Origin: Sinohyriopsis cumingii
Taxonomy: Eukaryota > Mollusca > Bivalvia > Unionida > Unionidae
Assembly: GCA_028554795.2 (NCBI GenBank)
Contig: CM068838.1
Span: 130,170,928-130,234,927, forward strand
Direction of reading: 5' to 3'
Length of the DNA: 64,000 bases
The notes under the pieces are model-generated. The model was not told the DNA's origin. It did no database searches and was given only the letters and a program-made list of their open reading frames with translations. The first letter of the stretch is position 1; every line of letters starts with the position of its first letter. Positions 1 to 64,000 of the stretch are shown one piece after another. Position numbers and translations under genes: made by a program.

Positions 1-1087
1 TCTGTAGTCTGTTAGATTTAGTCATTATAACAAATCACAGATCCCGATCATCCGGTGGATTATGCGGCGGCAGATCCGAATCTATCTTGTTTGCATCTGG
101 ACTTGATTTATCATCGAACATATATGGTTATACATTGTTTTCATAACAATTTGCTCAAGAAACTAACACCAATCTGCCAAAACTCCACATTTATTGCCAA
201 AATGTTAGTGGATAATGATACTATATGTTACGCGTTATCTACATCTCAGATGAAGAAATTATTAAAGTCAGTAAATTCATTTTGTAATCAGTACCTAAAA
301 TACTATAGAAAAAAAGTATTTACAGAATACTTGAAATTAGATAATATCATAAAAAAAAACAAAATAATGTGAGTAAAGATTATAAAGAAACTACTGAAGT
401 ATCAGACATGTATATTTCAAGTTATATAATCACGGATGAACGTATCTTCGGTGAGTATTACACGTGTTATTATTAAACAGCAATGTATTAAGATATATCT
501 TAGTTCCTGCAAAAAGTCAGTATTGGGGGCTGCACCACATGCTTGGCAATAATAGTGTATTCAGAGATAGTATTTCAAATATTATGAAAAATATAGTCTA
601 TATCGTATATCAAATATCTCTTTTAAGATAAATGCAGATAAGTAAGACAAACTATATTTTAATCAAATATAATTATAACCCGTTATTGAAGCGAGTCAAT
701 CATCATCATATGTTAACCTACGGGGAGAGTTGCTCACTATGAAACATCAGCTGGTTAATGAAATTCAGTAATCACATAAATTATTTATTTGACGATTTCT
801 AAATAATTTTCTTCGGATTTTCAAAATGACATGAAATGTCACGTTTATCGTGTTTTGAAATACGTATGAGTAAACTACGTGGAGACCATCTACAACTGTG
901 CTGATTTATATCCAGCCACTCCATGTCGGAACCTGCAGTAACTATCTCCTGTTTTACAGAGGCAAAGAAACACTAATAAACATCGCTAATTAGTTACACG
1001 AAGCCATGTTATAAAATATAGAAAATAAAACGGATTTTGGGAACGTCATGAAAATGTATCCTTGTATGCATACTCAGAAATTTGGTT

Positions 1088-1186
<99 letters not shown>

Positions 1187-1778
1187 TGCGAGAGAGTGAG
1201 AGACATACATGCATACATACATAAATACTTGATGTTTTATAAATAACTAATTTCAAAATAAACCAGTGAATAGTAGATGGATAAAGTTAATATTAAACAG
1301 TGACAAATCGAACCCGAAAATGACACATTTTCTGGTACATTTTACTTTAGTAGATATATCAAAATGTTCTACTATGTGAAAACGTATCATATCTCCTTTT
1401 TGCCTATTAAAATTCGCTAATATGTGGTCGCCACGATAATTTTCGAGAACTCATTCCGCGAGAGCGATTAGAATTTGCTTGTAGTTTGGACGAAGCCAGA
1501 TGGTACCTTTTGAAAAGAAATACATCAATATAACAAAACGACTCTTCGGAAAAGAGTGTTTATGAAACGTCTGAATGACAGATTCCTGTTTCGGTCCGAA
1601 TTATTGTTTCCCTCTGAATTAATTGGTTGTGGTCTTCATCCAGTTTAGGCGAAAGCTATATGCTAGTTCACTCCCGCCATTGAGACGCAAGCACAGGTAA
1701 CATAGAAATAAACTTGAAGCAACAAATTGCCACTAGACGCCATATTTAATATTGAAATGTTTGATCTAAAAATGGTAG

Positions 1779-1822
<44 letters not shown>

Positions 1823-1965
1823 AGCTCATTTCGAAACCATTTATTTTCTCAGGAGCACATCTTAATTTAACTGCAATCCTGCCTTTTGTAATAACTCAAC
1901 AATACCACCAATATGGCTATTTCAGATTATTGGAATGTTTATTGGCATGTAATCATAGGCCCGAT
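1..1965. other. non-coding host DNA downstream of the RGK gene
   Basis: No convincing coding sequence was found. Short open frames here are AT-rich, lack family motifs and look like chance. The stretch holds a long (TA)n run at about 1,087-1,183 and a shorter one at about 1,784-1,821. The 3' untranslated region of the minus-strand GTPase gene should start just below 1,966, but I did not identify a definite poly(A) site. Confidence 0.6.
1087..1183. repeat. (TA)n microsatellite
   Basis: This is a nearly pure run of alternating T and A. Similar runs recur throughout the host part and are absent from the viral element, which helps to mark the boundary between them. Confidence 0.95.
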
Positions 1966-2231
1966 TTAAGAGACATATAAATTCTCACAAGATTTTTCTT
2001 GCTTTTGATTTCTCCCAAGCAATTTATCCAGAAACTGTTTTGTCTTTTTGAAAGAGCCTGGCCTGGATCTTGGCTTAGTCATTTTCTTTCCCAATTCTTC
2101 GGTTTCATCTTTGCCTATTCGCAGCAGGATCTGCTTTAGAATTCCGACTAACAACTCGTCAACGTTGTGGTTCAACACTGCAGAAGTCTCTGTGTACTTG
2201 CATTCAAACTGGTCAGCGATTTCTTTTGCCT
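1966..2231 (-). CDS. RGK-family (Rad/Gem/Rem-like) small GTPase, last coding exon
   Basis: This is the final exon of a Ras-superfamily GTPase of the RGK group, known as regulators of voltage-gated calcium channels and the cytoskeleton. The acceptor CTTTAG ends at 2,232. The exon opens in phase 1 after the previous exon and reads EAKEIADQFECKYTETSA, where ETSA is the G5 guanine-binding motif. It continues with NHNVDELLVGILKQILLR, the RGK helix 5 pattern. The C-terminal tail is basic, with KTKQFLDKLLGRN and a terminal KSCENLYVS, matching the family's conserved C-terminal KSC(H/E)(D/N)L motif, and has no CAAX prenylation box. Stop codon at 1,966-1,968. No frame damage was seen, so the gene is probably functional. 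Which of Rad, Gem or Rem it resembles most cannot be decided by eye. Confidence 0.9.
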
Positions 2232-3046
2232 CTAAAGTTATAAAAGAAGATAACCAGCTGTGTAATAATGATAAAAAAGATAGTTGATGATATAATATTG
2301 AAAGCGTGATGGTCAGTTTCTTTATATTTCTCTTCTAACCAATCACTTAAAATGGTGTGATAACATCTAATGATATGATAGGAGGAATTTAGAACATTTG
2401 GACATAGTTTACAAAAATCTGCTAGTCTCTTCCCCCTCCCCCAATCGTATTTTTCTCCGTCTTAAGAATGCTTACATTCCTACAATGACACATGTTGTGC
2501 CTATGTTGAGATCTTCCACTAAACACGTAAATGCATTTATCTGTAACTACGGCGTTATTGCTTAAATTGTGGTGCGCATCATATTTGAGGAGATGGCCGA
2601 AAGTTCAGTTTCCGACTTGCTAGACATCGAGTATAAAATGTGATGTTTTGATTGGTAGTTTTTGAAGTTATAAATACTGTTCTTGAGGTGCTTTCGTCGT
2701 ACAAACTCATAATTTAGCAAGACAACAATTCGAGTACTTTAGTTACTCGCACAATCTTGCTGTCAACTGCTGGACTTGCATAATTTGATAACGTGTGTGT
2801 AGATAGATAGATATATAGATAGATAGATATAGTGAGAGACATACAGAGACAGAAACTGGAAAGCTTCTGAATATTTGTAGTTCAACGTTTCTAGCATATA
2901 CTGGTACATGAATATTTACGAAGTCTTTTTCAACAGTAAACCATTGTATTGTTTTATAAAATGGCTTCTGAAAACAGTGTAGATAAACTCATAATGCCGC
3001 TAAATTAACCGATACTGACGTCATTCTTAACCACTTCATCAAACTA

Positions 3047-3092
<46 letters not shown>

Positions 3093-3254
3093 TAAGAATA
3101 ACAATAATAATAATAATCTGAGAGATAGAGACATATTATATATCTTACATTTTCTCTCTTAGCTGAAGAAAGTACTCACTGCTGAATTTTTTAGGCGGTA
3201 AATCATACTTTAATCCTAAATTGAAAGCAGGTCAATGATAGACTGTTTACTCAC
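2232..3254 (-). other. intron of the RGK GTPase gene
   Basis: The donor GTGAGT lies at about 3,249-3,254 and the acceptor CTTTAG at 2,232-2,237, joining the flanking exons in phase 1. The intron contains an imperfect (AAT)n run at about 3,048-3,117 and (GATA)-like repeats near 2,800-2,830. No other coding signal was seen. Confidence 0.85.
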
Positions 3255-3438
3255 CTTCACTCGGAACCTTCCTGTTGCGGACCAAATCAGATTTATTGGC
3301 CACTAGTATTATTGCACGCTCCGTCCCGCACTCATGATGCAGTTCACGAAGGATATCGGTAGCATTTTCGAAAGAAAGGCGGTCGGTGATCGAAAAGACG
3401 ACAACATATGCATCTCCTGACAGGCTCTTTAGCTCATC
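3255..3438 (-). CDS. RGK-family small GTPase, internal exon (G4 motif)
   Basis: This 184-nt exon sits between acceptor CACAG (3,439-3,443) and donor GTGAGT. It starts in phase 0 and ends in phase 1. The translation contains GDAYVVVFSITDRLSFENA, matching the RGK region after switch II, and AIILVANKSDLVRNRKVPSE, where NKSD is the G4 guanine-specificity motif. It joins in frame with the exons at 1,966-2,231 and 6,247-6,335. The reading frame is intact, and residues and exon borders follow the vertebrate RRAD/GEM plan. Confidence 0.92.
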
Positions 3439-3829
3439 CTGTGATAGAAATATAGAATATTCGAAAACAATGTTATTACGGATACAAACAAAGTTCTCTT
3501 GAACGACTTAGTTGCTAATTAAATGACTGCACGGTTGACATGCTGACTTATCAGACTGAGCCCGTTTTCTGGCTTACTGACATTGATAGTTTGCTTAACT
3601 GGTGTATTTTAGAAAGACGCTAATAGTATATCAAGCCTGCTCACACCTAGGCATTATTTATGAAAACTCGGTGTAATTGTGTTTGCTGTCATGCGTCTAC
3701 TGTTGAATATGTTCGGAAAAAAAAAACTACTGCACATATAATATGTATCTACTCTAAAAGAAAATTCTTCATTAAGGATCAGTCGTGTTTTATATTCAAC
3801 TATAAGCCAAATTTCTTACTAATACTGAG

Positions 3830-4275
3830 TGTCATTGGCTGTCAGTTTAATTAAATTCATAAGAATCAGTGTAATGGGTTGGCGTTTTAAATAAATTCAT
3901 ACGAATGAGTGTCATTGGCTGGCAGTTAAATTAAATTCATAAGAATGAAAGAATGAGTGTCATTGGTTGGAATCTTAATTATATTCATAAATAATGGGCT
4001 GGCGTTTTCGTAAATTCATAAGGATGGAATCTTAATTATATTCATACGAATTAGTGTAATACCCTGGCGTTTTACATAAATTCATACGAATGAGTGTCAT
4101 TGGCTGACAGTTAAATTAAATTCATAAGAATCAGTGTAATGGGTTGGCGTTTTACATAAATTCATACGAATGAGTGTCATTGGCTGACAGTTAAATTAAA
4201 TTCATAAGAATGAAAGAATGTGTGTCACTGGCTGGAATCTTAATTAAATTCATAAGAATCAGTGTCATTGGCTAA
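3830..4275. repeat. diverged minisatellite, units of about 40-65 bp
   Basis: The phrases 'gagtgtcattggct', 'aaattaaattcataagaat' and 'gggttggcgtttta' recur about eight times with substitutions and unequal spacing. The array lies wholly inside an RGK intron, so it should not affect coding. Confidence 0.8.
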
Positions 4276-6148
4276 CTGCGTCTTTAGACTTATAACAATT
4301 ATCCGACGTTTCAACTAAGCTCGTATTGATATGTATATGCTATGTAAACACTGAAATAAGGAAACATGTATGAATCCCGAAGACAATAGTCATTCTAATA
4401 AATTGCACAAAAGTGATGACGCGACCATAAACAAAATTCCACACAAATTAGCAAAATTTGGCCGAAACATATAGTACAGCTACAGTGTAAATACATTCGA
4501 TTTCCGACCGGGACCCCTCTTCTATTCAAAGTGTCCTTCCGGTTTGTGTGTGTGTGTGTGTGTGTGTGTGTTTGTGTCTGTGTGGAGGTGGATCTAATTT
4601 ACCCGAGAAAACATTGATCGCGCTGACCAAATGCCGAATGCTTGGGAAGTTGTTCAAAGACTATTAAATTATAATATTTATCTCCATTTATGCCCCTTAT
4701 CCTTATGAAGATCGTCTACGTACCGTACTCCTATCGCAAGTGAATTTTGTTTACCAAGCGATTCGTGTGACCTATAATTGGGCAACATATAGGTTAAATT
4801 GCTTTAAAGGTCACCGGCCATACTCTAACATTTTTATTTTAATATATTTGCATGACATGATTAAAAGTAGTTATACTCGCACAAAGTGACTAACAAAATT
4901 ATCAAGTGTAAAGAAGAAAAAATAATTTAATTACTCGTAATAGAAGTATAAAACGCTAGTACTTTCCCTTAGCTACGATTTCCCAACTATAGAGGACGTC
5001 AACCAGACATGATGTATATTTGTCTATAAAAGACAAAGTACATACTTCTTCTTGTCGAAAAAGAAAACACTATAAACTATGGATACGGATAAGTTAGACT
5101 ATTGAAAACTAATTTACTATTTAGCCTTATATCAATATGTTTGCACGACGCACTATTTGAGTCGCTTTCTAAACTGTTCCATTGTTTTAATTTCAAACGT
5201 CCCGTTAATACAAGTAAAAAGGATGCATTGCTGACTTCCCTATGTCGGCCGACTTTGTAAAAAAGAAAAGAAATTTGCACATTTAAAATAAAGCAAAGGA
5301 ACCAAAGTTGGCCTCATTATTATCGGCCGACTTCATAAAAACATCGGCAAACATTAAATAATCTAAAGTCAGTTTCCGAGTTGGCTTGCTTTGTAATAAA
5401 ATAACCTTTTCTATTTGATATAATGTCGATAAGTTAAAACAAAAAGTTTATTGCTCTCTGCCAGTTGTGCTTATTCATCGCCCAGGCTTCTGTCCGTTTG
5501 CCAAATATAATCATTGTTGATACAAACAATCATTGATGTTAGTAATGTCAATAGTATACACATTAATAACTTGCTTCAATAATACTTTTGTAACCCATGC
5601 TAGCGAAAAGATTATCATTTGCTCTCACTGTGAATGTGTTTTCAAATAATGATTTTTTATTAGCGAGATACAGTCGACTAGTTAACCTTGATACAATAAA
5701 ATTTTGGTCATTTTGCAACATATAATGTATCATGCATGAATGACAGGTGCCTTCAAGTAATCGTGTGATCTTCCCGTCTCATTTGCGATTTTGTTATCTG
5801 ACAGAGGAGATATACACTACAGTAAGGATGCATACGCCAGTCGCCATCTGATATATATACGGAGTTTCTGGATAGATATATATTTTATAACAAATTTCGC
5901 ATGAAGAAAAAAGAATGATTAAATTATAACAATAGAAAGTTAGTTTCTTTCGCTTTATTTTAAAATAAGTGTTTAATTCATCTATTGTATTGTACCGTGC
6001 AGTGGTGGTGGTGCAGGAGAAACAAAATGACAAAATGATTCGTTCCTTAAGATTTGGGACGCATGCCTTGAAGGAAAAAAATTCACCATAAGTTCCGAGG
6101 AAGGGGAAAAATAATTAGTTTATCTTATCCCGATATGTACGGTAAATA

Positions 6149-6149
<1 letters not shown>

Positions 6150-6233
<84 letters not shown>
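6150..6233. repeat. (AT)n microsatellite next to a splice donor
   Basis: A pure AT dinucleotide run ends eight bases from the GTACGT donor of the RGK exon at 6,247-6,335. Length change here could influence splicing, but that is inference. Confidence 0.95.
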
Positions 6234-6236
<3 letters not shown>

Positions 6237-6246
6237 CTCAACGTAC

Positions 6247-6335
6247 CATTTCATATATCAGACCATCTATAAACTCTAGTGTTGATTCGTCGCCATCAAC
6301 CAGTAATGAAACAGTTTTCTCTTCCATTGAGCGAG
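6247..6335 (-). CDS. RGK-family small GTPase, exon upstream of the G4 exon
   Basis: An 89-nt exon follows acceptor AATTCCAG (ends at 6,336) and precedes donor GTACGT. It encodes RSMEEKTVSLLVDGDESTLE, then FIDGLIYEM. This matches the RGK switch I to switch II segment, where the family has a modified G3 region after a 'VDGEEATL' strand. It ends in phase 0 and joins GDAYVVVF of the next exon cleanly. The exon carrying the P-loop should lie further up on the minus strand (higher coordinates) but I could not find it, either because it is outside the window or because I missed it. Confidence 0.85.
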
Positions 6336-6546
6336 CTGGAATTAAAAAACGAATGTCAGTAAAGCTCGATGGATTTCTTGAAAACGATTCATTGACATTG
6401 ACGGTGTCATTACTTATAATGTACACCATTCTGAAGACACAATAAAGCAAATTAGCAAAAGATGTTGTTTCGTTGAATTACCTCCCTTAGGCAACCTTTA
6501 AAATATTTGGGATGATACCTAATGTGCCTTCTTATATATACTTATA

Positions 6547-6629
<83 letters not shown>

Positions 6630-6633
6630 GAGA

Positions 6634-6717
<84 letters not shown>

Positions 6718-9700
6718 TTATTCTCATATGTAAGATTACCTATATATACTTATTGATATACACTTCTATAGATATGCAGATCAGTATGTGATACATCGAC
6801 CAAAATTTGGACGGCACATTCTTCTGCAACTAAACGAACCTTTGTCCACGTCTTCTTTGAGAATCATACATAAGAAATGTAGCGATAGCATATTTAAGGG
6901 CTTTCTGTTCGATTCATCAGGTCTGCAGACAGTTCTCAAGCGAATAGCCACAAACTTTTCAGGTTATGGATGTGTTTCAAGGCCTCCTTTAGAAACTTGC
7001 CTGGAACCTAACAGACCAGTTTATCATGCACAACATTCAATATGTCACACATTTTGCTTACGGCACAACATTGTATTGGGCCGTAGTTCGTTTCATTAAT
7101 ATCTCTCTTTTTAAAAGTCAAAGCAGGTATGAGCTGTCCAAGCACAAATGTGTTAATAGCCTTATTCGGTAATAGACTGTGTCCTAAAGTAAGCATAACG
7201 TAATATCTTGAAATGATCAATCAAATATAGTAAAAATAAATAGTAAAATCGTAAATGATCGTCAAATTATTTCAGTAATTACCGACGTATTTTTACAATT
7301 GCAAGAAAATAAACGTTTTCATTTTATATATTTATTCATACGAACATTTAAATTTTAGATGGATCATATTTTGATTGCATATACAATAAAAATGGCTGAT
7401 CCTCAATTCAGGCAAAAACATAATATATGTTATTGATATTGTAACAACTGTTGACAAAAATGGTTTCTTTTTGTGGGGTCAAGTAAGATTTGTTTAGAGA
7501 TTTCTTTAACTAAAATAAAATTAAAGGAGAATTCACACGACCAGCTCCACTGCAAGACGATATTACGTTCCTTAAATCATTTTATTCTAGAACAATTAAT
7601 ATTCAAAGCAGATAATTTATTAGTGTTAAATTCGTAGTTCCCCTTACAGCAAATTGTTCTGGTTAGATTTTACAACTCGTCTTAATTAATTCATATTATT
7701 CCGTTTTATTTCTCATATTTAATGTTTGTTCAATGTTTTCAACTACCTAATACAATCCACAATCCCTGGCACTTTGCTCCTCTTTTATGCTAATGTTTCA
7801 TGCATTGAAGACCGAATTTAATTGTCCACACATTCCTCAGTCTTGATTTTAACCATTCTTTGGAGGACACAAAGAATCATATACATAATCAAATATAGTA
7901 GACATTCATATATTTGGGGTCAATGTGACCAACACACTCAAGTAAACCATACTCGATTACAACGATACAATGACTGGATAAAAATGTATTTGGTGGGACA
8001 AGGTATATGCCTTTATTCCTGAATCATCATCGTATTAGTCAGTTTCAAAAGCACTCCTGACACATGTTGTCTTCGAAACCATCCACCGTATGCTACGTCT
8101 TCGATAAATATTTGCTTGTAATTACACAAATCAAAACATCTGAAACTGTGGCAATGCAGAAGACTACATGCATTAATACTATCATTTGTAAAGTTTGAAA
8201 GAAAACCCGATGGAATTATTTTACAAAAATTTAAAGAGGAACCCCTTCCATCTGTGTGACAAATTAAAAACGGTAAAGACGTAAAATAATAAATAAAATA
8301 TTTACGGATGTTGTATAAATAATAAATGGTATGATGAGGTATGAAGGACAAAGAGCAACGCGTTTAATTCATTGAAGACTTTAGCGAAATGAAGCCAAAC
8401 ATACATAGTCGCCGCGTTGTACGGCTCTATCATTCACTTGAAGTGATTTATTAAAACAGAATTGTCACCAAATTATATATGGGTGTATAAACCAAGGAGC
8501 AATTGACCTTTAAAGAGCCATTCTGTAAAAGTAGGTTTGTAATTTTAACATGTTGTTTTTATAAAAGTAAATCTATTTTAGATTCTTATTGATCGTGATT
8601 CATTCCACCTATCATAACATTTTCCCATCACACAAAAACGAGTCTAACTCCGATTTGTGTAAAATAGATAATTAAAATACGGATAATACAATAATAAAGA
8701 TGTCTTTTAAACTGTTTATGCTGAAAACCGTTTACGGATTAAACTCTGAAAATTTTCAAGAGCGATATTCTCTAGCCCAAAGACACCTATCCACCTCATT
8801 CAATGTTATCGTTGGCATAATTATTTAGACGAAAAAGTATATGCTGCTTGTATGTCCAGTTGGGTGCAGCTGAAAGAATCTGATTCAGTCTGAATGCCCC
8901 ATGTTGTGGTAAAGACGATAGCTTGGTATAATCGTAGCGGGTTCCGTAGACAACAACATACACTTGTACCTTGAAACAATGTATAATCAATTCTTGATAA
9001 CATTCTCCCTCTTTCACATTTTTACGATACAATATGAGGTACTATCTGGATTTGATTGCTTTTACCTACCATGTATGTTCAGCAAGAAGGAATATGAAAA
9101 GTTTATATTGGATAGTTTTTGTTTATCCCTATACCGAAATCACTTCTTCAGTTCAAAATACATCCTTTCATGTTGTCCATGTCTGAATTATTGAAGGAAG
9201 CGATGTGCTCACACAGAGGTATCACATGGTCTTACATTTTGAGGATAGTTAATTAAAGATATGTTCAATAAAAAGGTTTTTATAAACATTTAAAGATTAT
9301 CATCAGCAAATGTACAGGTGCATCATAAAAACTGAATAACTGGAGAGGTAAAAAACACCACCTGATTAAATATTTCTTTGCAGTCTAAATAGTCGCGCTA
9401 TTGAAGACCATCGTTGTTAAGGTGGTGTTCATCAAAAATGTATCTGTGGAGGTGACAGGTGCATACACCATTTATCTATTCCCTACGTTCATATGTACGT
9501 ACACATGTAAGATTTATCCAGTTCAGCGGATAATGCAGACGAACATTTCTCTAGGCATTTATCTATTGTTTTTGTGTTGTGTTCATAATTTATAGTTAGC
9601 TTCATTTGGATTCCTTGAGAAGTAAAATATAATTACTTAGAAATGTATGCACAGGCTTACCAACAATAGGGATTCTAAAATATAAACATTGAGATTGACA

Positions 9701-9900
9701 TTCTTCAGGTTATTGGTGTGAATTTTTTCAGACACACAATCAACAGCTGGTATGATGAGACAAAACCTAATCAAAGTTCGCATATTTTTCAAAAACCACA
9801 TTATATAATGAGGCTAACTCGTATATTAAAGATTTTGATTTTACTGATTTTCTCCGCTTATCTACCATCATTTAAATTTGAATAAAGGTAGTCATTAAAC
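6336..9900. other. non-coding host DNA (probable RGK intron)
   Basis: No family motif or credible splice pair was recognised. A compound (TA)n run occupies about 6,549-6,714. A minus-strand open stretch at about 8,800-9,000 lacks recognisable domains. If the first RGK exon lies to the right, all of this is intron. Confidence 0.5.
6549..6714. repeat. interrupted (TA)n microsatellite
   Basis: Two long (TA)n blocks are separated by about 20 bases near 6,624-6,643. Open frames over this tract only encode Tyr-Ile repeats and are not genes. Confidence 0.95.
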
Positions 9901-9909
9901 ATACAGGAT

Positions 9910-11760
9910 CGGTCGCAGCCCGGGTCGACAATGACCGTGCCTTCTGCTACACACCAGGACGGAGGTGACAGCTACGCTACTGGTGCCCCCACTACAAAGG
10001 TCCTGGGAGAGACAACACCATCATAGGTACATCGAACGTTAGAACACTGGGGGCAGTTGGAAAGTTGAAAGAACTTACACAAAAGTTGGAGAGGTACAAC
10101 TGGATCATTATTGGTATCTGCGAAGTGAGCTGGAAAAACTTCGGCGAAATGACAACAGATGAAGGGCATAACCTCTCTTCAGCGGATTTCTTGTACACAA
10201 GGGTACTGTGGACAGCATTACGGGTTGTTGCCCAGTCATAAGCTGGCTCATTACCAGCCGCCTGAGTGCGATTCTCTTCAAGATCACATTCATACAGGCC
10301 GACGTACCCACATCTAGCCATGACGACAACGAACTGGAGAAAGTTTACAAACAACTGCAAGATGTCATTGGCAACTCACCCAATATGGACATTCCGTCTG
10401 TACAAGAAGACTGGAATACAAAGATGGGAGGTGATTCGCAGACAAACTGGCAAAGCACATGTAATGCAGAAACAAATGAAAGATGACTCGGGCTCTTGGA
10501 GTTTGCTACATGCAACAATCTTGTCCTAGCGTAACATGCGACCCTCACAGAGCATCTAGAAGATGGACCTGGCACAGTCCAGATGGACAACATCACAACC
10601 AGACTGACTACATCTTGGTGAAAAAGTGATTCTGCACAGGACTGAATATCGCCAGAACATGAAGTTTTCAAATTGCAGATATTGGACGTGGCCGTGTTTT
10701 ATTAAGGACAACGTTTCGCCTCCACCTAAAATAATCAACAAAGAATCAGATTTGACCTTCTAAGCAATGATAGGTGGTACATTTGCACCTTCGATAACTA
10801 TGGACAGCCAAGACACCGACCTAGAGTCCTTAACAACCATGCTCAACTCAGCTGTGACTAGCACAGCTAGCGAGATCATTGGTAAATATCGTCGAACAAA
10901 GAAATCTTGGGTCACTACATATGTCCTTGAATTATGCGACAAAAGGAGAGACCTGAAACAGGGAAGAAAAAAAATCATGAAGGAGCTAGAAAATACAGAG
11001 AGATAAACAACATGATCAAAAAAAGCATGAAAAAGGCAAAGGAATCCAGGACAGAAAGACAATGCTGCCTAATTGAAGACAGTCTGAGTAGAAATTGTAG
11101 CAACATGGCATATCAACTGGTAAAAGATCTCACAACCCATAAGCAAGGGAAAACTGTGACTACTATCCAAGACAAAAAAGGAAAACGCCTCACAGAAGAT
11201 CAATAAATCCTCAAGCGATGGACAGAATACTGCTCAGAATTGTACAATGATAACACCCACAGAGATTCAGCAGTACTAAATTGCCATCATGCAGAATAAA
11301 TTGCTGATAACCCCGTTATTCGTGAAGATGTAGAAATTGCAGTTAGGTCACTAAAGAAATGAAAGTCAGCTGGCGTAGACAACTTACCAGCAGAGCTCAT
11401 TCAAACAGGAGAAGAGATAGTCACAGTCCTGACAACAATCTGCAAAACATATGGCAAACTGGAGAATGGCCCACCTCATGGACTCAATCTTTGGTCATCG
11501 TGCTTCCCAAGAAAGGAAATCTACAGCTATTCCAAAACGAGAGAACCATCAGTCTGATCAGTCACCCGAGCAATGTCATGCTGAAGATAATTCTCACCAG
11601 ACTAAAGCCTCAAGCAGAGAACATTATTGCTGAAGAGCAGGCAGGCTTCCGAGCAGGAAGAAGCACACAGAACAAATTTTCAATCTCAGACTCCTTTGCG
11701 AGAAATTCTTTCAGCATCAGCAGAATCTATACCACGAAAATTCCCTGAAAAATCTTAGTT
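9910..11760 (+). mobile_element. degenerate RTE-like non-LTR retrotransposon, 3' truncated
   Basis: The plus strand carries broken remains of an endonuclease followed by a reverse transcriptase. Near 10,020-10,170 it reads TIIGTSNVRTLGAVGKL and then a WIIIGICEVSW-type strand, typical of the apurinic-type endonuclease of RTE-like LINEs that databases often label 'craniofacial development protein 2-like'. Near 11,370-11,420 a fragment reads AGVDNLPAELIQTG (RT domain entry) and near 11,630-11,670 AEEQAGFRAGRST. Many frame changes and stops separate these pieces, so it is dead. Similarity ends abruptly near 11,760, before the RT catalytic motif. Confidence 0.8.
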
Positions 11761-11989
11761 TGGACTTGTCAAAAAAATGTCATGCAGTTAGATTGTAAAC
11801 AAATTTTGGTTGTGCTGAGTTATTTTAATTTGAGTGAAATGGAACTTGAAATTTGTATTGACCATTGTTCAAAGCGCTGACTTCACTGGGGTAAATTCAT
11901 GACTTTTGGATGTTATTCAGATCCTTTGATGATAGATAGCCTTCCAAATTCTCTCTATCTCTCGTTTAAATACGACGGCAGAAGAATCG

Positions 11990-13618
11990 CCTTTGGTGAA
12001 TAACTGCGATTAACCCTTACTGCAAAATAAATAATAGTCTACACCTGATTATAAACACCCAAAAGAGAATAAAAGAAACACCTTTTACAAAATAAATTTC
12101 AAATGTGATCTCTTGTATAGATTAACTCAGAATAACAAGTGTCTTCTTTGCTAACTTAAGCATCTTCTTCCCTAGGCTTTCCAAATTCATACGATTGTAA
12201 GTTATCTGTCCTTTTAATTAAAATAGAAGAACGTACATAACATACCTGATGATTAACGGATAACCTTTGAGCATTGAGGAAGTTTGTTTATTTGTATGAA
12301 CGTGTATATTTGCTATGAAAAGTAATGTTTCTTGTTCATTTATCAGATCCATAAGTTTTGCGCAATGCTTTGATGACCGTTAACCAGAATATTCACTCTG
12401 AAATATTATCTAGCGCTTGCGTATAACAACACAAAAAGACCAAACGAAATAAAGTTTACCAAAAAAATTGAAATGTTCACTTTCTATAAATTATCTCATT
12501 AAACCAAATTTCGTTTTTGGAAACCTAAGCATCATCTTTATGAGGCTTCATAGATTGGCACGATTTTAATTTATTTGGCATGTTCTCCTTTTAAAAGAGA
12601 ATGGAGGACACATAAAATAACAGACGTTTCACAGATAATATTTGAGCATTTAGGAATTAATTACGTTCATTTGTATGAAAGTGCCTTTTGGAAAATTGTA
12701 TATTTGCTATAAAAGGTACAGTTTCCTGGTGCTATATCAGATCTATAACTTTTGTGATATAGTTTGATATCCGTTAACCAGAGTATTCATTTTGAAAACT
12801 TGATCGACCGTTTGGCAATCACTTCAGTCCATGTTTACAGTTACTGTCACGATTGGATATTAAAAGGGTAATTAGTAATAAATGTCAGTCTAGCTTATTA
12901 CAATATCCAAATGGGTTTTATCGTACCTTACGATATGGCATCAATGGATAACATGCACGCTATCCTTCATGCTTAACTTACATTTTAAAGATATTTGGTT
13001 GGTTGGTTGGTTGGTTGGTCGGTTGGTTAGCTAGTTAGTTTTAACAGTATTTTAAATACGTATTTGGATATATCACGACGACGAAATGCGAGATGTTAAT
13101 TTCCTAAAGACAGACCGAATCAAATAGCGAATGCCCGACACTTGGATTACGATTCTTTTGCTGTGCCAACGGAGCGACCGCTGCTGCTTTTAATATCAAA
13201 TAATACACTCTATAACTTGCACTGACATAGTCTTAGGTTTCAGGATGGGTTGCGAGGACCAACAAAATGATAAGACAATACTGCACTTAATAAAATCATC
13301 GCACGTTTGCGAATAAATATTGTATCTGTTTTTTTAACGCGTCAACGTTCATAGAAAATGTTGATAGTGTAAGTCACATAATTAATAAATGTGTTTGTTG
13401 AGATGGTTAAATGGTTCATGGGCAAAGATTATAGTCTTTAAAATATATTTGCGCAGTATTGCTACTTAAACGAAAATATAGTCATTAACACCAAAAACGA
13501 GTGGCTTTTTTGTCTGAATTGAATGCTGTTATAATTGATAACAAATATAAAGGAAACTCTTTCTGTACAGTCATTATTGTTATAAACAAAGAGGTAATAG
13601 TCTCTCTCTCTCGCTATT

Positions 13619-13654
<36 letters not shown>

Positions 13655-16030
13655 GAATCGCCATTTCGTGAATAAATGCGATTAGCCCTACTGCTAAATA
13701 AATATTCTCTGGTACCTGCTTATAAGAACACCAAAATACCAAATAAGTAAAGTTTGCACTTAAATTTTAATGTTCCTTTTCCATTGATTATCTCATCAAA
13801 GCAAACTTCTGTTTTTGGTAACCTGTTAGTCACCTACCCGAGCCTTTTCAAAATTGGAACGATTGTATGTTATCTGGCAACCAATTAAGATATAACATAG
13901 GTACGTAATAGAACAGAAGAGCCACAAATAACCTTTGGGCATTAAGTCATTTCGCTTAATTGTCTTAAATGCCTTTAGAAATCTTGCATATTTGCTGTTA
14001 AAAATAAAGTTCCCTTATGCTATATTAGATCTATAAGTTTAATGCAATACTTTTAACCAGAATATTCACTTTGAAAATTGTAACGCCCTTTCGGCAATCA
14101 CTTAAGTCCACGTTTGCAATTATTGTCAAGAGCGAGTCTTTGGTTTTTAGTATTAAGATAGTGATTAGTATTAAATATCATTCAAGTTTGTTTCTATCCA
14201 GTAACCGTAACTTATTATATTTAACGTATGAAAGAAAGGCACGCTATCCTTCATGCCCAACTTTTATTTCAAAGGCGACTAGTTGGATGGGTGGATGGTT
14301 AGTTAGTTAGTTGGGTATAATGGCATATTTAACACATTATAGGCTATATAACGGCGAAGAAACGCTGGAAATACCTTTCATAAGGACAGACCGAATAACG
14401 TATCAAACACGCGACCCTTGGATTACACATCCGACGCTGTACCAACTGAGCTACCGAGGATGCCTCTAATTCCGACGAATAAACGTTATGACTTGTTCTA
14501 AAATTGTCTTGTAGGTGGGGGGTTTACAAACAAACTGATAAGAACAACATAACAGCAAGTCTCAGAAGAACATGCAGTGATGCGATAAGTCAGCATTGAT
14601 TGCTATTGTAATCGACAACACAAGTAAAGTAAAATTCTTTCCCTATTATTGCAATCCACAAAACTCTTTCTCTCTCATTTCAATAAGACATTGGACGAGT
14701 GGTGAATAACTACGATTAATCGCAACTGCCAAATAAATACTCTTTATTGACTGGTTATTAAAATACAAATTTCACTTGTCCTTAATCTATAGATTATCAG
14801 AGTAAAACAAATGTCTTATTTCGTAACCTAATCATTATCTTCACTAGCTTTTTCAAATTGGCACGATCGTAACTTACATGTTTTCTTCAATTACAAACGA
14901 CGACTACAGTGTACATAACAGAACAAAAGATCCACAGATGCACTCGTGACATTTAGGACTTAGTTTTAGTCAATGAAAAGCGTTTAGCATAATGTGTGTA
15001 TTTACGACTTGAAAGCATAACGCTACCTGGTACTATATCAGATCTATAATTGTAGTTTTATACGTTGACGTTTGTTAACCAAATCATTCATCCTGAAACC
15101 TTGATCGACTTTGACAATTGTTATGTATATTTAATTTGTGTTGCGCTTGATCTTTGTTTCATTGTTGAGGGTATGAGTATGGGCCTACATGTCTAATGTC
15201 ATTTTTAAAATTATGTTTACTTGAATTTTTGTCCAGGACCTTCGTTTTTCCTTGGAGATTATATTGTCTACCAGATTTTAATCGTGATGTTTACTTACAT
15301 TTAAGTTCAAAGGCCTGACCTTGTTCATCAGTTTTTGGATCTTCTGGAAGCAAACTTATTTACAAAAATTGATTGGAAAATCGCCCATATCCAGGTCATC
15401 GTATTGTTTCTTAGGTTTTTATATAAGGTTCTGATGACAAAAAATGTATTTATTCCTATCTTAATATTGGTGTTTGGGAATATACGATCAGTGTTTTAGT
15501 TTTAATATGAGAGTTTTAAATTCACAATACTGTAAGATCCTTTTAAATTTTCGCTTGGTATTCTAAGAAAAATATTTGTTGAATTTTGCTGATCGTGTAG
15601 GATTTGCTTTATTTGATACTTTTCTTAAAACCATAGAGTCGAAACATAATCACTTCAGTCCATGTTTACAATTAATATTAAGAGTTAGTCTCTGGCGTTG
15701 GATATTAAAAGAATAATTGAAAATAAATATCAATCTAGCTTATTACTATATCCAATTGGGTTTTACCGTAACTTACCATATGCCATCCATCGACGACATG
15801 CACTCTATTCTTTATGCCTACATTTTATTTCAAAAACTGTTAGTTGGTTAGTTGGTTTGCCTTAACAGCATTATCGACACATATTTGGCTACATCATGAC
15901 CAGGAAACACGAGAGGTTCCTTTCCCAAAGACAGACCGATGCAAGTATCAAACGCACGATCTTTGTAATATGAGTCCAAAGCTGTACCAACTGAATTACC
16001 GATGCTGCCTCTAATTTCAACACATAGGTT
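11990..16030. repeat. diverged tandem array of about 0.8-1.3 kb units with tRNA-like modules
   Basis: At least four related copies lie head to tail: about 11,990-12,420 (partial), 12,415-13,200, 13,675-14,480 and 14,700-16,025. Shared phrases include 'aaataaatattctct', 'tatatcagatctataa', 'cttcagtccatgttt' and runs of 'ttggttggttgg'. The last copy is split by about 520 bp of unrelated sequence (about 15,120-15,645). The later copies end in a tRNA-like module listed separately. No coding potential was seen. Confidence 0.7.
14395..14475 (-). mobile_element. tRNA-derived SINE-like module (best of three copies)
   Basis: On the minus strand it contains a box-A-like TAGCTCAGTTGGTA and, about 30 bases later, a box-B-like GGGTCGCGTGTTTGATAC, the internal RNA polymerase III promoter layout of tRNA-derived SINEs. 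Related, more degraded modules occur at about 13,100-13,200 and 15,920-16,020 in the same orientation. It is not a functional tRNA, since the acceptor stem is missing. Confidence 0.6.
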
Positions 16031-16988
16031 CAATAACTTACACGAACATAGCATTGTTTCAAGTTAAGAACAAGATAACTGCAACTCATAAAATCATAAC
16101 ATTTTGCCATTAAGTTTAAGTAATCTGTGTCCGTAATGCGTCAACATTCAAAACTTTGTAACATGTTGCTGTAATGCATAGAAGAAGCTGCAGCGACGTG
16201 TTGTGTCGTAATTGATTGCTATTGCAATTAAGAACGAAAGTAAAGTAAACTCTTTCCGACTGGTTACTCTTCCTATGCACCAGCGGGGCAATGCTCTCTC
16301 TCTCTCTCTCTCTCTCTCACTGTACAGCATATCTTATTCTCATTCAGCTGTGATTTCCATCGATTGTGCAAAAGCCTACTCGGCAGTTCTGTCATGGGTT
16401 TCCCTGGTTCCTTCTCCAGCATGTTTACTGGCCGCCATCTTCTGCTGAAAAATGGCGTTAAACCCTACAACCACAATAACAACAACAACATCAATGTGTC
16501 TAATGTGGTACAACTCTGTTCTCATTCAGATAAAAATTAAGGTCCATATGCTCGTATATTGGTCATTGCTGATATATCCTTGTTGATCAGGCCCAATAAT
16601 ATTTCTACAACGCCAATAGCCTTAATTTAAATGATTGTCACATAATATTTCGCTTGTATACAGACTTTCGTTACGACTGAGTTATATATTAAACCTCTAA
16701 GCAACCGTAAGCACGCGCTTCGTACTTCTGTCTTCAACTGGAAGCCCTGATCCTACACAGGAGTACCAGGTTATTTTGCACATTTAGAATCAATAATATG
16801 TGTATTATATTACCGTGTACGATTTGTTTTTAGTGTTCGGCTTAAATCAAGCATATATTGACATGATTTAACGTTCATCTATCAATGCTGTCCTAGTGAG
16901 TAGTAAGAATTTCACTGTAGATTGCATTATCTAGATTTTAAGTACGTTGGTCGAAATGAGATCTAGACCTGATAGAAGGCTAAATGCA

Positions 16989-17052
<64 letters not shown>

Positions 17053-18453
17053 TGTGTGATGTAATAATACGCATGTATAACCATTCTTGCAACCATTGCT
17101 GTTGATTCTAGATCAATGATGAATTTCCGCCCATTAATCATTAGGGACGTATGAAAATAAGGATAAAAGGATTAATAATCCCCGTTTTATAAATGAATTT
17201 ATTATAGTGCACCATTTCATGGCAATCCTTTCTGATCCCCCTCCCATGCATAACAGACAAACTGCGAAACATCTGGAGTGAGAGAGAGAAATAATTTGTT
17301 CTGGATAAAAACCTTGAAATTGAAATTAAAGCAAGTGACCTACAAGAATATGGCTGGTAGCAACGGTATGTGCGCACTTACCTTAGGATTTATCTGCAGT
17401 GTCTATATAGTGAATGATACAAAGTTGCCAAACATGTCGACATTATAGGGTAAAGTTCTCATTTACCTGGTACACATAGTGTGATGTATTTAATGTTTTG
17501 TTGTTGTTGTTTCTTAAACCTATTATAATGTTCTAAAAATCGATTATCATTATTATTATTATTAATTAAATATAAAAATGTCCGAAAACGCCGGCTTGTC
17601 TCGCTCTCTCTTTCTGGACCATCGTAGCAATATACAGGCTAACATCTAATGGAAGACGAGCGTAGAGGATTCTCGCTTGTGTCATCCCACGATGTCTCTG
17701 GATTTATGAATGATGGTAAAAGTTAAGTCTAACCGAACAAAGGATGAGAGAGAGAGAGAGATACAGAGAGATAGACAGAGACAGGGAGACACAGAGAGAA
17801 ACAGAGAGAGAGAGACAGACAGACAGACAGAGTTTTAAAGTCAAGCCAGCCAAAGGTACAGAGAGAGAGTTTTATGGTCGGTATTACTGTTAGTAAAGCA
17901 AAACAATGACTTAGATCAACTGTAAATATATTAAAATAGTTTAATTACCTCTTGTTGGTTTGTCATTTTGCTTAGATTCTATTCCGCATTAAATTCATGC
18001 GCCGGTAAGTCAATGGCTTAGCATTCATGTGAATGGCGTAGTTAACCATGTGATTGTAATGCTCTACTTTCTTCATCAAAACCATCTTTCATATTTGAAT
18101 CATATGTGTGTATTATATAGATTTAATCAATGTGAACAAAAATATAACTAAAAAAAGGAAACAACCAACTTATGCAAAGGTGATTGTGAATCACAACAGG
18201 CATTGAACTACATGTAGCGGACACACTCAACAGGGATGTGAGGAAGTTATTCACTCGGTCAATATACAGTTGCCGGTAATAAATCTTAATTCCGTTCAAA
18301 CGGCAAATATATGTATTTGTATGTGATATAAATAAAATATATAGATGGTATGTACGCTGTATCAATGATATACCATTCGTTGTATAAGCCTCGTTTCCTT
18401 TTAATGAAAAATTTATACATCGCGTGGTATATCATTGGTACAGCGTACATACT

Positions 18454-18586
<133 letters not shown>

Positions 18587-20272
18587 GTTGAATACAGTTA
18601 AAGATTCCAATCAGCAGTACTTGTTAAGATGACGGGATGGTGGTGTGTTTGCCGTTCATAATGATAAATAAGGTCATTGAGTAAACATGCGGATACAGTG
18701 TATATACTTGTCTAGATTTGTACGCATGTTTACCAACAGTCGGTCCCTTTGCAAATTCAACACGAAAATGGCACGTTATTTAATGTCTGACAAACAATAT
18801 CATCATCATCTCTGTTATTATGCAAATTCATCAAATAGCTGACCATGTCAATCTTTATCATAGAGATACCAACTTCTTATGTAACCTATGCGATTTTTAA
18901 TCAGTATAATGTGGGAAACCGCACAATGTGCCATACAGAACCAGGTTATGTGGTGAGCATTATTTGTCTAGCCTTGATCAACAATTTGAAAAATTTTATA
19001 ATTTGGACGAAGCAAGGTAAATTAATTTTAGAATTATGTTAGAATTGCGCGTCTCTTTGCTAATAGCTAGATGCATATGAACTTATATGCCACACCTTCC
19101 AACTGATCAAAATTTGCCTTGATTCGCAGCAGCTGCACACGAATGCAACACCTGTACAAAGTAAGTCGGTCACAAAACTTGCAAGCTTTTTGCATAGAAG
19201 TGGAATATATTTAACTCTTAAAAAAAGATAAAGCAGTGTATTTATTATTATCAATAGTAGTAGCAGTAGCAACAGCAGCTGCAGTAGTAGCAGTAGTAGT
19301 AGTAGTAGTAGTACTTTTGACTCGAGTTTATCAATTACGCTCGGTTTGGAGACATGCGACTCGTGGCAATTGTAATTGAGAAGTAAACCTTATTGTAACA
19401 GTTGGGAAAGATGAATGCAGAATAGTGTATGGATGGAGTTAAATATGTTAACAGGGGAAAAGATTGGAGAAAATGTCAAATGGGCTTCTGAGCGGCATCT
19501 GCAATTTAAAATCACATGACTCTAATCATTTGTAAATTTGAACCGTACTCATAAGACAGGATTTATCAGTCTTTAGATAATTTAATGTTTGTGAATAAGA
19601 ATACAGATCGAGACACAACAGAAACAGCGAAATCAAAAAGGGATCATTTTATTCTCAAACTCAGATATTCTCAATTCCATTGTATAATGTCACCATGAAT
19701 CATAGCCTATGAACGGTCATGTATTGACTGGTTAATTTAAGTTTGTATGTTATCTATTCTGAGGTTATGGAAAGTACAAAACATCCGGACGATTTTCCTG
19801 GCAAATTAGTCAGTTACACTTTGTTGATTCGCTTGTCTAATGAATTCATAATGTCGTCTTTGACAGATTAGGCGAAATCTTGCATCCATAAAGTACGTGT
19901 GAATATATTATTTGCTTCTGCTTTGTCTGCTTTAACGGTGCTCTTAACACATTATTGGCTTGATCATGCCAGACAAATGAGAGTAAGTGCTTTGTCCAAG
20001 GACACACCGAAGCATCTGATACAAAATAGCCTGAGCTGGAGACAATCTAGCTCTCAGATTCTACGCCAATAATATAGAATGACAAACAGTCTTGAATTGT
20101 TAGCATATGTTTAGAAACGGAGAGAGTTTTCTTTCAGTTTTCTCTATTCTATGGTTGTGTTCAAAAGCAATCTCCGTACCGTCATATATATTTTGTAGTA
20201 TTTCTGTTTATTGAAAGTTTGTTTTGTCTATCACCGTAAATGTTTATATTTTTGTCCTATAAGATATCTAAC

Positions 20273-20363
<91 letters not shown>

Positions 20364-20382
20364 GTGTGTGTGTGTGTGTGTA
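20273..20382. repeat. compound (TA)n(GA)n(TG)n microsatellite
   Basis: Three dinucleotide blocks follow one another. A related compound tract of CATA, CATG, TA and GA lies at about 20,619-20,706. Confidence 0.95.
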
Positions 20383-20662
20383 ATGGTTACATTAGAGACC
20401 TGATATTAACTCTTACAAGCGGATCTTTACATGTAAAACTTAGTAGAACATGGCATATCATGATATATTTATTTACGGTAATGGGCGGAGACTTTTTAAA
20501 AAGTCAAGTTTTGGAAACTTTATTAGTGTTTTCCATTTCTTGTACATACATTAATATTTATATCAAGTTTATGATTATTCTGTCCTTCTTTGTAATTGGA
20601 GGAAAAGACGAAACACACATACATACATACATACATACATACATGCATGCATGCATGCATGC

Positions 20663-20705
<43 letters not shown>

Positions 20706-21952
20706 TCAATGTACAGGTCATCATCTAGTGAGATTTTGTACATATGGTAATATGCAAAGACTCTGCAAAAGTACATTTTCCAAGGTAAAGAGGGTTTTAT
20801 TTGCAAGCAAAACCAAAACACAAATACAACTACTGCAGATGTTGTATCTCAAGTCAGAGAAGCTCACGTTTGAAATTAAACGTTAAAAGCCATTAATTTT
20901 TCACCGAACGAAGCAAAACTTCCAGCAGTCAATCAATGTCTGGGAAAACTTTTTCTTAAAAAATAATCCTTACAGTTTCGGGTTTTGCATCTACCTTTAC
21001 ATGTGAGTTTATTTGTTTTCATTTTATTCATATAAATTCACTCCAAAGAAAATGGATGATCCAGCCACCTTAGGTTAAGGCACCGTGTTACAACTTTATG
21101 ACCATAGTTACAAAAGAACGAATATTATTAATTAAGCTGAATTGACAACTCTCAGAAATATCTTCGATATATCGTATGTACAGTGCAATTGAATACTTGA
21201 CCGAAAAGCCAGATTTTCATTTCAGTTTTAGATTTCTAAACGACAGACAGATGACCAATATAGGACTATGAGATCCAGGTATAAAAATATTGGACAATAC
21301 GGAACGCTGAAGTGTGCATAGAAGCTTGGGTTTTCATTCGTCAGGCGTGTCGTCCACAGCACGTGCGGCATTCAGTTTGTTGCTTATGTCAATGTTGAGC
21401 TCTTATAGAAAAGCACATTGTTCGTGTTAGTTCAAACAAACAATACATACAAAACAACAACAAGGAAAGAGGAACAACAACCAAATAGCAGATTCTCTTC
21501 GTATGACAGGCTACTCTTTCTACAAAAGCGCAATGGTTTGTGTTGTGTGTTTCGCAAGCAGTATGATGGTTCAGTTTCAAGCTGGCCTGTGTTGCATGAC
21601 TAATCCTGGATCTCCTTTTTAAATCCACCTCAAGATCATGCGATGCAGAACATCATCACTTAATGAAAGCCGTAATCGCAAAGTTATGTGTTTTAACTTC
21701 TGGATATATAAACATGTAGCTTTATGTTCATATCTTTAAGCTAAATGTCACACTTCACAAAATTCCCGATTATACGAGGTGTGTATTTGTTACCATTCAT
21801 GCTGTAAGAAGTGTATAAAGTACACGATTGCTACAGACATGCTGTGAATAACATTGCGCTCTGTAGTAGCTTAAGGTATCATTGGAAACATCCTGTTGAA
21901 AAATGTTATGTATATTTAATTTGATTTCTATGTTGGCTTTTTTCCATGATTT

Positions 21953-22189
<237 letters not shown>

Positions 22190-24565
22190 GAAAATGGCAA
22201 TTGCGACCTATGTCAAGTAGAGGGGTATATAATTTTGTTTTTCTTCAAAATTATTCATTCTTTGCCTTACTAAGAATTAATTCTTGCATTAGCATCTCAA
22301 GCAAATTCAGTCTGATTTGTAGTGTTCATATTTTGATTTGGGTGGGTTAATTTATTCAAATTATTATTCACTGGAATTGCAAAGTGCTCAATAATGTTCT
22401 TGGACTAAAACTTTAAGTTGGAATTATAGTGAATTCAGACAAGAACACTTTGGATTATATTATTATTTTATATCAAAGGACTTAACGCGCCAATTCCAGG
22501 TCATTGGCACATTAACACATTTGAGACTACAGACAAATCAACACATTCAGTATTGGAAAATATTTGGAATAAAACGCGAATTTAATTTTTAGGATTATTT
22601 TGGATTTAATTCACAATACTGTAGGTTCGTTTATATTTTAAATATGTATTCAAAAAGGAAATAAATTAGTTGCCAAGTTTTGTATACAGTTTTTTCTCTC
22701 GCTCTTTTCTGTTAGTTTACGACCATAGGTTCGTAACTGAGAGGAAAATAAGCAATGCAATGCTTCGTCCATTTCTTTGTTGAAAGACGTCAGTAAGGAC
22801 TTGGGTGCATAAATTCTTATTAGGGTCGAATCTAGATTGTTAATATGCCGTCAAAACGTCGTGCTCATTCATTCAACATTGACACATTCAATGGCAATAC
22901 AGTATCGTTTTTCTATACTGTTTTGACATATATACTGTGATGAGAAGTTAGGTCTCCGGTGAGTGCCCCTACTCCTCTTCCTCGATCCGGGCAAAATGTT
23001 TGCCATCTCCTGTCGCTAGGCCCTATGAGCGTAATTCAAGTTCCATAGGTGACGGAACAATTTTCATCAATTTACAATTTCCGCTTTGTTGGTGTTCGTC
23101 CGATAGTATGCGACGGAGAGGATACAGTTACCAATACGAAATAAGCTTTACAATTAGTAAGAACTAGGCAGATAAACAACAGTGCAAAAACAGCTGTCAG
23201 AACACAGCAAACACAAGAGAGAGGGCCGACTACCCATATGAAAGGTAACGTCCAGGCATTATTTAATGACGATATCGCCCACAATGGGTTAATTACTTTT
23301 ACAGTCATAATTTGCTTACTTCTCCCTTAACACCAATTATTTATGTCGAACGACCATACTTTGAACAGTGATACACATATTTCCTGCATATAAATCCTTT
23401 CTCATCTAATCAAAATATGCCACAGGTTCGCTCTTAAGGCGGTAAATGAAAGTCCGGTAACTTATTAGTTCCTTCATGGAAATGGTATTCCATTAATATT
23501 GGTGCCAAGAGTATTGCATCAATTCCGATTTCCAACACGCGTTCCATATTATTCATTCCAGGAGGAAGGAAAAGTGACTATCAATATCGGACGCCCGTAA
23601 ATAAACCTAACTAATGTCTAAACCTAATGAGTACATTTAATCCTGGCCAGAAATGAGGATGAAAGTGGGAGATATTCCCGCATTGTTTTATTGCAAGAAG
23701 TAAACAAATGGTTCTTATACACTCAGAACATTACGTAATGGCGCAGAATCTCAAAGAGAACATCCAGATTTATTTTAGGCTATTGTATCAGTTTCATTGG
23801 TTTCACTAATCAGATAAGGACAAAGACCGAAATGTAATTATCACACTATCGCAGGCTGTAGTAACGATCTGAGCTGTTTGCCAGATATTTCTTTTGCATT
23901 CGTTGAGAATTTCATCACGGGTGTCTCCAGCACTTCAGGGAATAAACAGATGACAAAACGATTCAAGTATTACAGTGCGGGATATGTCCATTCTCTTAAA
24001 CGAAAGTTGATTTACGTCCTATCTTCGGTTTCATTTTCTCTCAACAGCACACACAATACAAGTTAACGATAGAGAAAAGAAACTATTTCAAGCATGACTT
24101 TTGTTTCTGATAAGGTATGGTTTAAATGTACAGCTATGATCAATGAATACTGTGGTCAAAACACGCGTTCAGAATAAAACATTTACAGAATGTGCATAGT
24201 GACACAAACTGCTCTTTTAACCATCCACGCCCATCAAACCAGTAGAGACTTTCTGGTGTGCTTTAAATAGTTTTGCGTACATATCGGTATGCTTGCATTT
24301 TAATTTGTATCAGAAGTGCACAACCTGGTTGTTGTAATGGTGCTTGCTGCATTTATTGCCTGTGGATGGGAGGGACTGGGATTTTCCCTTTAAATGACAT
24401 ATTTTCTTTTCTTTTCTGAACTCAGTACAGTATCATTTGTCAACTGACAATATAGATATACGATTTTATTCATACGAACACATTTTTTGTTAGTTTCAAT
24501 AGCAGACTGGCAGTTATATATTTACCCACAAAACAGCAGGATTATTTGTTCAAAGTTGTTTGAAA

Positions 24566-24568
<3 letters not shown>

Positions 24569-24654
<86 letters not shown>

Positions 24655-24687
24655 GTATATACATATATGTATATATATATGTGTATA

Positions 24688-24758
<71 letters not shown>
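24569..24758. repeat. long (TA)n tract with TG/CA interruptions
   Basis: Alternating TA with scattered 'catatatgtatat' interruptions. Not coding despite open frames on both strands. Confidence 0.95.
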
Positions 24759-24761
<3 letters not shown>

Positions 24762-25762
24762 CAAAGCACCCTGCCCCCAAACACAATAATTGGTCCCTTA
24801 TTAATGTGAACTTCTTCATTGATTATAATTGATATCATTTGTGTGGTGTTGGTAGATGGATTAATTTTGACACCCAGTATGTAAATGCAGACATTAGATA
24901 AAGTGAACATAATAGGGAAGAATCGTGCCTAAACAATATAAAAATTTTCATTTTATGTAGGGGATGTTCTGTTAATCTGTTTATTAAAATAATTTTCTCT
25001 TTAATGTTCAGTTTGTAAAGATGGAAACGAAAGCCTTGTCAAGGGACTGTGTTTAAGACTACAAAAGAAGACCCAGTCACCACATGTTTCGAGGTAAAAT
25101 GAAAATAGTGCCTTGCATAGCCTCTTTTGGATTCGTTGACTCGGGGTCACATAAATACATGAATACATTCTGAGAATGGTCTCTACTGGCTCCATCTAGA
25201 TTCTTTCAGGCAAAGTTAACATAATTTATATTCAGATGACGTCACAGATGTAACTTTCGCTGACGTAATGATAGGGACATACGAATCTACGTTCCTCATA
25301 TTGCACTATTAATGTTTGCACATGCAACTGCATTTTGATGGAAAACAAATTATATATTTGTGTGAATACTATTTATTGTATTATTAGTATTAGTCTCAGA
25401 CCAGACCTACGTTGTTACATCATAATGAGCTGGTTGATTGAACGTGTCCTTGAATACGTACATTTTCTCGTTATGCATCCTTTACTGCAAGGAAAGTGCA
25501 TTTTCTTTCAAAAGACAGCAAAACCTTATTCATTACATTAAAAAGCTTTCTCGATAAAAGTTTTTCATTCTTTATCCAATTTTGTAAAACAGAAAGTGTG
25601 TCCGAATTTAAAGGTGTCATAAATAAAATAAATTCTTTCCACTGAGTATAAAGTAGTTTCCCTTTAGATCACGCGTTTTCAGTTAAATATAAGTTTATTT
25701 GGCATTGCATTTTCCGTTTCACATTTAATTTATAGCTGTAAATGAGGTGTTGGTAAATTTGT

Positions 25763-25773
25763 ACTAATAAAGG

Positions 25774-25809
<36 letters not shown>

Positions 25810-26117
25810 CGTGTGCGACTTGAACTTTTTAACGTAGCTTTAACAATTTTTCACTCATATCGTTACGATGTCTGCAGTGTGGCAGTTTATAGTGATGTCT
25901 AGTACTGGGGCATCATGCCACAGGCATATAGCATGATGTCCCACCCAGTCACATTATCCTGACACCAGGCCAAACAGTTCAAACACTAACATCTTAATGC
26001 TGAGCGCCAAGCGAGGTTTAGTAGCAGTTTTGAAAGTCTTTGTTATGACTCGCCGGGGATCGAACCCACGACCTTTCGCATTAGAGGCGGAAGCTCTAAC
26101 CACTAATAAAGGTTAGT
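25763..26117 (-). mobile_element. tRNA-derived SINE with 16-bp target-site duplication
   Basis: The 16-base sequence actaataaaggttagt occurs at 25,763-25,778 and again at 26,102-26,117, bounding an insertion of 323 bp. On the minus strand the insertion starts with a tRNA-like head (GGTTAGAGCTTCCGCC, box A; GGTTCGATCCC at about 26,056-26,066, box B). It continues with 'GAGTCATAACAAAGACTTT' and a body containing 'AATGTGACTGGGTGGGACA', which I associate with mollusc SINEs. It ends in a GT/GC-rich tail. The perfect duplication indicates a fairly recent insertion. Confidence 0.85.
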
Positions 26118-27413
26118 AAACCTACATGCACAATGGTAAGAACATTGTCAGAGACTGTATTGTTTTGGTCTCCAGAGAAGATGGTTGCTGCTACATGTAA
26201 TTCATCACAATCAATAGCGTAACGAAACAATAAATGGACGAAAGATTGACCCAATCGTGTGATCATGTGCATTAAGTCATGCATACTTATTGTGTACTGC
26301 GTCTATAAATGAGGGGTAGTTTATCGAATCCAGTGCCATCTTCGTTCCTAAAGAAATGGAGTCAAACACGCAAAAGGTGATGTTTGTTTCAAAGTGTTTG
26401 TTATTCATCAACAGTCGCCACTGTTGTCGTGCTGTCACTTCAAATATGTTACAACGCCAGAGAAAATGAAACAATGAAGCCATGGAAAGGTTTCCTAGTA
26501 AAGCTTTCATCTCTGTAACACACTGGCTGCTAGAGCAACGGTTTTCCGTTACTAATTGCGTTTTCTTGTTGACGAGAAATTATGTATTCTCCTAATTGTA
26601 CATAAAGTTTAAGATGTTCGATGGCATGTTTAGATATGTGCAAATAAATGTAGAACAGCATATCCATCATAACATCTCATAGGATTCCGTTTCTTAATTA
26701 TCATTATTCTTTAAGTGGCATAACAGTATAACAATATTGACTCAGTATAAAGACGAGTGATTTTTAAAACAGATTCAAACGAAACCATTGAAGATTCTTC
26801 ACACTGTGGTCTTTGCACTTCGCTCAAATGTTCAACTAGTATTGGCCATAAACGACACTAGCACTGTGACTTCATCGTCGTATATCTTAAAGACCCCAAC
26901 AATACTAATTCTTTATTTGCCCTAGTGCAAGTGAAAATACTTAATGTGTAATACAAAAGTACTTTTTGTAAGTGGTAAAACATGATACATTGACATACCA
27001 CATGTATCGGGTTACCGCTACAGACATATATTGTATATATCATTACAATTTCTTTTCATCCAAAGCCCCACATACTATAATAAAACTATATAAAGATATC
27101 ATCATGTCTTATACCTTTTCCATAGTTCACCTTTTAAACTAATGCCGATTACTGTGGACAGCTTGTTCCAAATTAGTTCCCACTCCTTGAGAAATGTGTT
27201 TCAAATTTAGACTTAAAAAGAGTATTAGTTATGAATATTTCCATATTTACTAATAACCCAATTTCTCATCTGCAATTTATGTATACAGTTTTTCTATATT
27301 CGCTGTTCTAGTATCATCGCTATTTAAACATGAATTACTGCAAATATTTTATTTCATCAGTCGTCGTGAAGGAATGGTTTCCATTATATATAAAGAAAAA
27401 CAATTTCAAAGGA

Positions 27414-27476
<63 letters not shown>

Positions 27477-28845
27477 ATCATTTGTAACTGTGCTGCAGAT
27501 AATTCACACGTATGTAACCAATACTCTGGGCAACATCATTGGTATGATGATATAGATTGTTTTCAAATAGTTGAAAACATCAGAAAAGGGTACTAGAAAT
27601 GCATTTTAAATAGCGTGAAGAACGGAAGAGACGAAAACCATGCAGAGGCGGTTGGTAATGGGGAGAGAGCCGGCGGCACCTTTTCCACGTACAAGGCAGC
27701 AAACAAAAACAAACAATAAACAATCAAAACGAAAATGTACACAAAATTACTGGAAAGTTTCCCGGAGTAAGTTTTATTTACACTTAAAAGGAGTTTACAA
27801 GGGTTCGTTAAAACCTTTATCCCACAGATCCCCCTAAACGATATTCCTGAATCAGCTACCGATATCGATATTGATAATTTTCCAGTTGACAGAGAGGGGG
27901 CTTCCAGATTCTCACAGCATACTTCTTTATATCGCCAAGTAATATTAGCTGTCTCATATTTTCACAATGTTATTATGAGACAAAAATACTGATAAGACCG
28001 GCAATTGTATTACCACCTAAACTTCTATTAGAAATTAAATCCAAACTTACAACGATCGCTTTGTAACCGAGAAATTGTCAATTCAACAGACTATAAACCT
28101 ATCGTTCAAATCAAATGTACTTGACAATGTCAATGATTTTCTTACTTTTCTTACAGATAATGGGTCAACATGGAAACAAAGTGACAATGCATGTATAGGA
28201 AAGATCGTCAAGTAATAAGTGAACAAAATAAAAATAAAACCAACAAGATGCCACGATCCTTTTATCTCTATCTCATTCACATCGCAGTGTCTCTATCATT
28301 AATTGCTTATTAACAACGTACCTATATGTTGGTTATCATTTGCTTGAAAATAGTTTGTGTCTATTTATATAGGAAATATTTGACATTGTTTCTTGGATGT
28401 ACACGAATGTTTTAAATTGAATTTCATCTTTGGATCTATTTGAATATTTTGGATAATGACCTAGATTAGTTAAGCAGCAGGTATCCAATCCCATTTTATG
28501 TAATAAAATGACAATGAAATATGTTGAAAACAAACAAAAAAACCACTGAGCTCTCCTTTGAAACAATGCTTTCAAACAGCAGTTGGGAAATATCTGCCTT
28601 TTACTAATTTAACACGTAATAACGCAACATAGTTAGCAGAAGCTCGTTTTCCCTTTAGTGTCAGATATGCCGACTTCAGTGTATAACAGATGTGTTCTGA
28701 CTCCCAATGAATAGAGATTTAGTTTTCGTGTAAAGTTGATATTTTGTTTTTAATGAAATTATAGCAATAGTCTTCAATGTACATAAATATGACACGAATC
28801 GGGTAATTAGACTTATTTGATGTATCCGCTGACCTGTTATATATG
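26118..28845. other. non-coding host DNA
   Basis: Nothing coding could be supported. Minus-strand open stretches at about 26,096-26,510 are the most protein-like in the region but lack motifs or paired splice sites. A (TA)n run lies at 27,418-27,474. Confidence 0.5.
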
Positions 28846-29660
28846 ATGTATTACATTTTAATGATACCTTCAATAAAACTGTTAAAGCTTATATACGGTA
28901 TATTACATTTAAATGATACCTACAATAGAACTGTTAAAGCTTATACACGCTGTATACGGTGTATTACATTTAAATGATACCTACAATAGAACTGTTAAAG
29001 CTTATATACGGTGTAACCGGTGTATTACATTTAAATAATACCTACAATAAAACTGTTAAAGCTATATACGGTGTATTACATTTAAATGATACCTACAATA
29101 GAACTGTTAAAGCTTATATACGGTGTATACGGTGTATTACATTTAAATAATACCTACAGTAAAATGTTAAAGCTTATATACAATGTATTACATTTAAATG
29201 ATACGGTGTATTACATTTAAATGATACCTACAAGAGAACTGTTAAAGTTTATATACGCATTTAAATGATACCTACAAAAGAACATTTATAACTTATATAT
29301 GGTGTATTACATTTAAATGATACCTACAATAAAACTGTTGAAGCTTATATACGGTGTATTACATTTAAATTATACCTACATTATAACCATTAAAGATTAT
29401 ATACGGTGTGTTACATTTGAATGATACCTACAATAGACCTATTAAAGCTTATATACGGTGTATTACATTTAAGTGATACCTACAATAGAAATGTTAAAGC
29501 TTATATACGGTGTATTACATTTAAATGATACCTACAATAAAACTGTTAACGCTTATATACGGTGTATTACATTTAAAGGATACCTACAATATAACTATTG
29601 AAACATATACGATGTATTGCATTTTAAGTGATACCTACAATATAACTGTTAAAGCTTCCA
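28846..29660. repeat. minisatellite array, about 50-60 bp unit, roughly 14 copies
   Basis: The unit contains 'gtgtattacatttaaatga', 'tacctacaata' and 'ctgttaaagcttatatac' in order. Some units carry an extra 'cggtgta' block, giving two length classes. Most units differ by only a few bases, so the array is fairly homogeneous. Confidence 0.93.
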
Positions 29661-29927
29661 TAACACAGATTTGTAATTTTACTGCTGCGTTTGGTAGTTC
29701 CCAAGCGGCTGTTGGTGTAACAAAAACAATGCTGACTGTCCTAATTCTAAATTGATCAGGATTTCCATATTACTCAACGAATAATTGTACTATTGCCATG
29801 GTGCTGAGCCGAAGTTTGTACCGTCACCCTCTACATTTTTAATACAGGATATAACTAATAAGCTAAACTTATCTCTTTAGATTTTTGCAGTGAATTATTC
29901 AAGTCTCTACTATAATCATGTTATTAA

Positions 29928-29970
<43 letters not shown>

Positions 29971-30300
29971 TAAATACATTAAATACATTTGATAAAAGTG
30001 AACTTCGCAACCAGCCTCAACAGACTACTCTATATGAGAAGTACTTTAACATTTGTTGCTTCAACTGCTTCAGTTGCTGATAATGTCCTACCTTTTTCTT
30101 TCTTTCTAATGAGATTTTTTCCTTCGCTCTTTCCTTGTGTTTTGTCTTCCACCATTTGTATGTTAGTTTTTTCGTTTGTAGGAATAAACATAGATTTAAG
30201 AATCGTAATAATTCTTTTACGTAAACATCTAAAGTTTAATTATGAGCCATAATATGACATTTTCGAGTAGACTGTGTAATTTGAAGATATTCTAAATATA
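29661..30300. other. non-coding host DNA
   Basis: The stretch contains an (ATT)n run at about 29,926-29,969. A plus-strand open frame just after it lacks any recognisable feature and is probably chance. Confidence 0.5.
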
Positions 30301-31174
30301 TTTGTATTGACTAGGTTCAACCACACTCCATCCTCGTTTTCCATTAATCTTTAAATCCACCGTATCTTAATATACCATACTAGATGGATATTTGTGTATC
30401 ATTTAATCACCTCTCATTCTCCGGGGATACTATACATCAAGTCCAATTCTCTATACTTTCCCACCCCATACAAACTTAAAATAGGTACGATTTAGTTCTG
30501 CTTCAATATTTGCTAAAGGATTTGGAAGTGCTGAAAAATACGTATGAATATGGGCAAAAGAAGAGTTTTTGCAATTACTTTACCTACTACTGAAATATGT
30601 CGTTGACTCCAGCTTGTCAGAATTCCTTTTGCCTTCGTTATTGTTTTCCTATAGATAATTTCTACTATTTCTATAATTCTAGAGACAAATCTATGCCAAG
30701 GAGTGTAAAGATGGAATAAGACCAGTTTTGTTCCATATCAGGACACATTCTTTCATAGGAAACGTTCTTCTTTCCAACCCAAATAGTCTTCATTTTCGTT
30801 ATGTTACATTTAAGTTCAGATACTAGGAAAATGTTTACAAGATGTTCATAGTAGCTTTAAGAGTATGTTGAAATCCATAGAGAAGAATAAACCATCATCG
30901 GCATACTAACCCAATGTGTACCCACTGATATTAAAGACGAGACCACGTACATCCACATTTGCTTTAAATTTATAACCAAAACTAACAACCGATAAAATCA
31001 AATAAGACGCAAGAGGATCCCCTTGAAGACATCCTCTTTCATGTCTAACAAATGATGGCATATTTTTATTATTTATAACACAACATTTAGAGTCATTACA
31101 AAATAGCTTAAACCACTTACACACAGAATCACCAAAGTTAATCGATTGTAAAGCTTTTTCCACAAGTTCAAGTT
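30300..31174 (-). mobile_element. L1/Tx1-like LINE, 3' part of the reverse transcriptase
   Basis: Read on the minus strand it gives ELVEKALQSINFGDSVCKWF, then GCLQGDPLASYLIL (RT motif matching 'QGDPLSPYLF'), then ADDGLFF (catalytic Y/F-x-DD type box) and SWSQRHISVVGKVIAKTLLL, the conserved L1 segment after the fingers-palm domain. Frames are broken, so it is a dead copy. It is the continuation of the L1-like fragment at 37,290-39,150. The two halves were separated by a later insertion (see findings). Confidence 0.85.
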
Positions 31175-31175
31175 G

Positions 31176-31206
<31 letters not shown>
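31175..31206 (-). repeat. (TTA)n tail marking the 3' end of the Jockey-like LINE
   Basis: The minus strand reads about ten TTA repeats between the end of the Jockey-like body and resumed L1-like coding sequence. A short 3' microsatellite tail is typical of non-LTR elements lacking poly(A). Confidence 0.75.
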
Positions 31207-31207
<1 letters not shown>

Positions 31208-31762
31208 CTATCTTTAGCGATGATAACACATTAGGTCATGGCTGACCCATCTGCCATGTCGTATTCAGTTTTTGTAATCGGCTGTGTTTTAAAACAAAAA
31301 TATAAAAATTATACAAAATAAAAATACAAGACCAAGCACATAACCAGGTATAGTCGCACATTCATTCATAGATATTTAACATGAATGACTATGTGTGACT
31401 ATACTGAGACACATACAAATATGAACAATAACCAATACACAGGTACATACATTTCAGTATAAGTCATACGATATATCTGGACATATCATTTATGGATATG
31501 ATGATACGGTTTTCAATTCAGAGCTTTCAATATGTCATTCCAGCTGGTCGAGAAAGAATTTCATTAATGATATTTTGTAAGAAGCAAGGTATTTTGAACT
31601 ACGTATCGTCGTTGGTATGAAATTCCATACAGTAGGTGCTGATACAGTAAATGAGCTTTTGTAATGATTGTTTTTGGTCCACGGAATCTGAAGATCGTTG
31701 TTAGTCGTCGATCAGAGATTACGCTCAGTATTCAATTATCTTAGTACAATTATGCTAGAGAT
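31207..31762 (-). mobile_element. Jockey-like LINE, 3' end fragment
   Basis: Minus-strand translation near 31,550-31,700 gives NNHYKSSFTVSAPTVWNFIP, the C-terminal 'SF...A...WN.LP..I' motif that ends many Jockey/CR1-group reverse transcriptases. It continues directly from the part above 35,131 once the intervening element is removed. Stops and frame shifts show it is inactive. Confidence 0.8.
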
Positions 31763-32226
31763 GGTATCACGGTACCAATTGTTTTTCCATATACCTCAAT
31801 GCTAATGTTTTGTGAAATAAATATACTTTCTGTCCTACTTGGGCATGCATGTCACACGCTGTCATATAGAACAATGCTAGATTGTCAATTTGACAATGAC
31901 ATAACCAGGTACTCCATTGCATTTAAGAGAGATAACTCTACTGGAACTAGACAGGGGTAAGAGTTATCTAGTCACAACAAGCACATTTTCAGTCATGTGT
32001 ACCATATTTTAAAAAAATCATAAAAAATACAAAATATGATCTAGATAGAAATGAACACAAACTCACATGTTGCCAAGAGGCTCAACTTTTTTTTAAGCCA
32101 AACAGAAAGTACAAGTCTTACATAATGCACCAATCACAGCTAGTTTTGTTCTTTAATTCTGAATACAATGTTCCATACACCTTAAGCTCCCCCCACCTGG
32201 ACTTGCGCAATTGGTACCGTTATACC
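31763..32226. repeat. 464-bp repeat, copy 1, with 19-bp inverted termini
   Basis: The copy starts GGTATCACGGTACCAATTG and ends CAATTGGTACCGTTATACC, which are inverted copies of each other with one mismatch. It is repeated almost identically at 34,668-35,131 in the same orientation. No coding sequence is present. Confidence 0.9.
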
Positions 32227-34667
32227 TATAGCAAACCTTAATTTTTCCAATAATCTGTGATATAGTTCGGGACTGTATAAGTAACAAATATACTTAGTCT
32301 CACTTGTGAAAAACAATTTGATGAGGTACTAACCTATGTCTTATATGAATGTGTATAGAAATGTCATTGAGCTGTTTGAACTATTGTTTTCATACTTTTG
32401 CTTCACCATCAAAATCATCTTTTGAAATAAAATGAATTCTTTCAACTATGAGTTGTATCTTATTCATATCAGCAATTATTGAACTTCAGATAGGTGATAT
32501 GGGATAAATCACATTATATCATATTATGTAATAACTAGGTCAAAGGTCAATGTACCAAATAGTATGCACCTGTCCTACTTCAAAATGTACAATTCACCTA
32601 AAAGAAAGAAATTTATATTTGTTTGGTACGTGCAGAACTTAACATCAGAGACAGGTGGACATGACCCAATCTTATTATAAAGTATAAGCTTTGACCACTT
32701 TACACTATCTACAGATACAAGAGGTCACTAACCACCAGTCCTCACACAAAGGTCCACCTACCCATCCTCTTTGTAACACAAATAGTAAGCTTTCCTCCTT
32801 TGTAATGTGAATAAAATTGTTTCAATAAGCCAGTCAGTCACCAAATATAGTAAATCGCAGCTTCTAAGTGGTTATGTTTGGATTGGGAGGTGAAATTAGG
32901 GGAATAAAATACAGAAAAATGCCAGATATAAACACTAAGTATAGCACATCAAATGGAGTTAAAAACAGGAGGAAAGTGTTTATCTAAAAGGGAGAGGTAG
33001 CTTATGATAAAGGAATTAAAGGTGGCAAAATCAGCAATGCGAAAAATGAGAAGTGAAAGTTTGATGACCTTACCTTGGACAAATATATGGGGCAGGGCCC
33101 AACAGGTCCAAGGACAGCCCAAAGGCAACTGTGCTATAACATCCCTTACAGGACCCAAATTTCAAGTGAAGTTGTGTTCATTTCCATCTAATATAAAAGG
33201 GTGAATAATTTAGATAATATAGATACATATAAAGTATATTTCTTCTACATAAGAATTTAATAATAATTGGCATAAGATAGAGAGAAACTTATCTCAGAGC
33301 CAAGCAGAACATACCTTATCAGTTTTTAAACTTGTAAACTTTACTGTGAGAAATTATCAAATTGCTTCTACTTACATTTGCATCAAGATTGAGGGCTAAT
33401 ATAATACTTCACAAATCTTCTCTTTATTTTCATAATCAGTCACTGAAAATGTGAGATTTTATTTCCTTGAAATGTTATGACTGCTGTAAGGGAGATAACT
33501 GAATGATATACATAAGGTGTGGTAACCTTGAATACATTATCCATGTAATATAGATGAGTTCATCAACAACCTGTATTAACTTCATTGCAATTAAATTATC
33601 TCAAAATACATTACTGACAAAGTGAGAACCTAACATTTAGACTCCTATGTTTAGTGGAGACCTCAAGAGTCATGTAATTTTAATTTCTAAGATGACGCAG
33701 CTCTTTCATATCACATAGTTCATATTTTCTACAATGCCGGCATGTAGAGTGCAGCCTTCCATAACCATGCAGATATCATCTCATGCCAATTTGGATTCTT
33801 GCGATGGGATGCAAAGTTTCAAGAACAGTGTGGATTTGAATGGAATGAATATGCACTGTGTGACTAAAATGGTTATCATTCTGTAATGTTGGACCAAACA
33901 TGGAAATTCCACAGGAGCAGCTTGACAGAAAGAAATAGGATTAATTGAAAGTCAATAGTAGATTATAATTGGGCTTATACAAGTGCCAATGGGAAATGCT
34001 GACTTAAGGAAACTGTTCTTGTTTGTTGGTATTCACTGCTACTTCAACAAAAGGGAATGCAAGAGAACTGAACTAACTACATGAACAATTTCAAAGCAGG
34101 AGAGTGTAAAAAAAAAAAGGGACAATTAGAGCAGGACAATTCAAATCAAAATGGGAAGGAATACCAAATCCTTAATAAATTACCTAAAAATTACTCATGC
34201 CAGAACATCCCACATGGTACAAGTGATCTATCTACAAGTGTACTTAGAACGTTCTCTATCCTGGTTTATGGCATGCCTTACAAGAACAAGATAGTTGTTT
34301 TTGTACACATGATTTTTCATCTTTTGCAGGTACAATAGCCAATATTTGGCCAAAATCAACTATATTATGTTTACATAACTTATTTTGTTGCATGCGTTCC
34401 AATCTAGGAGGTAACAGCACATACATAAAGGCATCAGGTAACACAAGTCTATATCTATCATAGCTATAGTTATCAAAAGTCCCCATCCAAAGCCATCTTG
34501 TGCTATTTTCTAAAGATTTCATACATTTTATTCTTAAAGAACTTTCAATATTTGACCAAAAGTGTTCAGCATACATTTGTTTTCCTACATCAAACTAGTA
34601 TAGTTCATAAATGCCGCCCACATGTATGCGTTTCTATGGAAACACTGTGAGGCTATTCTTTCCTTTA

Positions 34668-35131
34668 GGTATCACGGTACCAATTGTTTTTCCATATACC
34701 TCAATGCTAATGTTTTGTGAAATAAATATACTTTCTGTCCTACTTGGGCATGCATGTCACACGCTGTCATATAGAACAATGCTAGATTGTCAATTTGACA
34801 ATGACATAACCAGGTACTCCATTGCATTTAAGAGAGATAACTCTACTGGAACTAGACAGGGGTAAGAGTTATCTAGTCACAACAAGCACATTTTCAGTCA
34901 TGTGTACCATATTTTAAAAAAATCATAAAAAATACAAAATATGATCTAGATAGAAATGAACACAAACTCACATGTTGCCAAGAGGCTCAACTTTTTTTTA
35001 AGCCAAACAGAAAGTACAAGTCTTACATAATACACCAATCACAGCTAGTTTTGTTCTTTAATTCTGAATACAATGTTCCATACACCTTAAGCTCCGCCCA
35101 CCTGGACTTGCGCAATTGGTACCGTTATACC
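34668..35131. repeat. 464-bp repeat, copy 2, with 19-bp inverted termini
   Basis: Nearly identical to 31,763-32,226, with only a few substitutions seen (for example 'taatgcacc' versus 'taatacacc'). Same orientation and same length, so duplication was recent or both arose in one transposition. Confidence 0.9.
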
Positions 35132-37290
35132 AGATATAATCTGGAGAAAGACCGTTTAAAGACTTGTATGTCATGATTCCTTTAAAAAAAAGAATACGTT
35201 TTTTTTTGTAAAGGTAGTCATTGCAGACGTGAAAACAAAACATTCGAGGGAGTCATAACAGGAAGTTTCAGTATTGTTCTGGCTGCCCTTTTCTGGAGCT
35301 TATTAATTCTGGACAGATTATAATTGGAAGTGTTTCCGCATATGGTACCGCCGTAATTTATCAGTGGTAGAATATAACCTGAAAAATAAGGTTCGAATGA
35401 TTGAGGAGGTAGAAATTTCGAAAACAATTTTAACAGTTTTTTTTTTGTTTTTTTTTTGCCTACCATTGTACATAGGTGATCAATATGTGCATTACAGGTG
35501 AGGGGTTGATCAATGTAGATACCAAGAAATTTTCGATTTTTTAGAATAGATACTCTAAGCTATTTTGAGTTAGAAGTAAATCCATGTTAGTAGATAGACG
35601 TTGCTTTGCTCTTATTGTCATACATTTCGTTTTAGAGATGTTCATATGCATTTTGTTTTGATGACACCAAACTGATATATTGTTGAGGTCGAGCTGAAGT
35701 TTAATTGTAATGGACTTTCGAGATTTATCAGATAAATGCAATGTAGAATCGTAAGCGGAAAGATCTGAGTTAGAGTGCGCTGGATCAAGGTTGTCATTGA
35801 TAAATATTAGAAAAAGAAGAGGCCCTAATATAGATCCTTGAGGAACACCACTTAAGATATGACTTGGTTCGGATATAAATTTTCCCGTGCAAACAACCTG
35901 GTGTCTGTTAGTGAGATACGACGTGAACCAGGCAATTATTTTCGTTTCCCTTATAAATTGCGAATACTTTTGCTAACTTCGATGACTCCGGGAATTTACA
36001 GGAAGTGATACTACAGTTAATTATTTCTTTCAACGACTCTGAGATTGATAAAGCCGACATTTTCAGAGTTTTGGGGTGAATTCCATCCCTGACTAGCTGA
36101 TGTGTTTGTGTCAAGTTTATTGAGATTATCAAAAGTGTCATTTATTGTTATTAAGGAAATGTTGAAACTAACATGATTGGTACTGTTTCATTCACGAATT
36201 TAGTAAGTTTGTCTCAATTAGACTCTGTAGGATTAGATCTGACAAGCGTTTGGGAGATATTAATAAAATAATGGTTCAGCTGGTTTGCAATATCGAGCTC
36301 ATCAGTATAACTAGTGCCATCAACTAAAATTTCACATGGAGCTAGAGGTCCATGTTTCGTTGACGTTAGATTTCGTACGTGATTCCAAATGGATATGTTA
36401 TCGGAGTTTGATGTGATGGCTTCTTTGAAAAAGGAGTGTTTGTGTTTTACAATAATTGATTTGAATTTGTTCCGCCACAAACGATAGTTTGTAAAGTCTT
36501 TATATTTATGGTTATTGTTTCGTATGCGTTGTGCCTCTGCGATTTCCTTGGTATACCATTCTGGTTGTTTTGATCGTTTGATTCTTTTGATGCGTATGTG
36601 GGCGTGTTTTTTAGGATAGTAAGAAAACAGTGGTTCCAGATAGACAAATCATAATCTGGGTCTATGTTAGCGACATGTATTGTGCAAATGTTTTGTGACA
36701 GTTCAATGAGAAATTAATTTTCAGCAAAGGTTTTGAAACATCTGTATTGCATGTAGGAGTGTAAGTTGTTTTTCTTTGTGATCTGTTGCTTGCGATTTGC
36801 ACATGCAGGATAGTGATCACTAATAGGGAAACATGGTACGTTTATCTCGTAGAGATTGGTAGGATGGGTAGTGTATATGTGGTCGATCAGAGAAGACGTA
36901 CAGCCTGTTACTCTTGTTGGAGCATATGTTACCTGTGTAAGGTCGTTTATCATATGTAGCCATTTGTTGTTGGTATCAGAGAGGAAGTCAATATTAAAGT
37001 CTCGTATGATAATTACTTCATTGTTGGAAGATAAAGCACCCTCTAACTCATGTTCAAATTGATCAGTCCATAAGGATAGGGAATTTGGGGGTCGGTATCC
37101 TGAGCAGATATAGATAGATTGACTATTGAGGAAACTTAACTCGATCCACATTGATTCTATAGTAGAATTCTCAAAATCTGTTCTTCTCTTGTTTGTCATG
37201 TTATTTGACTTGTGGTCGATCTTGTCTTTCCAAAGAAAGGTTTCTAAAAGAGATAGCACAGTCGGGTATATTGCAATATAGAAACGTTTC
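35132..37290 (-). mobile_element. Jockey-like LINE, endonuclease and reverse transcriptase part
   Basis: From high to low coordinates the minus strand encodes an endonuclease/exonuclease/phosphatase-type domain at about 36,714-37,259, with CSGYRPPNS, DFNIDFLSD, SSLIDHIYTT and ISDHYPA. Then follow an RT domain with GVPQGSILGPLLFLIFIND, a degraded YADD box (SAYDST) and KMHMNISKTKCM (about 35,600-35,870), and a tail segment with YILPLINYGGTICGN and NKLQKRAARTIL. Frames are broken. It lies inside an L1-like element and is itself interrupted at 35,131/31,763. Confidence 0.88.
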
Positions 37291-39150
37291 GCATAGAGTT
37301 AATAGAGTCGAAGGCTCCTTCAAAGTCTATTAACGTTAATGAACCTTATCTATTTTCATTCTCTTATTGACCCATGATATCATATGATAACCTGCTATTT
37401 TGTCCAATGAATCTAGCTTTCACAAATCCTTTTTGGGTATCACTGATTATTGATGGAATAACGTTTTTAATATCAGAACTGCAATAGCTCCTGAAGCTAT
37501 GTTATAGTCAATGTATAGGAGCGATACAGGTCTCCAACTTTTAAATAGCTTCTGTCTTTGTTTTATTTGGTTGACATGCGACTACTCCCTGAGTCTGAAA
37601 ATCTTAAAGTGTTCCTACAATATATACGTAATTTATTGATCTGTGTAAACGTTCCTAATTATCCTACAAAAGAATTACTTATAGAACTCTGACGTCAAAC
37701 CATCGTAGCTAGGACTTATCCCATTTTCCATCCATTTTAGTGACATGCTGTATGCATTAACTGTAAGTAAACTGTCGCATCATTCTCTTTCCTCTTGACT
37801 AAGTTTAATATTGTGATTGAAAAATCTGTTTTACGTTTCTTGATTAACACTAACATCACGCTAAGCAATTTCAGTTTAGTGTAATTCCATACGGAACTGG
37901 TTTTGAGCTTCTAAGATATGTACTTGATCATATATATTTATCCCATCATCTAAAATCTTTTCCTTCATTGCTTTATTTACATTATTTCTTTTTTCAAGAT
38001 TTAAAGAGTAATTCATGGTTTTTCCTTCCCAATTCATACCATCGAGCTTTGGATCTTAATATCACACCTATGTAATTTTCCTAAATTTTTCTATTTCTGC
38101 TTTCTTTCTTTGTAAATTTTCGAGAGTTTCCCCATCTATGTAATCCGATAATCCTCTGTGAATTTCTAATATTGATTGCCAGTTCAAGTTTCTTTAATTT
38201 TCCCATTTCTCCTTTGTTTTCCTAATATAATAATCTATAGTTTCGGATCATAGTTTCATTTGCAAAATTTCTAAGAACATTAAAACATTACAGAAAGAGA
38301 AACAGGAGGATAGTCATCTTTATTTCCCTCTAGTTATTATTTATTTATGGTGTCGGTTATACACCTTTCGTCCAAGTCAATATGATTGTATAAATTTCCA
38401 ATATTCTTCTCTCTTGGAAACTTTGAAAAAGCCATGCTCAAAACAATAGCTAAAAGATCAGTCCTATAACCTGGTATGATATGTGCATCAGATGTATTCA
38501 TTTAAATATCATCATATACAAGAAAGTAATCTAATCTACTTTGTTTCAAAGGAGATTTTTGTCTCCATGTGTACATATTTAAGTCTTGATTGGAATTTCT
38601 CCAGGGGTCAGTTAATTCAAGTTCGTTTTTGGGGTCTTGATTTGCTGCTCTAGACTGTTCGTGTCATATACAATATTACGAATATCCAGATTAGGGTCTT
38701 GAACAGTATTCCAATTTCCACACAATGACCGACGAGTTTTCAAATGCTGACATTTCTTTCTTTAGATTTCTAAAAATGCTAGGGTTGTCATCGTTATACC
38801 CAAACAAATTTAGGAGGGTTATTCTATTTCCATGAATTATAATATCTGATATAATGAACCTCTCTTGACTGTCACATCTTTATCGATAAGAAGTTCAAGG
38901 GCTTTTCGGAAGAATATTGAGACTCCAGCATTATTACTAGTACAGTGGCTAAATATTCATTTGTATCCCCGATTTCATCTGTCTTTGTGCAAAGAGTTTC
39001 TTGCATGCATACAATATATACATTCTTCTGTCTTACCCATCAGAGAATGTTCCATCGCTTAAGGATTGAACCTTGCATACATCTAACATTCGTAGATAAA
39101 ATTTGAATGTTATTAAACATTATAATTTTTAAATGTAAATATTGCTGTGA
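37290..39150 (-). mobile_element. L1/Tx1-like LINE, endonuclease to early RT part
   Basis: The minus strand begins with degraded endonuclease (near 39,100, ILSTNVRCMQGS followed by a 'KR.NIL' and 'MQET' pattern). It continues to a segment near 37,300-37,560 with a WRPVSLLY-type motif, a 'FIG.N.RL.YD' pattern and DFEGAFDSI, the RT motif A matching L1 'DFEKAFDS'. Sequence stops at about 37,290 and resumes at about 31,174 with the next conserved RT block. Many stops; inactive. Confidence 0.8.
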
Positions 39151-39196
39151 TGGACTATATGAAGTAAGTGTCACATCGAATTTATCATAAGCATGT

Positions 39197-39236
<40 letters not shown>

Positions 39237-39553
39237 CCAACATCCATCATAAAAGCATTCACGGTGTTAAGATACATACGGTAGATTTGGCAGTTAAATA
39301 TTAATACAGTGAGTAATGGACAACAAGTGAAACAAGTACACATGAGATAGCTAGTATGCGCCTCTGATAGATCTTTCCGGAGCTAATCAATTTTGCGCAA
39401 TTTAGCACAGCAACAGGAACAGAAAATACGAGTGTAAATTACAAGTGGACAAATGAATAAATGAAGAAAGAACTGGCAAGAGCAAATAACAATGAGTGTA
39501 TACGTATAACATATAAATGGATGTTGATGATGGTTGAAGAAGATGATTGAATG

Positions 39554-39630
<77 letters not shown>

Positions 39631-40335
39631 ACATTGGTAAGTTAGTTGGAAAGGTTGCATATATATCAACAATACACTAGTCAGTAGGATAAGCTGGTGG
39701 TTGATTTAATCGATCATTTTAATTTAGTCCTACGTGTGTATGAAACCAGTCTGCTTACTGTGATAAATCTGTTGCACACAAGCACATTTGTCGATACATT
39801 TTCGATCATTCTAAATTTTATTATATTTCCATGGTCAGAATTCTACCCACTTTGATTAGGTAAAGGTCAACTCTCTAATGGCAAATGACCAACATTTAAA
39901 TGGGTAAAGGTCAAATGTGTAATCAAATGCAGTTCATTACGCAACAGGCAAATTTACAATTTAAGACTGCCAACTAGATACCGGGCAAATGTGTTATTTA
40001 ATACAGCTTGTTAGATAATTTCCAAATGATCATTGAATAGAGCTACTTCAGGTAAAGGCATTTGTAGAATTTAATACAACTCATACGGTAATGAGCAAAC
40101 TTGTGCAATTTAAGGCAGCCTATTAAGCTATACCGTATTTAGGATGATTTACACAACCTCTATAGTTCGTTATATTTTAGGATGCATTTTTGATGTTTGC
40201 CGGGAACTATCAAGACTGGCGTTACGATCAGTTCAGCATATCAGAGCAGTAAAGGCTGACTTCAGAAATTACATACACCGCCACTGAACGTGGACTGGAG
40301 TTGAATATGTTTTTGAGCTGCGTTAAAAATCCAAA

Positions 40336-40381
<46 letters not shown>

Positions 40382-42567
40382 ACACACACTCAGAATTCAC
40401 AACATTCATAATTGGTATTTTTCTTTGGCTAAATTGAACAAAGTAGGGAGGGGCTATATCGAAGTATTCTACGACAGAGTGCCGATCGACCAATCGGAAG
40501 GATGCCAGTGTGCATCCTAGAGTAAAATCATGATTCGGGTCTGCTGTCATTGGTTATCTCTGGGCAGGTGACTTTACTGCCCTCGGCACCGTGTAACATT
40601 CAAGTATTTGGTATACTGTAAAATACTAGTCAAACAGACATGGGTGTGAGGTGAGGTGTGGCGTGGATAAAAAAACATAGTTAACACCAGTTCAGAGAGA
40701 GCTATAGAAATGAAGAGTAATTTGAATGTCAATGGTGAACAGGTATCGTCCTAAAAACGACAGATTTTTAACTTTATCAATCCTAGATATAGAATATGTC
40801 TGACTATCATTCAGACAAAATTTCTTTTATTTCATTAATTGTAACAGTCATTTTAAATGATGACTAATAAGCAATCGCGTTCTCCTAGAGTACAATTGGC
40901 GTACAAATCGTTATCGATGGAAGAGAAAAGGAAATAAATAAATACTGTGTCAAAAGAAATTATTATACAATGACAACGCCATTGTAAGAGCTTAATTCCC
41001 AGACTCATGTTTCATTATAAAGACATGCGAAGGCTGACAAATCCAAATACTTTAATGTCCTCAAGGACATTAGTTTTTGTTCAGTACAACGTTTGATGCG
41101 AGCGATGACTTCCTTTTTGAAATAAAGACTTCGCTCATTATAATCTTATTCTACTGCTGCACGTTCATATAATCAATAAGTTAGTTCCATGTCGCTGCAA
41201 GGGGTAGAATTCGGGCTAAAATAGGTTGCACGTAAACAACAATTAAGGCAAATCAATAACAGCACTTAAGTGGGTGCGATGCATTTAGATAATAGTATGT
41301 CTTTTATATTCGAAATCGATCAACGGTTATTCCGTCTGTGTGGATATTTTTGTGTTTCTCAATGGACATGAATCAAAGCTGTTGGATGAAAGTTTATCGA
41401 CAGATTGGTAGGTCATTGTTGGGAAATGTTGCTGCGTAACTTTATATTTATAGAGTCTTCAGGGACGAGGTAATAGCTAATGCATTAATCATATAAATCT
41501 GCATTTTCCCACAATATATTTAAACGGACTGAATAAATATCTTTACACTGTACAAGTATCTTTACACTGTACAAGTATCTTTACACTAACTGTACAATCA
41601 TTTCAAACAAGAGTGGACGTTTGATTTTTCAATGCTGAATTGTTAACGTGGCTCAAAGTAAAGCAATTATCAAATCTTGAAAAATTACAAGATATTACCG
41701 ACAGTGCCTTGCCTGACCTAACACCACTGACAGTGCATTTCCTACTGTATTATAGTGGATGGGGTGGGGGATATGCAAAGAGCTTATTTTAAGGAGAGTA
41801 TTCGAATCTTCAACAGTTTGAACAGGTTTGAACAGTGAAATCACCATCAGCCGTCAGTATTACTGAAAACAGTTTGTTAGGTGCTGTCAAATTTCTTGCT
41901 TCATATATAAATGCATAGACAAATTTATGTATTTCATATGCATAGTTACATTTATTAGAATTTAACTACAGAACGAACTTTTTAAAATAATGAATTATTC
42001 AGTTAAATTTTTAAAAAATTAGCTTTCACAGGGCTAATTTAAATATAAGTTAGTCGGATATTCTGGAATGGGAACTGTTTCGTGTCCACTTACTGTTCAT
42101 CTACAACCCCCTAATGAACTTGTAATTCTTTAACACTGAATATGAACGTAGTGGTTTAGATGGGGTCAGCTATCACAAAACGCCAGGATATGTATAAGTT
42201 CTTTCTTTGAACTTTAAAACATTGACATAATGTCATTAAAGTCGTTTGACGTTAGCAAATATGATACTCTTATTCATCAAGCGAATCTCGTATCCTATCC
42301 ATTGTTAGGTTCAACAGATTATACTTGTTCATAATATTTTCTACTTTCTTTTCATTCAAGGACACTTTTTGACAGTCTGACTAAGCTGTAAATACTTATC
42401 GCGTTTATTTCCAATCACTCAGTATATGCCAGTCTTTAGGAAGAGATTTTCAATTTTCTAGAATATTTCATAATAAAGGCGGACTAGAAAGAATTATTCT
42501 GACTTTTATGGGACTGATACGAATTTGGGTGGGGAAAGTTGCAATCCTGATTACCTAAGCTAAACGA

Positions 42568-42616
<49 letters not shown>

Positions 42617-45500
42617 CAGACGGAAATGAGGGTTTTAAATTAGTTCCCCACGTACAATTAGTAAATCAAAGTTTTAACTGCAATGGGGAAAAATAGTAAG
42701 TAATTTCTCTCGTTAAACAAACTGTCGAAAGGACAAGGGGTTCTGGAACTTTTAGAGACCCATATCCAGAGAAGGACAAATGGAAAAATGTTTTGATTAT
42801 AATTGAGCGTGAGCTGGGAAAGCACAGGGTTAATCTCGGTTACATACGATGTTTTCATTGGCTGTAATTATTTGCTTATTGGTTTGTAATCATTGTTGAA
42901 TTTATTCATTTTAAATTCATACTTCAATTTTCCCATGAGTTCCTAAATAATATTGTATGTCTGATGATTCATGTGGCAAGAAAGTCATACAATATTTCGT
43001 TTTCTGAATGAGTTCTTATATAATTGTTTATTATGTAATTAAATCGTGTAGTATAAGTTTTCATGAATTTTTCTGGACAAATTGTGAGGATTAAATTATC
43101 TGCCTTGCATGATTTGTATGATAAAGAGTTCGCACTTTGTATAAGCTATTCCGAGGATTGATCTTTTTCCATGTCTAGAAATATGTGTCAATGAAAAGCT
43201 AATTAGCAAAGAAACGTAGTTGGGAAAAACAGTAAAGTTCTATAATTCTTGCGTTATTAAGTTGTGAATTCTTTCCAACTGAAATAGTGGTGTAGCATTG
43301 GGAACGTTTGTCGGCTAATAGGTCATCTATAAATGTATGGTCACAGCTGGGCAATAATAATATCAGAGAGGACTAATTATGTCATGGTTCTCAGTAGTAA
43401 AGAATGGAGAAGCCACTAACAATACATAATTGTATGATAATAAGTTGTTTGTGTATGAGGAAGAAATGACCATAGCTAGTTATGTTGAGTTGGATAGACG
43501 ATATCGGACGAAAAGAGTGAGAGTATTTGTTCCTCGCATGAGAAGGAATAAAAAAAAACATGACAGTATTTAGGTTCGTTTATATCTTCATTTGAAGGAA
43601 AAACAACATGGATGGCTCCATCCGTAAAGCACAGAGGAAATATAATGCAGACTGCAATCGAAAGTTCGGTGACACGAAGATTCTAAACGGGGAGACAGAG
43701 AAAGAAAAGGAATGAGACAGAAATGCTGATCGATCACCAGCAGTGATTGAGAAATGACCGGAAACACGAGGTGATACAGCCATGCCTACAATCTGAGTAC
43801 GATCAGCGTCACTCGATCATATGCTCAAATTTATACTATCAGAAACAGAACGGCTAAATGAATTCGCATAATTTTGTAAGTCTGTTTCGGAGAGAAAGCG
43901 TATCATTCACATGTAATGTTCGATTTCATTTTTTGTTTTTGCAGTTGGATTAAACTGCTGTACTTTACATACTGGTGCTCGTGTTATGTTTTTGTATATG
44001 TCTTCGATATGGACAATAACACAGTGGTCGATCATCTACTAGATAACGATGACAAAAACCCTAAGAAGTGGGGGAGACCTTTCACATCATCTCCACCAGC
44101 CCATGACAATAACGAAACACTATCATAATTTGTTTTTTAAATATATATGTCATTTTAGAAGTTCCGAGTTAATGAATGAACTTTGCAAGTACAGAAAGAT
44201 TATTATATTCAGTTCATTCTCTTCAAGCGCAAAGTCGACTTGCAATTTGTGTAAATTGTCCGTTCTTCTTCATAGGCCATCAGCAACGTCCTCCAACGTT
44301 CACCTGATTTTTGCTATTTTTCACTGAAAAAACTAACTTCTATGAAAATAACCTTCTGTGTAGTGCGTCACACGTTGTCTGAACTAGACAGTCAATTGGA
44401 TACGGCTTAGGACGGTACTAATGAGTCTTCATTGTACCTGGATCAATAAAAAAAGTCAAAATGGAAGACTAACCGTTTCAATGTAAAACATCTACTTGTA
44501 AATGCTTCACTCTACATGCTTAAAATATTAATCACTGACACCAATGAACATGTAATTGTATCATTAATATGACGGCATTTATCTCTTGACACCAATTCAT
44601 ATGGGATCGTATCATAAATATGACGGAATTTATCACTGACACAGATACGTATGTGATAGGATCATACATATGACGGCATTCATCACCAACACCTGCAGGA
44701 TATGTAAACGTTAGTTACCTGCCGTGCCATCTGGGGTACAATGCATCCAAGACATTATATCATCATCACTGTATCTGAAAACATTTCTCATTTTAGTGCT
44801 TGTAAAATTTAAAAACAAACTTTTGAATTAATAGGACATTGTCCTGATTGTGGTATGTTTGTCTAAAATGATTGTCATTGTTCTCCATCCATGTATTCTC
44901 CTGTTTGTTCATGTACTGCTTCTTCTTAATTTCTTTTCTTCTCCGTTACTGTTCTCTTTCTTTTCTTCTAATTATGGTATGGTCTAACGTAGCTGCTAGG
45001 TTTATGAAAATTAGCTATTCATTTCTCTTCTTTGCTTTTGGGCCATTTCTTTAAACACGTTTATTTAAGCAGTGGAATCCTTAATTGTGTTTTATTGCTG
45101 AATCTTTTTAAGCAAGCAAATCTTTGCACTCGATTGAGATCTATAGCCTTGCGATGTTTCTCGCAAATAAACAGAATGTGAAGGAGGTAAAAACAAAATG
45201 CACTATACATTTCAGATAGAAAATCACTTGAACAGGTAACTTTCAATTTGCAGACAATTTGGATAACTTTAATAATGATTTAAAAAGATGAAAAGCTGCA
45301 CTTTTCAAGTACTAACAAGCTAACTCCAAAACTTTCACAAAATGATGCGAGTGTGTCTTTGTACTCTTAGGTGAAGAAGAGACACAACTTCATAGTTCAA
45401 ACATATGAATGGCTGTTTTATATCTGTTAGATTTGTCTTACTTACTTGCTATAAAGTCACTGGTTTATGTTTGAAAGACCCATGAAACGGTAGTAGTGAA
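39150..45500. other. non-coding host DNA left of the viral element
   Basis: No gene was recognised. Content includes (CA)n at about 39,203-39,232, (TA)n at 39,557-39,626, diverged repeats of about 60 bp near 39,850-40,140, (CT)n at 40,338-40,378, a 19-bp triplicate near 41,538-41,590, (GT)n at 42,571-42,612 and a three-unit repeat of about 60 bp at 44,525-44,690. Confidence 0.55.
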
Positions 45501-45502
45501 GG

Positions 45503-45670
45503 GGGCCACTTTACGGACAATGGGAATTAGCATTAAAAACACCCCTGGGCCACTTTACGGACAATGGAAATTTAACATGGCGAAAAATCGTGGGCCACTT
45601 TACGGACAAGGGAATTTAACATGGCAATAAATCGTGGGCCACTCTACGGACAAGGGGAATTTAACATGGG
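45503..45670. repeat. four 44-45 bp tandem repeats, putative left terminal region of the Polinton
   Basis: Units start at 45,503, 45,547, 45,592 and 45,636. Each opens with gggccact(t/c)tacggacaa and usually continues with 'tttaacatggc'. They lie just outside the leftmost viral gene and are followed by a T/A-rich palindrome-like stretch at about 45,669-45,702. Polinton ends often carry short repeats inside long inverted termini, but no inverted copy was found at the right side of this window, so the assignment as terminus is inference. Confidence 0.6.
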
Positions 45671-45723
45671 ATTTTTTTTTTTAAAAAAATTTTTTAAAAA
45701 AGGGGTAGGCAATGGAAAGGCTA

Positions 45724-45761
45724 TCTCTTTTCGAGAAATATGGCTGGCCCTGAAAAGGGCC
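45724..45761 (-). terminator. histone-type 3' processing signal, copy 1
   Basis: The minus strand reads GGCCCTTTTCAGGGCC at 45,746-45,761: a 6-bp stem with a UUUC loop that fits the metazoan histone mRNA consensus GGYYYUUUUCARRRCC. It is followed by AGCCA (canonical ACCCA) and then the purine-rich CGAAAAGAGA (45,724-45,733), in the place of the U7-binding histone downstream element. It starts 16 nt after the stop codon of the 126-codon gene at 45,778-46,158. Confidence 0.85.
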
Positions 45762-45777
45762 TTTGGGTTTTCTTCTT

Positions 45778-46158
45778 CTAATTTCTTCTTTTCCTCCACC
45801 AACTTCTTATTTTATCTCCAACACTCTTTCTCTTCTTTTTTTTCTCCTTCTCTTCTTTCTTCTCTTCCTCCTCTTCTTCTTTCTTCCTCTTCTCATTTTC
45901 CTCTTCTTTTTCAATTTTTTCGTTCCATGTTCTTATTCTTATCTTTTCCTCTTCATCCTCCTTCTCCTCCTTGATCTCTTTCATGACACCACTAATCTTG
46001 TCCTTTGCTTTCCTTAAATTGTTAATTTCCATCTTTACACGATGGGGACTATAGGAATAATGGTCTTCAACGAGTCTTATTAGCATCTGTTCCATTATTC
46101 CTAAGTTGTCTAAAACGTCTTGCAAGGTTTGTAATTTGTCCATTTGGTTTGACGCCAT
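45778..46158 (-). CDS. small Glu/Lys-rich coiled-coil protein, tandem unit 1
   Basis: A 126-residue protein of unknown function. The N-terminal 30 residues have spaced Leu/Ile residues (MDKLQTLQDVLDNLGI) that look like a heptad coil. Residues of about 55-115 are an almost uninterrupted run of Glu and Lys, and the C-terminus is strongly basic (SWWRKRRN). The ATG at 46,158 follows a TATA-like box at 46,208-46,217. The gene ends in a histone-type stem-loop. Its neighbour at 46,575-46,898 has the same plan (leucine-patterned N-terminus, then Glu/Lys-rich segment), so the two are probably diverged duplicates. Simple composition makes homology hard to prove. A role in virion core, chromatin or host interaction is possible but unsupported. 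Confidence 0.7.
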   Translation of the reverse strand: MASNQMDKLQTLQDVLDNLGIMEQMLIRLVEDHYSYSPHRVKMEINNLRKAKDKISGVMKEIKEEKEDEEEKIRIRTWNEKIEKEEENEKRKKEEEEEEKKEEKEKKKKRKSVGDKIRSWWRKRRN

Positions 46159-46207
46159 CTTCTTTTTTATTCTTTGCAGAATGGTTTGAACGACGAATAC
46201 TGTGGGT

Positions 46208-46315
46208 TCTTATACGAAAAGCGCGTACGTGAAGGAAAACATCCCCCTAAAACATAAAATGGATCTTACCTAGATGATGACCAAACATCGCGCGGACGTG
46301 AAGGAAAACATCCCC
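46208..46315 (-). promoter_or_regulatory. promoter cassette of unit 1: TATA box and two copies of the 26-bp element
   Basis: On the minus strand a TATA-like CGTATAAGAA lies at 46,208-46,217. Upstream of it (higher coordinates) is the element GGGGATGTTTTCCTTCACGT plus ACGCGC at 46,221-46,246, and a second copy at 46,290-46,315. The element occurs in the same position in front of the next two genes. ATG is about 50 nt further downstream at 46,158. Confidence 0.75.
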
Positions 46316-46459
46316 CTACTTTCTCATTTCATATAATATAACCCTAACTATACTCTCCACATTTGCTAAGAAACCCATAATCTACTATTCACACAAACAT
46401 ACCTGAGCTCTTACAAACACACAAACACATACACTTCCACTATTAATAAAGAGTTAGTG

Positions 46460-46465
46460 TTTATT
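46460..46465 (-). terminator. AATAAA poly(A) signal downstream of stem-loop 2
   Basis: Minus-strand AATAAA about 65 nt beyond the histone-type stem-loop at 46,530-46,545. It lies inside a block repeated at about 47,229-47,350 and could be a fail-safe polyadenylation site. Confidence 0.5.
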
Positions 46466-46507
46466 TTCACACTACTCTACCTACACACATTGGCAAATTA
46501 ATAGTTA

Positions 46508-46545
46508 TTTCTTTTCTAGAGTATTGGGTAGCCCTGAAAAGGGCT
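46508..46545 (-). terminator. histone-type 3' processing signal, copy 2
   Basis: The minus strand reads AGCCCTTTTCAGGGCT at 46,530-46,545 (6-bp stem, UUUC loop), then ACCCA at 46,525-46,529, then purine-rich TAGAAAAGAAA at 46,508-46,518. It starts 29 nt after the stop of the gene at 46,575-46,898. The stem differs from the strict histone consensus only in its outermost pair (A-U instead of G-C). Confidence 0.85.
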
Positions 46546-46574
46546 GTTTTGTTTGGAACTTCATGGACACCTGG

Positions 46575-46898
46575 TTAATGGTGGCACCTTCCAGGCCTGG
46601 CGCCACATACACATCTTATCCCCCAGTTACTTTTTACCTTTTGGGGGGAGAGAGCAGAGGCAGGATATGTTGCTTCAGAATCCCAATTTTCACTCTCTGG
46701 GATTCTGAAATTTTTTCTTCTCTCCTTTTCCTCCTCTTCTTCTTTATATCTTCTTTCCTCCTCTTCTTTTTTTCTTCTTTCCTCCTCTCTTATCCTTCCC
46801 TCCTCGACAATGGCTTCAGCGGCCAGTTCATTTAATATGCGCCTGGCATATTCCAGATGCACATGAAGTTCCAACAGTTTCTCCAGTCTCGTGTTCAT
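46575..46898 (-). CDS. small Glu/Arg-rich coiled-coil protein, tandem unit 2
   Basis: A 107-residue unknown protein. Residues 1-30 show a leucine-spaced helix (RLEKLLELHVHLEYARRILN) similar in pattern to unit 1. Residues 31-65 are Glu/Arg/Lys-rich, and the tail is Cys-containing and unlike the other units. ATG at 46,898, about 50 nt below a TATA box at 46,947-46,957. A histone-type stem-loop follows the stop. The promoter, 3' signal and part of the upstream DNA are shared with units 1 and 3, so the whole transcription unit was duplicated, not just the coding part. Confidence 0.65.
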   Translation of the reverse strand: MNTRLEKLLELHVHLEYARRILNELAAEAIVEEGRIREEERRKKEEEERRYKEEEEEKERRKNFRIPESENWDSEATYPASALSPQKVKSNWGIRCVCGARPGRCHH

Positions 46899-46946
46899 TT
46901 TTGGTGTTGATCAATCAACAAGGGTAGCTGGACTGCCTAACTAGTT

Positions 46947-47061
46947 TCAATTTATACTGAAAGCGCGGACGTGAAGGAAAACATCCCCTGAAAACATAAA
47001 ATTCATCTTACCTAGATCATGACCAAGAAACAACAACGCGCGGACCTAAAAGAAACACTCG
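46947..47061 (-). promoter_or_regulatory. promoter cassette of unit 2: TATA box and 26-bp element plus decayed second copy
   Basis: Minus-strand GTATAAATTGA at 46,947-46,957 is preceded by the shared element at 46,963-46,988 (plus strand gcgcggacgtgaaggaaaac, then atcccc). A decayed second copy lies at about 47,038-47,061. The DNA between the two copies ('aaaacataaaat', 'tcttacctagat', 'atgaccaa') is also shared with unit 1. Confidence 0.75.
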
Positions 47062-47259
47062 CTCACTTTTTTATGCTACCCATCACTTCAATAGACTATC
47101 CACATACGCAAAGCAATCCAATCTAACCCAAAATATATACCTCAAACAGCCCAAAAAACAAACATCATTTTAATCTACTATCCACACCAACCTACTTTAT
47201 CACTTACAAACACAATCACACAAACTCATACCCTCACATTTTTTAAGAAAGAGTTAGTC

Positions 47260-47265
47260 TTTATT
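47260..47265 (-). terminator. AATAAA poly(A) signal downstream of stem-loop 3
   Basis: Minus-strand AATAAA about 65 nt past the histone-type stem-loop at 47,330-47,345, at the same offset as in unit 2. Confidence 0.5.
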
Positions 47266-47307
47266 TTCACACTACTCTACCTACACACATTTTCAAATGG
47301 ATCGTTA

Positions 47308-47345
47308 TTTCTTTTCTAGAGTATTGGGTAGCCCTGAAAAGGGCT
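47308..47345 (-). terminator. histone-type 3' processing signal, copy 3
   Basis: Minus-strand AGCCCTTTTCAGGGCT at 47,330-47,345, then ACCCA at 47,325-47,329, then TAGAAAAGAAA at 47,308-47,318. It starts 24 nt after the stop of the gene ending at 47,370. It is identical to copy 2, and the similarity extends into the flanks (about 46,450-46,552 versus 47,229-47,350). Confidence 0.85.
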
Positions 47346-47369
47346 GTTTTTTTGCTATGGCATTCTTTT

Positions 47370-47496
47370 TTAGTTTCTAAGAATGCGATGTCCTCTGAGG
47401 ATAGACTTTCTGGCGATAGATCTGCTTCTTCGGAAAGAGAAGAAGAATTCTTTGGTGTCGATACGACAAGCGACAAAGCCTCTGTCAGCTTCAGGT

Positions 47497-47540
<44 letters not shown>

Positions 47541-47642
47541 CTGCTGTCTCTGAAGTCTGTACTTCTCTGTCCATTCTTCTTTCTCCCTGTTCATTTCTTC
47601 TCTGAAGGGCTCTTCTATCAGGTCTTCAGTGATTTTTAACAT
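47370..47642 (-). CDS. small Gln-rich protein, tandem unit 3, possibly 5' disrupted
   Basis: An unknown protein of 90 residues if translation starts at the ATG at 47,642. It has an acidic/basic N-terminal helix, a polyglutamine tract of about 17-19 residues (about 47,495-47,555) and a basic C-terminus (RKSILRGHRILRN). The open frame extends upstream to 47,705, where an in-frame TAG (47,706-47,708) separates it from an 11-codon leader that starts with ATG at 47,741. The leader ATG sits in the position expected from the TATA-like box at 47,791-47,801, so the TAG may be a recent nonsense change. It shares promoter and 3' signal with units 1 and 2. Confidence 0.55.
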
Positions 47643-47790
47643 TCTCACATTCTCTATTTCTTCTGGCTTCGGTATCAGACTGTGTCTGACCCTATGCAAA
47701 TTCACCTAGGCTTCGTTGAGCTTAGCTAGTTTGGAGCACATCTTCTTAGGAGGATGAGTCGACAATGGATGGCTAGACTGGGAACAACCC

Positions 47791-47832
47791 GGTTCTTAAA
47801 GTGAAAGCGCGGACGTGAAGGAAAACATCCCC
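47791..47832 (-). promoter_or_regulatory. promoter cassette of unit 3: TATA-like box and 26-bp element
   Basis: Minus-strand CTTTAAGAACC (47,791-47,801) is a weak TATA box. The shared element lies at 47,807-47,832. Spacing between element and box matches units 1 and 2 to within a few bases. Confidence 0.65.
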
Positions 47833-47949
47833 ACACGGTTTTCGAGCCGCAACGTTCATGAGAGGGATAGTAAGAAATGAAAGAGCATCAATCCAACATT
47901 CTTATAGCTAAACAAACCACAAAGTCATTTTTTTCAAAACACAACATTT

Positions 47950-47955
47950 TTTATT
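47950..47955 (-). terminator. poly(A) signal AATAAA for the late gene block
   Basis: Minus-strand AATAAA about 90 nt after the protease stop codon, in an AT-rich 3' region (47,840-48,045). It is the first clear poly(A) signal after the run of structural genes, so it may serve the whole block. Confidence 0.6.
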
Positions 47956-48045
47956 CAAAAATCACTTAACACTAAACAACAACTCTAACATTTTTAACAA
48001 TAATCCAACACTATAACATCAAACATTTTTTTCTTCAATTACTAA

Positions 48046-48606
48046 CTACTTTAAACAGGGCTGACAACGTTGTGAATGAAATTGTGATTTCCACTGTTGG
48101 AAATCATTAGGCCATTGATGGACACTACGTTTCCTAGCTTGAGACAAAAGATAAGCATAATGGTCACAAAACCATCGATCTACTTTCACATCGTTTCTAG
48201 CAGAAGAACGAGGATCGAAATGAGTCACTAAATGTTCTAAGGAATAGCCCAGGCTGCGATGATGCAGAAAATACACACAGTACTGTCCACACACCAAGGA
48301 ATCTGTGCCTTGTAATTTCACATTATTGAATCGGGTGGTTTGAGCATTTCTTCTCATAAAGTCAATGATATCGTCTTCCAAAGGCGGCAATCCATACGAA
48401 TCGAAATATTCCACACATCCTTCTTGAGGAAAGTAGACGGCTACCCAGTGGGTTCCTGGGAGATGACTGTCGTCCGTGTTGATCACGTAAGCTTGATGGT
48501 CTTTAGGTTTGCGATGAGGGAGTTCATCTTTAGCACAGACGACAGGATTCCAAGAAGACGTATACGAACTGTGGTTCAAAAGGTAATAAAGTTCCCAGGT
48601 ATCCAT
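48046..48606 (-). CDS. PRO: adenain-like cysteine protease (capsid maturation protease)
   Basis: A 186-residue protease of the adenovirus-type (Ulp1/C5-like) fold used by Polintons to process capsid proteins. Catalytic residues can be placed by motif: His53 in GTHWVAVYF, Asp69 in VEYFDSYGL (Glu/Asp position of adenain), Gln99 in KLQGTDS (oxyanion hole) and Cys106 in LVCGQYCVYFLHH. Spacing between these matches adenain closely. ATG at 48,606 lies 19 nt downstream of the previous gene's stop. No TATA box is visible directly upstream, so it is probably expressed from a longer transcript. Length and motifs are complete, with no sign of decay. Confidence 0.93.
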   Translation of the reverse strand: MDTWELYYLLNHSSYTSSWNPVVCAKDELPHRKPKDHQAYVINTDDSHLPGTHWVAVYFPQEGCVEYFDSYGLPPLEDDIIDFMRRNAQTTRFNNVKLQGTDSLVCGQYCVYFLHHRSLGYSLEHLVTHFDPRSSARNDVKVDRWFCDHYAYLLSQARKRSVHQWPNDFQQWKSQFHSQRCQPCLK

Positions 48607-48625
48607 TGTTTTGTGTTTGTTTTCT

Positions 48626-49132
48626 TCACAGGTAATAATAAGTCGTCAATTCGATCCTGACTTTTTGCTTGAAAATGTCTGACGAATAAACGGTTATTCG
48701 TTCTGTTTCCTCACTCTGATTCAGGAGAGCTTCGATGCGATGGATCTCTTGTGTGGTTAATGGTGGACAAGAATGTTCACGCAAGTCTTTATACCACTGG
48801 TGCAACACGTCTTTGTTCGAGATGAGACTCCAAGCTTCGTCCAGATACTCGTCCAATTTTTCTTCTTGACTTAACATCAGGCATTTATCGTGTTGAATTT
48901 GACTGGGATGATCGTTTTGACATCCATAGCAATTTTTCTTGATCAATTCTGTCATTTTGTCGACCAAGTGTTTGGCAAAACAGCAGACTAAATGGGCTTC
49001 TTGTTCTGGCCATCTCGACTTCATCATGATATCTTCTTCGTCTTTGTCTTGAGATTCTTCTTTTTCCACGGTCTCCTCACATTCCATCTCCAAAGTTTCT
49101 CCACTAGGTAAAGAGGAATAACAGTCTTCCAT
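48626..49132 (-). CDS. conserved Polinton-type Cys/His protein of unknown function
   Basis: A 168-residue protein. The N-terminal 40 residues are very acidic. A probable metal-binding motif follows: CYGCQNDHPSQIQHDKC, that is C-x2-C-x3-H-x5-H-x2-C. The rest is predicted helical (EEKLDEYLDEAWSL; EIHRIEALLNQSEE). I associate this 'C.GC...HPSQ..H..C' pattern with an unassigned ORF found beside the capsid and protease genes in other animal Polinton/adintovirus elements, but cannot name its role. It lies 6 nt after the major capsid gene and 19 nt before the protease gene, so it is probably a late gene. Confidence 0.75.
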   Translation of the reverse strand: MEDCYSSLPSGETLEMECEETVEKEESQDKDEEDIMMKSRWPEQEAHLVCCFAKHLVDKMTELIKKNCYGCQNDHPSQIQHDKCLMLSQEEKLDEYLDEAWSLISNKDVLHQWYKDLREHSCPPLTTQEIHRIEALLNQSEETERITVYSSDIFKQKVRIELTTYYYL

Positions 49133-49138
49133 GGCTTT

Positions 49139-50458
49139 CTAATAATTTAGAATGACTTCTCTCAAACTGTTGATTTCTATGGTATTATCGAATTCTGCAT
49201 ACAGGATGACGTTCACTGTCTGTTTCAGTTCTTCTGCAAACTGAAGTTCCACACGAATCTGGCCGGATTTTATAGGGTGGAAATGTCCTTCGTCGCTGCC
49301 TTGGTCTGGAGTGAAATCAAAACCCCACAAAGCATAGCCTCCTGCATATTCATCGTAATCAATGCCGTGACTGGTGTTGGTTCCTAACTGGCCGGTGGCT
49401 TCGTACAGGGACAAGTACGATCTCAAGTAATTTATGTTTGGGGGCTCAAAGCTAGGTTCGAAAGGTCGGGTACACAAGGTCTTGCCATCACGACTGACTT
49501 CGATTTTCTTTACGTTGAAGTGATGAAAGTTGAAAGGATTTTCAGCGAAGGCTCCGTTGAAGGCTGCATTCGAGACCATACCAAGGATCAAACGTTTGGG
49601 TAACTGTCCTTGGAACAGATGATCTTCGGTTATGGATTTCAGTCCAGTAGAAATGGTGAACGTTTTCACTTCCACACGTCGTATGGGATACTTGGCGGTC
49701 GTTCTGCTCAACGTCTGACTGATGTCATTTCCCACTTTAGGTAACACTTCCACGCGTCGTACGTAGAGTCTGGCCACTTCGATTTGGCTTTTAGGATTGC
49801 CAGTCTTAGTAGCATCAGCATTAGCCAACAAATGGAAAGCGGCACTGCTACGATTCAGTCTCAGGCGCACATTGACACCGTTCAGCAAATATTTCTCTTG
49901 CAACCACATGTCCAAATGCAAACGATCCATCAGTTCTAAACTCTTTTTGCCTGTGATTCTGTTTCGTCTTGCCACAAAGCCGTCATTGTCTTCTGCGTCA
50001 GCTATCTTAAACTTGCCCGCTTCGTCATCTGCCCACAGCACACAGGCATTGAGATGACTTGTCTTGGCATCTGGTCCGTACGTCAAGAGATTTTCCAGGT
50101 AGGCACGGTAAGGGTAAGTATCCATGCTGCTGCTAACCAGTTTGTTATTCAAGTACAAGTCCACTGAGCTGAACAAGGAATGCATGAAATTGTTGACGGG
50201 AGCTATAATCTCAGCGGCATCTACTCCACCATTATCCTGATCTAGAACTTGGACTTTCAAGTACAAGTAACTGCTATTCAGATCGATGTAATCTTCGGGC
50301 TGTCCTTTGATTTCAAACTCGATGGGAGCTGAGGCTGTCAATGAGGAGACGGGATGAAATTCCACCCATTGGGATTCTTGCATCGTCATCATGGTGGGGG
50401 GCATGGCAAACAGATCCAGTTCCGTCTTGGAACAGGCGCAAGACTCTCGGTGCATCAT
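49139..50458 (-). CDS. MCP: major capsid protein (double jelly-roll, Polinton type)
   Basis: A 439-residue protein that forms the hexon-like capsomer. It resembles the Polinton capsid family often annotated in animal genomes as 'F54H12.2-like'. The signature segments are visible: an N-terminal SSLTASAPIEFEIKG and DYIDLNSSYLYLKVQVL strand pair, NNFMHSLFSSVDLYLNNKLV, a central YLLNGVNVRLRLNRS, ARLYVRRVEVLPKV, and a C-terminal GQIRVELQFAEELKQTVNVI strand pair. The ATG at 50,458 is preceded by another in-frame boundary 19 nt from the pX-like gene. The frame is complete, which supports recent activity. Assignment rests on motif memory and position between the penton-type and protease genes. Confidence 0.9.
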   Translation of the reverse strand: MMHRESCACSKTELDLFAMPPTMMTMQESQWVEFHPVSSLTASAPIEFEIKGQPEDYIDLNSSYLYLKVQVLDQDNGGVDAAEIIAPVNNFMHSLFSSVDLYLNNKLVSSSMDTYPYRAYLENLLTYGPDAKTSHLNACVLWADDEAGKFKIADAEDNDGFVARRNRITGKKSLELMDRLHLDMWLQEKYLLNGVNVRLRLNRSSAAFHLLANADATKTGNPKSQIEVARLYVRRVEVLPKVGNDISQTLSRTTAKYPIRRVEVKTFTISTGLKSITEDHLFQGQLPKRLILGMVSNAAFNGAFAENPFNFHHFNVKKIEVSRDGKTLCTRPFEPSFEPPNINYLRSYLSLYEATGQLGTNTSHGIDYDEYAGGYALWGFDFTPDQGSDEGHFHPIKSGQIRVELQFAEELKQTVNVILYAEFDNTIEINSLREVILNY

Positions 50459-50477
50459 TTTTTGTTGTTGCTGTGTC

Positions 50478-50897
50478 TCAATAATCGAAAACGTCTAAGT
50501 CTCGAACGGTTCTTCTTTTTTTGGCCTTTCTCGCTTGAAGTCTGGTGAAAGGGTGTTTTCTTCTTCGTCGTCTCTTTCTGCCTTGTCCTTGCTGAATGCT
50601 TGACTCGGTAGCGTGCAGGGCATTTATAGGTGTGTCTCGTCGGCCTAAAATGTCTTTGCCCGTTTGCAGCAAGACATTTTTGCCTGCCCTCATGAAGGCT
50701 TCTTTAGGGTTTTGTTTGTCGATGATGACATTTTGGAGAAATTCTTTGCCTTGTGTCAGTGCCGCATCTTTCAAGGCGTGCAATCCTCGTGTCACCATCG
50801 GTTTCAAGACTGGAGCCACCGAACGAAAGGCCGATTTTAACATGTCTCCTAAACCGTGTCCTCGCTGTCGAGCAACCCCTCGGTACACTGGATACAT
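50478..50897 (-). CDS. pX-like basic virion protein
   Basis: A 139-residue protein with the plan of the Polinton PX / adenovirus pX-like precursor family: an N-terminal YRGVARQRGHGLGDMLKSA, an amphipathic helix region (LKPMVTRGLHALKDAA), a middle with a 'GK.....' repeat, and a C-terminal highly basic segment (RKRRRRRKHPFTRLQARKAK) followed by an acidic end. The GLGDML-type Gly motif might be a processing or membrane-active site by analogy, but that is inference. It sits between the penton-type and major capsid genes, as in related elements. Confidence 0.75.
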   Translation of the reverse strand: MYPVYRGVARQRGHGLGDMLKSAFRSVAPVLKPMVTRGLHALKDAALTQGKEFLQNVIIDKQNPKEAFMRAGKNVLLQTGKDILGRRDTPINALHATESSIQQGQGRKRRRRRKHPFTRLQARKAKKRRTVRDLDVFDY

Positions 50898-50908
50898 GAC
50901 TTACTTAC

Positions 50909-51847
50909 TTACGAGTCGTGAGAGAACCGTTTTCGAAAATGGAGTTTCACCGTGACTTTTCCTTTGGTGAATGGAATATCTTGTCCCAAATCTCCTTTTA
51001 TAGTAATGTTGACCGTGTCCAAATACGACTTGCTGACGGGCAAATAGTGAGGATGGACAAATTCGCGGTGAACGTGGTAAGTGTTTCCACCTTCCTCGTC
51101 AGCGATCGTGGCAGAGTCCACTTTGAAATGAATGACACGCAGTAACGGCACGGAGGTGTGTCCCACCACGTTGTATTCCACCACATCGGAATACACAAAG
51201 ATCAAATTCAGTCCTTGGTTCAGTTCTACCGGGGCACGAAAATACTGGCCAAAAGACTCGTTGCTGTAAATGACGGTTTTTTGTTTTAGTGTATGTTCTA
51301 CTTTCTTCCTCATCTTTACGTCACCACCCAACATGTCAAACAATTCATCACAAAAATAGAAACCCATGATTTTTTCCTCAGGAAATTTCATCAGGAAGCG
51401 ACGAGCTATTTTGTGGTATTCCAGGGTGACAGCTTTGGACTTGAAAGTCTTAAAAGTTTCCCCAAACACACCATTTAACTTGGAGGCTATGGCGCTGACC
51501 AAATGTTGACCACTAAAATAATAGTCCGAGGGAATGAACAACTCATAGTCCATCCAATTTGGATTGACTTTGTTTTTTGTTTTATGGGGATATTTGTTAT
51601 TCTCATTCATCCACTTTTGCAAGTGTTCGTCATAAACTTCCACCGTAAATTTACTTTGATTGTCAATGACATTGAAGACTTGGGTTGGGTGAATTATTTC
51701 TACCAAAGCCACTTCCCAATGGGCTTCGTGATCTAAGGGGATGGCCTGAGGTAATTTGGCTGTGTAACAGCACAACTTGTTGTTGGGAAACACCTCCATG
51801 GAACTGTCACTGGGTAAGGTTAAGTAAAATTGGTTTTGGTGACTCAT
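50909..51847 (-). CDS. minor capsid protein (penton-type single jelly roll)
   Basis: A 312-residue protein with the N-terminal pattern of the Polinton penton/minor capsid family: SSMEVFPNNKLCCYTAKLPQ followed by HWEVALVEIIHPTQVFNV, matching the typical 'F...L..PI.L.G.WEVGLAEI.YP' motif. The C-terminus returns to beta-strand-like sequence (VNITIKGDLGQDIPF, KVTVKLHFRKR). The start ATG at 51,847 overlaps the stop of the upstream two-TM gene by four bases (ATGA), so translation may be coupled. The frame is intact. Confidence 0.85.
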   Translation of the reverse strand: MSHQNQFYLTLPSDSSMEVFPNNKLCCYTAKLPQAIPLDHEAHWEVALVEIIHPTQVFNVIDNQSKFTVEVYDEHLQKWMNENNKYPHKTKNKVNPNWMDYELFIPSDYYFSGQHLVSAIASKLNGVFGETFKTFKSKAVTLEYHKIARRFLMKFPEEKIMGFYFCDELFDMLGGDVKMRKKVEHTLKQKTVIYSNESFGQYFRAPVELNQGLNLIFVYSDVVEYNVVGHTSVPLLRVIHFKVDSATIADEEGGNTYHVHREFVHPHYLPVSKSYLDTVNITIKGDLGQDIPFTKGKVTVKLHFRKRFSHDS

Positions 51848-52257
51848 AATTCCAGAGTTCTGTGGCTGTCCGAGGGGTTAGTGGATGTCAGAGGCGTGTC
51901 TCCGCCCAAAATGGGGTTCTGGTTGTGGTTGGAGTGGTGACTGGCACTGACACTGGCACTGGACACAACGTTCCCGTTCGAGGAGAATTTCAGGGAGGGA
52001 TTGGGAAGTAGGTAACCGATGCAACTGCTCAATAAAATGGTCCACAATTGTTTGTCTCCTTGTTGCAAACTCAAATTGGCGATGGCTGCCCCGATGACAC
52101 AATACACCACGAAGATTTGGCAGAAAAAGACGATTTGCGTTTTAGGCACACGTTCTCCACACCACACCCACAAGGGTTGTTTTTGTAAATCTTGCACAGA
52201 AGAACTAGGGGAAGAAGGACTGGTCGACGTAGCTGCGTCTGATGTGTGAAAGGGCAT
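51844..52257 (-). CDS. two-transmembrane-segment Polinton protein
   Basis: A 137-residue protein of unknown role. A Ser/Thr/Pro-rich N-terminus is followed by RVPKTQIVFFCQIFVVYCVI (first hydrophobic segment) and, after NLSLQQGDKQLW, a second one (TILLSSCIGYLLPNPSLK). This 'PK..IVFFCQ...NLS......LW..LLSS.IGYLLP.P' pattern recurs beside penton genes in other Polinton-like elements, as I recall. The C-terminus is Asn/Ser-rich. ATG chosen at 52,257; no ATG precedes it in the open frame. The start is only 5 nt after the integrase stop, and the stop overlaps the penton start. Confidence 0.7.
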   Translation of the reverse strand: MPFHTSDAATSTSPSSPSSSVQDLQKQPLWVWCGERVPKTQIVFFCQIFVVYCVIGAAIANLSLQQGDKQLWTILLSSCIGYLLPNPSLKFSSNGNVVSSASVSASHHSNHNQNPILGGDTPLTSTNPSDSHRTLEL

Positions 52258-52262
52258 GATGG

Positions 52263-53375
52263 TCACTTCTTCTTTTTATAGTCGATGACTTGCGAAGCGT
52301 CGATCCAAGAATCGAAACTGGGTGGATATCCTTTCCAACGTACTTTGACTTCTTTGACACGTCGTTTGCCCACTTTACGGGTTCTGCGTTCGAGAATGCT
52401 TTCGATGTCGTACACGTCGTCTTCTTTTTTGGTGACACGTTGTAACTCGGGCAAATAAAACGTTCCTTTGAGTACTTCTCCGTTAATGTCTTCCAATTTA
52501 TAGACGGCAGGATGACGGCCATGCACTCGTCCAGTGACGCGAAACAATTCGGTCGTCCAGTTAGGTAAGTAACCTTTGTCGAAAGTGCGTTTGGTTTTGC
52601 CAATGCGCACCCAATCTCCTACGGTCAACTCTCCACTTTTCTTGGGGACAGCCCTCGTCGGGGACGTACCAAACAGGCGCTCAAAGACCAACACTTCGTT
52701 CTCGGGGGTCACGTCTTGCGGGGCACGTCCGATGCTTCGATGGTAAGATTGGTTGTACGCTTGCACCAGGTGCGGTAAGATGTCGATGTACTTCAGAGTG
52801 TGGTGATGCGTAAAATATTTCCACATGCGTTCTTTCAAAGTGCGTTGAAAACGTTCCACGATGCTGGCTTTGGTTTCGGGATTCTCGGTGGTAAAAAAAT
52901 GAATGTCACGTTTCTTTAATTCTTTTTGGAAAGCTTGGTTCAGAAATTCGGTACCTTTGTCCGTTTGCCATCGAAGAGGGTGACGACCGCTTTGTTTCAA
53001 CACCCGTTGCAGGGCTCGCACTAACTCGCTGCTCGATTTGGAAGTCAAGGGCACGACCCAAGCAAATTTGGAAAAGACGTCGATGACACAAAACAAATAT
53101 TTGTAGCCACGATTGTAGCTGGCCAAATGAGAGACATCGGCTAAATCGGCTTGCCATTGATGATCGATGCCTTCCACTCGGGTGCGACTTCTGGCAAACT
53201 TGCGTCGAATGGGTTTGTGTAAAGTGTAGGTAGCTTGTTCTTGTAACCATCGTTGCACTTGAGGTAAACGGAGACTTTTCAGTCGCGTTTTGGCAGCACG
53301 ATACAATTTTTGAACTCCTGCGTAACCTGCAGGATGCGAGGGATCGTAGTAAATGCTGGCTAAGACTTTTTCCAT
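52263..53375 (-). CDS. INT: retroviral-type integrase with C-terminal chromodomain
   Basis: A 370-residue DDE integrase, the enzyme that inserts Polinton DNA. Core residues: Asp77 in HQWQADLADV, Asp139 in RWQTDKGTEF and Glu174 in ASIVERFQRT, giving a D-D-(34)-E arrangement. A region with VGDWVRIGKTKRTFDKGY resembles the GPY/F-like C-terminal DNA-binding segment. Residues of about 320-368 form a chromodomain (YDIESILERR, then VRWKGYPPSFDSWIDAS), a module that can steer integration toward methylated-histone chromatin in other elements. It is complete and undamaged. The last codons overlap a TATA-like sequence (52,272-52,281). Confidence 0.95.
   Translation of the reverse strand: MEKVLASIYYDPSHPAGYAGVQKLYRAAKTRLKSLRLPQVQRWLQEQATYTLHKPIRRKFARSRTRVEGIDHQWQADLADVSHLASYNRGYKYLFCVIDVFSKFAWVVPLTSKSSSELVRALQRVLKQSGRHPLRWQTDKGTEFLNQAFQKELKKRDIHFFTTENPETKASIVERFQRTLKERMWKYFTHHHTLKYIDILPHLVQAYNQSYHRSIGRAPQDVTPENEVLVFERLFGTSPTRAVPKKSGELTVGDWVRIGKTKRTFDKGYLPNWTTELFRVTGRVHGRHPAVYKLEDINGEVLKGTFYLPELQRVTKKEDDVYDIESILERRTRKVGKRRVKEVKVRWKGYPPSFDSWIDASQVIDYKKKK
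52272..52281 (-). promoter_or_regulatory. TATA-like box at the integrase 3' end
   Basis: Minus-strand TATAAAAAGA lies in the last integrase codons. A start site 30 nt downstream would fall just below the two-TM gene's ATG (52,257), so it might drive the penton gene instead, or be only a lysine-codon coincidence. Confidence 0.3.
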
Positions 53376-53403
53376 TTTTTTTTATTTTTTGTGTGTTGGT
53401 GTG

Positions 53404-54108
53404 TTAATAAGTCACCCACTCTTCGGTGATGCTACTTTGGGTGGGTCGAAAGGGTGGTTTGGAAACAGATTTACGTGTCCGATGGGCTACGGGAGTAGAA
53501 GTCGAAGGTAGTGGTGGAGGTGGCAATGGAATGGCTTTGGTTTTCTTTTCTTTTTTCGCTTCTGGTTTCCCTTCTTTCTTTTTCACTTCTGTCGAAGGAG
53601 GCGTGGACATCATCTTTTTAACCCAAGCTTTCATTTCTTCTCGTTGGGGTGTGGGGGACGGGGTCAATAAGGATGCTGCAATCTTACTCGAAATGGGAGC
53701 TGCTGACGGTGTTTGAAACACTTCGCGCGTCTCTTCTCCCTCAGGTCTTTGTGGGGTAGCATCTCTGGTGACGGTTGGGGATGACAGTAGTGGTGGTGGT
53801 GGTGGTAATGATGATGATGGTGCTGGACTTTTCATCAAGGTCTTAAAATCTTTCAGAGTGGGTAAAGCTGTTTCGTCTAAAGCTTTCTGGTGAAAGAGTT
53901 GCAGTCTTTGCAAGAGTTGACCGTACTTTTGAGATTTTTCTGTTTCGGACAAATCTTGGCGATCCATCAAGGATTGCAATTCGTGTTGTAACTGGGACAT
54001 CTCGCTCAAATTGGGATTGGGAGGTAAATGCGGGGTGCGTTGTTCTTGCCACCGATGGTATTCCATCCATCGTTTGTAAGGCACTAAAGCTAGTTTTCGT
54101 CCTTCCAT
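53404..54108 (-). CDS. proline-rich Polinton protein of unknown function
   Basis: A 234-residue protein. Residues 1-80 are helical (LVPYKRWMEYHRWQEQ; MSQLQHELQSLMDRQDLSET), and residues from about 95 on are low-complexity Pro/Ser/Lys-rich with several polyproline runs (SSLPPPPPLLSS; IPLPPPPLPSTST). The last part is basic. No enzymatic motif is seen. It lies between the small core-type gene and integrase, all co-directional, and has its own TATA box (54,151-54,162). A virion or scaffold role is possible by position only. Confidence 0.7.
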   Translation of the reverse strand: MEGRKLALVPYKRWMEYHRWQEQRTPHLPPNPNLSEMSQLQHELQSLMDRQDLSETEKSQKYGQLLQRLQLFHQKALDETALPTLKDFKTLMKSPAPSSSLPPPPPLLSSPTVTRDATPQRPEGEETREVFQTPSAAPISSKIAASLLTPSPTPQREEMKAWVKKMMSTPPSTEVKKKEGKPEAKKEKKTKAIPLPPPPLPSTSTPVAHRTRKSVSKPPFRPTQSSITEEWVTY

Positions 54109-54150
54109 GGGGTTGTCAGGGGTGAATTCTGAGATCTTGGGACTTCCGAA

Positions 54151-54162
54151 GGCCTTTTTATC
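54151..54162 (-). promoter_or_regulatory. TATA box overlapping the stop codon of the upstream gene
   Basis: Minus-strand GATAAAAAGGCC contains the TAA stop (54,158-54,160) of the small core-type gene. An initiator-like TCTCAG lies about 20-25 nt downstream, and the next ATG is at 54,108. Confidence 0.65.
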
Positions 54163-54544
54163 TTGCTCCCATCAGTCCTCCCAACATGGTTCCCAAGACT
54201 CCTTTCAGTATGGGGCCTAACAAGAGAGGTAAAATGCCTCCACGTTGGACCAACATCTTCTTTTTTTGACGAATGGGAATTTTCTTTTGAACCATTTTCC
54301 GAAGAACGTGACGATGTTTGCCTAAGCATTGTTTCTGGTGTTTGGACAAAGGGATCGTGCCTTTCAAAACGTTCAAACAACATTCGCACACGGTATCGAT
54401 GACCTCTTTGGAGGCCGTTTGAATGAGTTTTTTTCGTAGGGGTGGAGAAGCTTTGGACAGGACAGATAACAGGTCCCCATGTTTGGCTAAACGTGGTGGC
54501 AGTCCTTTCCTTTTCTTTCCTTGGGGTTTTCTGGAGGGTGACAT
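54158..54544 (-). CDS. small basic core-type protein conserved in Polintons/adintoviruses
   Basis: A 128-residue protein, start ATG at 54,544. A basic N-terminus is followed by LSKASPPLRKKLIQTASKEV, CECCLNVLKGTIPLSKHQKQ and VLRKMVQKKIPIRQKKKMLV, and a Gly/Leu-rich hydrophobic end (GGILPLLLGPILKGVLGTML). This order (CECALNVLKG-type motif, basic loop, 'LVQ.GG.LP.LL.P' tail) is a common unnamed late ORF in adintovirus-like elements, compared by some to adenovirus core peptides. The hydrophobic C-terminal segment might interact with membranes. Its upstream neighbour shares the same layout and is probably a paralogue. Confidence 0.75.
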   Translation of the reverse strand: MSPSRKPQGKKRKGLPPRLAKHGDLLSVLSKASPPLRKKLIQTASKEVIDTVCECCLNVLKGTIPLSKHQKQCLGKHRHVLRKMVQKKIPIRQKKKMLVQRGGILPLLLGPILKGVLGTMLGGLMGAR

Positions 54545-54594
54545 CTTTGAGTCTTTAGGAGCACCTAAAAACACTGATACCCTACTCGGTCACA

Positions 54595-54610
54595 GGCCTT
54601 TTTTATACTG
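54595..54610 (-). promoter_or_regulatory. TATA box overlapping the stop codon of the lysine-rich core gene
   Basis: Minus-strand CAGTATAAAAAAGGCC includes the TAA stop (54,603-54,605). An initiator-like ATCAGTG lies about 30 nt downstream (about 54,573-54,579). The ATG of the small core-type gene is at 54,544, giving a short leader. Confidence 0.75.
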
Positions 54611-55568
54611 GAACGCGTCGCCACTGATTGTCTTTACGTTTTATCAGTTTGAGGACAGGCATGACACGTCGTGCAGGGGTACGTAACGGACTAAATCGAG
54701 CCAGTTCTTCTTTGGACAAATCCAGTAAACTTTGTAACATGCCCGATCTTTCTTGGACTTTGATTTTGGGAGAAGGTACTTTGTGAGCAGCAGCCACTGC
54801 CGCTAAATTGGAAGGTCCTGCCACTGGGGAAGTTCTTTTGGGGGTCATCAACGGAGAAGTTCTTGGTGTGATCAACGTCTCCAAGTACTCTTCAGTTCCT
54901 GGTGACATCAACGGAGAAGTGGACAAACGTGAGGCTGCCGGAGACGCAGTCACCGCTGTGGCAGGTCGTGGTTTGCGAGTGTAAGGTTGCGTCCTGGCCG
55001 AAGTGCCTCTCTTGCGACTAGTTTTCTTCTTCTGTGGACTTTTCTTTTTCTGAGGACTTTTTCTCTGTTTCTTTTTCTGGGGGCTTCTTTTCTTTTTCCG
55101 GGGTGATGGTGGTGGTGTCTGGTAAGAGGAGGGTCCTGCCACTGGAGAAGTTATTCTTCTTGGGGACTTGGTCTTTTTCTTTTTCTTCTTGGGGCTTCGT
55201 TGGACTTTTGTCTTGGGGATAACTTTGGGGGCATTAGGATCCCATCTTAAGAGTGAGCGAATGATGACCCCTCCTAGAGTACCGCTCCCTCCAGGTTTCA
55301 AAATGATTTGTTTTTTGGTTTGAGTGTCGATGCGGGGATCGGCCAGTTGGACCAAAGCGACTTTGTTTCGATCGAAAAAGCGTTGGGTTTGATGAGGAAT
55401 CTGAATGATTCCTTGGAGTAATTGACGTGCCGTCACCGTGAACCATCGTAAGACTTCTTTGAGACTAGCTTCTAAGACACGGGCTCGTGTTTGTGGATCT
55501 TTTTCTCGACTGATGCCATACAAGGCACGAATCAATTTGACGGGAAGATGCGACTGAAGGGACGTCAT
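54603..55568 (-). CDS. lysine/serine/proline-rich core-type protein, paralogue of the small core gene
   Basis: A 321-residue protein, ATG at 55,568. Residues of about 30-110 follow the same layout as the downstream small gene: ASLKEVLRWF, LLQGIIQIPHQTQRFF, DTQTKKQIILKPGGSGTLGG, IIRSLL, aligning with ASKEVIDTV, VLKGTIPLSKHQKQCL, IRQKKKMLVQRGG and GPILKGVL of the neighbour. Residues of about 120-200 are a Lys/Ser/Pro tract with repeats such as SPRKKKRSPQKKKQRKSPQK, resembling histone-H1 or protamine tails, and repeated TSPLM(S/T)P motifs follow. DNA condensation in the virion is a reasonable inference. It has its own TATA box at 55,605-55,614. Confidence 0.7.
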   Translation of the reverse strand: MTSLQSHLPVKLIRALYGISREKDPQTRARVLEASLKEVLRWFTVTARQLLQGIIQIPHQTQRFFDRNKVALVQLADPRIDTQTKKQIILKPGGSGTLGGVIIRSLLRWDPNAPKVIPKTKVQRSPKKKKKKTKSPRRITSPVAGPSSYQTPPPSPRKKKRSPQKKKQRKSPQKKKSPQKKKTSRKRGTSARTQPYTRKPRPATAVTASPAASRLSTSPLMSPGTEEYLETLITPRTSPLMTPKRTSPVAGPSNLAAVAAAHKVPSPKIKVQERSGMLQSLLDLSKEELARFSPLRTPARRVMPVLKLIKRKDNQWRRVPV

Positions 55569-55604
55569 GTTCACACTGTGTGAGACAGACGAAAAAGGGT
55601 CTGA

Positions 55605-55614
55605 GGTTTTTATA
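55605..55614 (-). promoter_or_regulatory. TATA box of the lysine-rich core gene
   Basis: Minus-strand TATAAAAACC starts 8 nt after the ATPase stop codon. An ACAGTG initiator-like sequence lies about 30 nt downstream, just before the ATG at 55,568. Confidence 0.75.
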
Positions 55615-55622
55615 GATTTTTT

Positions 55623-56366
55623 TCATGGGGAGTGAAATGAAGTCGAGGACGGAGACGTGTACAGGACAGGCCCTCCGTCTTGGCACCAGTGGTGAAACAA
55701 GTGGGTACGAAATGGCAAATCCTCGGGAGTCGTAGGTTTCAAATCGACGAGTAAATAGGCGTGTGGCGTTTGAGTGGCATCGTCGTACGCCTGAGTCAGC
55801 CAAGGCGTTCCTAACTGTTTGGCTAAGACTTGCACTTGCGATTTATCTCGAGGGCTTTTAAACAAGACCACGTAATGCGCATTGAGACTGATGGTGCGAT
55901 GGGCTTTACTTTGTTGAAACAAATTTTGGGTGATGTAAACGACACTGGCATTACGGTGATGCCCTTTGCGCGTGAACCACAATTTAATTTCTTCTTCGTC
56001 TTCTCCTAACATGTCGTCGAAAATGACCAAATGGGTTTGACGGGAATCAGAGACGATGCCGTCGTCTTCTTTAGGAATGCCTTCCACAAACACGATGGAA
56101 TCGCCTTGACTTTCTCGCAAGAGGTTGTACGCCGATTGCCACTCTTTGTAACACCACACGATCCGTTGAGGGGGCCGATCGATCAAATGATGTTTATGTT
56201 CGATCAAACGTTTGACGAATTCGGTTTTGCCTGAACCGCTAGGTCCAGCAATGAGCATGTTAAAGGGATGGCGAAGATACAAAGCCTCCCAACTGGCACG
56301 ATCTAAGTGTTCGTCGATGACTTTGACAGTAGAGGAAGAGGGAGCAGAGACAGCAGAGGTAGCCAT
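55623..56366 (-). CDS. ATP: FtsK/HerA (A32-like) genome-packaging ATPase
   Basis: A 247-residue P-loop ATPase that packages viral DNA into capsids. The Walker A motif is GPSGSGKT (residues 41-48 from the chosen start) and Walker B is HLVIFDDMLGE. The region VVYITQNLFQQSKAHRTIS matches the sensor/arginine region of A32-like ATPases ('ITQN'). The first ATG of the open frame is at 56,366. It fits a TATA box at 56,412-56,423 with a short leader. The frame is intact. It belongs to the core Polinton set with capsid, protease, integrase and PolB. Confidence 0.93.
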   Translation of the reverse strand: MATSAVSAPSSSTVKVIDEHLDRASWEALYLRHPFNMLIAGPSGSGKTEFVKRLIEHKHHLIDRPPQRIVWCYKEWQSAYNLLRESQGDSIVFVEGIPKEDDGIVSDSRQTHLVIFDDMLGEDEEEIKLWFTRKGHHRNASVVYITQNLFQQSKAHRTISLNAHYVVLFKSPRDKSQVQVLAKQLGTPWLTQAYDDATQTPHAYLLVDLKPTTPEDLPFRTHLFHHWCQDGGPVLYTSPSSTSFHSP

Positions 56367-56411
56367 GGTATGAGAAATGTCACTTGTGACACGAAAAAAC
56401 AAACAAGACAA

Positions 56412-56423
56412 GAGTTTATATAC
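56412..56423 (-). promoter_or_regulatory. TATA box of the packaging ATPase gene
   Basis: Minus-strand GTATATAAACTC, about 45-55 nt upstream of the ATG at 56,366. An AATAAA poly(A) signal for the preceding gene lies just before it (56,438-56,443), so one gene's end and the next gene's promoter adjoin. Confidence 0.8.
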
Positions 56424-56437
56424 TTTTTCAGAACACG

Positions 56438-56443
56438 TTTATT
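56438..56443 (-). terminator. AATAAA poly(A) signal after the membrane-protein gene
   Basis: Minus-strand AATAAA 7 nt past the stop of the gene at 56,451-56,780. Confidence 0.6.
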
Positions 56444-56450
56444 GAATGTT

Positions 56451-56780
56451 TCAAATATGAACACGAAAGACAAAAATACATATAACCCAAATAGTGATGT
56501 ACAGGAATATAAAACACAGCAAAGCGATCAAAGTGGAATATAAACAAGTGTCTGTACAACATGTTTTGGGTAACCAAGATGTCCTAGGGACAGTGTGTAA
56601 TGTTCTTACAGTCTCTACATGAGGTATTGTCACACAAGTGTCCTCCCGGAATGACCTTTCAGGAATGTCCATGACAGTCCTGTCGTGAAGCGAGTGGTTG
56701 TTCTCGGTGACGGGTTCTTCTGGCACCGTCACTAACACAGGTTGAAAAGTAACTTTTTTCCTTGAACAACTCTTGTGCAT
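56451..56780 (-). CDS. small C-terminally anchored membrane protein, unknown
   Basis: A 109-residue protein if started at the ATG at 56,780; another in-frame ATG lies at 56,837. A basic N-terminus and Thr/Val/Pro-rich middle are followed by a long hydrophobic segment near the C-terminus (LYSTLIALLCFIFLYITIWV, ICIFVF), consistent with a tail-anchored protein. The first part overlaps, in another frame, the end of the gene at 56,659-57,000. Both frames look protein-like, so either the genes truly overlap or one is shorter than drawn. No family recognised. Confidence 0.5.
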   Translation of the reverse strand: MHKSCSRKKVTFQPVLVTVPEEPVTENNHSLHDRTVMDIPERSFREDTCVTIPHVETVRTLHTVPRTSWLPKTCCTDTCLYSTLIALLCFIFLYITIWVICIFVFRVHI

Positions 56781-57000
56781 ACTGGGCCACTTCTTGGGTC
56801 CAAGCCTCAAAATCCCCCTTTTTCCAATCACGAACATCTGTCCAATGAGGGTGTAAGTCACAAGCTACACACACATCGTCATACACGTCTTGGGTCGCTA
56901 AAAGTTGACGAATCTTTTTTTCCTGTTGAGGTCGAGAAGTATCCAGATGAAAACGCAAGGCTTTGAGCAAAGGGAGTTTTTCGTGACCATTTAAGGCCAT
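56659..57000 (-). CDS. small hypothetical viral protein
   Basis: A 113-residue protein from ATG at 57,000: ALNGHEKLPLLKALRFHLDT, a charged helix, then DVYDDVCVACDLHPHWTDV and FEAWTQEVAQYAQELF. The ATG lies within ATGGCCTTAA, whose TAA ends the upstream 74-codon frame, so the two overlap by 10 nt. No recognisable domain. The last 40 codons overlap the next gene in another frame. Confidence 0.5.
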   Translation of the reverse strand: MALNGHEKLPLLKALRFHLDTSRPQQEKKIRQLLATQDVYDDVCVACDLHPHWTDVRDWKKGDFEAWTQEVAQYAQELFKEKSYFSTCVSDGARRTRHREQPLASRQDCHGHS

Positions 57001-57215
57001 GGAGGTGGTAAGTACTGATCGTAAAGAGTCCACAAAGAATCGGCTGGTAAACGAAATCCCAGAAAACAAGTCACTAAGACACACACCACTTGTCGTCCAA
57101 AATTGAATGGATACAGTTCTTGTAATAATTGATGGTAATGATCCACGGTTTGAATATGGTCATTGAGTTCCTTCCACGGAATCTGTTGGATGACATGTGA
57201 CATAAACCGTGGCAT
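56991..57215 (-). CDS. small hypothetical viral ORF
   Basis: A 74-residue frame from ATG at 57,215: HVIQQIPWKELNDHIQTVDH, then a more hydrophobic part and LPADSLWTLYDQYLPPPWP. A TATA box at 57,222-57,232 is very close to the first ATG, so the true start could be lower or the message could serve the following gene. No family recognised; it could be part of a spliced gene. Confidence 0.4.
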   Translation of the reverse strand: MPRFMSHVIQQIPWKELNDHIQTVDHYHQLLQELYPFNFGRQVVCVLVTCFLGFRLPADSLWTLYDQYLPPPWP

Positions 57216-57678
57216 GGCAGCCTGTTTTTATAGTCTCTTTTTTTCGGATGCAATAGACGTACTTTCTAGCCAGAGATCTTCGTTCTCCAGTAGGGAATCT
57301 AAATCTTGCATACTGTAACCGAAACGTCAGAGTTCGTTTAGGTGTTTCCTCTTCCTCTAAGTAGATTCCACGTAAAATATGTTGGTAATCCTTTAACTTG
57401 TCTTCCTCAATGCATTGCACTAGGTGAATCTCGAAGTAACCATAATCATGAACATGTCGATCATTAGCGACCTCAAAGTTTTGAACAATGTCTGACCATT
57501 GAAAGAATTTCTGACGAATCAGTTCTCTTATACCCTTCAGGTACCAGTGGTTAAAGATCTGGTGACGTATCGGATGCAATTGTTCTTTACGTTTCACTTG
57601 TATTTTGACCAGCTCTCGGTAAATGCGTTCTCTCAACTCCACAGGCAAAGCACGAATGTTCTCTTGTAAAGTATCCAT
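57160..57678 (-). CDS. tandem paralogue A, N-terminal F-box-like motif
   Basis: A 172-residue protein whose first 50 residues are almost identical to its upstream neighbour (57,691-58,146), beginning MDTLQENIRALPVELRERIY. The LPVELRERIYRELV segment resembles the start of an F-box (LPxELxxxI), which would suggest ubiquitin-ligase recruitment, but the match is short. The middle regions align with more substitutions (NHWYLK, IVQNFEV versus IDQRPPG; RKYVYCIRKK versus CKEYISCVRPK). The C-terminal 20 residues are an extension not found in the paralogue, and they overlap the next small frame. Confidence 0.6.
   Translation of the reverse strand: MDTLQENIRALPVELRERIYRELVKIQVKRKEQLHPIRHQIFNHWYLKGIRELIRQKFFQWSDIVQNFEVANDRHVHDYGYFEIHLVQCIEEDKLKDYQHILRGIYLEEEETPKRTLTFRLQYARFRFPTGERRSLARKYVYCIRKKETIKTGCHATVYVTCHPTDSVEGTQ
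57222..57232 (-). promoter_or_regulatory. TATA box inside the 3' end of paralogue A
   Basis: Minus-strand TATAAAAACAG within the coding end of the 57,160-57,678 gene. It would drive one or both of the small genes at 56,659-57,215. Confidence 0.5.
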
Positions 57679-57690
57679 GAATAGGTCATA

Positions 57691-58146
57691 CTAAATCCTC
57701 TTTGGTCTGACACAAGAAATGTACTCTTTGCACAAACATGGTTTCACTTCAGTGTCGAATTTAAATCGTTGAGTCACTAATCTACACATTACAATTCGTT
57801 CAGAAGTTTCCTCTTTCACCAAGTTGACATTGTGTTTAAGATGTTGGTAATTCGTTAACTCTTCCTCTGGAATTCGATGCAGTACGTTTACAATGTAGTA
57901 GATAGAATCGTCAATACCAAACCATTCCTTTTTATAACCAGGAGGTCGTTGATCAATGTCTGTCCAATGGAACACTTTCAATTGAATCAGTCCTTGTATA
58001 GCCTTCAGGTACCAGTGGTTCAAACACCGGTGACGTATCGGATGCAATTGTTCTTTACGTTTCACTTGTATTTTGACCAGTTCTCGATAAATGCGTTCTC
58101 TCAACTCCACAGGCAAAGCACAAATGTTCTCTTGTAAAGTATCCAT
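57691..58146 (-). CDS. tandem paralogue B, N-terminal F-box-like motif
   Basis: A 151-residue protein. The N-terminal 40 codons (58,025-58,146) match paralogue A nearly base for base, while the remainder has diverged at protein level. It has the same F-box-like LPVELRERIYRELV. No other domain. It lies between the BIR gene and paralogue A, 12 nt from the latter, with only weak TATA-like sequence upstream. Strong identity limited to the 5' end suggests gene conversion, or strong constraint on that part. Confidence 0.65.
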   Translation of the reverse strand: MDTLQENICALPVELRERIYRELVKIQVKRKEQLHPIRHRCLNHWYLKAIQGLIQLKVFHWTDIDQRPPGYKKEWFGIDDSIYYIVNVLHRIPEEELTNYQHLKHNVNLVKEETSERIVMCRLVTQRFKFDTEVKPCLCKEYISCVRPKRI

Positions 58147-58174
58147 GAACAGATTATTATGGTAAGAAGTTACT

Positions 58175-58912
58175 TCAATGTCTCGGTCCCACTAAAGGTA
58201 AGTAATGACAATTCGGTGACCATCGAGCATGTTCTACGTAGGCCGAATCTTGCGGTTCCCAGTGGTGAAGTGACACACCGCAACTGAAGCACTTGACTTT
58301 ATCTCCTTCGCCCAAGTAGAAAAATCCGGCTCTGGCTAATTCTTCGGGGGTCGGTCCTCCCAGATACTTTGGCCATTTTCCTTTGAACGATTGAAGACGA
58401 TTTTCAAAGTCGCAGTATTCCGACAAACGCACAGGAAACGAATATTCGTTTTTCACAGGTTCGTTTCGATGAGGGTTGGGTGACAGGAACAGGAGTTTGC
58501 TCAGGGCTGGATGACATCCGTAGGGGGGTAGACGTGAAGGTGAACATTCCCCTTTAAACCCGGTAAAATGTCTAAAAGGACGAGCGGCATCGCTTTCGCA
58601 TCCCTCAGGTTTGACACGCACAGCATCACTTTCCATGACAGGGGCAGTGAGAACAAAGTTCCCATGATGCTTTACGGCATCGCTCAGGTCACAAGGTACA
58701 GCATCGTATCCATCGCAAGGCTCACAATCGCACTCATCTGCAAACTCCGTTACGCAATTACAATGGTAACCACATGGACAATCGCAGTTTCCTTCCGGAC
58801 ATTTTCCGTCGCAATGCCTGGGTCTTATCCATCCAGTATTAGTCACACTAGAGGAAGATACAACTTTTTTACAATCCCCAAACTGGAACGATGTCTCTTT
58901 CAAAGTATTCAT
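58175..58912 (-). CDS. BIR-domain (IAP-like) protein
   Basis: A 245-residue protein with one C-terminal BIR zinc fold. C208, C211, H228 and C235 give C-x2-C-x16-H-x6-C, preceded by RLQSFKGKWP and a GFFYLGEGDKVKCFSCG core, as in inhibitor-of-apoptosis proteins. The N-terminal half is a Cys-rich segment (HCDGKCPEGNCDCPCGYHC, residues of about 33-51) of unknown fold. No RING domain is present, so ubiquitin-ligase activity is not expected. BIR proteins in other large DNA viruses restrain host cell death; this is the likely role here, by analogy. It has a TATA box at 58,966-58,980 overlapping the end of polB. Confidence 0.9.
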   Translation of the reverse strand: MNTLKETSFQFGDCKKVVSSSSVTNTGWIRPRHCDGKCPEGNCDCPCGYHCNCVTEFADECDCEPCDGYDAVPCDLSDAVKHHGNFVLTAPVMESDAVRVKPEGCESDAARPFRHFTGFKGECSPSRLPPYGCHPALSKLLFLSPNPHRNEPVKNEYSFPVRLSEYCDFENRLQSFKGKWPKYLGGPTPEELARAGFFYLGEGDKVKCFSCGVSLHHWEPQDSAYVEHARWSPNCHYLPLVGPRH

Positions 58913-58957
58913 CTTGTTCGCTCGGTCTTGGTAGTCACAATGAACTATCGATCTTGC

Positions 58958-61900
58958 CTAGGGTTCCTTTTTTATATACAGACCAATACCGACGTGACCG
59001 TACGGTAAGGTGAAATGATTGGGAAGTCTCACTCGCTTCTGGTACACGATTTGATAGACTTTTTCCAAGGGTCGACTGACGATGTGGTGAGTGGGTAAAC
59101 GTACAATCTTGTTCGGTTGATAGGTGGTCACTTTAAAGTTTCCATCCTCTCCCGATTGCAAGGCTTCTTTCAATACCCCAAAGTTGACCACTCGACTGGT
59201 ACGATAATTCAGAGTCAGTCCTTTCACTTTGCACGTCGTGTGTACTTCTCCTTGTTTGTCACGGTATTCGTAGCCGTAATTTTTGGGACCGCCACTGACG
59301 AAACTTAGAATCTTGTCGTCGGGATGCTCGTCTGTCCAGGCTCCTAAACGGTCTCCTTCGATGCTAGGGTGATGTTGAATCGGGTGATGGATGTAAATGC
59401 AACTGTCCGTGTCAAAGTACAGGACGCGTTCTTCTAACAGTTCTAAAGCTTCGTACAATTTTAAGCGAGCATGGGCTGTCACGTAAGCCGCAATGATGAC
59501 ATTTCCAAAAGGGTCGTCTTGTACAAAGTCCAGATCTTCTTCGTAATTGACCAAGATCAAATTCTCTCGAACGACGTCCACGTGTTTCATGTATTTGGTT
59601 TTGTCGTGAATCATCTGGAAGTAGCGGGAAGGTTCTGTCAAATATTCCGTCTTGGGTAAACACGGTCGTTGTGCCATTTTACCCCACAAGCAATTTAACA
59701 TCACTTTGGCAAACGATCGCCTGCCTTCGTTTTTCTCGATGTGGTCTAAAGTGATGCCTTCTTGTTCGTAGTATTTCTCTTTGAATTGTATTTGGTCTTC
59801 GGGAGTGTGACACCAGGAAGGATAGCCGCTGGCTTCTTGCTTCAGTTTCAAAAAGGCATCCACGTAGTCGGCGAAAATGCCTTTCTGCGTGGGGTCACCC
59901 TTGCGGTATTGTTGTGTCTTGGGAAAGTGGCAAATTTCGTACACTTCTAACAGTTGGTATCCCATGTCCAGAGCTTTGAACAATTCTACGCTGACCCAGG
60001 TTCCCGTCAAGGCCCGTTCTTCCTGGCTGTGATGGCAAGGTTGGTCTTGGTTGCACGTTTCGGCACAAGTACGGCACAAGGGAAACATCAGTTTGCCTTG
60101 ACAATGGTGAGGTAAGACGGGATGGTATAGGTTCGTGGGAGGCAAAACTTTACACTTGATCAAGCCTTCGTATTGTCGAATGTTTTTCAGGTCGATGTGT
60201 TCCGTCAGCAATTGCGGGTGCCCTACAGGAAAGCGACAATATTTGCACACGTAGGGATACAGCGAACACACGTCCAAGTATTTGATTTCTTCTCCTTTCT
60301 CTTCGTCGGCTTGGTACAGCAAACAGGTGGCATTGGTCCTTCCTCCGTACAAACTATCCCTCGGGTTCAGCGGGTCCGTGAACTGGTAACTTTCCACGAG
60401 GCGTTTAAACTCGGGATCGGTTTTCATACGGTGATCGTACTCGTGTTCCCACATTTCCACCACTTGGTATCCTTGCTGTTCTAACTTTAGGCGTCGCTGA
60501 CAAGTGTCCTTGTACAAGTCTTCCATGGTTCGTTGCAAAAACTGATTTTTAGTGCCACGGTCAGGGTAACAGACGGGACATCCGTGAAATAAGCAACCGT
60601 TAAACTCGTACACGATCTTGGGGTTTTCTAAGTCCCAGCCATCGACCGAATACGTTCCGATGGTCTTTTCGCCTCCTCCGTTGCGGGCATGCTGAATCCA
60701 CTTGTCTTCCTTGTCGCACAAGTAATGTAACCAGCGTAGGGCTTTGACCGAGTATTGACGTTTGACAAAGTGGGTCGTTTGAGGACTGATGACAGCCACG
60801 GTGTTTTGAGGCATGAATCGTTGGCGGTACACTAAGGAACACGCTTTGGCAATGGTGCAAGCTTCTTTCAAAGGATCGACCCCTCCGTGTTCCATGAACA
60901 GTTCTCGAAATTTTCCACAGCAACGCCGTAAAATGTCCACGTCGGAACGACAATACTTTAGCATTTCTTCCTGAAAGTCGAAAGGGTCCGAGGCGTGAAT
61001 CTGGTACCAAGCGTAGAAAGCTTCTTGTTGTTCGGTACGCATGTTGTCGGGGTCGTAATAGTGAGCCTCTGGTAAATGGGGTAGAACGACGTGTTGATTG
61101 GCTTCCGTATTGAAAAAGTGTGGAAAGTACCCTTTAGCCATTTCTGTCATTCCAAATGTTTTAGGCATTCGACTCAAAGGCATGGCCAAATAGCTCATCG
61201 AATCTTTAAACTGTACTTGTCCCACTTGCATGAAAATGATTTTGGCTCCGTTCAAAGTCACTTTAGGACGCTCGGTGCCTTGTTCCGTATAGTATCTGAG
61301 AAGAAACTGTCCATCGTATCCGGAGAAATTGTGAGCCATCACTGTGGCATGGCGATGACAATCTCGGTAACGTTCGATGTCCTCTTGGCTCCATGTCTTG
61401 TCGACGGGGTCTAAGACCCATTGGGCAAAATCGGCTAACGTGTTTGGTCCCCGAAAGATTTTTTCACGCCCTCCGGGAATCTTGCTGCAGTGAGGGCAAT
61501 GACTGAAGATAGGTTCTTGAATGCACTTCTCGCACGCTCGATGAGCCACGCAGAAATTAGGAATGTGAATGCCGGTTTCTTGCATGCATTCGAAATCGAA
61601 AAAGATGAAATTGCCTTTCTTCTTGTGACCGTCCTCTTTCTCTGGTGGGGGTTGGTATTTTTGCACGTAACATTGGTGTTCCAAGTCCACGATGTGGTGA
61701 CAAATGTGACATTTTTTCTTTCCTGAACATACGTGTGCCTTGGTATTATTGGTACGTATGACTTGTTCACACGTAGAGCACAATCTCAGCAGTTGACAAG
61801 CGCATTTCTTCTGTGAACCTTGCGTTTTCAGATGTTGTTGGTAACAGGTAGGGCTGACAAACGTGCGCAGACAAGTGGAACAAGGCACTGGTTCTTCGCT

Positions 61901-63007
61901 CAGACAGGGTGAAGAGGCCAAACATCCTGAGCATTTCCATCCACAATGTTTGTGTTGCTCTCGATTATTATAACCATGGTCACATTTCTCACAGTAATAT
62001 CTGTATACCAGGAATCCAGTGATACTGGTAATGGTATCGAAATGGTCATCGTGATGATAAAGGTGAATGTATTTTCCGTCCTTAAAGTCTTGGCCTCGAA
62101 ACAATAGAGGCCCGCGCATTTCTTGAGGGTGCACTTTCAAGGTGTAGCGTGGAGCTAGGACATCTTGCAATTTTTGCATCTCGGGAATGCCACAGGGTGT
62201 GTCTTTGGGCAATCCGGCTTGTTGTAACAGGAGTTCTGCTTCGTTTCGTTGTTTGGCTCGGTCGGAACGTTGAATAGTGTCCCAGGTTCTTTTCCATTCT
62301 ACCGTGTCGTTCTTGTTGGCATAGGTTCGTCCCACCACGATGGCACGGGCTAAACACATCTGGTCATGAGGGTTGTTAATTCGAACGAGACTCTTTTTGG
62401 TGTTGCGAAGGTCGTCCACCAATAACATCTTTTTGCGTCCTGTCCCTTGAGGAGGAGAGACGTGGGTCATGTCCAGTGTGGCTTTACCATCGGTGATGTC
62501 AAACTGATCATTAGATTGTTGTACGTGTTGAATCTTGTCCATGACTTTGGAAGCAGTCAATTCTGCAGGGGTGCTAAACTCGATCCAAACAGGGGATTTC
62601 AAACCGTCATGTTGTATGGAAAGTCTCAAGCGATCGTCTTCTTTGGGTTGACATTGTCGCTTGAGTGCAGTGAGCAAAGAATCCCACACCTCGGTGATGA
62701 ACACTTCTGCTTTCTCTAACGGCACTTCAGCCTTGAAATCTTTAAACTTCACCGTGTATTTGTAAGCCGTGGTTCTAAATTTTCTAGAGGAGCGCTTTTC
62801 CGTCTCTCGAATGGAATAGTACTTTTCAGGGTTGACTAAGGGTGGTGAACTTGGTTTAGAGGCTTCGGATTCTGGTTCACTCATGTCCTCTTCAAAATCA
62901 CTGGCATGAATTTGTGCCAAGATTTCAGCCCTGGTACGAGGCGATAAATCACGTTTCTGCCTTTTACTTTCTTCTTCTTTTTTCTTGAATGAATGGGATC
63001 GTTTCAT
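58958..63007 (-). CDS. POLB: protein-primed-type family B DNA polymerase
   Basis: A 1,349-residue polymerase that replicates the element. Exonuclease motifs: Exo I FDFEC (Asp471, Glu473), Exo II HNFSGYDGQF (Asp565) and Exo III YCRSDVDIL (Asp689/Asp691). Polymerase motifs: A LDVCSLYPY (Asp912), B KVMLNCLWG (Lys1101, Asn1105) and C YFDTDS (Asp1199, Asp1201). All catalytic residues are present. The N-terminal 330 residues are basic to mixed. A Cys/His-rich zinc-finger cluster follows at about 338-445 (CEKCDHGY, CSTCLRTF, CHICHHIV), typical of Polinton polymerases. ATG at 63,007 lies behind a TATA box at 63,052-63,061. The complete 4-kb frame shows little decay. Confidence 0.97.
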   Translation of the reverse strand: MKRSHSFKKKEEESKRQKRDLSPRTRAEILAQIHASDFEEDMSEPESEASKPSSPPLVNPEKYYSIRETEKRSSRKFRTTAYKYTVKFKDFKAEVPLEKAEVFITEVWDSLLTALKRQCQPKEDDRLRLSIQHDGLKSPVWIEFSTPAELTASKVMDKIQHVQQSNDQFDITDGKATLDMTHVSPPQGTGRKKMLLVDDLRNTKKSLVRINNPHDQMCLARAIVVGRTYANKNDTVEWKRTWDTIQRSDRAKQRNEAELLLQQAGLPKDTPCGIPEMQKLQDVLAPRYTLKVHPQEMRGPLLFRGQDFKDGKYIHLYHHDDHFDTITSITGFLVYRYYCEKCDHGYNNREQHKHCGWKCSGCLASSPCLSEEPVPCSTCLRTFVSPTCYQQHLKTQGSQKKCACQLLRLCSTCEQVIRTNNTKAHVCSGKKKCHICHHIVDLEHQCYVQKYQPPPEKEDGHKKKGNFIFFDFECMQETGIHIPNFCVAHRACEKCIQEPIFSHCPHCSKIPGGREKIFRGPNTLADFAQWVLDPVDKTWSQEDIERYRDCHRHATVMAHNFSGYDGQFLLRYYTEQGTERPKVTLNGAKIIFMQVGQVQFKDSMSYLAMPLSRMPKTFGMTEMAKGYFPHFFNTEANQHVVLPHLPEAHYYDPDNMRTEQQEAFYAWYQIHASDPFDFQEEMLKYCRSDVDILRRCCGKFRELFMEHGGVDPLKEACTIAKACSLVYRQRFMPQNTVAVISPQTTHFVKRQYSVKALRWLHYLCDKEDKWIQHARNGGGEKTIGTYSVDGWDLENPKIVYEFNGCLFHGCPVCYPDRGTKNQFLQRTMEDLYKDTCQRRLKLEQQGYQVVEMWEHEYDHRMKTDPEFKRLVESYQFTDPLNPRDSLYGGRTNATCLLYQADEEKGEEIKYLDVCSLYPYVCKYCRFPVGHPQLLTEHIDLKNIRQYEGLIKCKVLPPTNLYHPVLPHHCQGKLMFPLCRTCAETCNQDQPCHHSQEERALTGTWVSVELFKALDMGYQLLEVYEICHFPKTQQYRKGDPTQKGIFADYVDAFLKLKQEASGYPSWCHTPEDQIQFKEKYYEQEGITLDHIEKNEGRRSFAKVMLNCLWGKMAQRPCLPKTEYLTEPSRYFQMIHDKTKYMKHVDVVRENLILVNYEEDLDFVQDDPFGNVIIAAYVTAHARLKLYEALELLEERVLYFDTDSCIYIHHPIQHHPSIEGDRLGAWTDEHPDDKILSFVSGGPKNYGYEYRDKQGEVHTTCKVKGLTLNYRTSRVVNFGVLKEALQSGEDGNFKVTTYQPNKIVRLPTHHIVSRPLEKVYQIVYQKRVRLPNHFTLPYGHVGIGLYIKKEP
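58966..58980 (-). promoter_or_regulatory. TATA box of the BIR gene, within the polB 3' end
   Basis: Minus-strand TGTATATAAAAAAGG encodes the last PolB residues (LYIKK). The polB stop is 6 nt downstream. A start about 30 nt further down gives a leader of about 35 nt before the ATG at 58,912. Confidence 0.7.
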
Positions 63008-63051
63008 CTTGAAAGCAAAAAGTCAAATGACTTAAGTTCAAACACCATAAA

Positions 63052-63088
63052 CTACTTTATAGTCATAGCAGACCAGCGTATATAAAAG
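63052..63088. promoter_or_regulatory. divergent promoter between polB and the zinc-knuckle gene
   Basis: A minus-strand TATAAAGTAG (63,052-63,061) faces polB, whose ATG is at 63,007. A plus-strand TATATAAAAG (63,079-63,088) faces the zinc-knuckle gene, whose ATG is at 63,147. Only about 17 bp separate the boxes, so the two genes probably share control. Confidence 0.8.
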
Positions 63089-63146
63089 GGTGTGTGTCTT
63101 GTCCTTTTACTATTCATTTCACTCTCAAGCCGAAGAGACTAACCAG

Positions 63147-63603
63147 ATGGAACGTTTCGTCAGAGCTTTGCGAGGGGTCATTAGAAAATTCTCTTCAGAC
63201 CAGCCTACGGACTACTCTCCTTCCTTTCGAGATAAAAGTCAAGATACTTGCTATATCTGTCAGAAGAAAGGGCATTGGTCTTCAGAGTGTCCAGACCGTC
63301 AAAAAAGAAAAAAAAACAGGGGCTAAAAAAGACAAAAGTCAAGATACCTGTTATTATTGTAAAGAAAAAGGACATTGGTCTCCAGATTGCCCAAAAAAGA
63401 AACAAGAGGAGTCAGAAGAAAAGAGGGATTCTTCAGAAGAAGAGATGGATTCTTCGGAGGAAGAGAGGGATTCTTCTGAGGAAGAAAGAAGACAGGTGAA
63501 GAAAAAGAAACAGGAGAAAAAAAGAAGAAGGGAAGAAAGCGAGGAGGAAGAAGAAGAGGAAAAGAGTGTGACGGTGAAGAAATTCAAAAAACAGAGAGAC
63601 TAA
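63147..63603 (+). CDS. double CCHC zinc-knuckle protein, halves in different frames
   Basis: The only plus-strand gene of the element. The first frame (63,147-63,326, 59 codons) has a basic N-terminus and a knuckle CYICQKKGHWSSEC (C-x2-C-x3-GH-x4-C). A second frame, open to the stop at 63,601-63,603, carries a second knuckle CYYCKEKGHWSPDC, then a Glu/Ser-rich tract with repeated DSSEEE and a Lys/Glu-rich end. The frames overlap across A6-G-A9 (63,301-63,316) and differ by one base. Zinc knuckles bind single-stranded nucleic acid, so a role in replication or packaging is plausible. A one-base indel, an assembly error in the A9 run, or frameshifting could explain the offset. Confidence 0.7.
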
Positions 63604-63836
63604 ACAAGGAGAAAAGAAGAAATCAATGAACTTTTGATTAAAGTGTTGTGATGTGAATTGTGAATTGGATTGTAAAAAATGGAGAAAAGAATAAATGAAT
63701 GATATAAGGTAAGAGTCTTTGAGTTTTGATTTTAAAATAAGAAGCTACAGTCACGCACTCATACACAGACACGTACTATAAGGGTAAAATGGGTGAGTTA
63801 TTTTTTTTTTTGAGTTATTGGCAAATTGAAATTGTA
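63604..63836. other. non-coding stretch between zinc-knuckle gene and stem-loop 4
   Basis: It contains the AATAAA at 63,690 and T-rich sequence near 63,801-63,811. Sequence near 63,813-63,840 ('ggcaaatt', 'atttctttt') resembles the region beside stem-loop copies 2 and 3, so the related block extends about 30 nt beyond the signal. No inverted copy of the 44-bp repeats at 45,503-45,670 was seen. Confidence 0.55.
63690..63695 (+). terminator. poly(A) signal AATAAA of the zinc-knuckle gene
   Basis: Plus-strand AATAAA about 87 nt after the stop at 63,603. In contrast to the three minus-strand genes near 46-47 kb, this gene has an ordinary polyadenylation signal and no stem-loop. Confidence 0.65.
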
Positions 63837-63874
63837 TTTCTTTTCGAGAAATGTGGGTGGCCCTGAAAAGGGCC
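63837..63874 (-). terminator. histone-type 3' processing signal, copy 4
   Basis: Minus-strand GGCCCTTTTCAGGGCC (63,859-63,874), then canonical ACCCA (63,854-63,858), then purine-rich CGAAAAGAAA (63,837-63,846). It fits the histone mRNA consensus exactly. It lies 27 nt after a minus-strand stop codon at 63,902-63,904, the same geometry as copies 1-3, so a further gene of the same type probably enters from beyond the window. Confidence 0.85.
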
Positions 63875-63901
63875 TTTTTTCTTTATGGTGTAGGAGTGAG
63901 T

Positions 63902-64000
63902 TTAAGCAATCAATTTTAACTGCCTTAAGCCTTTGCCACGGCCAAGGCCTACTTCTGGACTGCATAATGATGATGATAATGATTGGGTTGAAATCACTAA
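63902..64000 (-). CDS. possible partial gene, C-terminal end only
   Basis: A minus-strand frame open from the window edge to TAA at 63,902-63,904, 32 codons, ending GLGRGKGLRQLKLIA. The only support for coding is its position ahead of stem-loop copy 4, matching the three genes at the other end. It is too short to identify. Confidence 0.3.
   Translation of the reverse strand, partial: LVISTQSLSSSLCSPEVGLGRGKGLRQLKLIA

Follow-up and report, generated by a model that had tools for sequence, protein, structure and literature searches.

Histone-type 3' stem-loops at the ends of five small Polinton genes in a probable unionid mussel host

By the textbook account, the histone stem-loop belongs to replication-dependent histone genes alone, as the 3' end of their mRNAs. 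The locus described here raises the question of why such a signal should stand behind small genes of a virus-like element, and whether the host machinery could process it. The window, i.e., the whole 64,000-nt stretch of DNA that was analyzed, had been given a first-pass annotation with four minus-strand sites, each with a 6-bp stem, a UUUC loop, ACCCA or AGCCA, and a purine-rich downstream element. All four were found where they had been placed, and this layout is present at every one of them. The signal also proved real beyond the window edge, and is thus larger in extent than first described.

Stem-loop units and the element that carries them

The units at sites 1 to 4 have the 6-bp stem, a TTTC loop, A[C/G]CCA and then TCT[A/C]GAAAAGA from 9 nt past the stem. 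The stem had been reported to start 16-29 nt after a stop codon, and the measured distances fall within that range:

45746..45761, minus strand: site 1 stem-loop, GGCCCTTTTCAGGGCC, 16 nt 3' of the cc1 stop, RF00032 match
45726..45736, minus strand: site 1 downstream element, TCTCGAAAAGA
46530..46545, minus strand: site 2 stem-loop, AGCCCTTTTCAGGGCT, 29 nt 3' of the cc2 stop, RF00032 match
46510..46520, minus strand: site 2 downstream element, TCTAGAAAAGA, identical to the element at the two host genes examined (H3 and H2B)
47330..47345, minus strand: site 3 stem-loop, AGCCCTTTTCAGGGCT, 24 nt 3' of the cc3 stop, RF00032 match
47310..47320, minus strand: site 3 downstream element, TCTAGAAAAGA
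63859..63874, minus strand: site 4 stem-loop, GGCCCTTTTCAGGGCC, 27 nt 3' of the gA stop, RF00032 match
63839..63849, minus strand: site 4 downstream element, TCTCGAAAAGA
L017:1444-1459 (right flank, outside the window), plus strand: fifth stem-loop, at the gB end

All four window sites are matched by the Rfam model RF00032, and two of the four pass its gathering score of 34, namely site 4 (63835-63879, 41.2 bits) and site 1 (45721-45766, 35.6 bits). Sites 2 and 3 (46505-46550 and 47305-47350) score 31.0 bits each (E 6.4e-5), below the gathering score. A 20-nt pattern built from the sites occurs four times in the window against a mean of 0.00 in 100 shuffles, and a general histone stem-loop pattern is found four times on the minus strand and never on the plus strand, compared with 0.01 per simulated window. 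The shared orientation that had been noted holds inside the window (4/4 minus) but not beyond its edge, where the fifth stem-loop is reversed. As a separate observation, sites 1 and 4 have a second hairpin in the downstream element, and sites 2 and 3 do not form it in the same manner.

The four sites sit in a 19.7-kb Polinton with the hallmarks of the Polinton/Maverick elements, i.e., a family B polymerase, an rve integrase, a packaging ATPase, terminal inverted repeats (TIRs) of 278 bp, and a 6-bp target duplication, AACGGT, on both sides:

45486..45491, no strand: target site duplication AACGGT, left copy (right copy L017:1713-1718, outside the window)
45492..45769, no strand: left TIR, 278 bp, 98.9% identical to the right TIR, with the site 1 stem-loop at its inner edge
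48046..48606, minus strand: putative adenovirus-type protease (adenain), Peptidase_C5 at 16.3 bits (cut-off 21.3)
49139..50458, minus strand: major capsid protein (MCP), 1203 sequence homologues
52263..53375, minus strand: integrase (rve) with chromodomain, by Pfam
55623..56366, minus strand: packaging ATPase, Pox_A32/FtsK-like, by Pfam
58175..58912, minus strand: BIR-domain (IAP) protein, by Pfam
58958..63007, minus strand: family B DNA polymerase of the organellar and viral type (DNA_pol_B_2)
L017:1436-1712 (window-equivalent 64936-65212, outside the window), no strand: right TIR

Among the 120 MCP homologues listed, those with animal names are mostly from bivalves, and one carries PF21738, which we take to be a mark of the double jelly-roll major capsid protein. 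The MCP had no match among PDB sequences or phage records. A homologue of the protease lies directly after the MCP in five of six distant relatives.

The stem-loop signal is absent from the replication and virion genes of the window copy and is found, on the coding strand and 16-29 nt after the stop, at all five small genes:

45778..46158, minus strand: cc1, 126 aa, K/E-rich
46205..46246, minus strand: promoter-like repeat holding CCTTCACGTACGCG, then TATAAG, upstream of cc1
46575..46898, minus strand: cc2, 107 aa
46947..46988, minus strand: promoter-like repeat, then TATAAA, upstream of cc2
47370..47642, minus strand: cc3 ORF, 90 aa from an internal ATG
47791..47832, minus strand: promoter-like repeat, upstream of cc3
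63902..64000, minus strand: gA, 3' part (whole gene, 189 aa, L017:402-971, window-equivalent 63902-64471)
L017:1191-1421 (outside the window), plus strand: gB, 76 aa, divergent partner of gA, ending in the fifth stem-loop

The earlier statement that small viral genes end in these stem-loops holds directly for cc1, cc2 and cc3, and the gene at site 4 is gA, which runs past the window. A reading of site 4 as lying beside a transposon with no gene of its own was dropped, as the right-flank sequence shows the 3' part of gA there. The genes had also been described as other than histones, and in agreement with this Pfam (matches up to E 1) gives no histone family for cc1, cc2, cc3, gA or gB. Their putative coiled-coil character is judged from composition alone. 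A single database homologue is known for cc1, from a unionid mussel, Sinanodonta woodiana (86% over 88% of residues 1-66), and residues 1-40 of cc2 have none in the protein database. The cc3 frame read from the promoter-proximal ATG (47741) has an in-frame stop at the 12th codon.

Of the small genes, cc1, gB and cc2 are under coding constraint. With pairs of fewer than 8 differences and saturated dS values removed, median dN/dS is 0.06 for cc1 (13 pairs), 0.10 for gB and 0.15 for cc2 (19 pairs). On the other side, gA has 0.44 at a dS of 0.07.

Conservation across copies of the element

An RF00032 search of the element's own genome returned at least 75 rows, from 75 scored of 589,472 first-look candidates. 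The list lacks the window's own sites as well as the histone genes, though both pass the RF00032 score, so it can serve neither as a ranking nor as a complete count. All 74 rows fetched (C5:20851421 was left out) lie in Polinton copies. In this incomplete list, the stem-loop is therefore not scattered over random host sites.

The stem-loop is also kept at the same gene ends in close copies. Among 81 ends that had not been used to find their locus, it is fully paired in 67 and slightly altered in 14; this set leaves out 53 ends at which the stem-loop had itself led to the locus, as well as ends whose match broke off over 15 residues short of the C-terminus or lay near a locus edge. The copies were all reached via a stem-loop match, so that copies without one could be missed. 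Flank similarity gave 154 places, of which 138 have six standard stem pairs and 137 have ACCCA or AGCCA 3' of the stem; the outer stem pair is G-C at 122 of the 154 and A-T at 24.

A histone 3' end captured once and copied along with gene duplications, without any function, would also give rise to repeated units. Sites 2 and 3 lie within a common 111-bp block (93% identity), sites 1 and 5 lie in the common TIR, and all units likely have a single origin. Against a passive passenger, the stem-loop is 98.6, 99.3 and 97.0% identical to the window copy at gA, gB and cc2 (50, 53 and 21 copies, i.e., 124 in all), compared with 79.4, 81.5 and 72.0% for the 3'UTR (-25..-9). The spacer between stem-loop and downstream element also drifts (82.3, 85.5 and 77.0%), divergence at synonymous sites is high (median dS 0.99 for gB and 1.56 for cc1), and the outer pair is changed on both sides between the cc2/cc3 units and the other units. 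The downstream element itself is less telling: its identity is 90.5% at gA, against 87.5-89.9% further down (+40..59 and +80..105), 92.7% at gB, against 91.1-93.0% over the same stretches, and 96.7% at cc2, where the +60..79 stretch also reaches 94.3%. Conservation thus does not single out the downstream element in gA and gB, which counts in favor of a passenger. Additionally, the cc1 and gB units lie inside the TIR, and TIR conservation has other causes. Gapped flank identities, which aligned short stretches alone, were set aside, and the ungapped figures agree in direction with the region identities; a grouping whose labels failed to separate gene types, with bins biased to intact stem-loops, was likewise set aside. 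Taken with the drift around the stem-loop, we consider a functionless passenger very improbable.

The position of two of the five units at the inner TIR edge, and a copy number high enough that SLBP could be titrated, might instead point to some other use, such as a decoy for SLBP/U7, a signal for mRNA stability or packaging, or some DNA-level role at the ends of the element. Three of the five units lie away from the TIR, though, and all five follow a stop by 16-29 nt on the coding strand. A U7-type element is moreover kept at the host spacing, which neither a DNA feature nor a plain SLBP decoy would need, and these other uses therefore seem a long shot.

A more serious alternative is that the genes produce two kinds of mRNA, one ending in poly(A) and the other, an S-phase isoform and not the main one, in the stem-loop. 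Human H2AFX yields both isoforms, according to parts of PMC7807067, and in the window AATAAA follows the stops of cc2 and cc3 by 109 and 104 nt. Such signals are not conserved across copies: AATAAA or ATTAAA occurs within 144 nt after the stem-loop in 0/21 cc2 and 1/5 cc3 copies (both sets outside the window), 4/25 cc1, 7/53 gB and 10/50 gA copies. This puts less weight on the AATAAA in the window, and we regard dual ends as possible but unlikely.

Host histone genes and the proposed mechanism

The comparison with the host H3 and H2B genes is, at the level of sequence, what we would regard as decisive for the histone-type reading. The 3' ends of both genes match RF00032 (35.9 and 38.2 bits), and their stem-loops agree with sites 1 and 4 at 15-16 of 16 positions and with site 2 at 13-14 of 16. 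In these two host genes TCTAGAAAAGA starts 9 nt past the stem, which is the viral spacing, and the viral TCT[A/C]GAAAAGA agrees with it at 10-11 of 11 positions, against 4-6 of 9 for the spacer in between. A duplex with the 5' end of human U7, used in place of that of the host, does not clearly beat shuffles at sites 1, 2 and 4 (fraction of shuffles as good 0.118, 0.08 and 0.318). The central claim of the first-pass annotation, that non-histone Polinton genes carry histone-type 3' ends, is supported by the copies and by the stem-loop and element of host H3 and H2B at the same spacing.

It is probable that the host SLBP/U7 machinery makes the 3' ends of the five small Polinton mRNAs, which would be expressed mainly in S phase. 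A Polinton family in a probable unionid mussel host would in this case have put the replication-dependent histone 3'-end signal on five accessory genes. The viral stem-loop would be recognized by the stem-loop binding protein (SLBP) of the host, and TCT[A/C]GAAAAGA would serve as the pairing site for U7 snRNP. The cut by the cleavage complex would then fall a few nt past the stem, near ACCCA, and leave short mRNAs with a stem-loop in place of a poly(A) end. S-phase expression would be expected since mRNAs with such an end are stable and translated in the presence of SLBP; alternatively, the timing might be that of eggs and early embryos, which are rich in histone mRNA machinery. Expression would thereby coincide with the time at which the element can draw on DNA replication factors. 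Processing by SLBP and U7, the lack of poly(A), the S-phase timing and the role of the proteins are what we infer from these features. With slightly better than even confidence, we further propose that accessory, probably early, genes may be under the host histone mRNA programme, with an SLBP/U7 switch timing the host-manipulation genes and the replication and virion genes left outside.

Distribution, significance and known systems

The RF00032 search over Polintons suggested earlier found the window sites and close copies but nothing in six distant relatives (MCP 24-43% identical), which sit in contigs filed under bacterial MAGs. The search at the gathering score had no match in 6/6, and a permissive search had none in five of the six (L007 left out); therefore, the trait does not look general to Polintons. 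Scans of IMG/VR with a single PolB, a single MCP and an MCP alignment returned no relative, further database scans with a stem-loop pattern and a promoter-repeat pattern had no match, and neither did window 46500-47900 against plasmid records. Two other stem-loop patterns had one match each, in contigs that are phage-like by their ORFs (L001, and L008, where the match lies inside a long ORF at 21.3 bits), and both matches were judged to be chance. The earlier remark that no such ends had been described in Polintons or adintoviruses fits our literature searches, which found no description of histone-type 3' ends on such viral genes.

What makes the locus significant is that non-histone genes of a virus-like element end in a histone signal that is kept over deep divergence and matched to the host element. 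This suggests that the small genes may use the DNA-replication-linked expression programme of the cell. If so, this way of controlling viral gene expression would be one that our literature searches did not turn up, and the SLBP/U7 pathway would have a natural class of clients other than histones. The units make up a natural set of candidate non-histone substrates, varied in sequence, for SLBP and U7, and could be used to ask if the stem-loop is enough by itself for replication coupling. They might also explain what tells an integrated virus that its host cell is in S phase or belongs to the germline, and suggest that poly(A)-selected RNA-seq could overlook such viral transcripts.

The closest known system is the 3' end of metazoan replication-dependent histone mRNAs (RF00032), with which the units share the six-pair stem, the four-base loop, the ACCCA-like flank, the purine-rich downstream element at host spacing, short ORFs and a stem-loop near the stop; the difference is that they belong to viral accessory genes dispersed in mobile elements and not to a histone array. 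The element itself resembles Polinton/Maverick (Adintoviridae-like) elements in PolB, chromodomain integrase, packaging ATPase, TIRs and 6-bp duplication, as well as in a putative capsid gene and adenain-like protease. It differs in its five small genes with histone-type 3' ends, a signal without a match in the six distant relatives. The hybrid gene H2AFX, as covered in parts of PMC7807067, is alike in that stem-loop and poly(A) ends are both possible, but it is a histone variant, and the poly(A) signal in this Polinton is not conserved. SLBP has been connected to a virus before, as a host factor for SARS-CoV-2 frameshifting in passages of PMC12166091, although the step there is ribosomal frameshifting and not a histone-type 3' end. 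The adomavirus and tailtomavirus 'Histoid' genes are likewise a case of animal DNA viruses drawing on histone biology, and a term search of the available text of PMC11071296 gave no 'stem-loop'; going by that text, those viruses borrow the protein, whereas this Polinton would borrow the RNA end.

Anatomy of the stem-loop units

The element is a 19,721-bp Polinton in which both ends start with AGTAGTGAAGGGGGCC and carry TIRs of 278 bp (98.9% identical), with AACGGT duplicated at both sides. It codes for a family B polymerase, an rve integrase with chromodomain, a packaging ATPase, a BIR protein, a capsid protein and an adenain-like protease, the last with a Pfam score below the cut-off. Among the 120 capsid matches listed, the homologues bearing an animal name are mostly bivalve. 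Features of the element and its flank, in window positions, are:

45492 to 65212 (window-equivalent): the Polinton
45503-45669: 44-bp tandem repeat (GGGCCACTTTACGGACAA...), 3.8 copies, inside the TIR
46205-47832, minus strand, upstream of cc1, cc2 and cc3: repeat with CCTTCACGT[C/A]CGCG four times (46205, 46274, 46947, 47791)
54603-55568, minus strand: 321-aa protein, pI 11.8, with repeated SP(Q)KKK motifs
57160-57678 and 57691-58146, minus strand: ORFs duplicated in tandem (88% over 209 nt), with no Pfam match at E 0.01
about 63147-63605, plus strand: gene with two zinc-knuckle-like CCHC motifs and an acidic tail, split over two reading frames and either broken or spliced
64472-64690 (window-equivalent; 972-1190 of L017, the fetched right flank): 219 bp between gA and gB with GATTGG/CCAATC motifs and TGACGTCA
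18307-18493, host flank: long imperfect inverted repeat, 76% to its own complement over 192 aligned nt

The SP(Q)KKK repeats of the 321-aa protein resemble histone H1 tails, and the protein is a candidate genome-condensing core protein.

Five small accessory genes end in a histone-type unit, with cc1, cc2 and cc3 at the left Polinton end and gA (minus strand, 189 aa) and gB (plus strand, 76 aa) at the right, where the latter two diverge from a common upstream region. Four units lie inside the window and the fifth beyond its edge. At each site a 16-nt stem-loop is followed by a 9-nt spacer opening A[C/G]CCA and then by TCT[A/C]GAAAAGA. The four stem-loops claimed in the first-pass annotation are present, scoring 41.2 (gA), 35.6 (cc1), 31.0 (cc2) and 31.0 (cc3) bits with RF00032, the Rfam histone 3' UTR model, and their claimed position 16-29 nt past stop codons agrees with measured distances of 16, 29, 24 and 27 nt for cc1, cc2, cc3 and gA. 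The general histone stem-loop pattern is expected by chance 0.01 times per simulated window. No further RF00032 match was found in the window copy, thus the signal is absent from all other Polinton genes there. The left TIR holds the cc1 stem-loop at its inner edge, and the right TIR a mirror copy of it, so that one 3' end module is common to two outward-facing terminal genes. The only protein-database homologue of cc1 is from Sinanodonta woodiana (86% identical over the compared part); with the mostly bivalve capsid homologues this points to a unionid freshwater mussel as the most likely host. The cc3 gene has an early stop when read from the promoter-proximal ATG.

A TATAAA stands 52 nt ahead of the gB ATG, and we take the 219-bp stretch to resemble the region between paired histone genes, with its divergent CCAAT/TATA layout. 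The CCTTCACGT[C/A]CGCG repeat is a candidate promoter element common to cc1, cc2 and cc3; its pattern had 0 matches in IMG/VR.

Recurrence and conservation across Polinton copies

An RF00032 search of the 2.90-Gb genome (1138 contigs) gave at least 75 matches, all above the gathering score and spread on many contigs; neither the two window sites that score 41.2 and 35.6 bits nor the ends of the host histone genes (35.9 and 38.2 bits) are among the 75 listed. Polinton proteins and/or a TIR were found at all 74 loci taken further and at the window's own flank, with L076 assigned through the TIR alone and L011 through proteins without a TIR. Five histone peptide signatures were absent from these 75 loci (74 plus the window flank). 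Two right-hand element ends alike in orientation and layout, 9.7 kb apart (L026 and L027, contig C8, 1.90 and 1.91 Mb), represent either a tandem or a shortened element copy.

Gene ends were also found by protein similarity and, to lessen circularity, scored only if the locus had not been retrieved through the stem-loop at that same end. The intact unit was present at 67 of these 81 ends, and all 14 others still show a slightly changed stem-loop. The two patterns that had been named as contrary to the proposal, a stem-loop scattered over random host sites and one missing from the gene ends of related copies, are therefore not what is seen among the matches listed (74/74 Polinton) or at these ends. 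Six distant Polinton relatives yielded no unit, which is only partly informative since several stop soon after adenain.

Table. Units and genes across copies. Identities and dN/dS are all against the window copy, so pairs are not independent (one reference).
Gene; stop to stem (nt); intact units; poly(A) signals ≤144 nt past stem-loop; % identity of stem-loop/spacer/downstream element/3'UTR -25..-9; median dN/dS
cc1; 16; 0/1; 4/25; –; 0.06 (13 pairs, dS 1.56, rough as dS is near or >1)
cc2; 29; 17/21; 0/21; 97.0/77.0/96.7/72.0 (21 copies); 0.15 (19 pairs, dS 0.58)
cc3; 24; 5/5; 1/5; –; –
gA; 27; 22/28; 10/50; 98.6/82.3/90.5/79.4 (50 copies); 0.44 (50 pairs, dS 0.07)
gB; 22; 23/26; 7/53; 99.3/85.5/92.7/81.5 (53 copies); 0.10 (50 pairs, dS 0.99, rough as dS is near or >1)

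Flank similarity led to 154 places, including those that fetched their locus, and six standard pairs are formed in 138. At the outermost position 122 places have G-C, 24 A-T, 2 G-T, 2 A-C and 1 C-C, while 3 have a gap. As A-T is the form of the window cc2 and cc3 units, the 24 cases probably reflect few evolutionary events. Poly(A) signals past the stem-loop are not conserved across copies; AATAAA is present after cc2 and cc3 in the window copy.

The low dN/dS values of cc1, gB and cc2 show that their coding sequences are constrained. Because the cc1 and gB units lie in the TIR, gA and cc2 give the cleaner evidence on the stem-loop. The gA coding sequence near the 3' end is 97.7% identical, so the gA stem-loop stands out only against the 3'UTR and spacer. 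Identity further downstream is about that of the downstream element, both in gA (87.5% at +40..59, 89.9% at +80..105) and gB (91.1% and 93.0%), and also in cc2 (94.3% at +60..79). That conservation does not single out the gA/gB element speaks for a histone 3' end captured once and then copied along without function. We consider such passive copying improbable; this point keeps us from rating it lower, and from rating 3' end formation by the host SLBP/U7 machinery higher.

Predicted 3' end formation and the host histone genes

In the histone pathway, SLBP binds the stem-loop, U7 pairs with the pre-mRNA, which is cut a few nt downstream of the stem and receives no poly(A), and expression is in S phase or in eggs and embryos. 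Judged from the sequence of the units, host SLBP and U7 probably form the viral mRNA 3' ends as well. By analogy with the known pathway, SLBP would bind the viral stem-loop and U7 would pair with the downstream element, cleavage a few nt beyond the stem would leave an mRNA without poly(A), and the genes would be expressed in S phase or in eggs and embryos. Human U7 pairs with the viral downstream elements of cc1, cc2 and gA no more than marginally better than with shuffles, of which 0.08-0.32 do as well.

We found no paper joining 'histone stem-loop' and Polinton; the subscription literature is poorly covered, so absence from print is unproven. Titles and abstract openings of work on adintovirus, or on SLBP with viruses or transposable elements, held nothing similar, and the accessible part of PMC11071296 does not use the term 'stem-loop'. 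SARS-CoV-2 frameshifting has been linked to SLBP (PMC12166091, accessible part). Bivalve histone mRNAs carry the palindrome, and some also purine-rich elements, according to the accessible part of PMC6210712.

Histone genes of the host lie in tandem arrays that repeat every 8.3 kb, on C14 at 13.10 Mb and on many small contigs (at least 150 matches). One H3 and one H2B gene, labelled from their translated ends, have at their 3' ends the stem-loops GGCCCTTTTTAGGGCC and GGCCCTTTTCAGGGCC (35.9 and 38.2 bits). In both, a 9-nt gap separates the stem-loop from TCTAGAAAAGA. Compared with the viral ends of cc1, cc2 and gA, these host ends agree at 13-16 of 16 stem-loop positions, 10-11 of 11 in the downstream element and 4-6 of 9 in the spacer. 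Given the agreement in the element and the 9-nt gap, the viral sites carry the host's own downstream element at host spacing, through capture from this host lineage or through convergence, whereas the spacer opens with ACCCA in most viral copies and with ACACA and ATACA in the two host histone genes.
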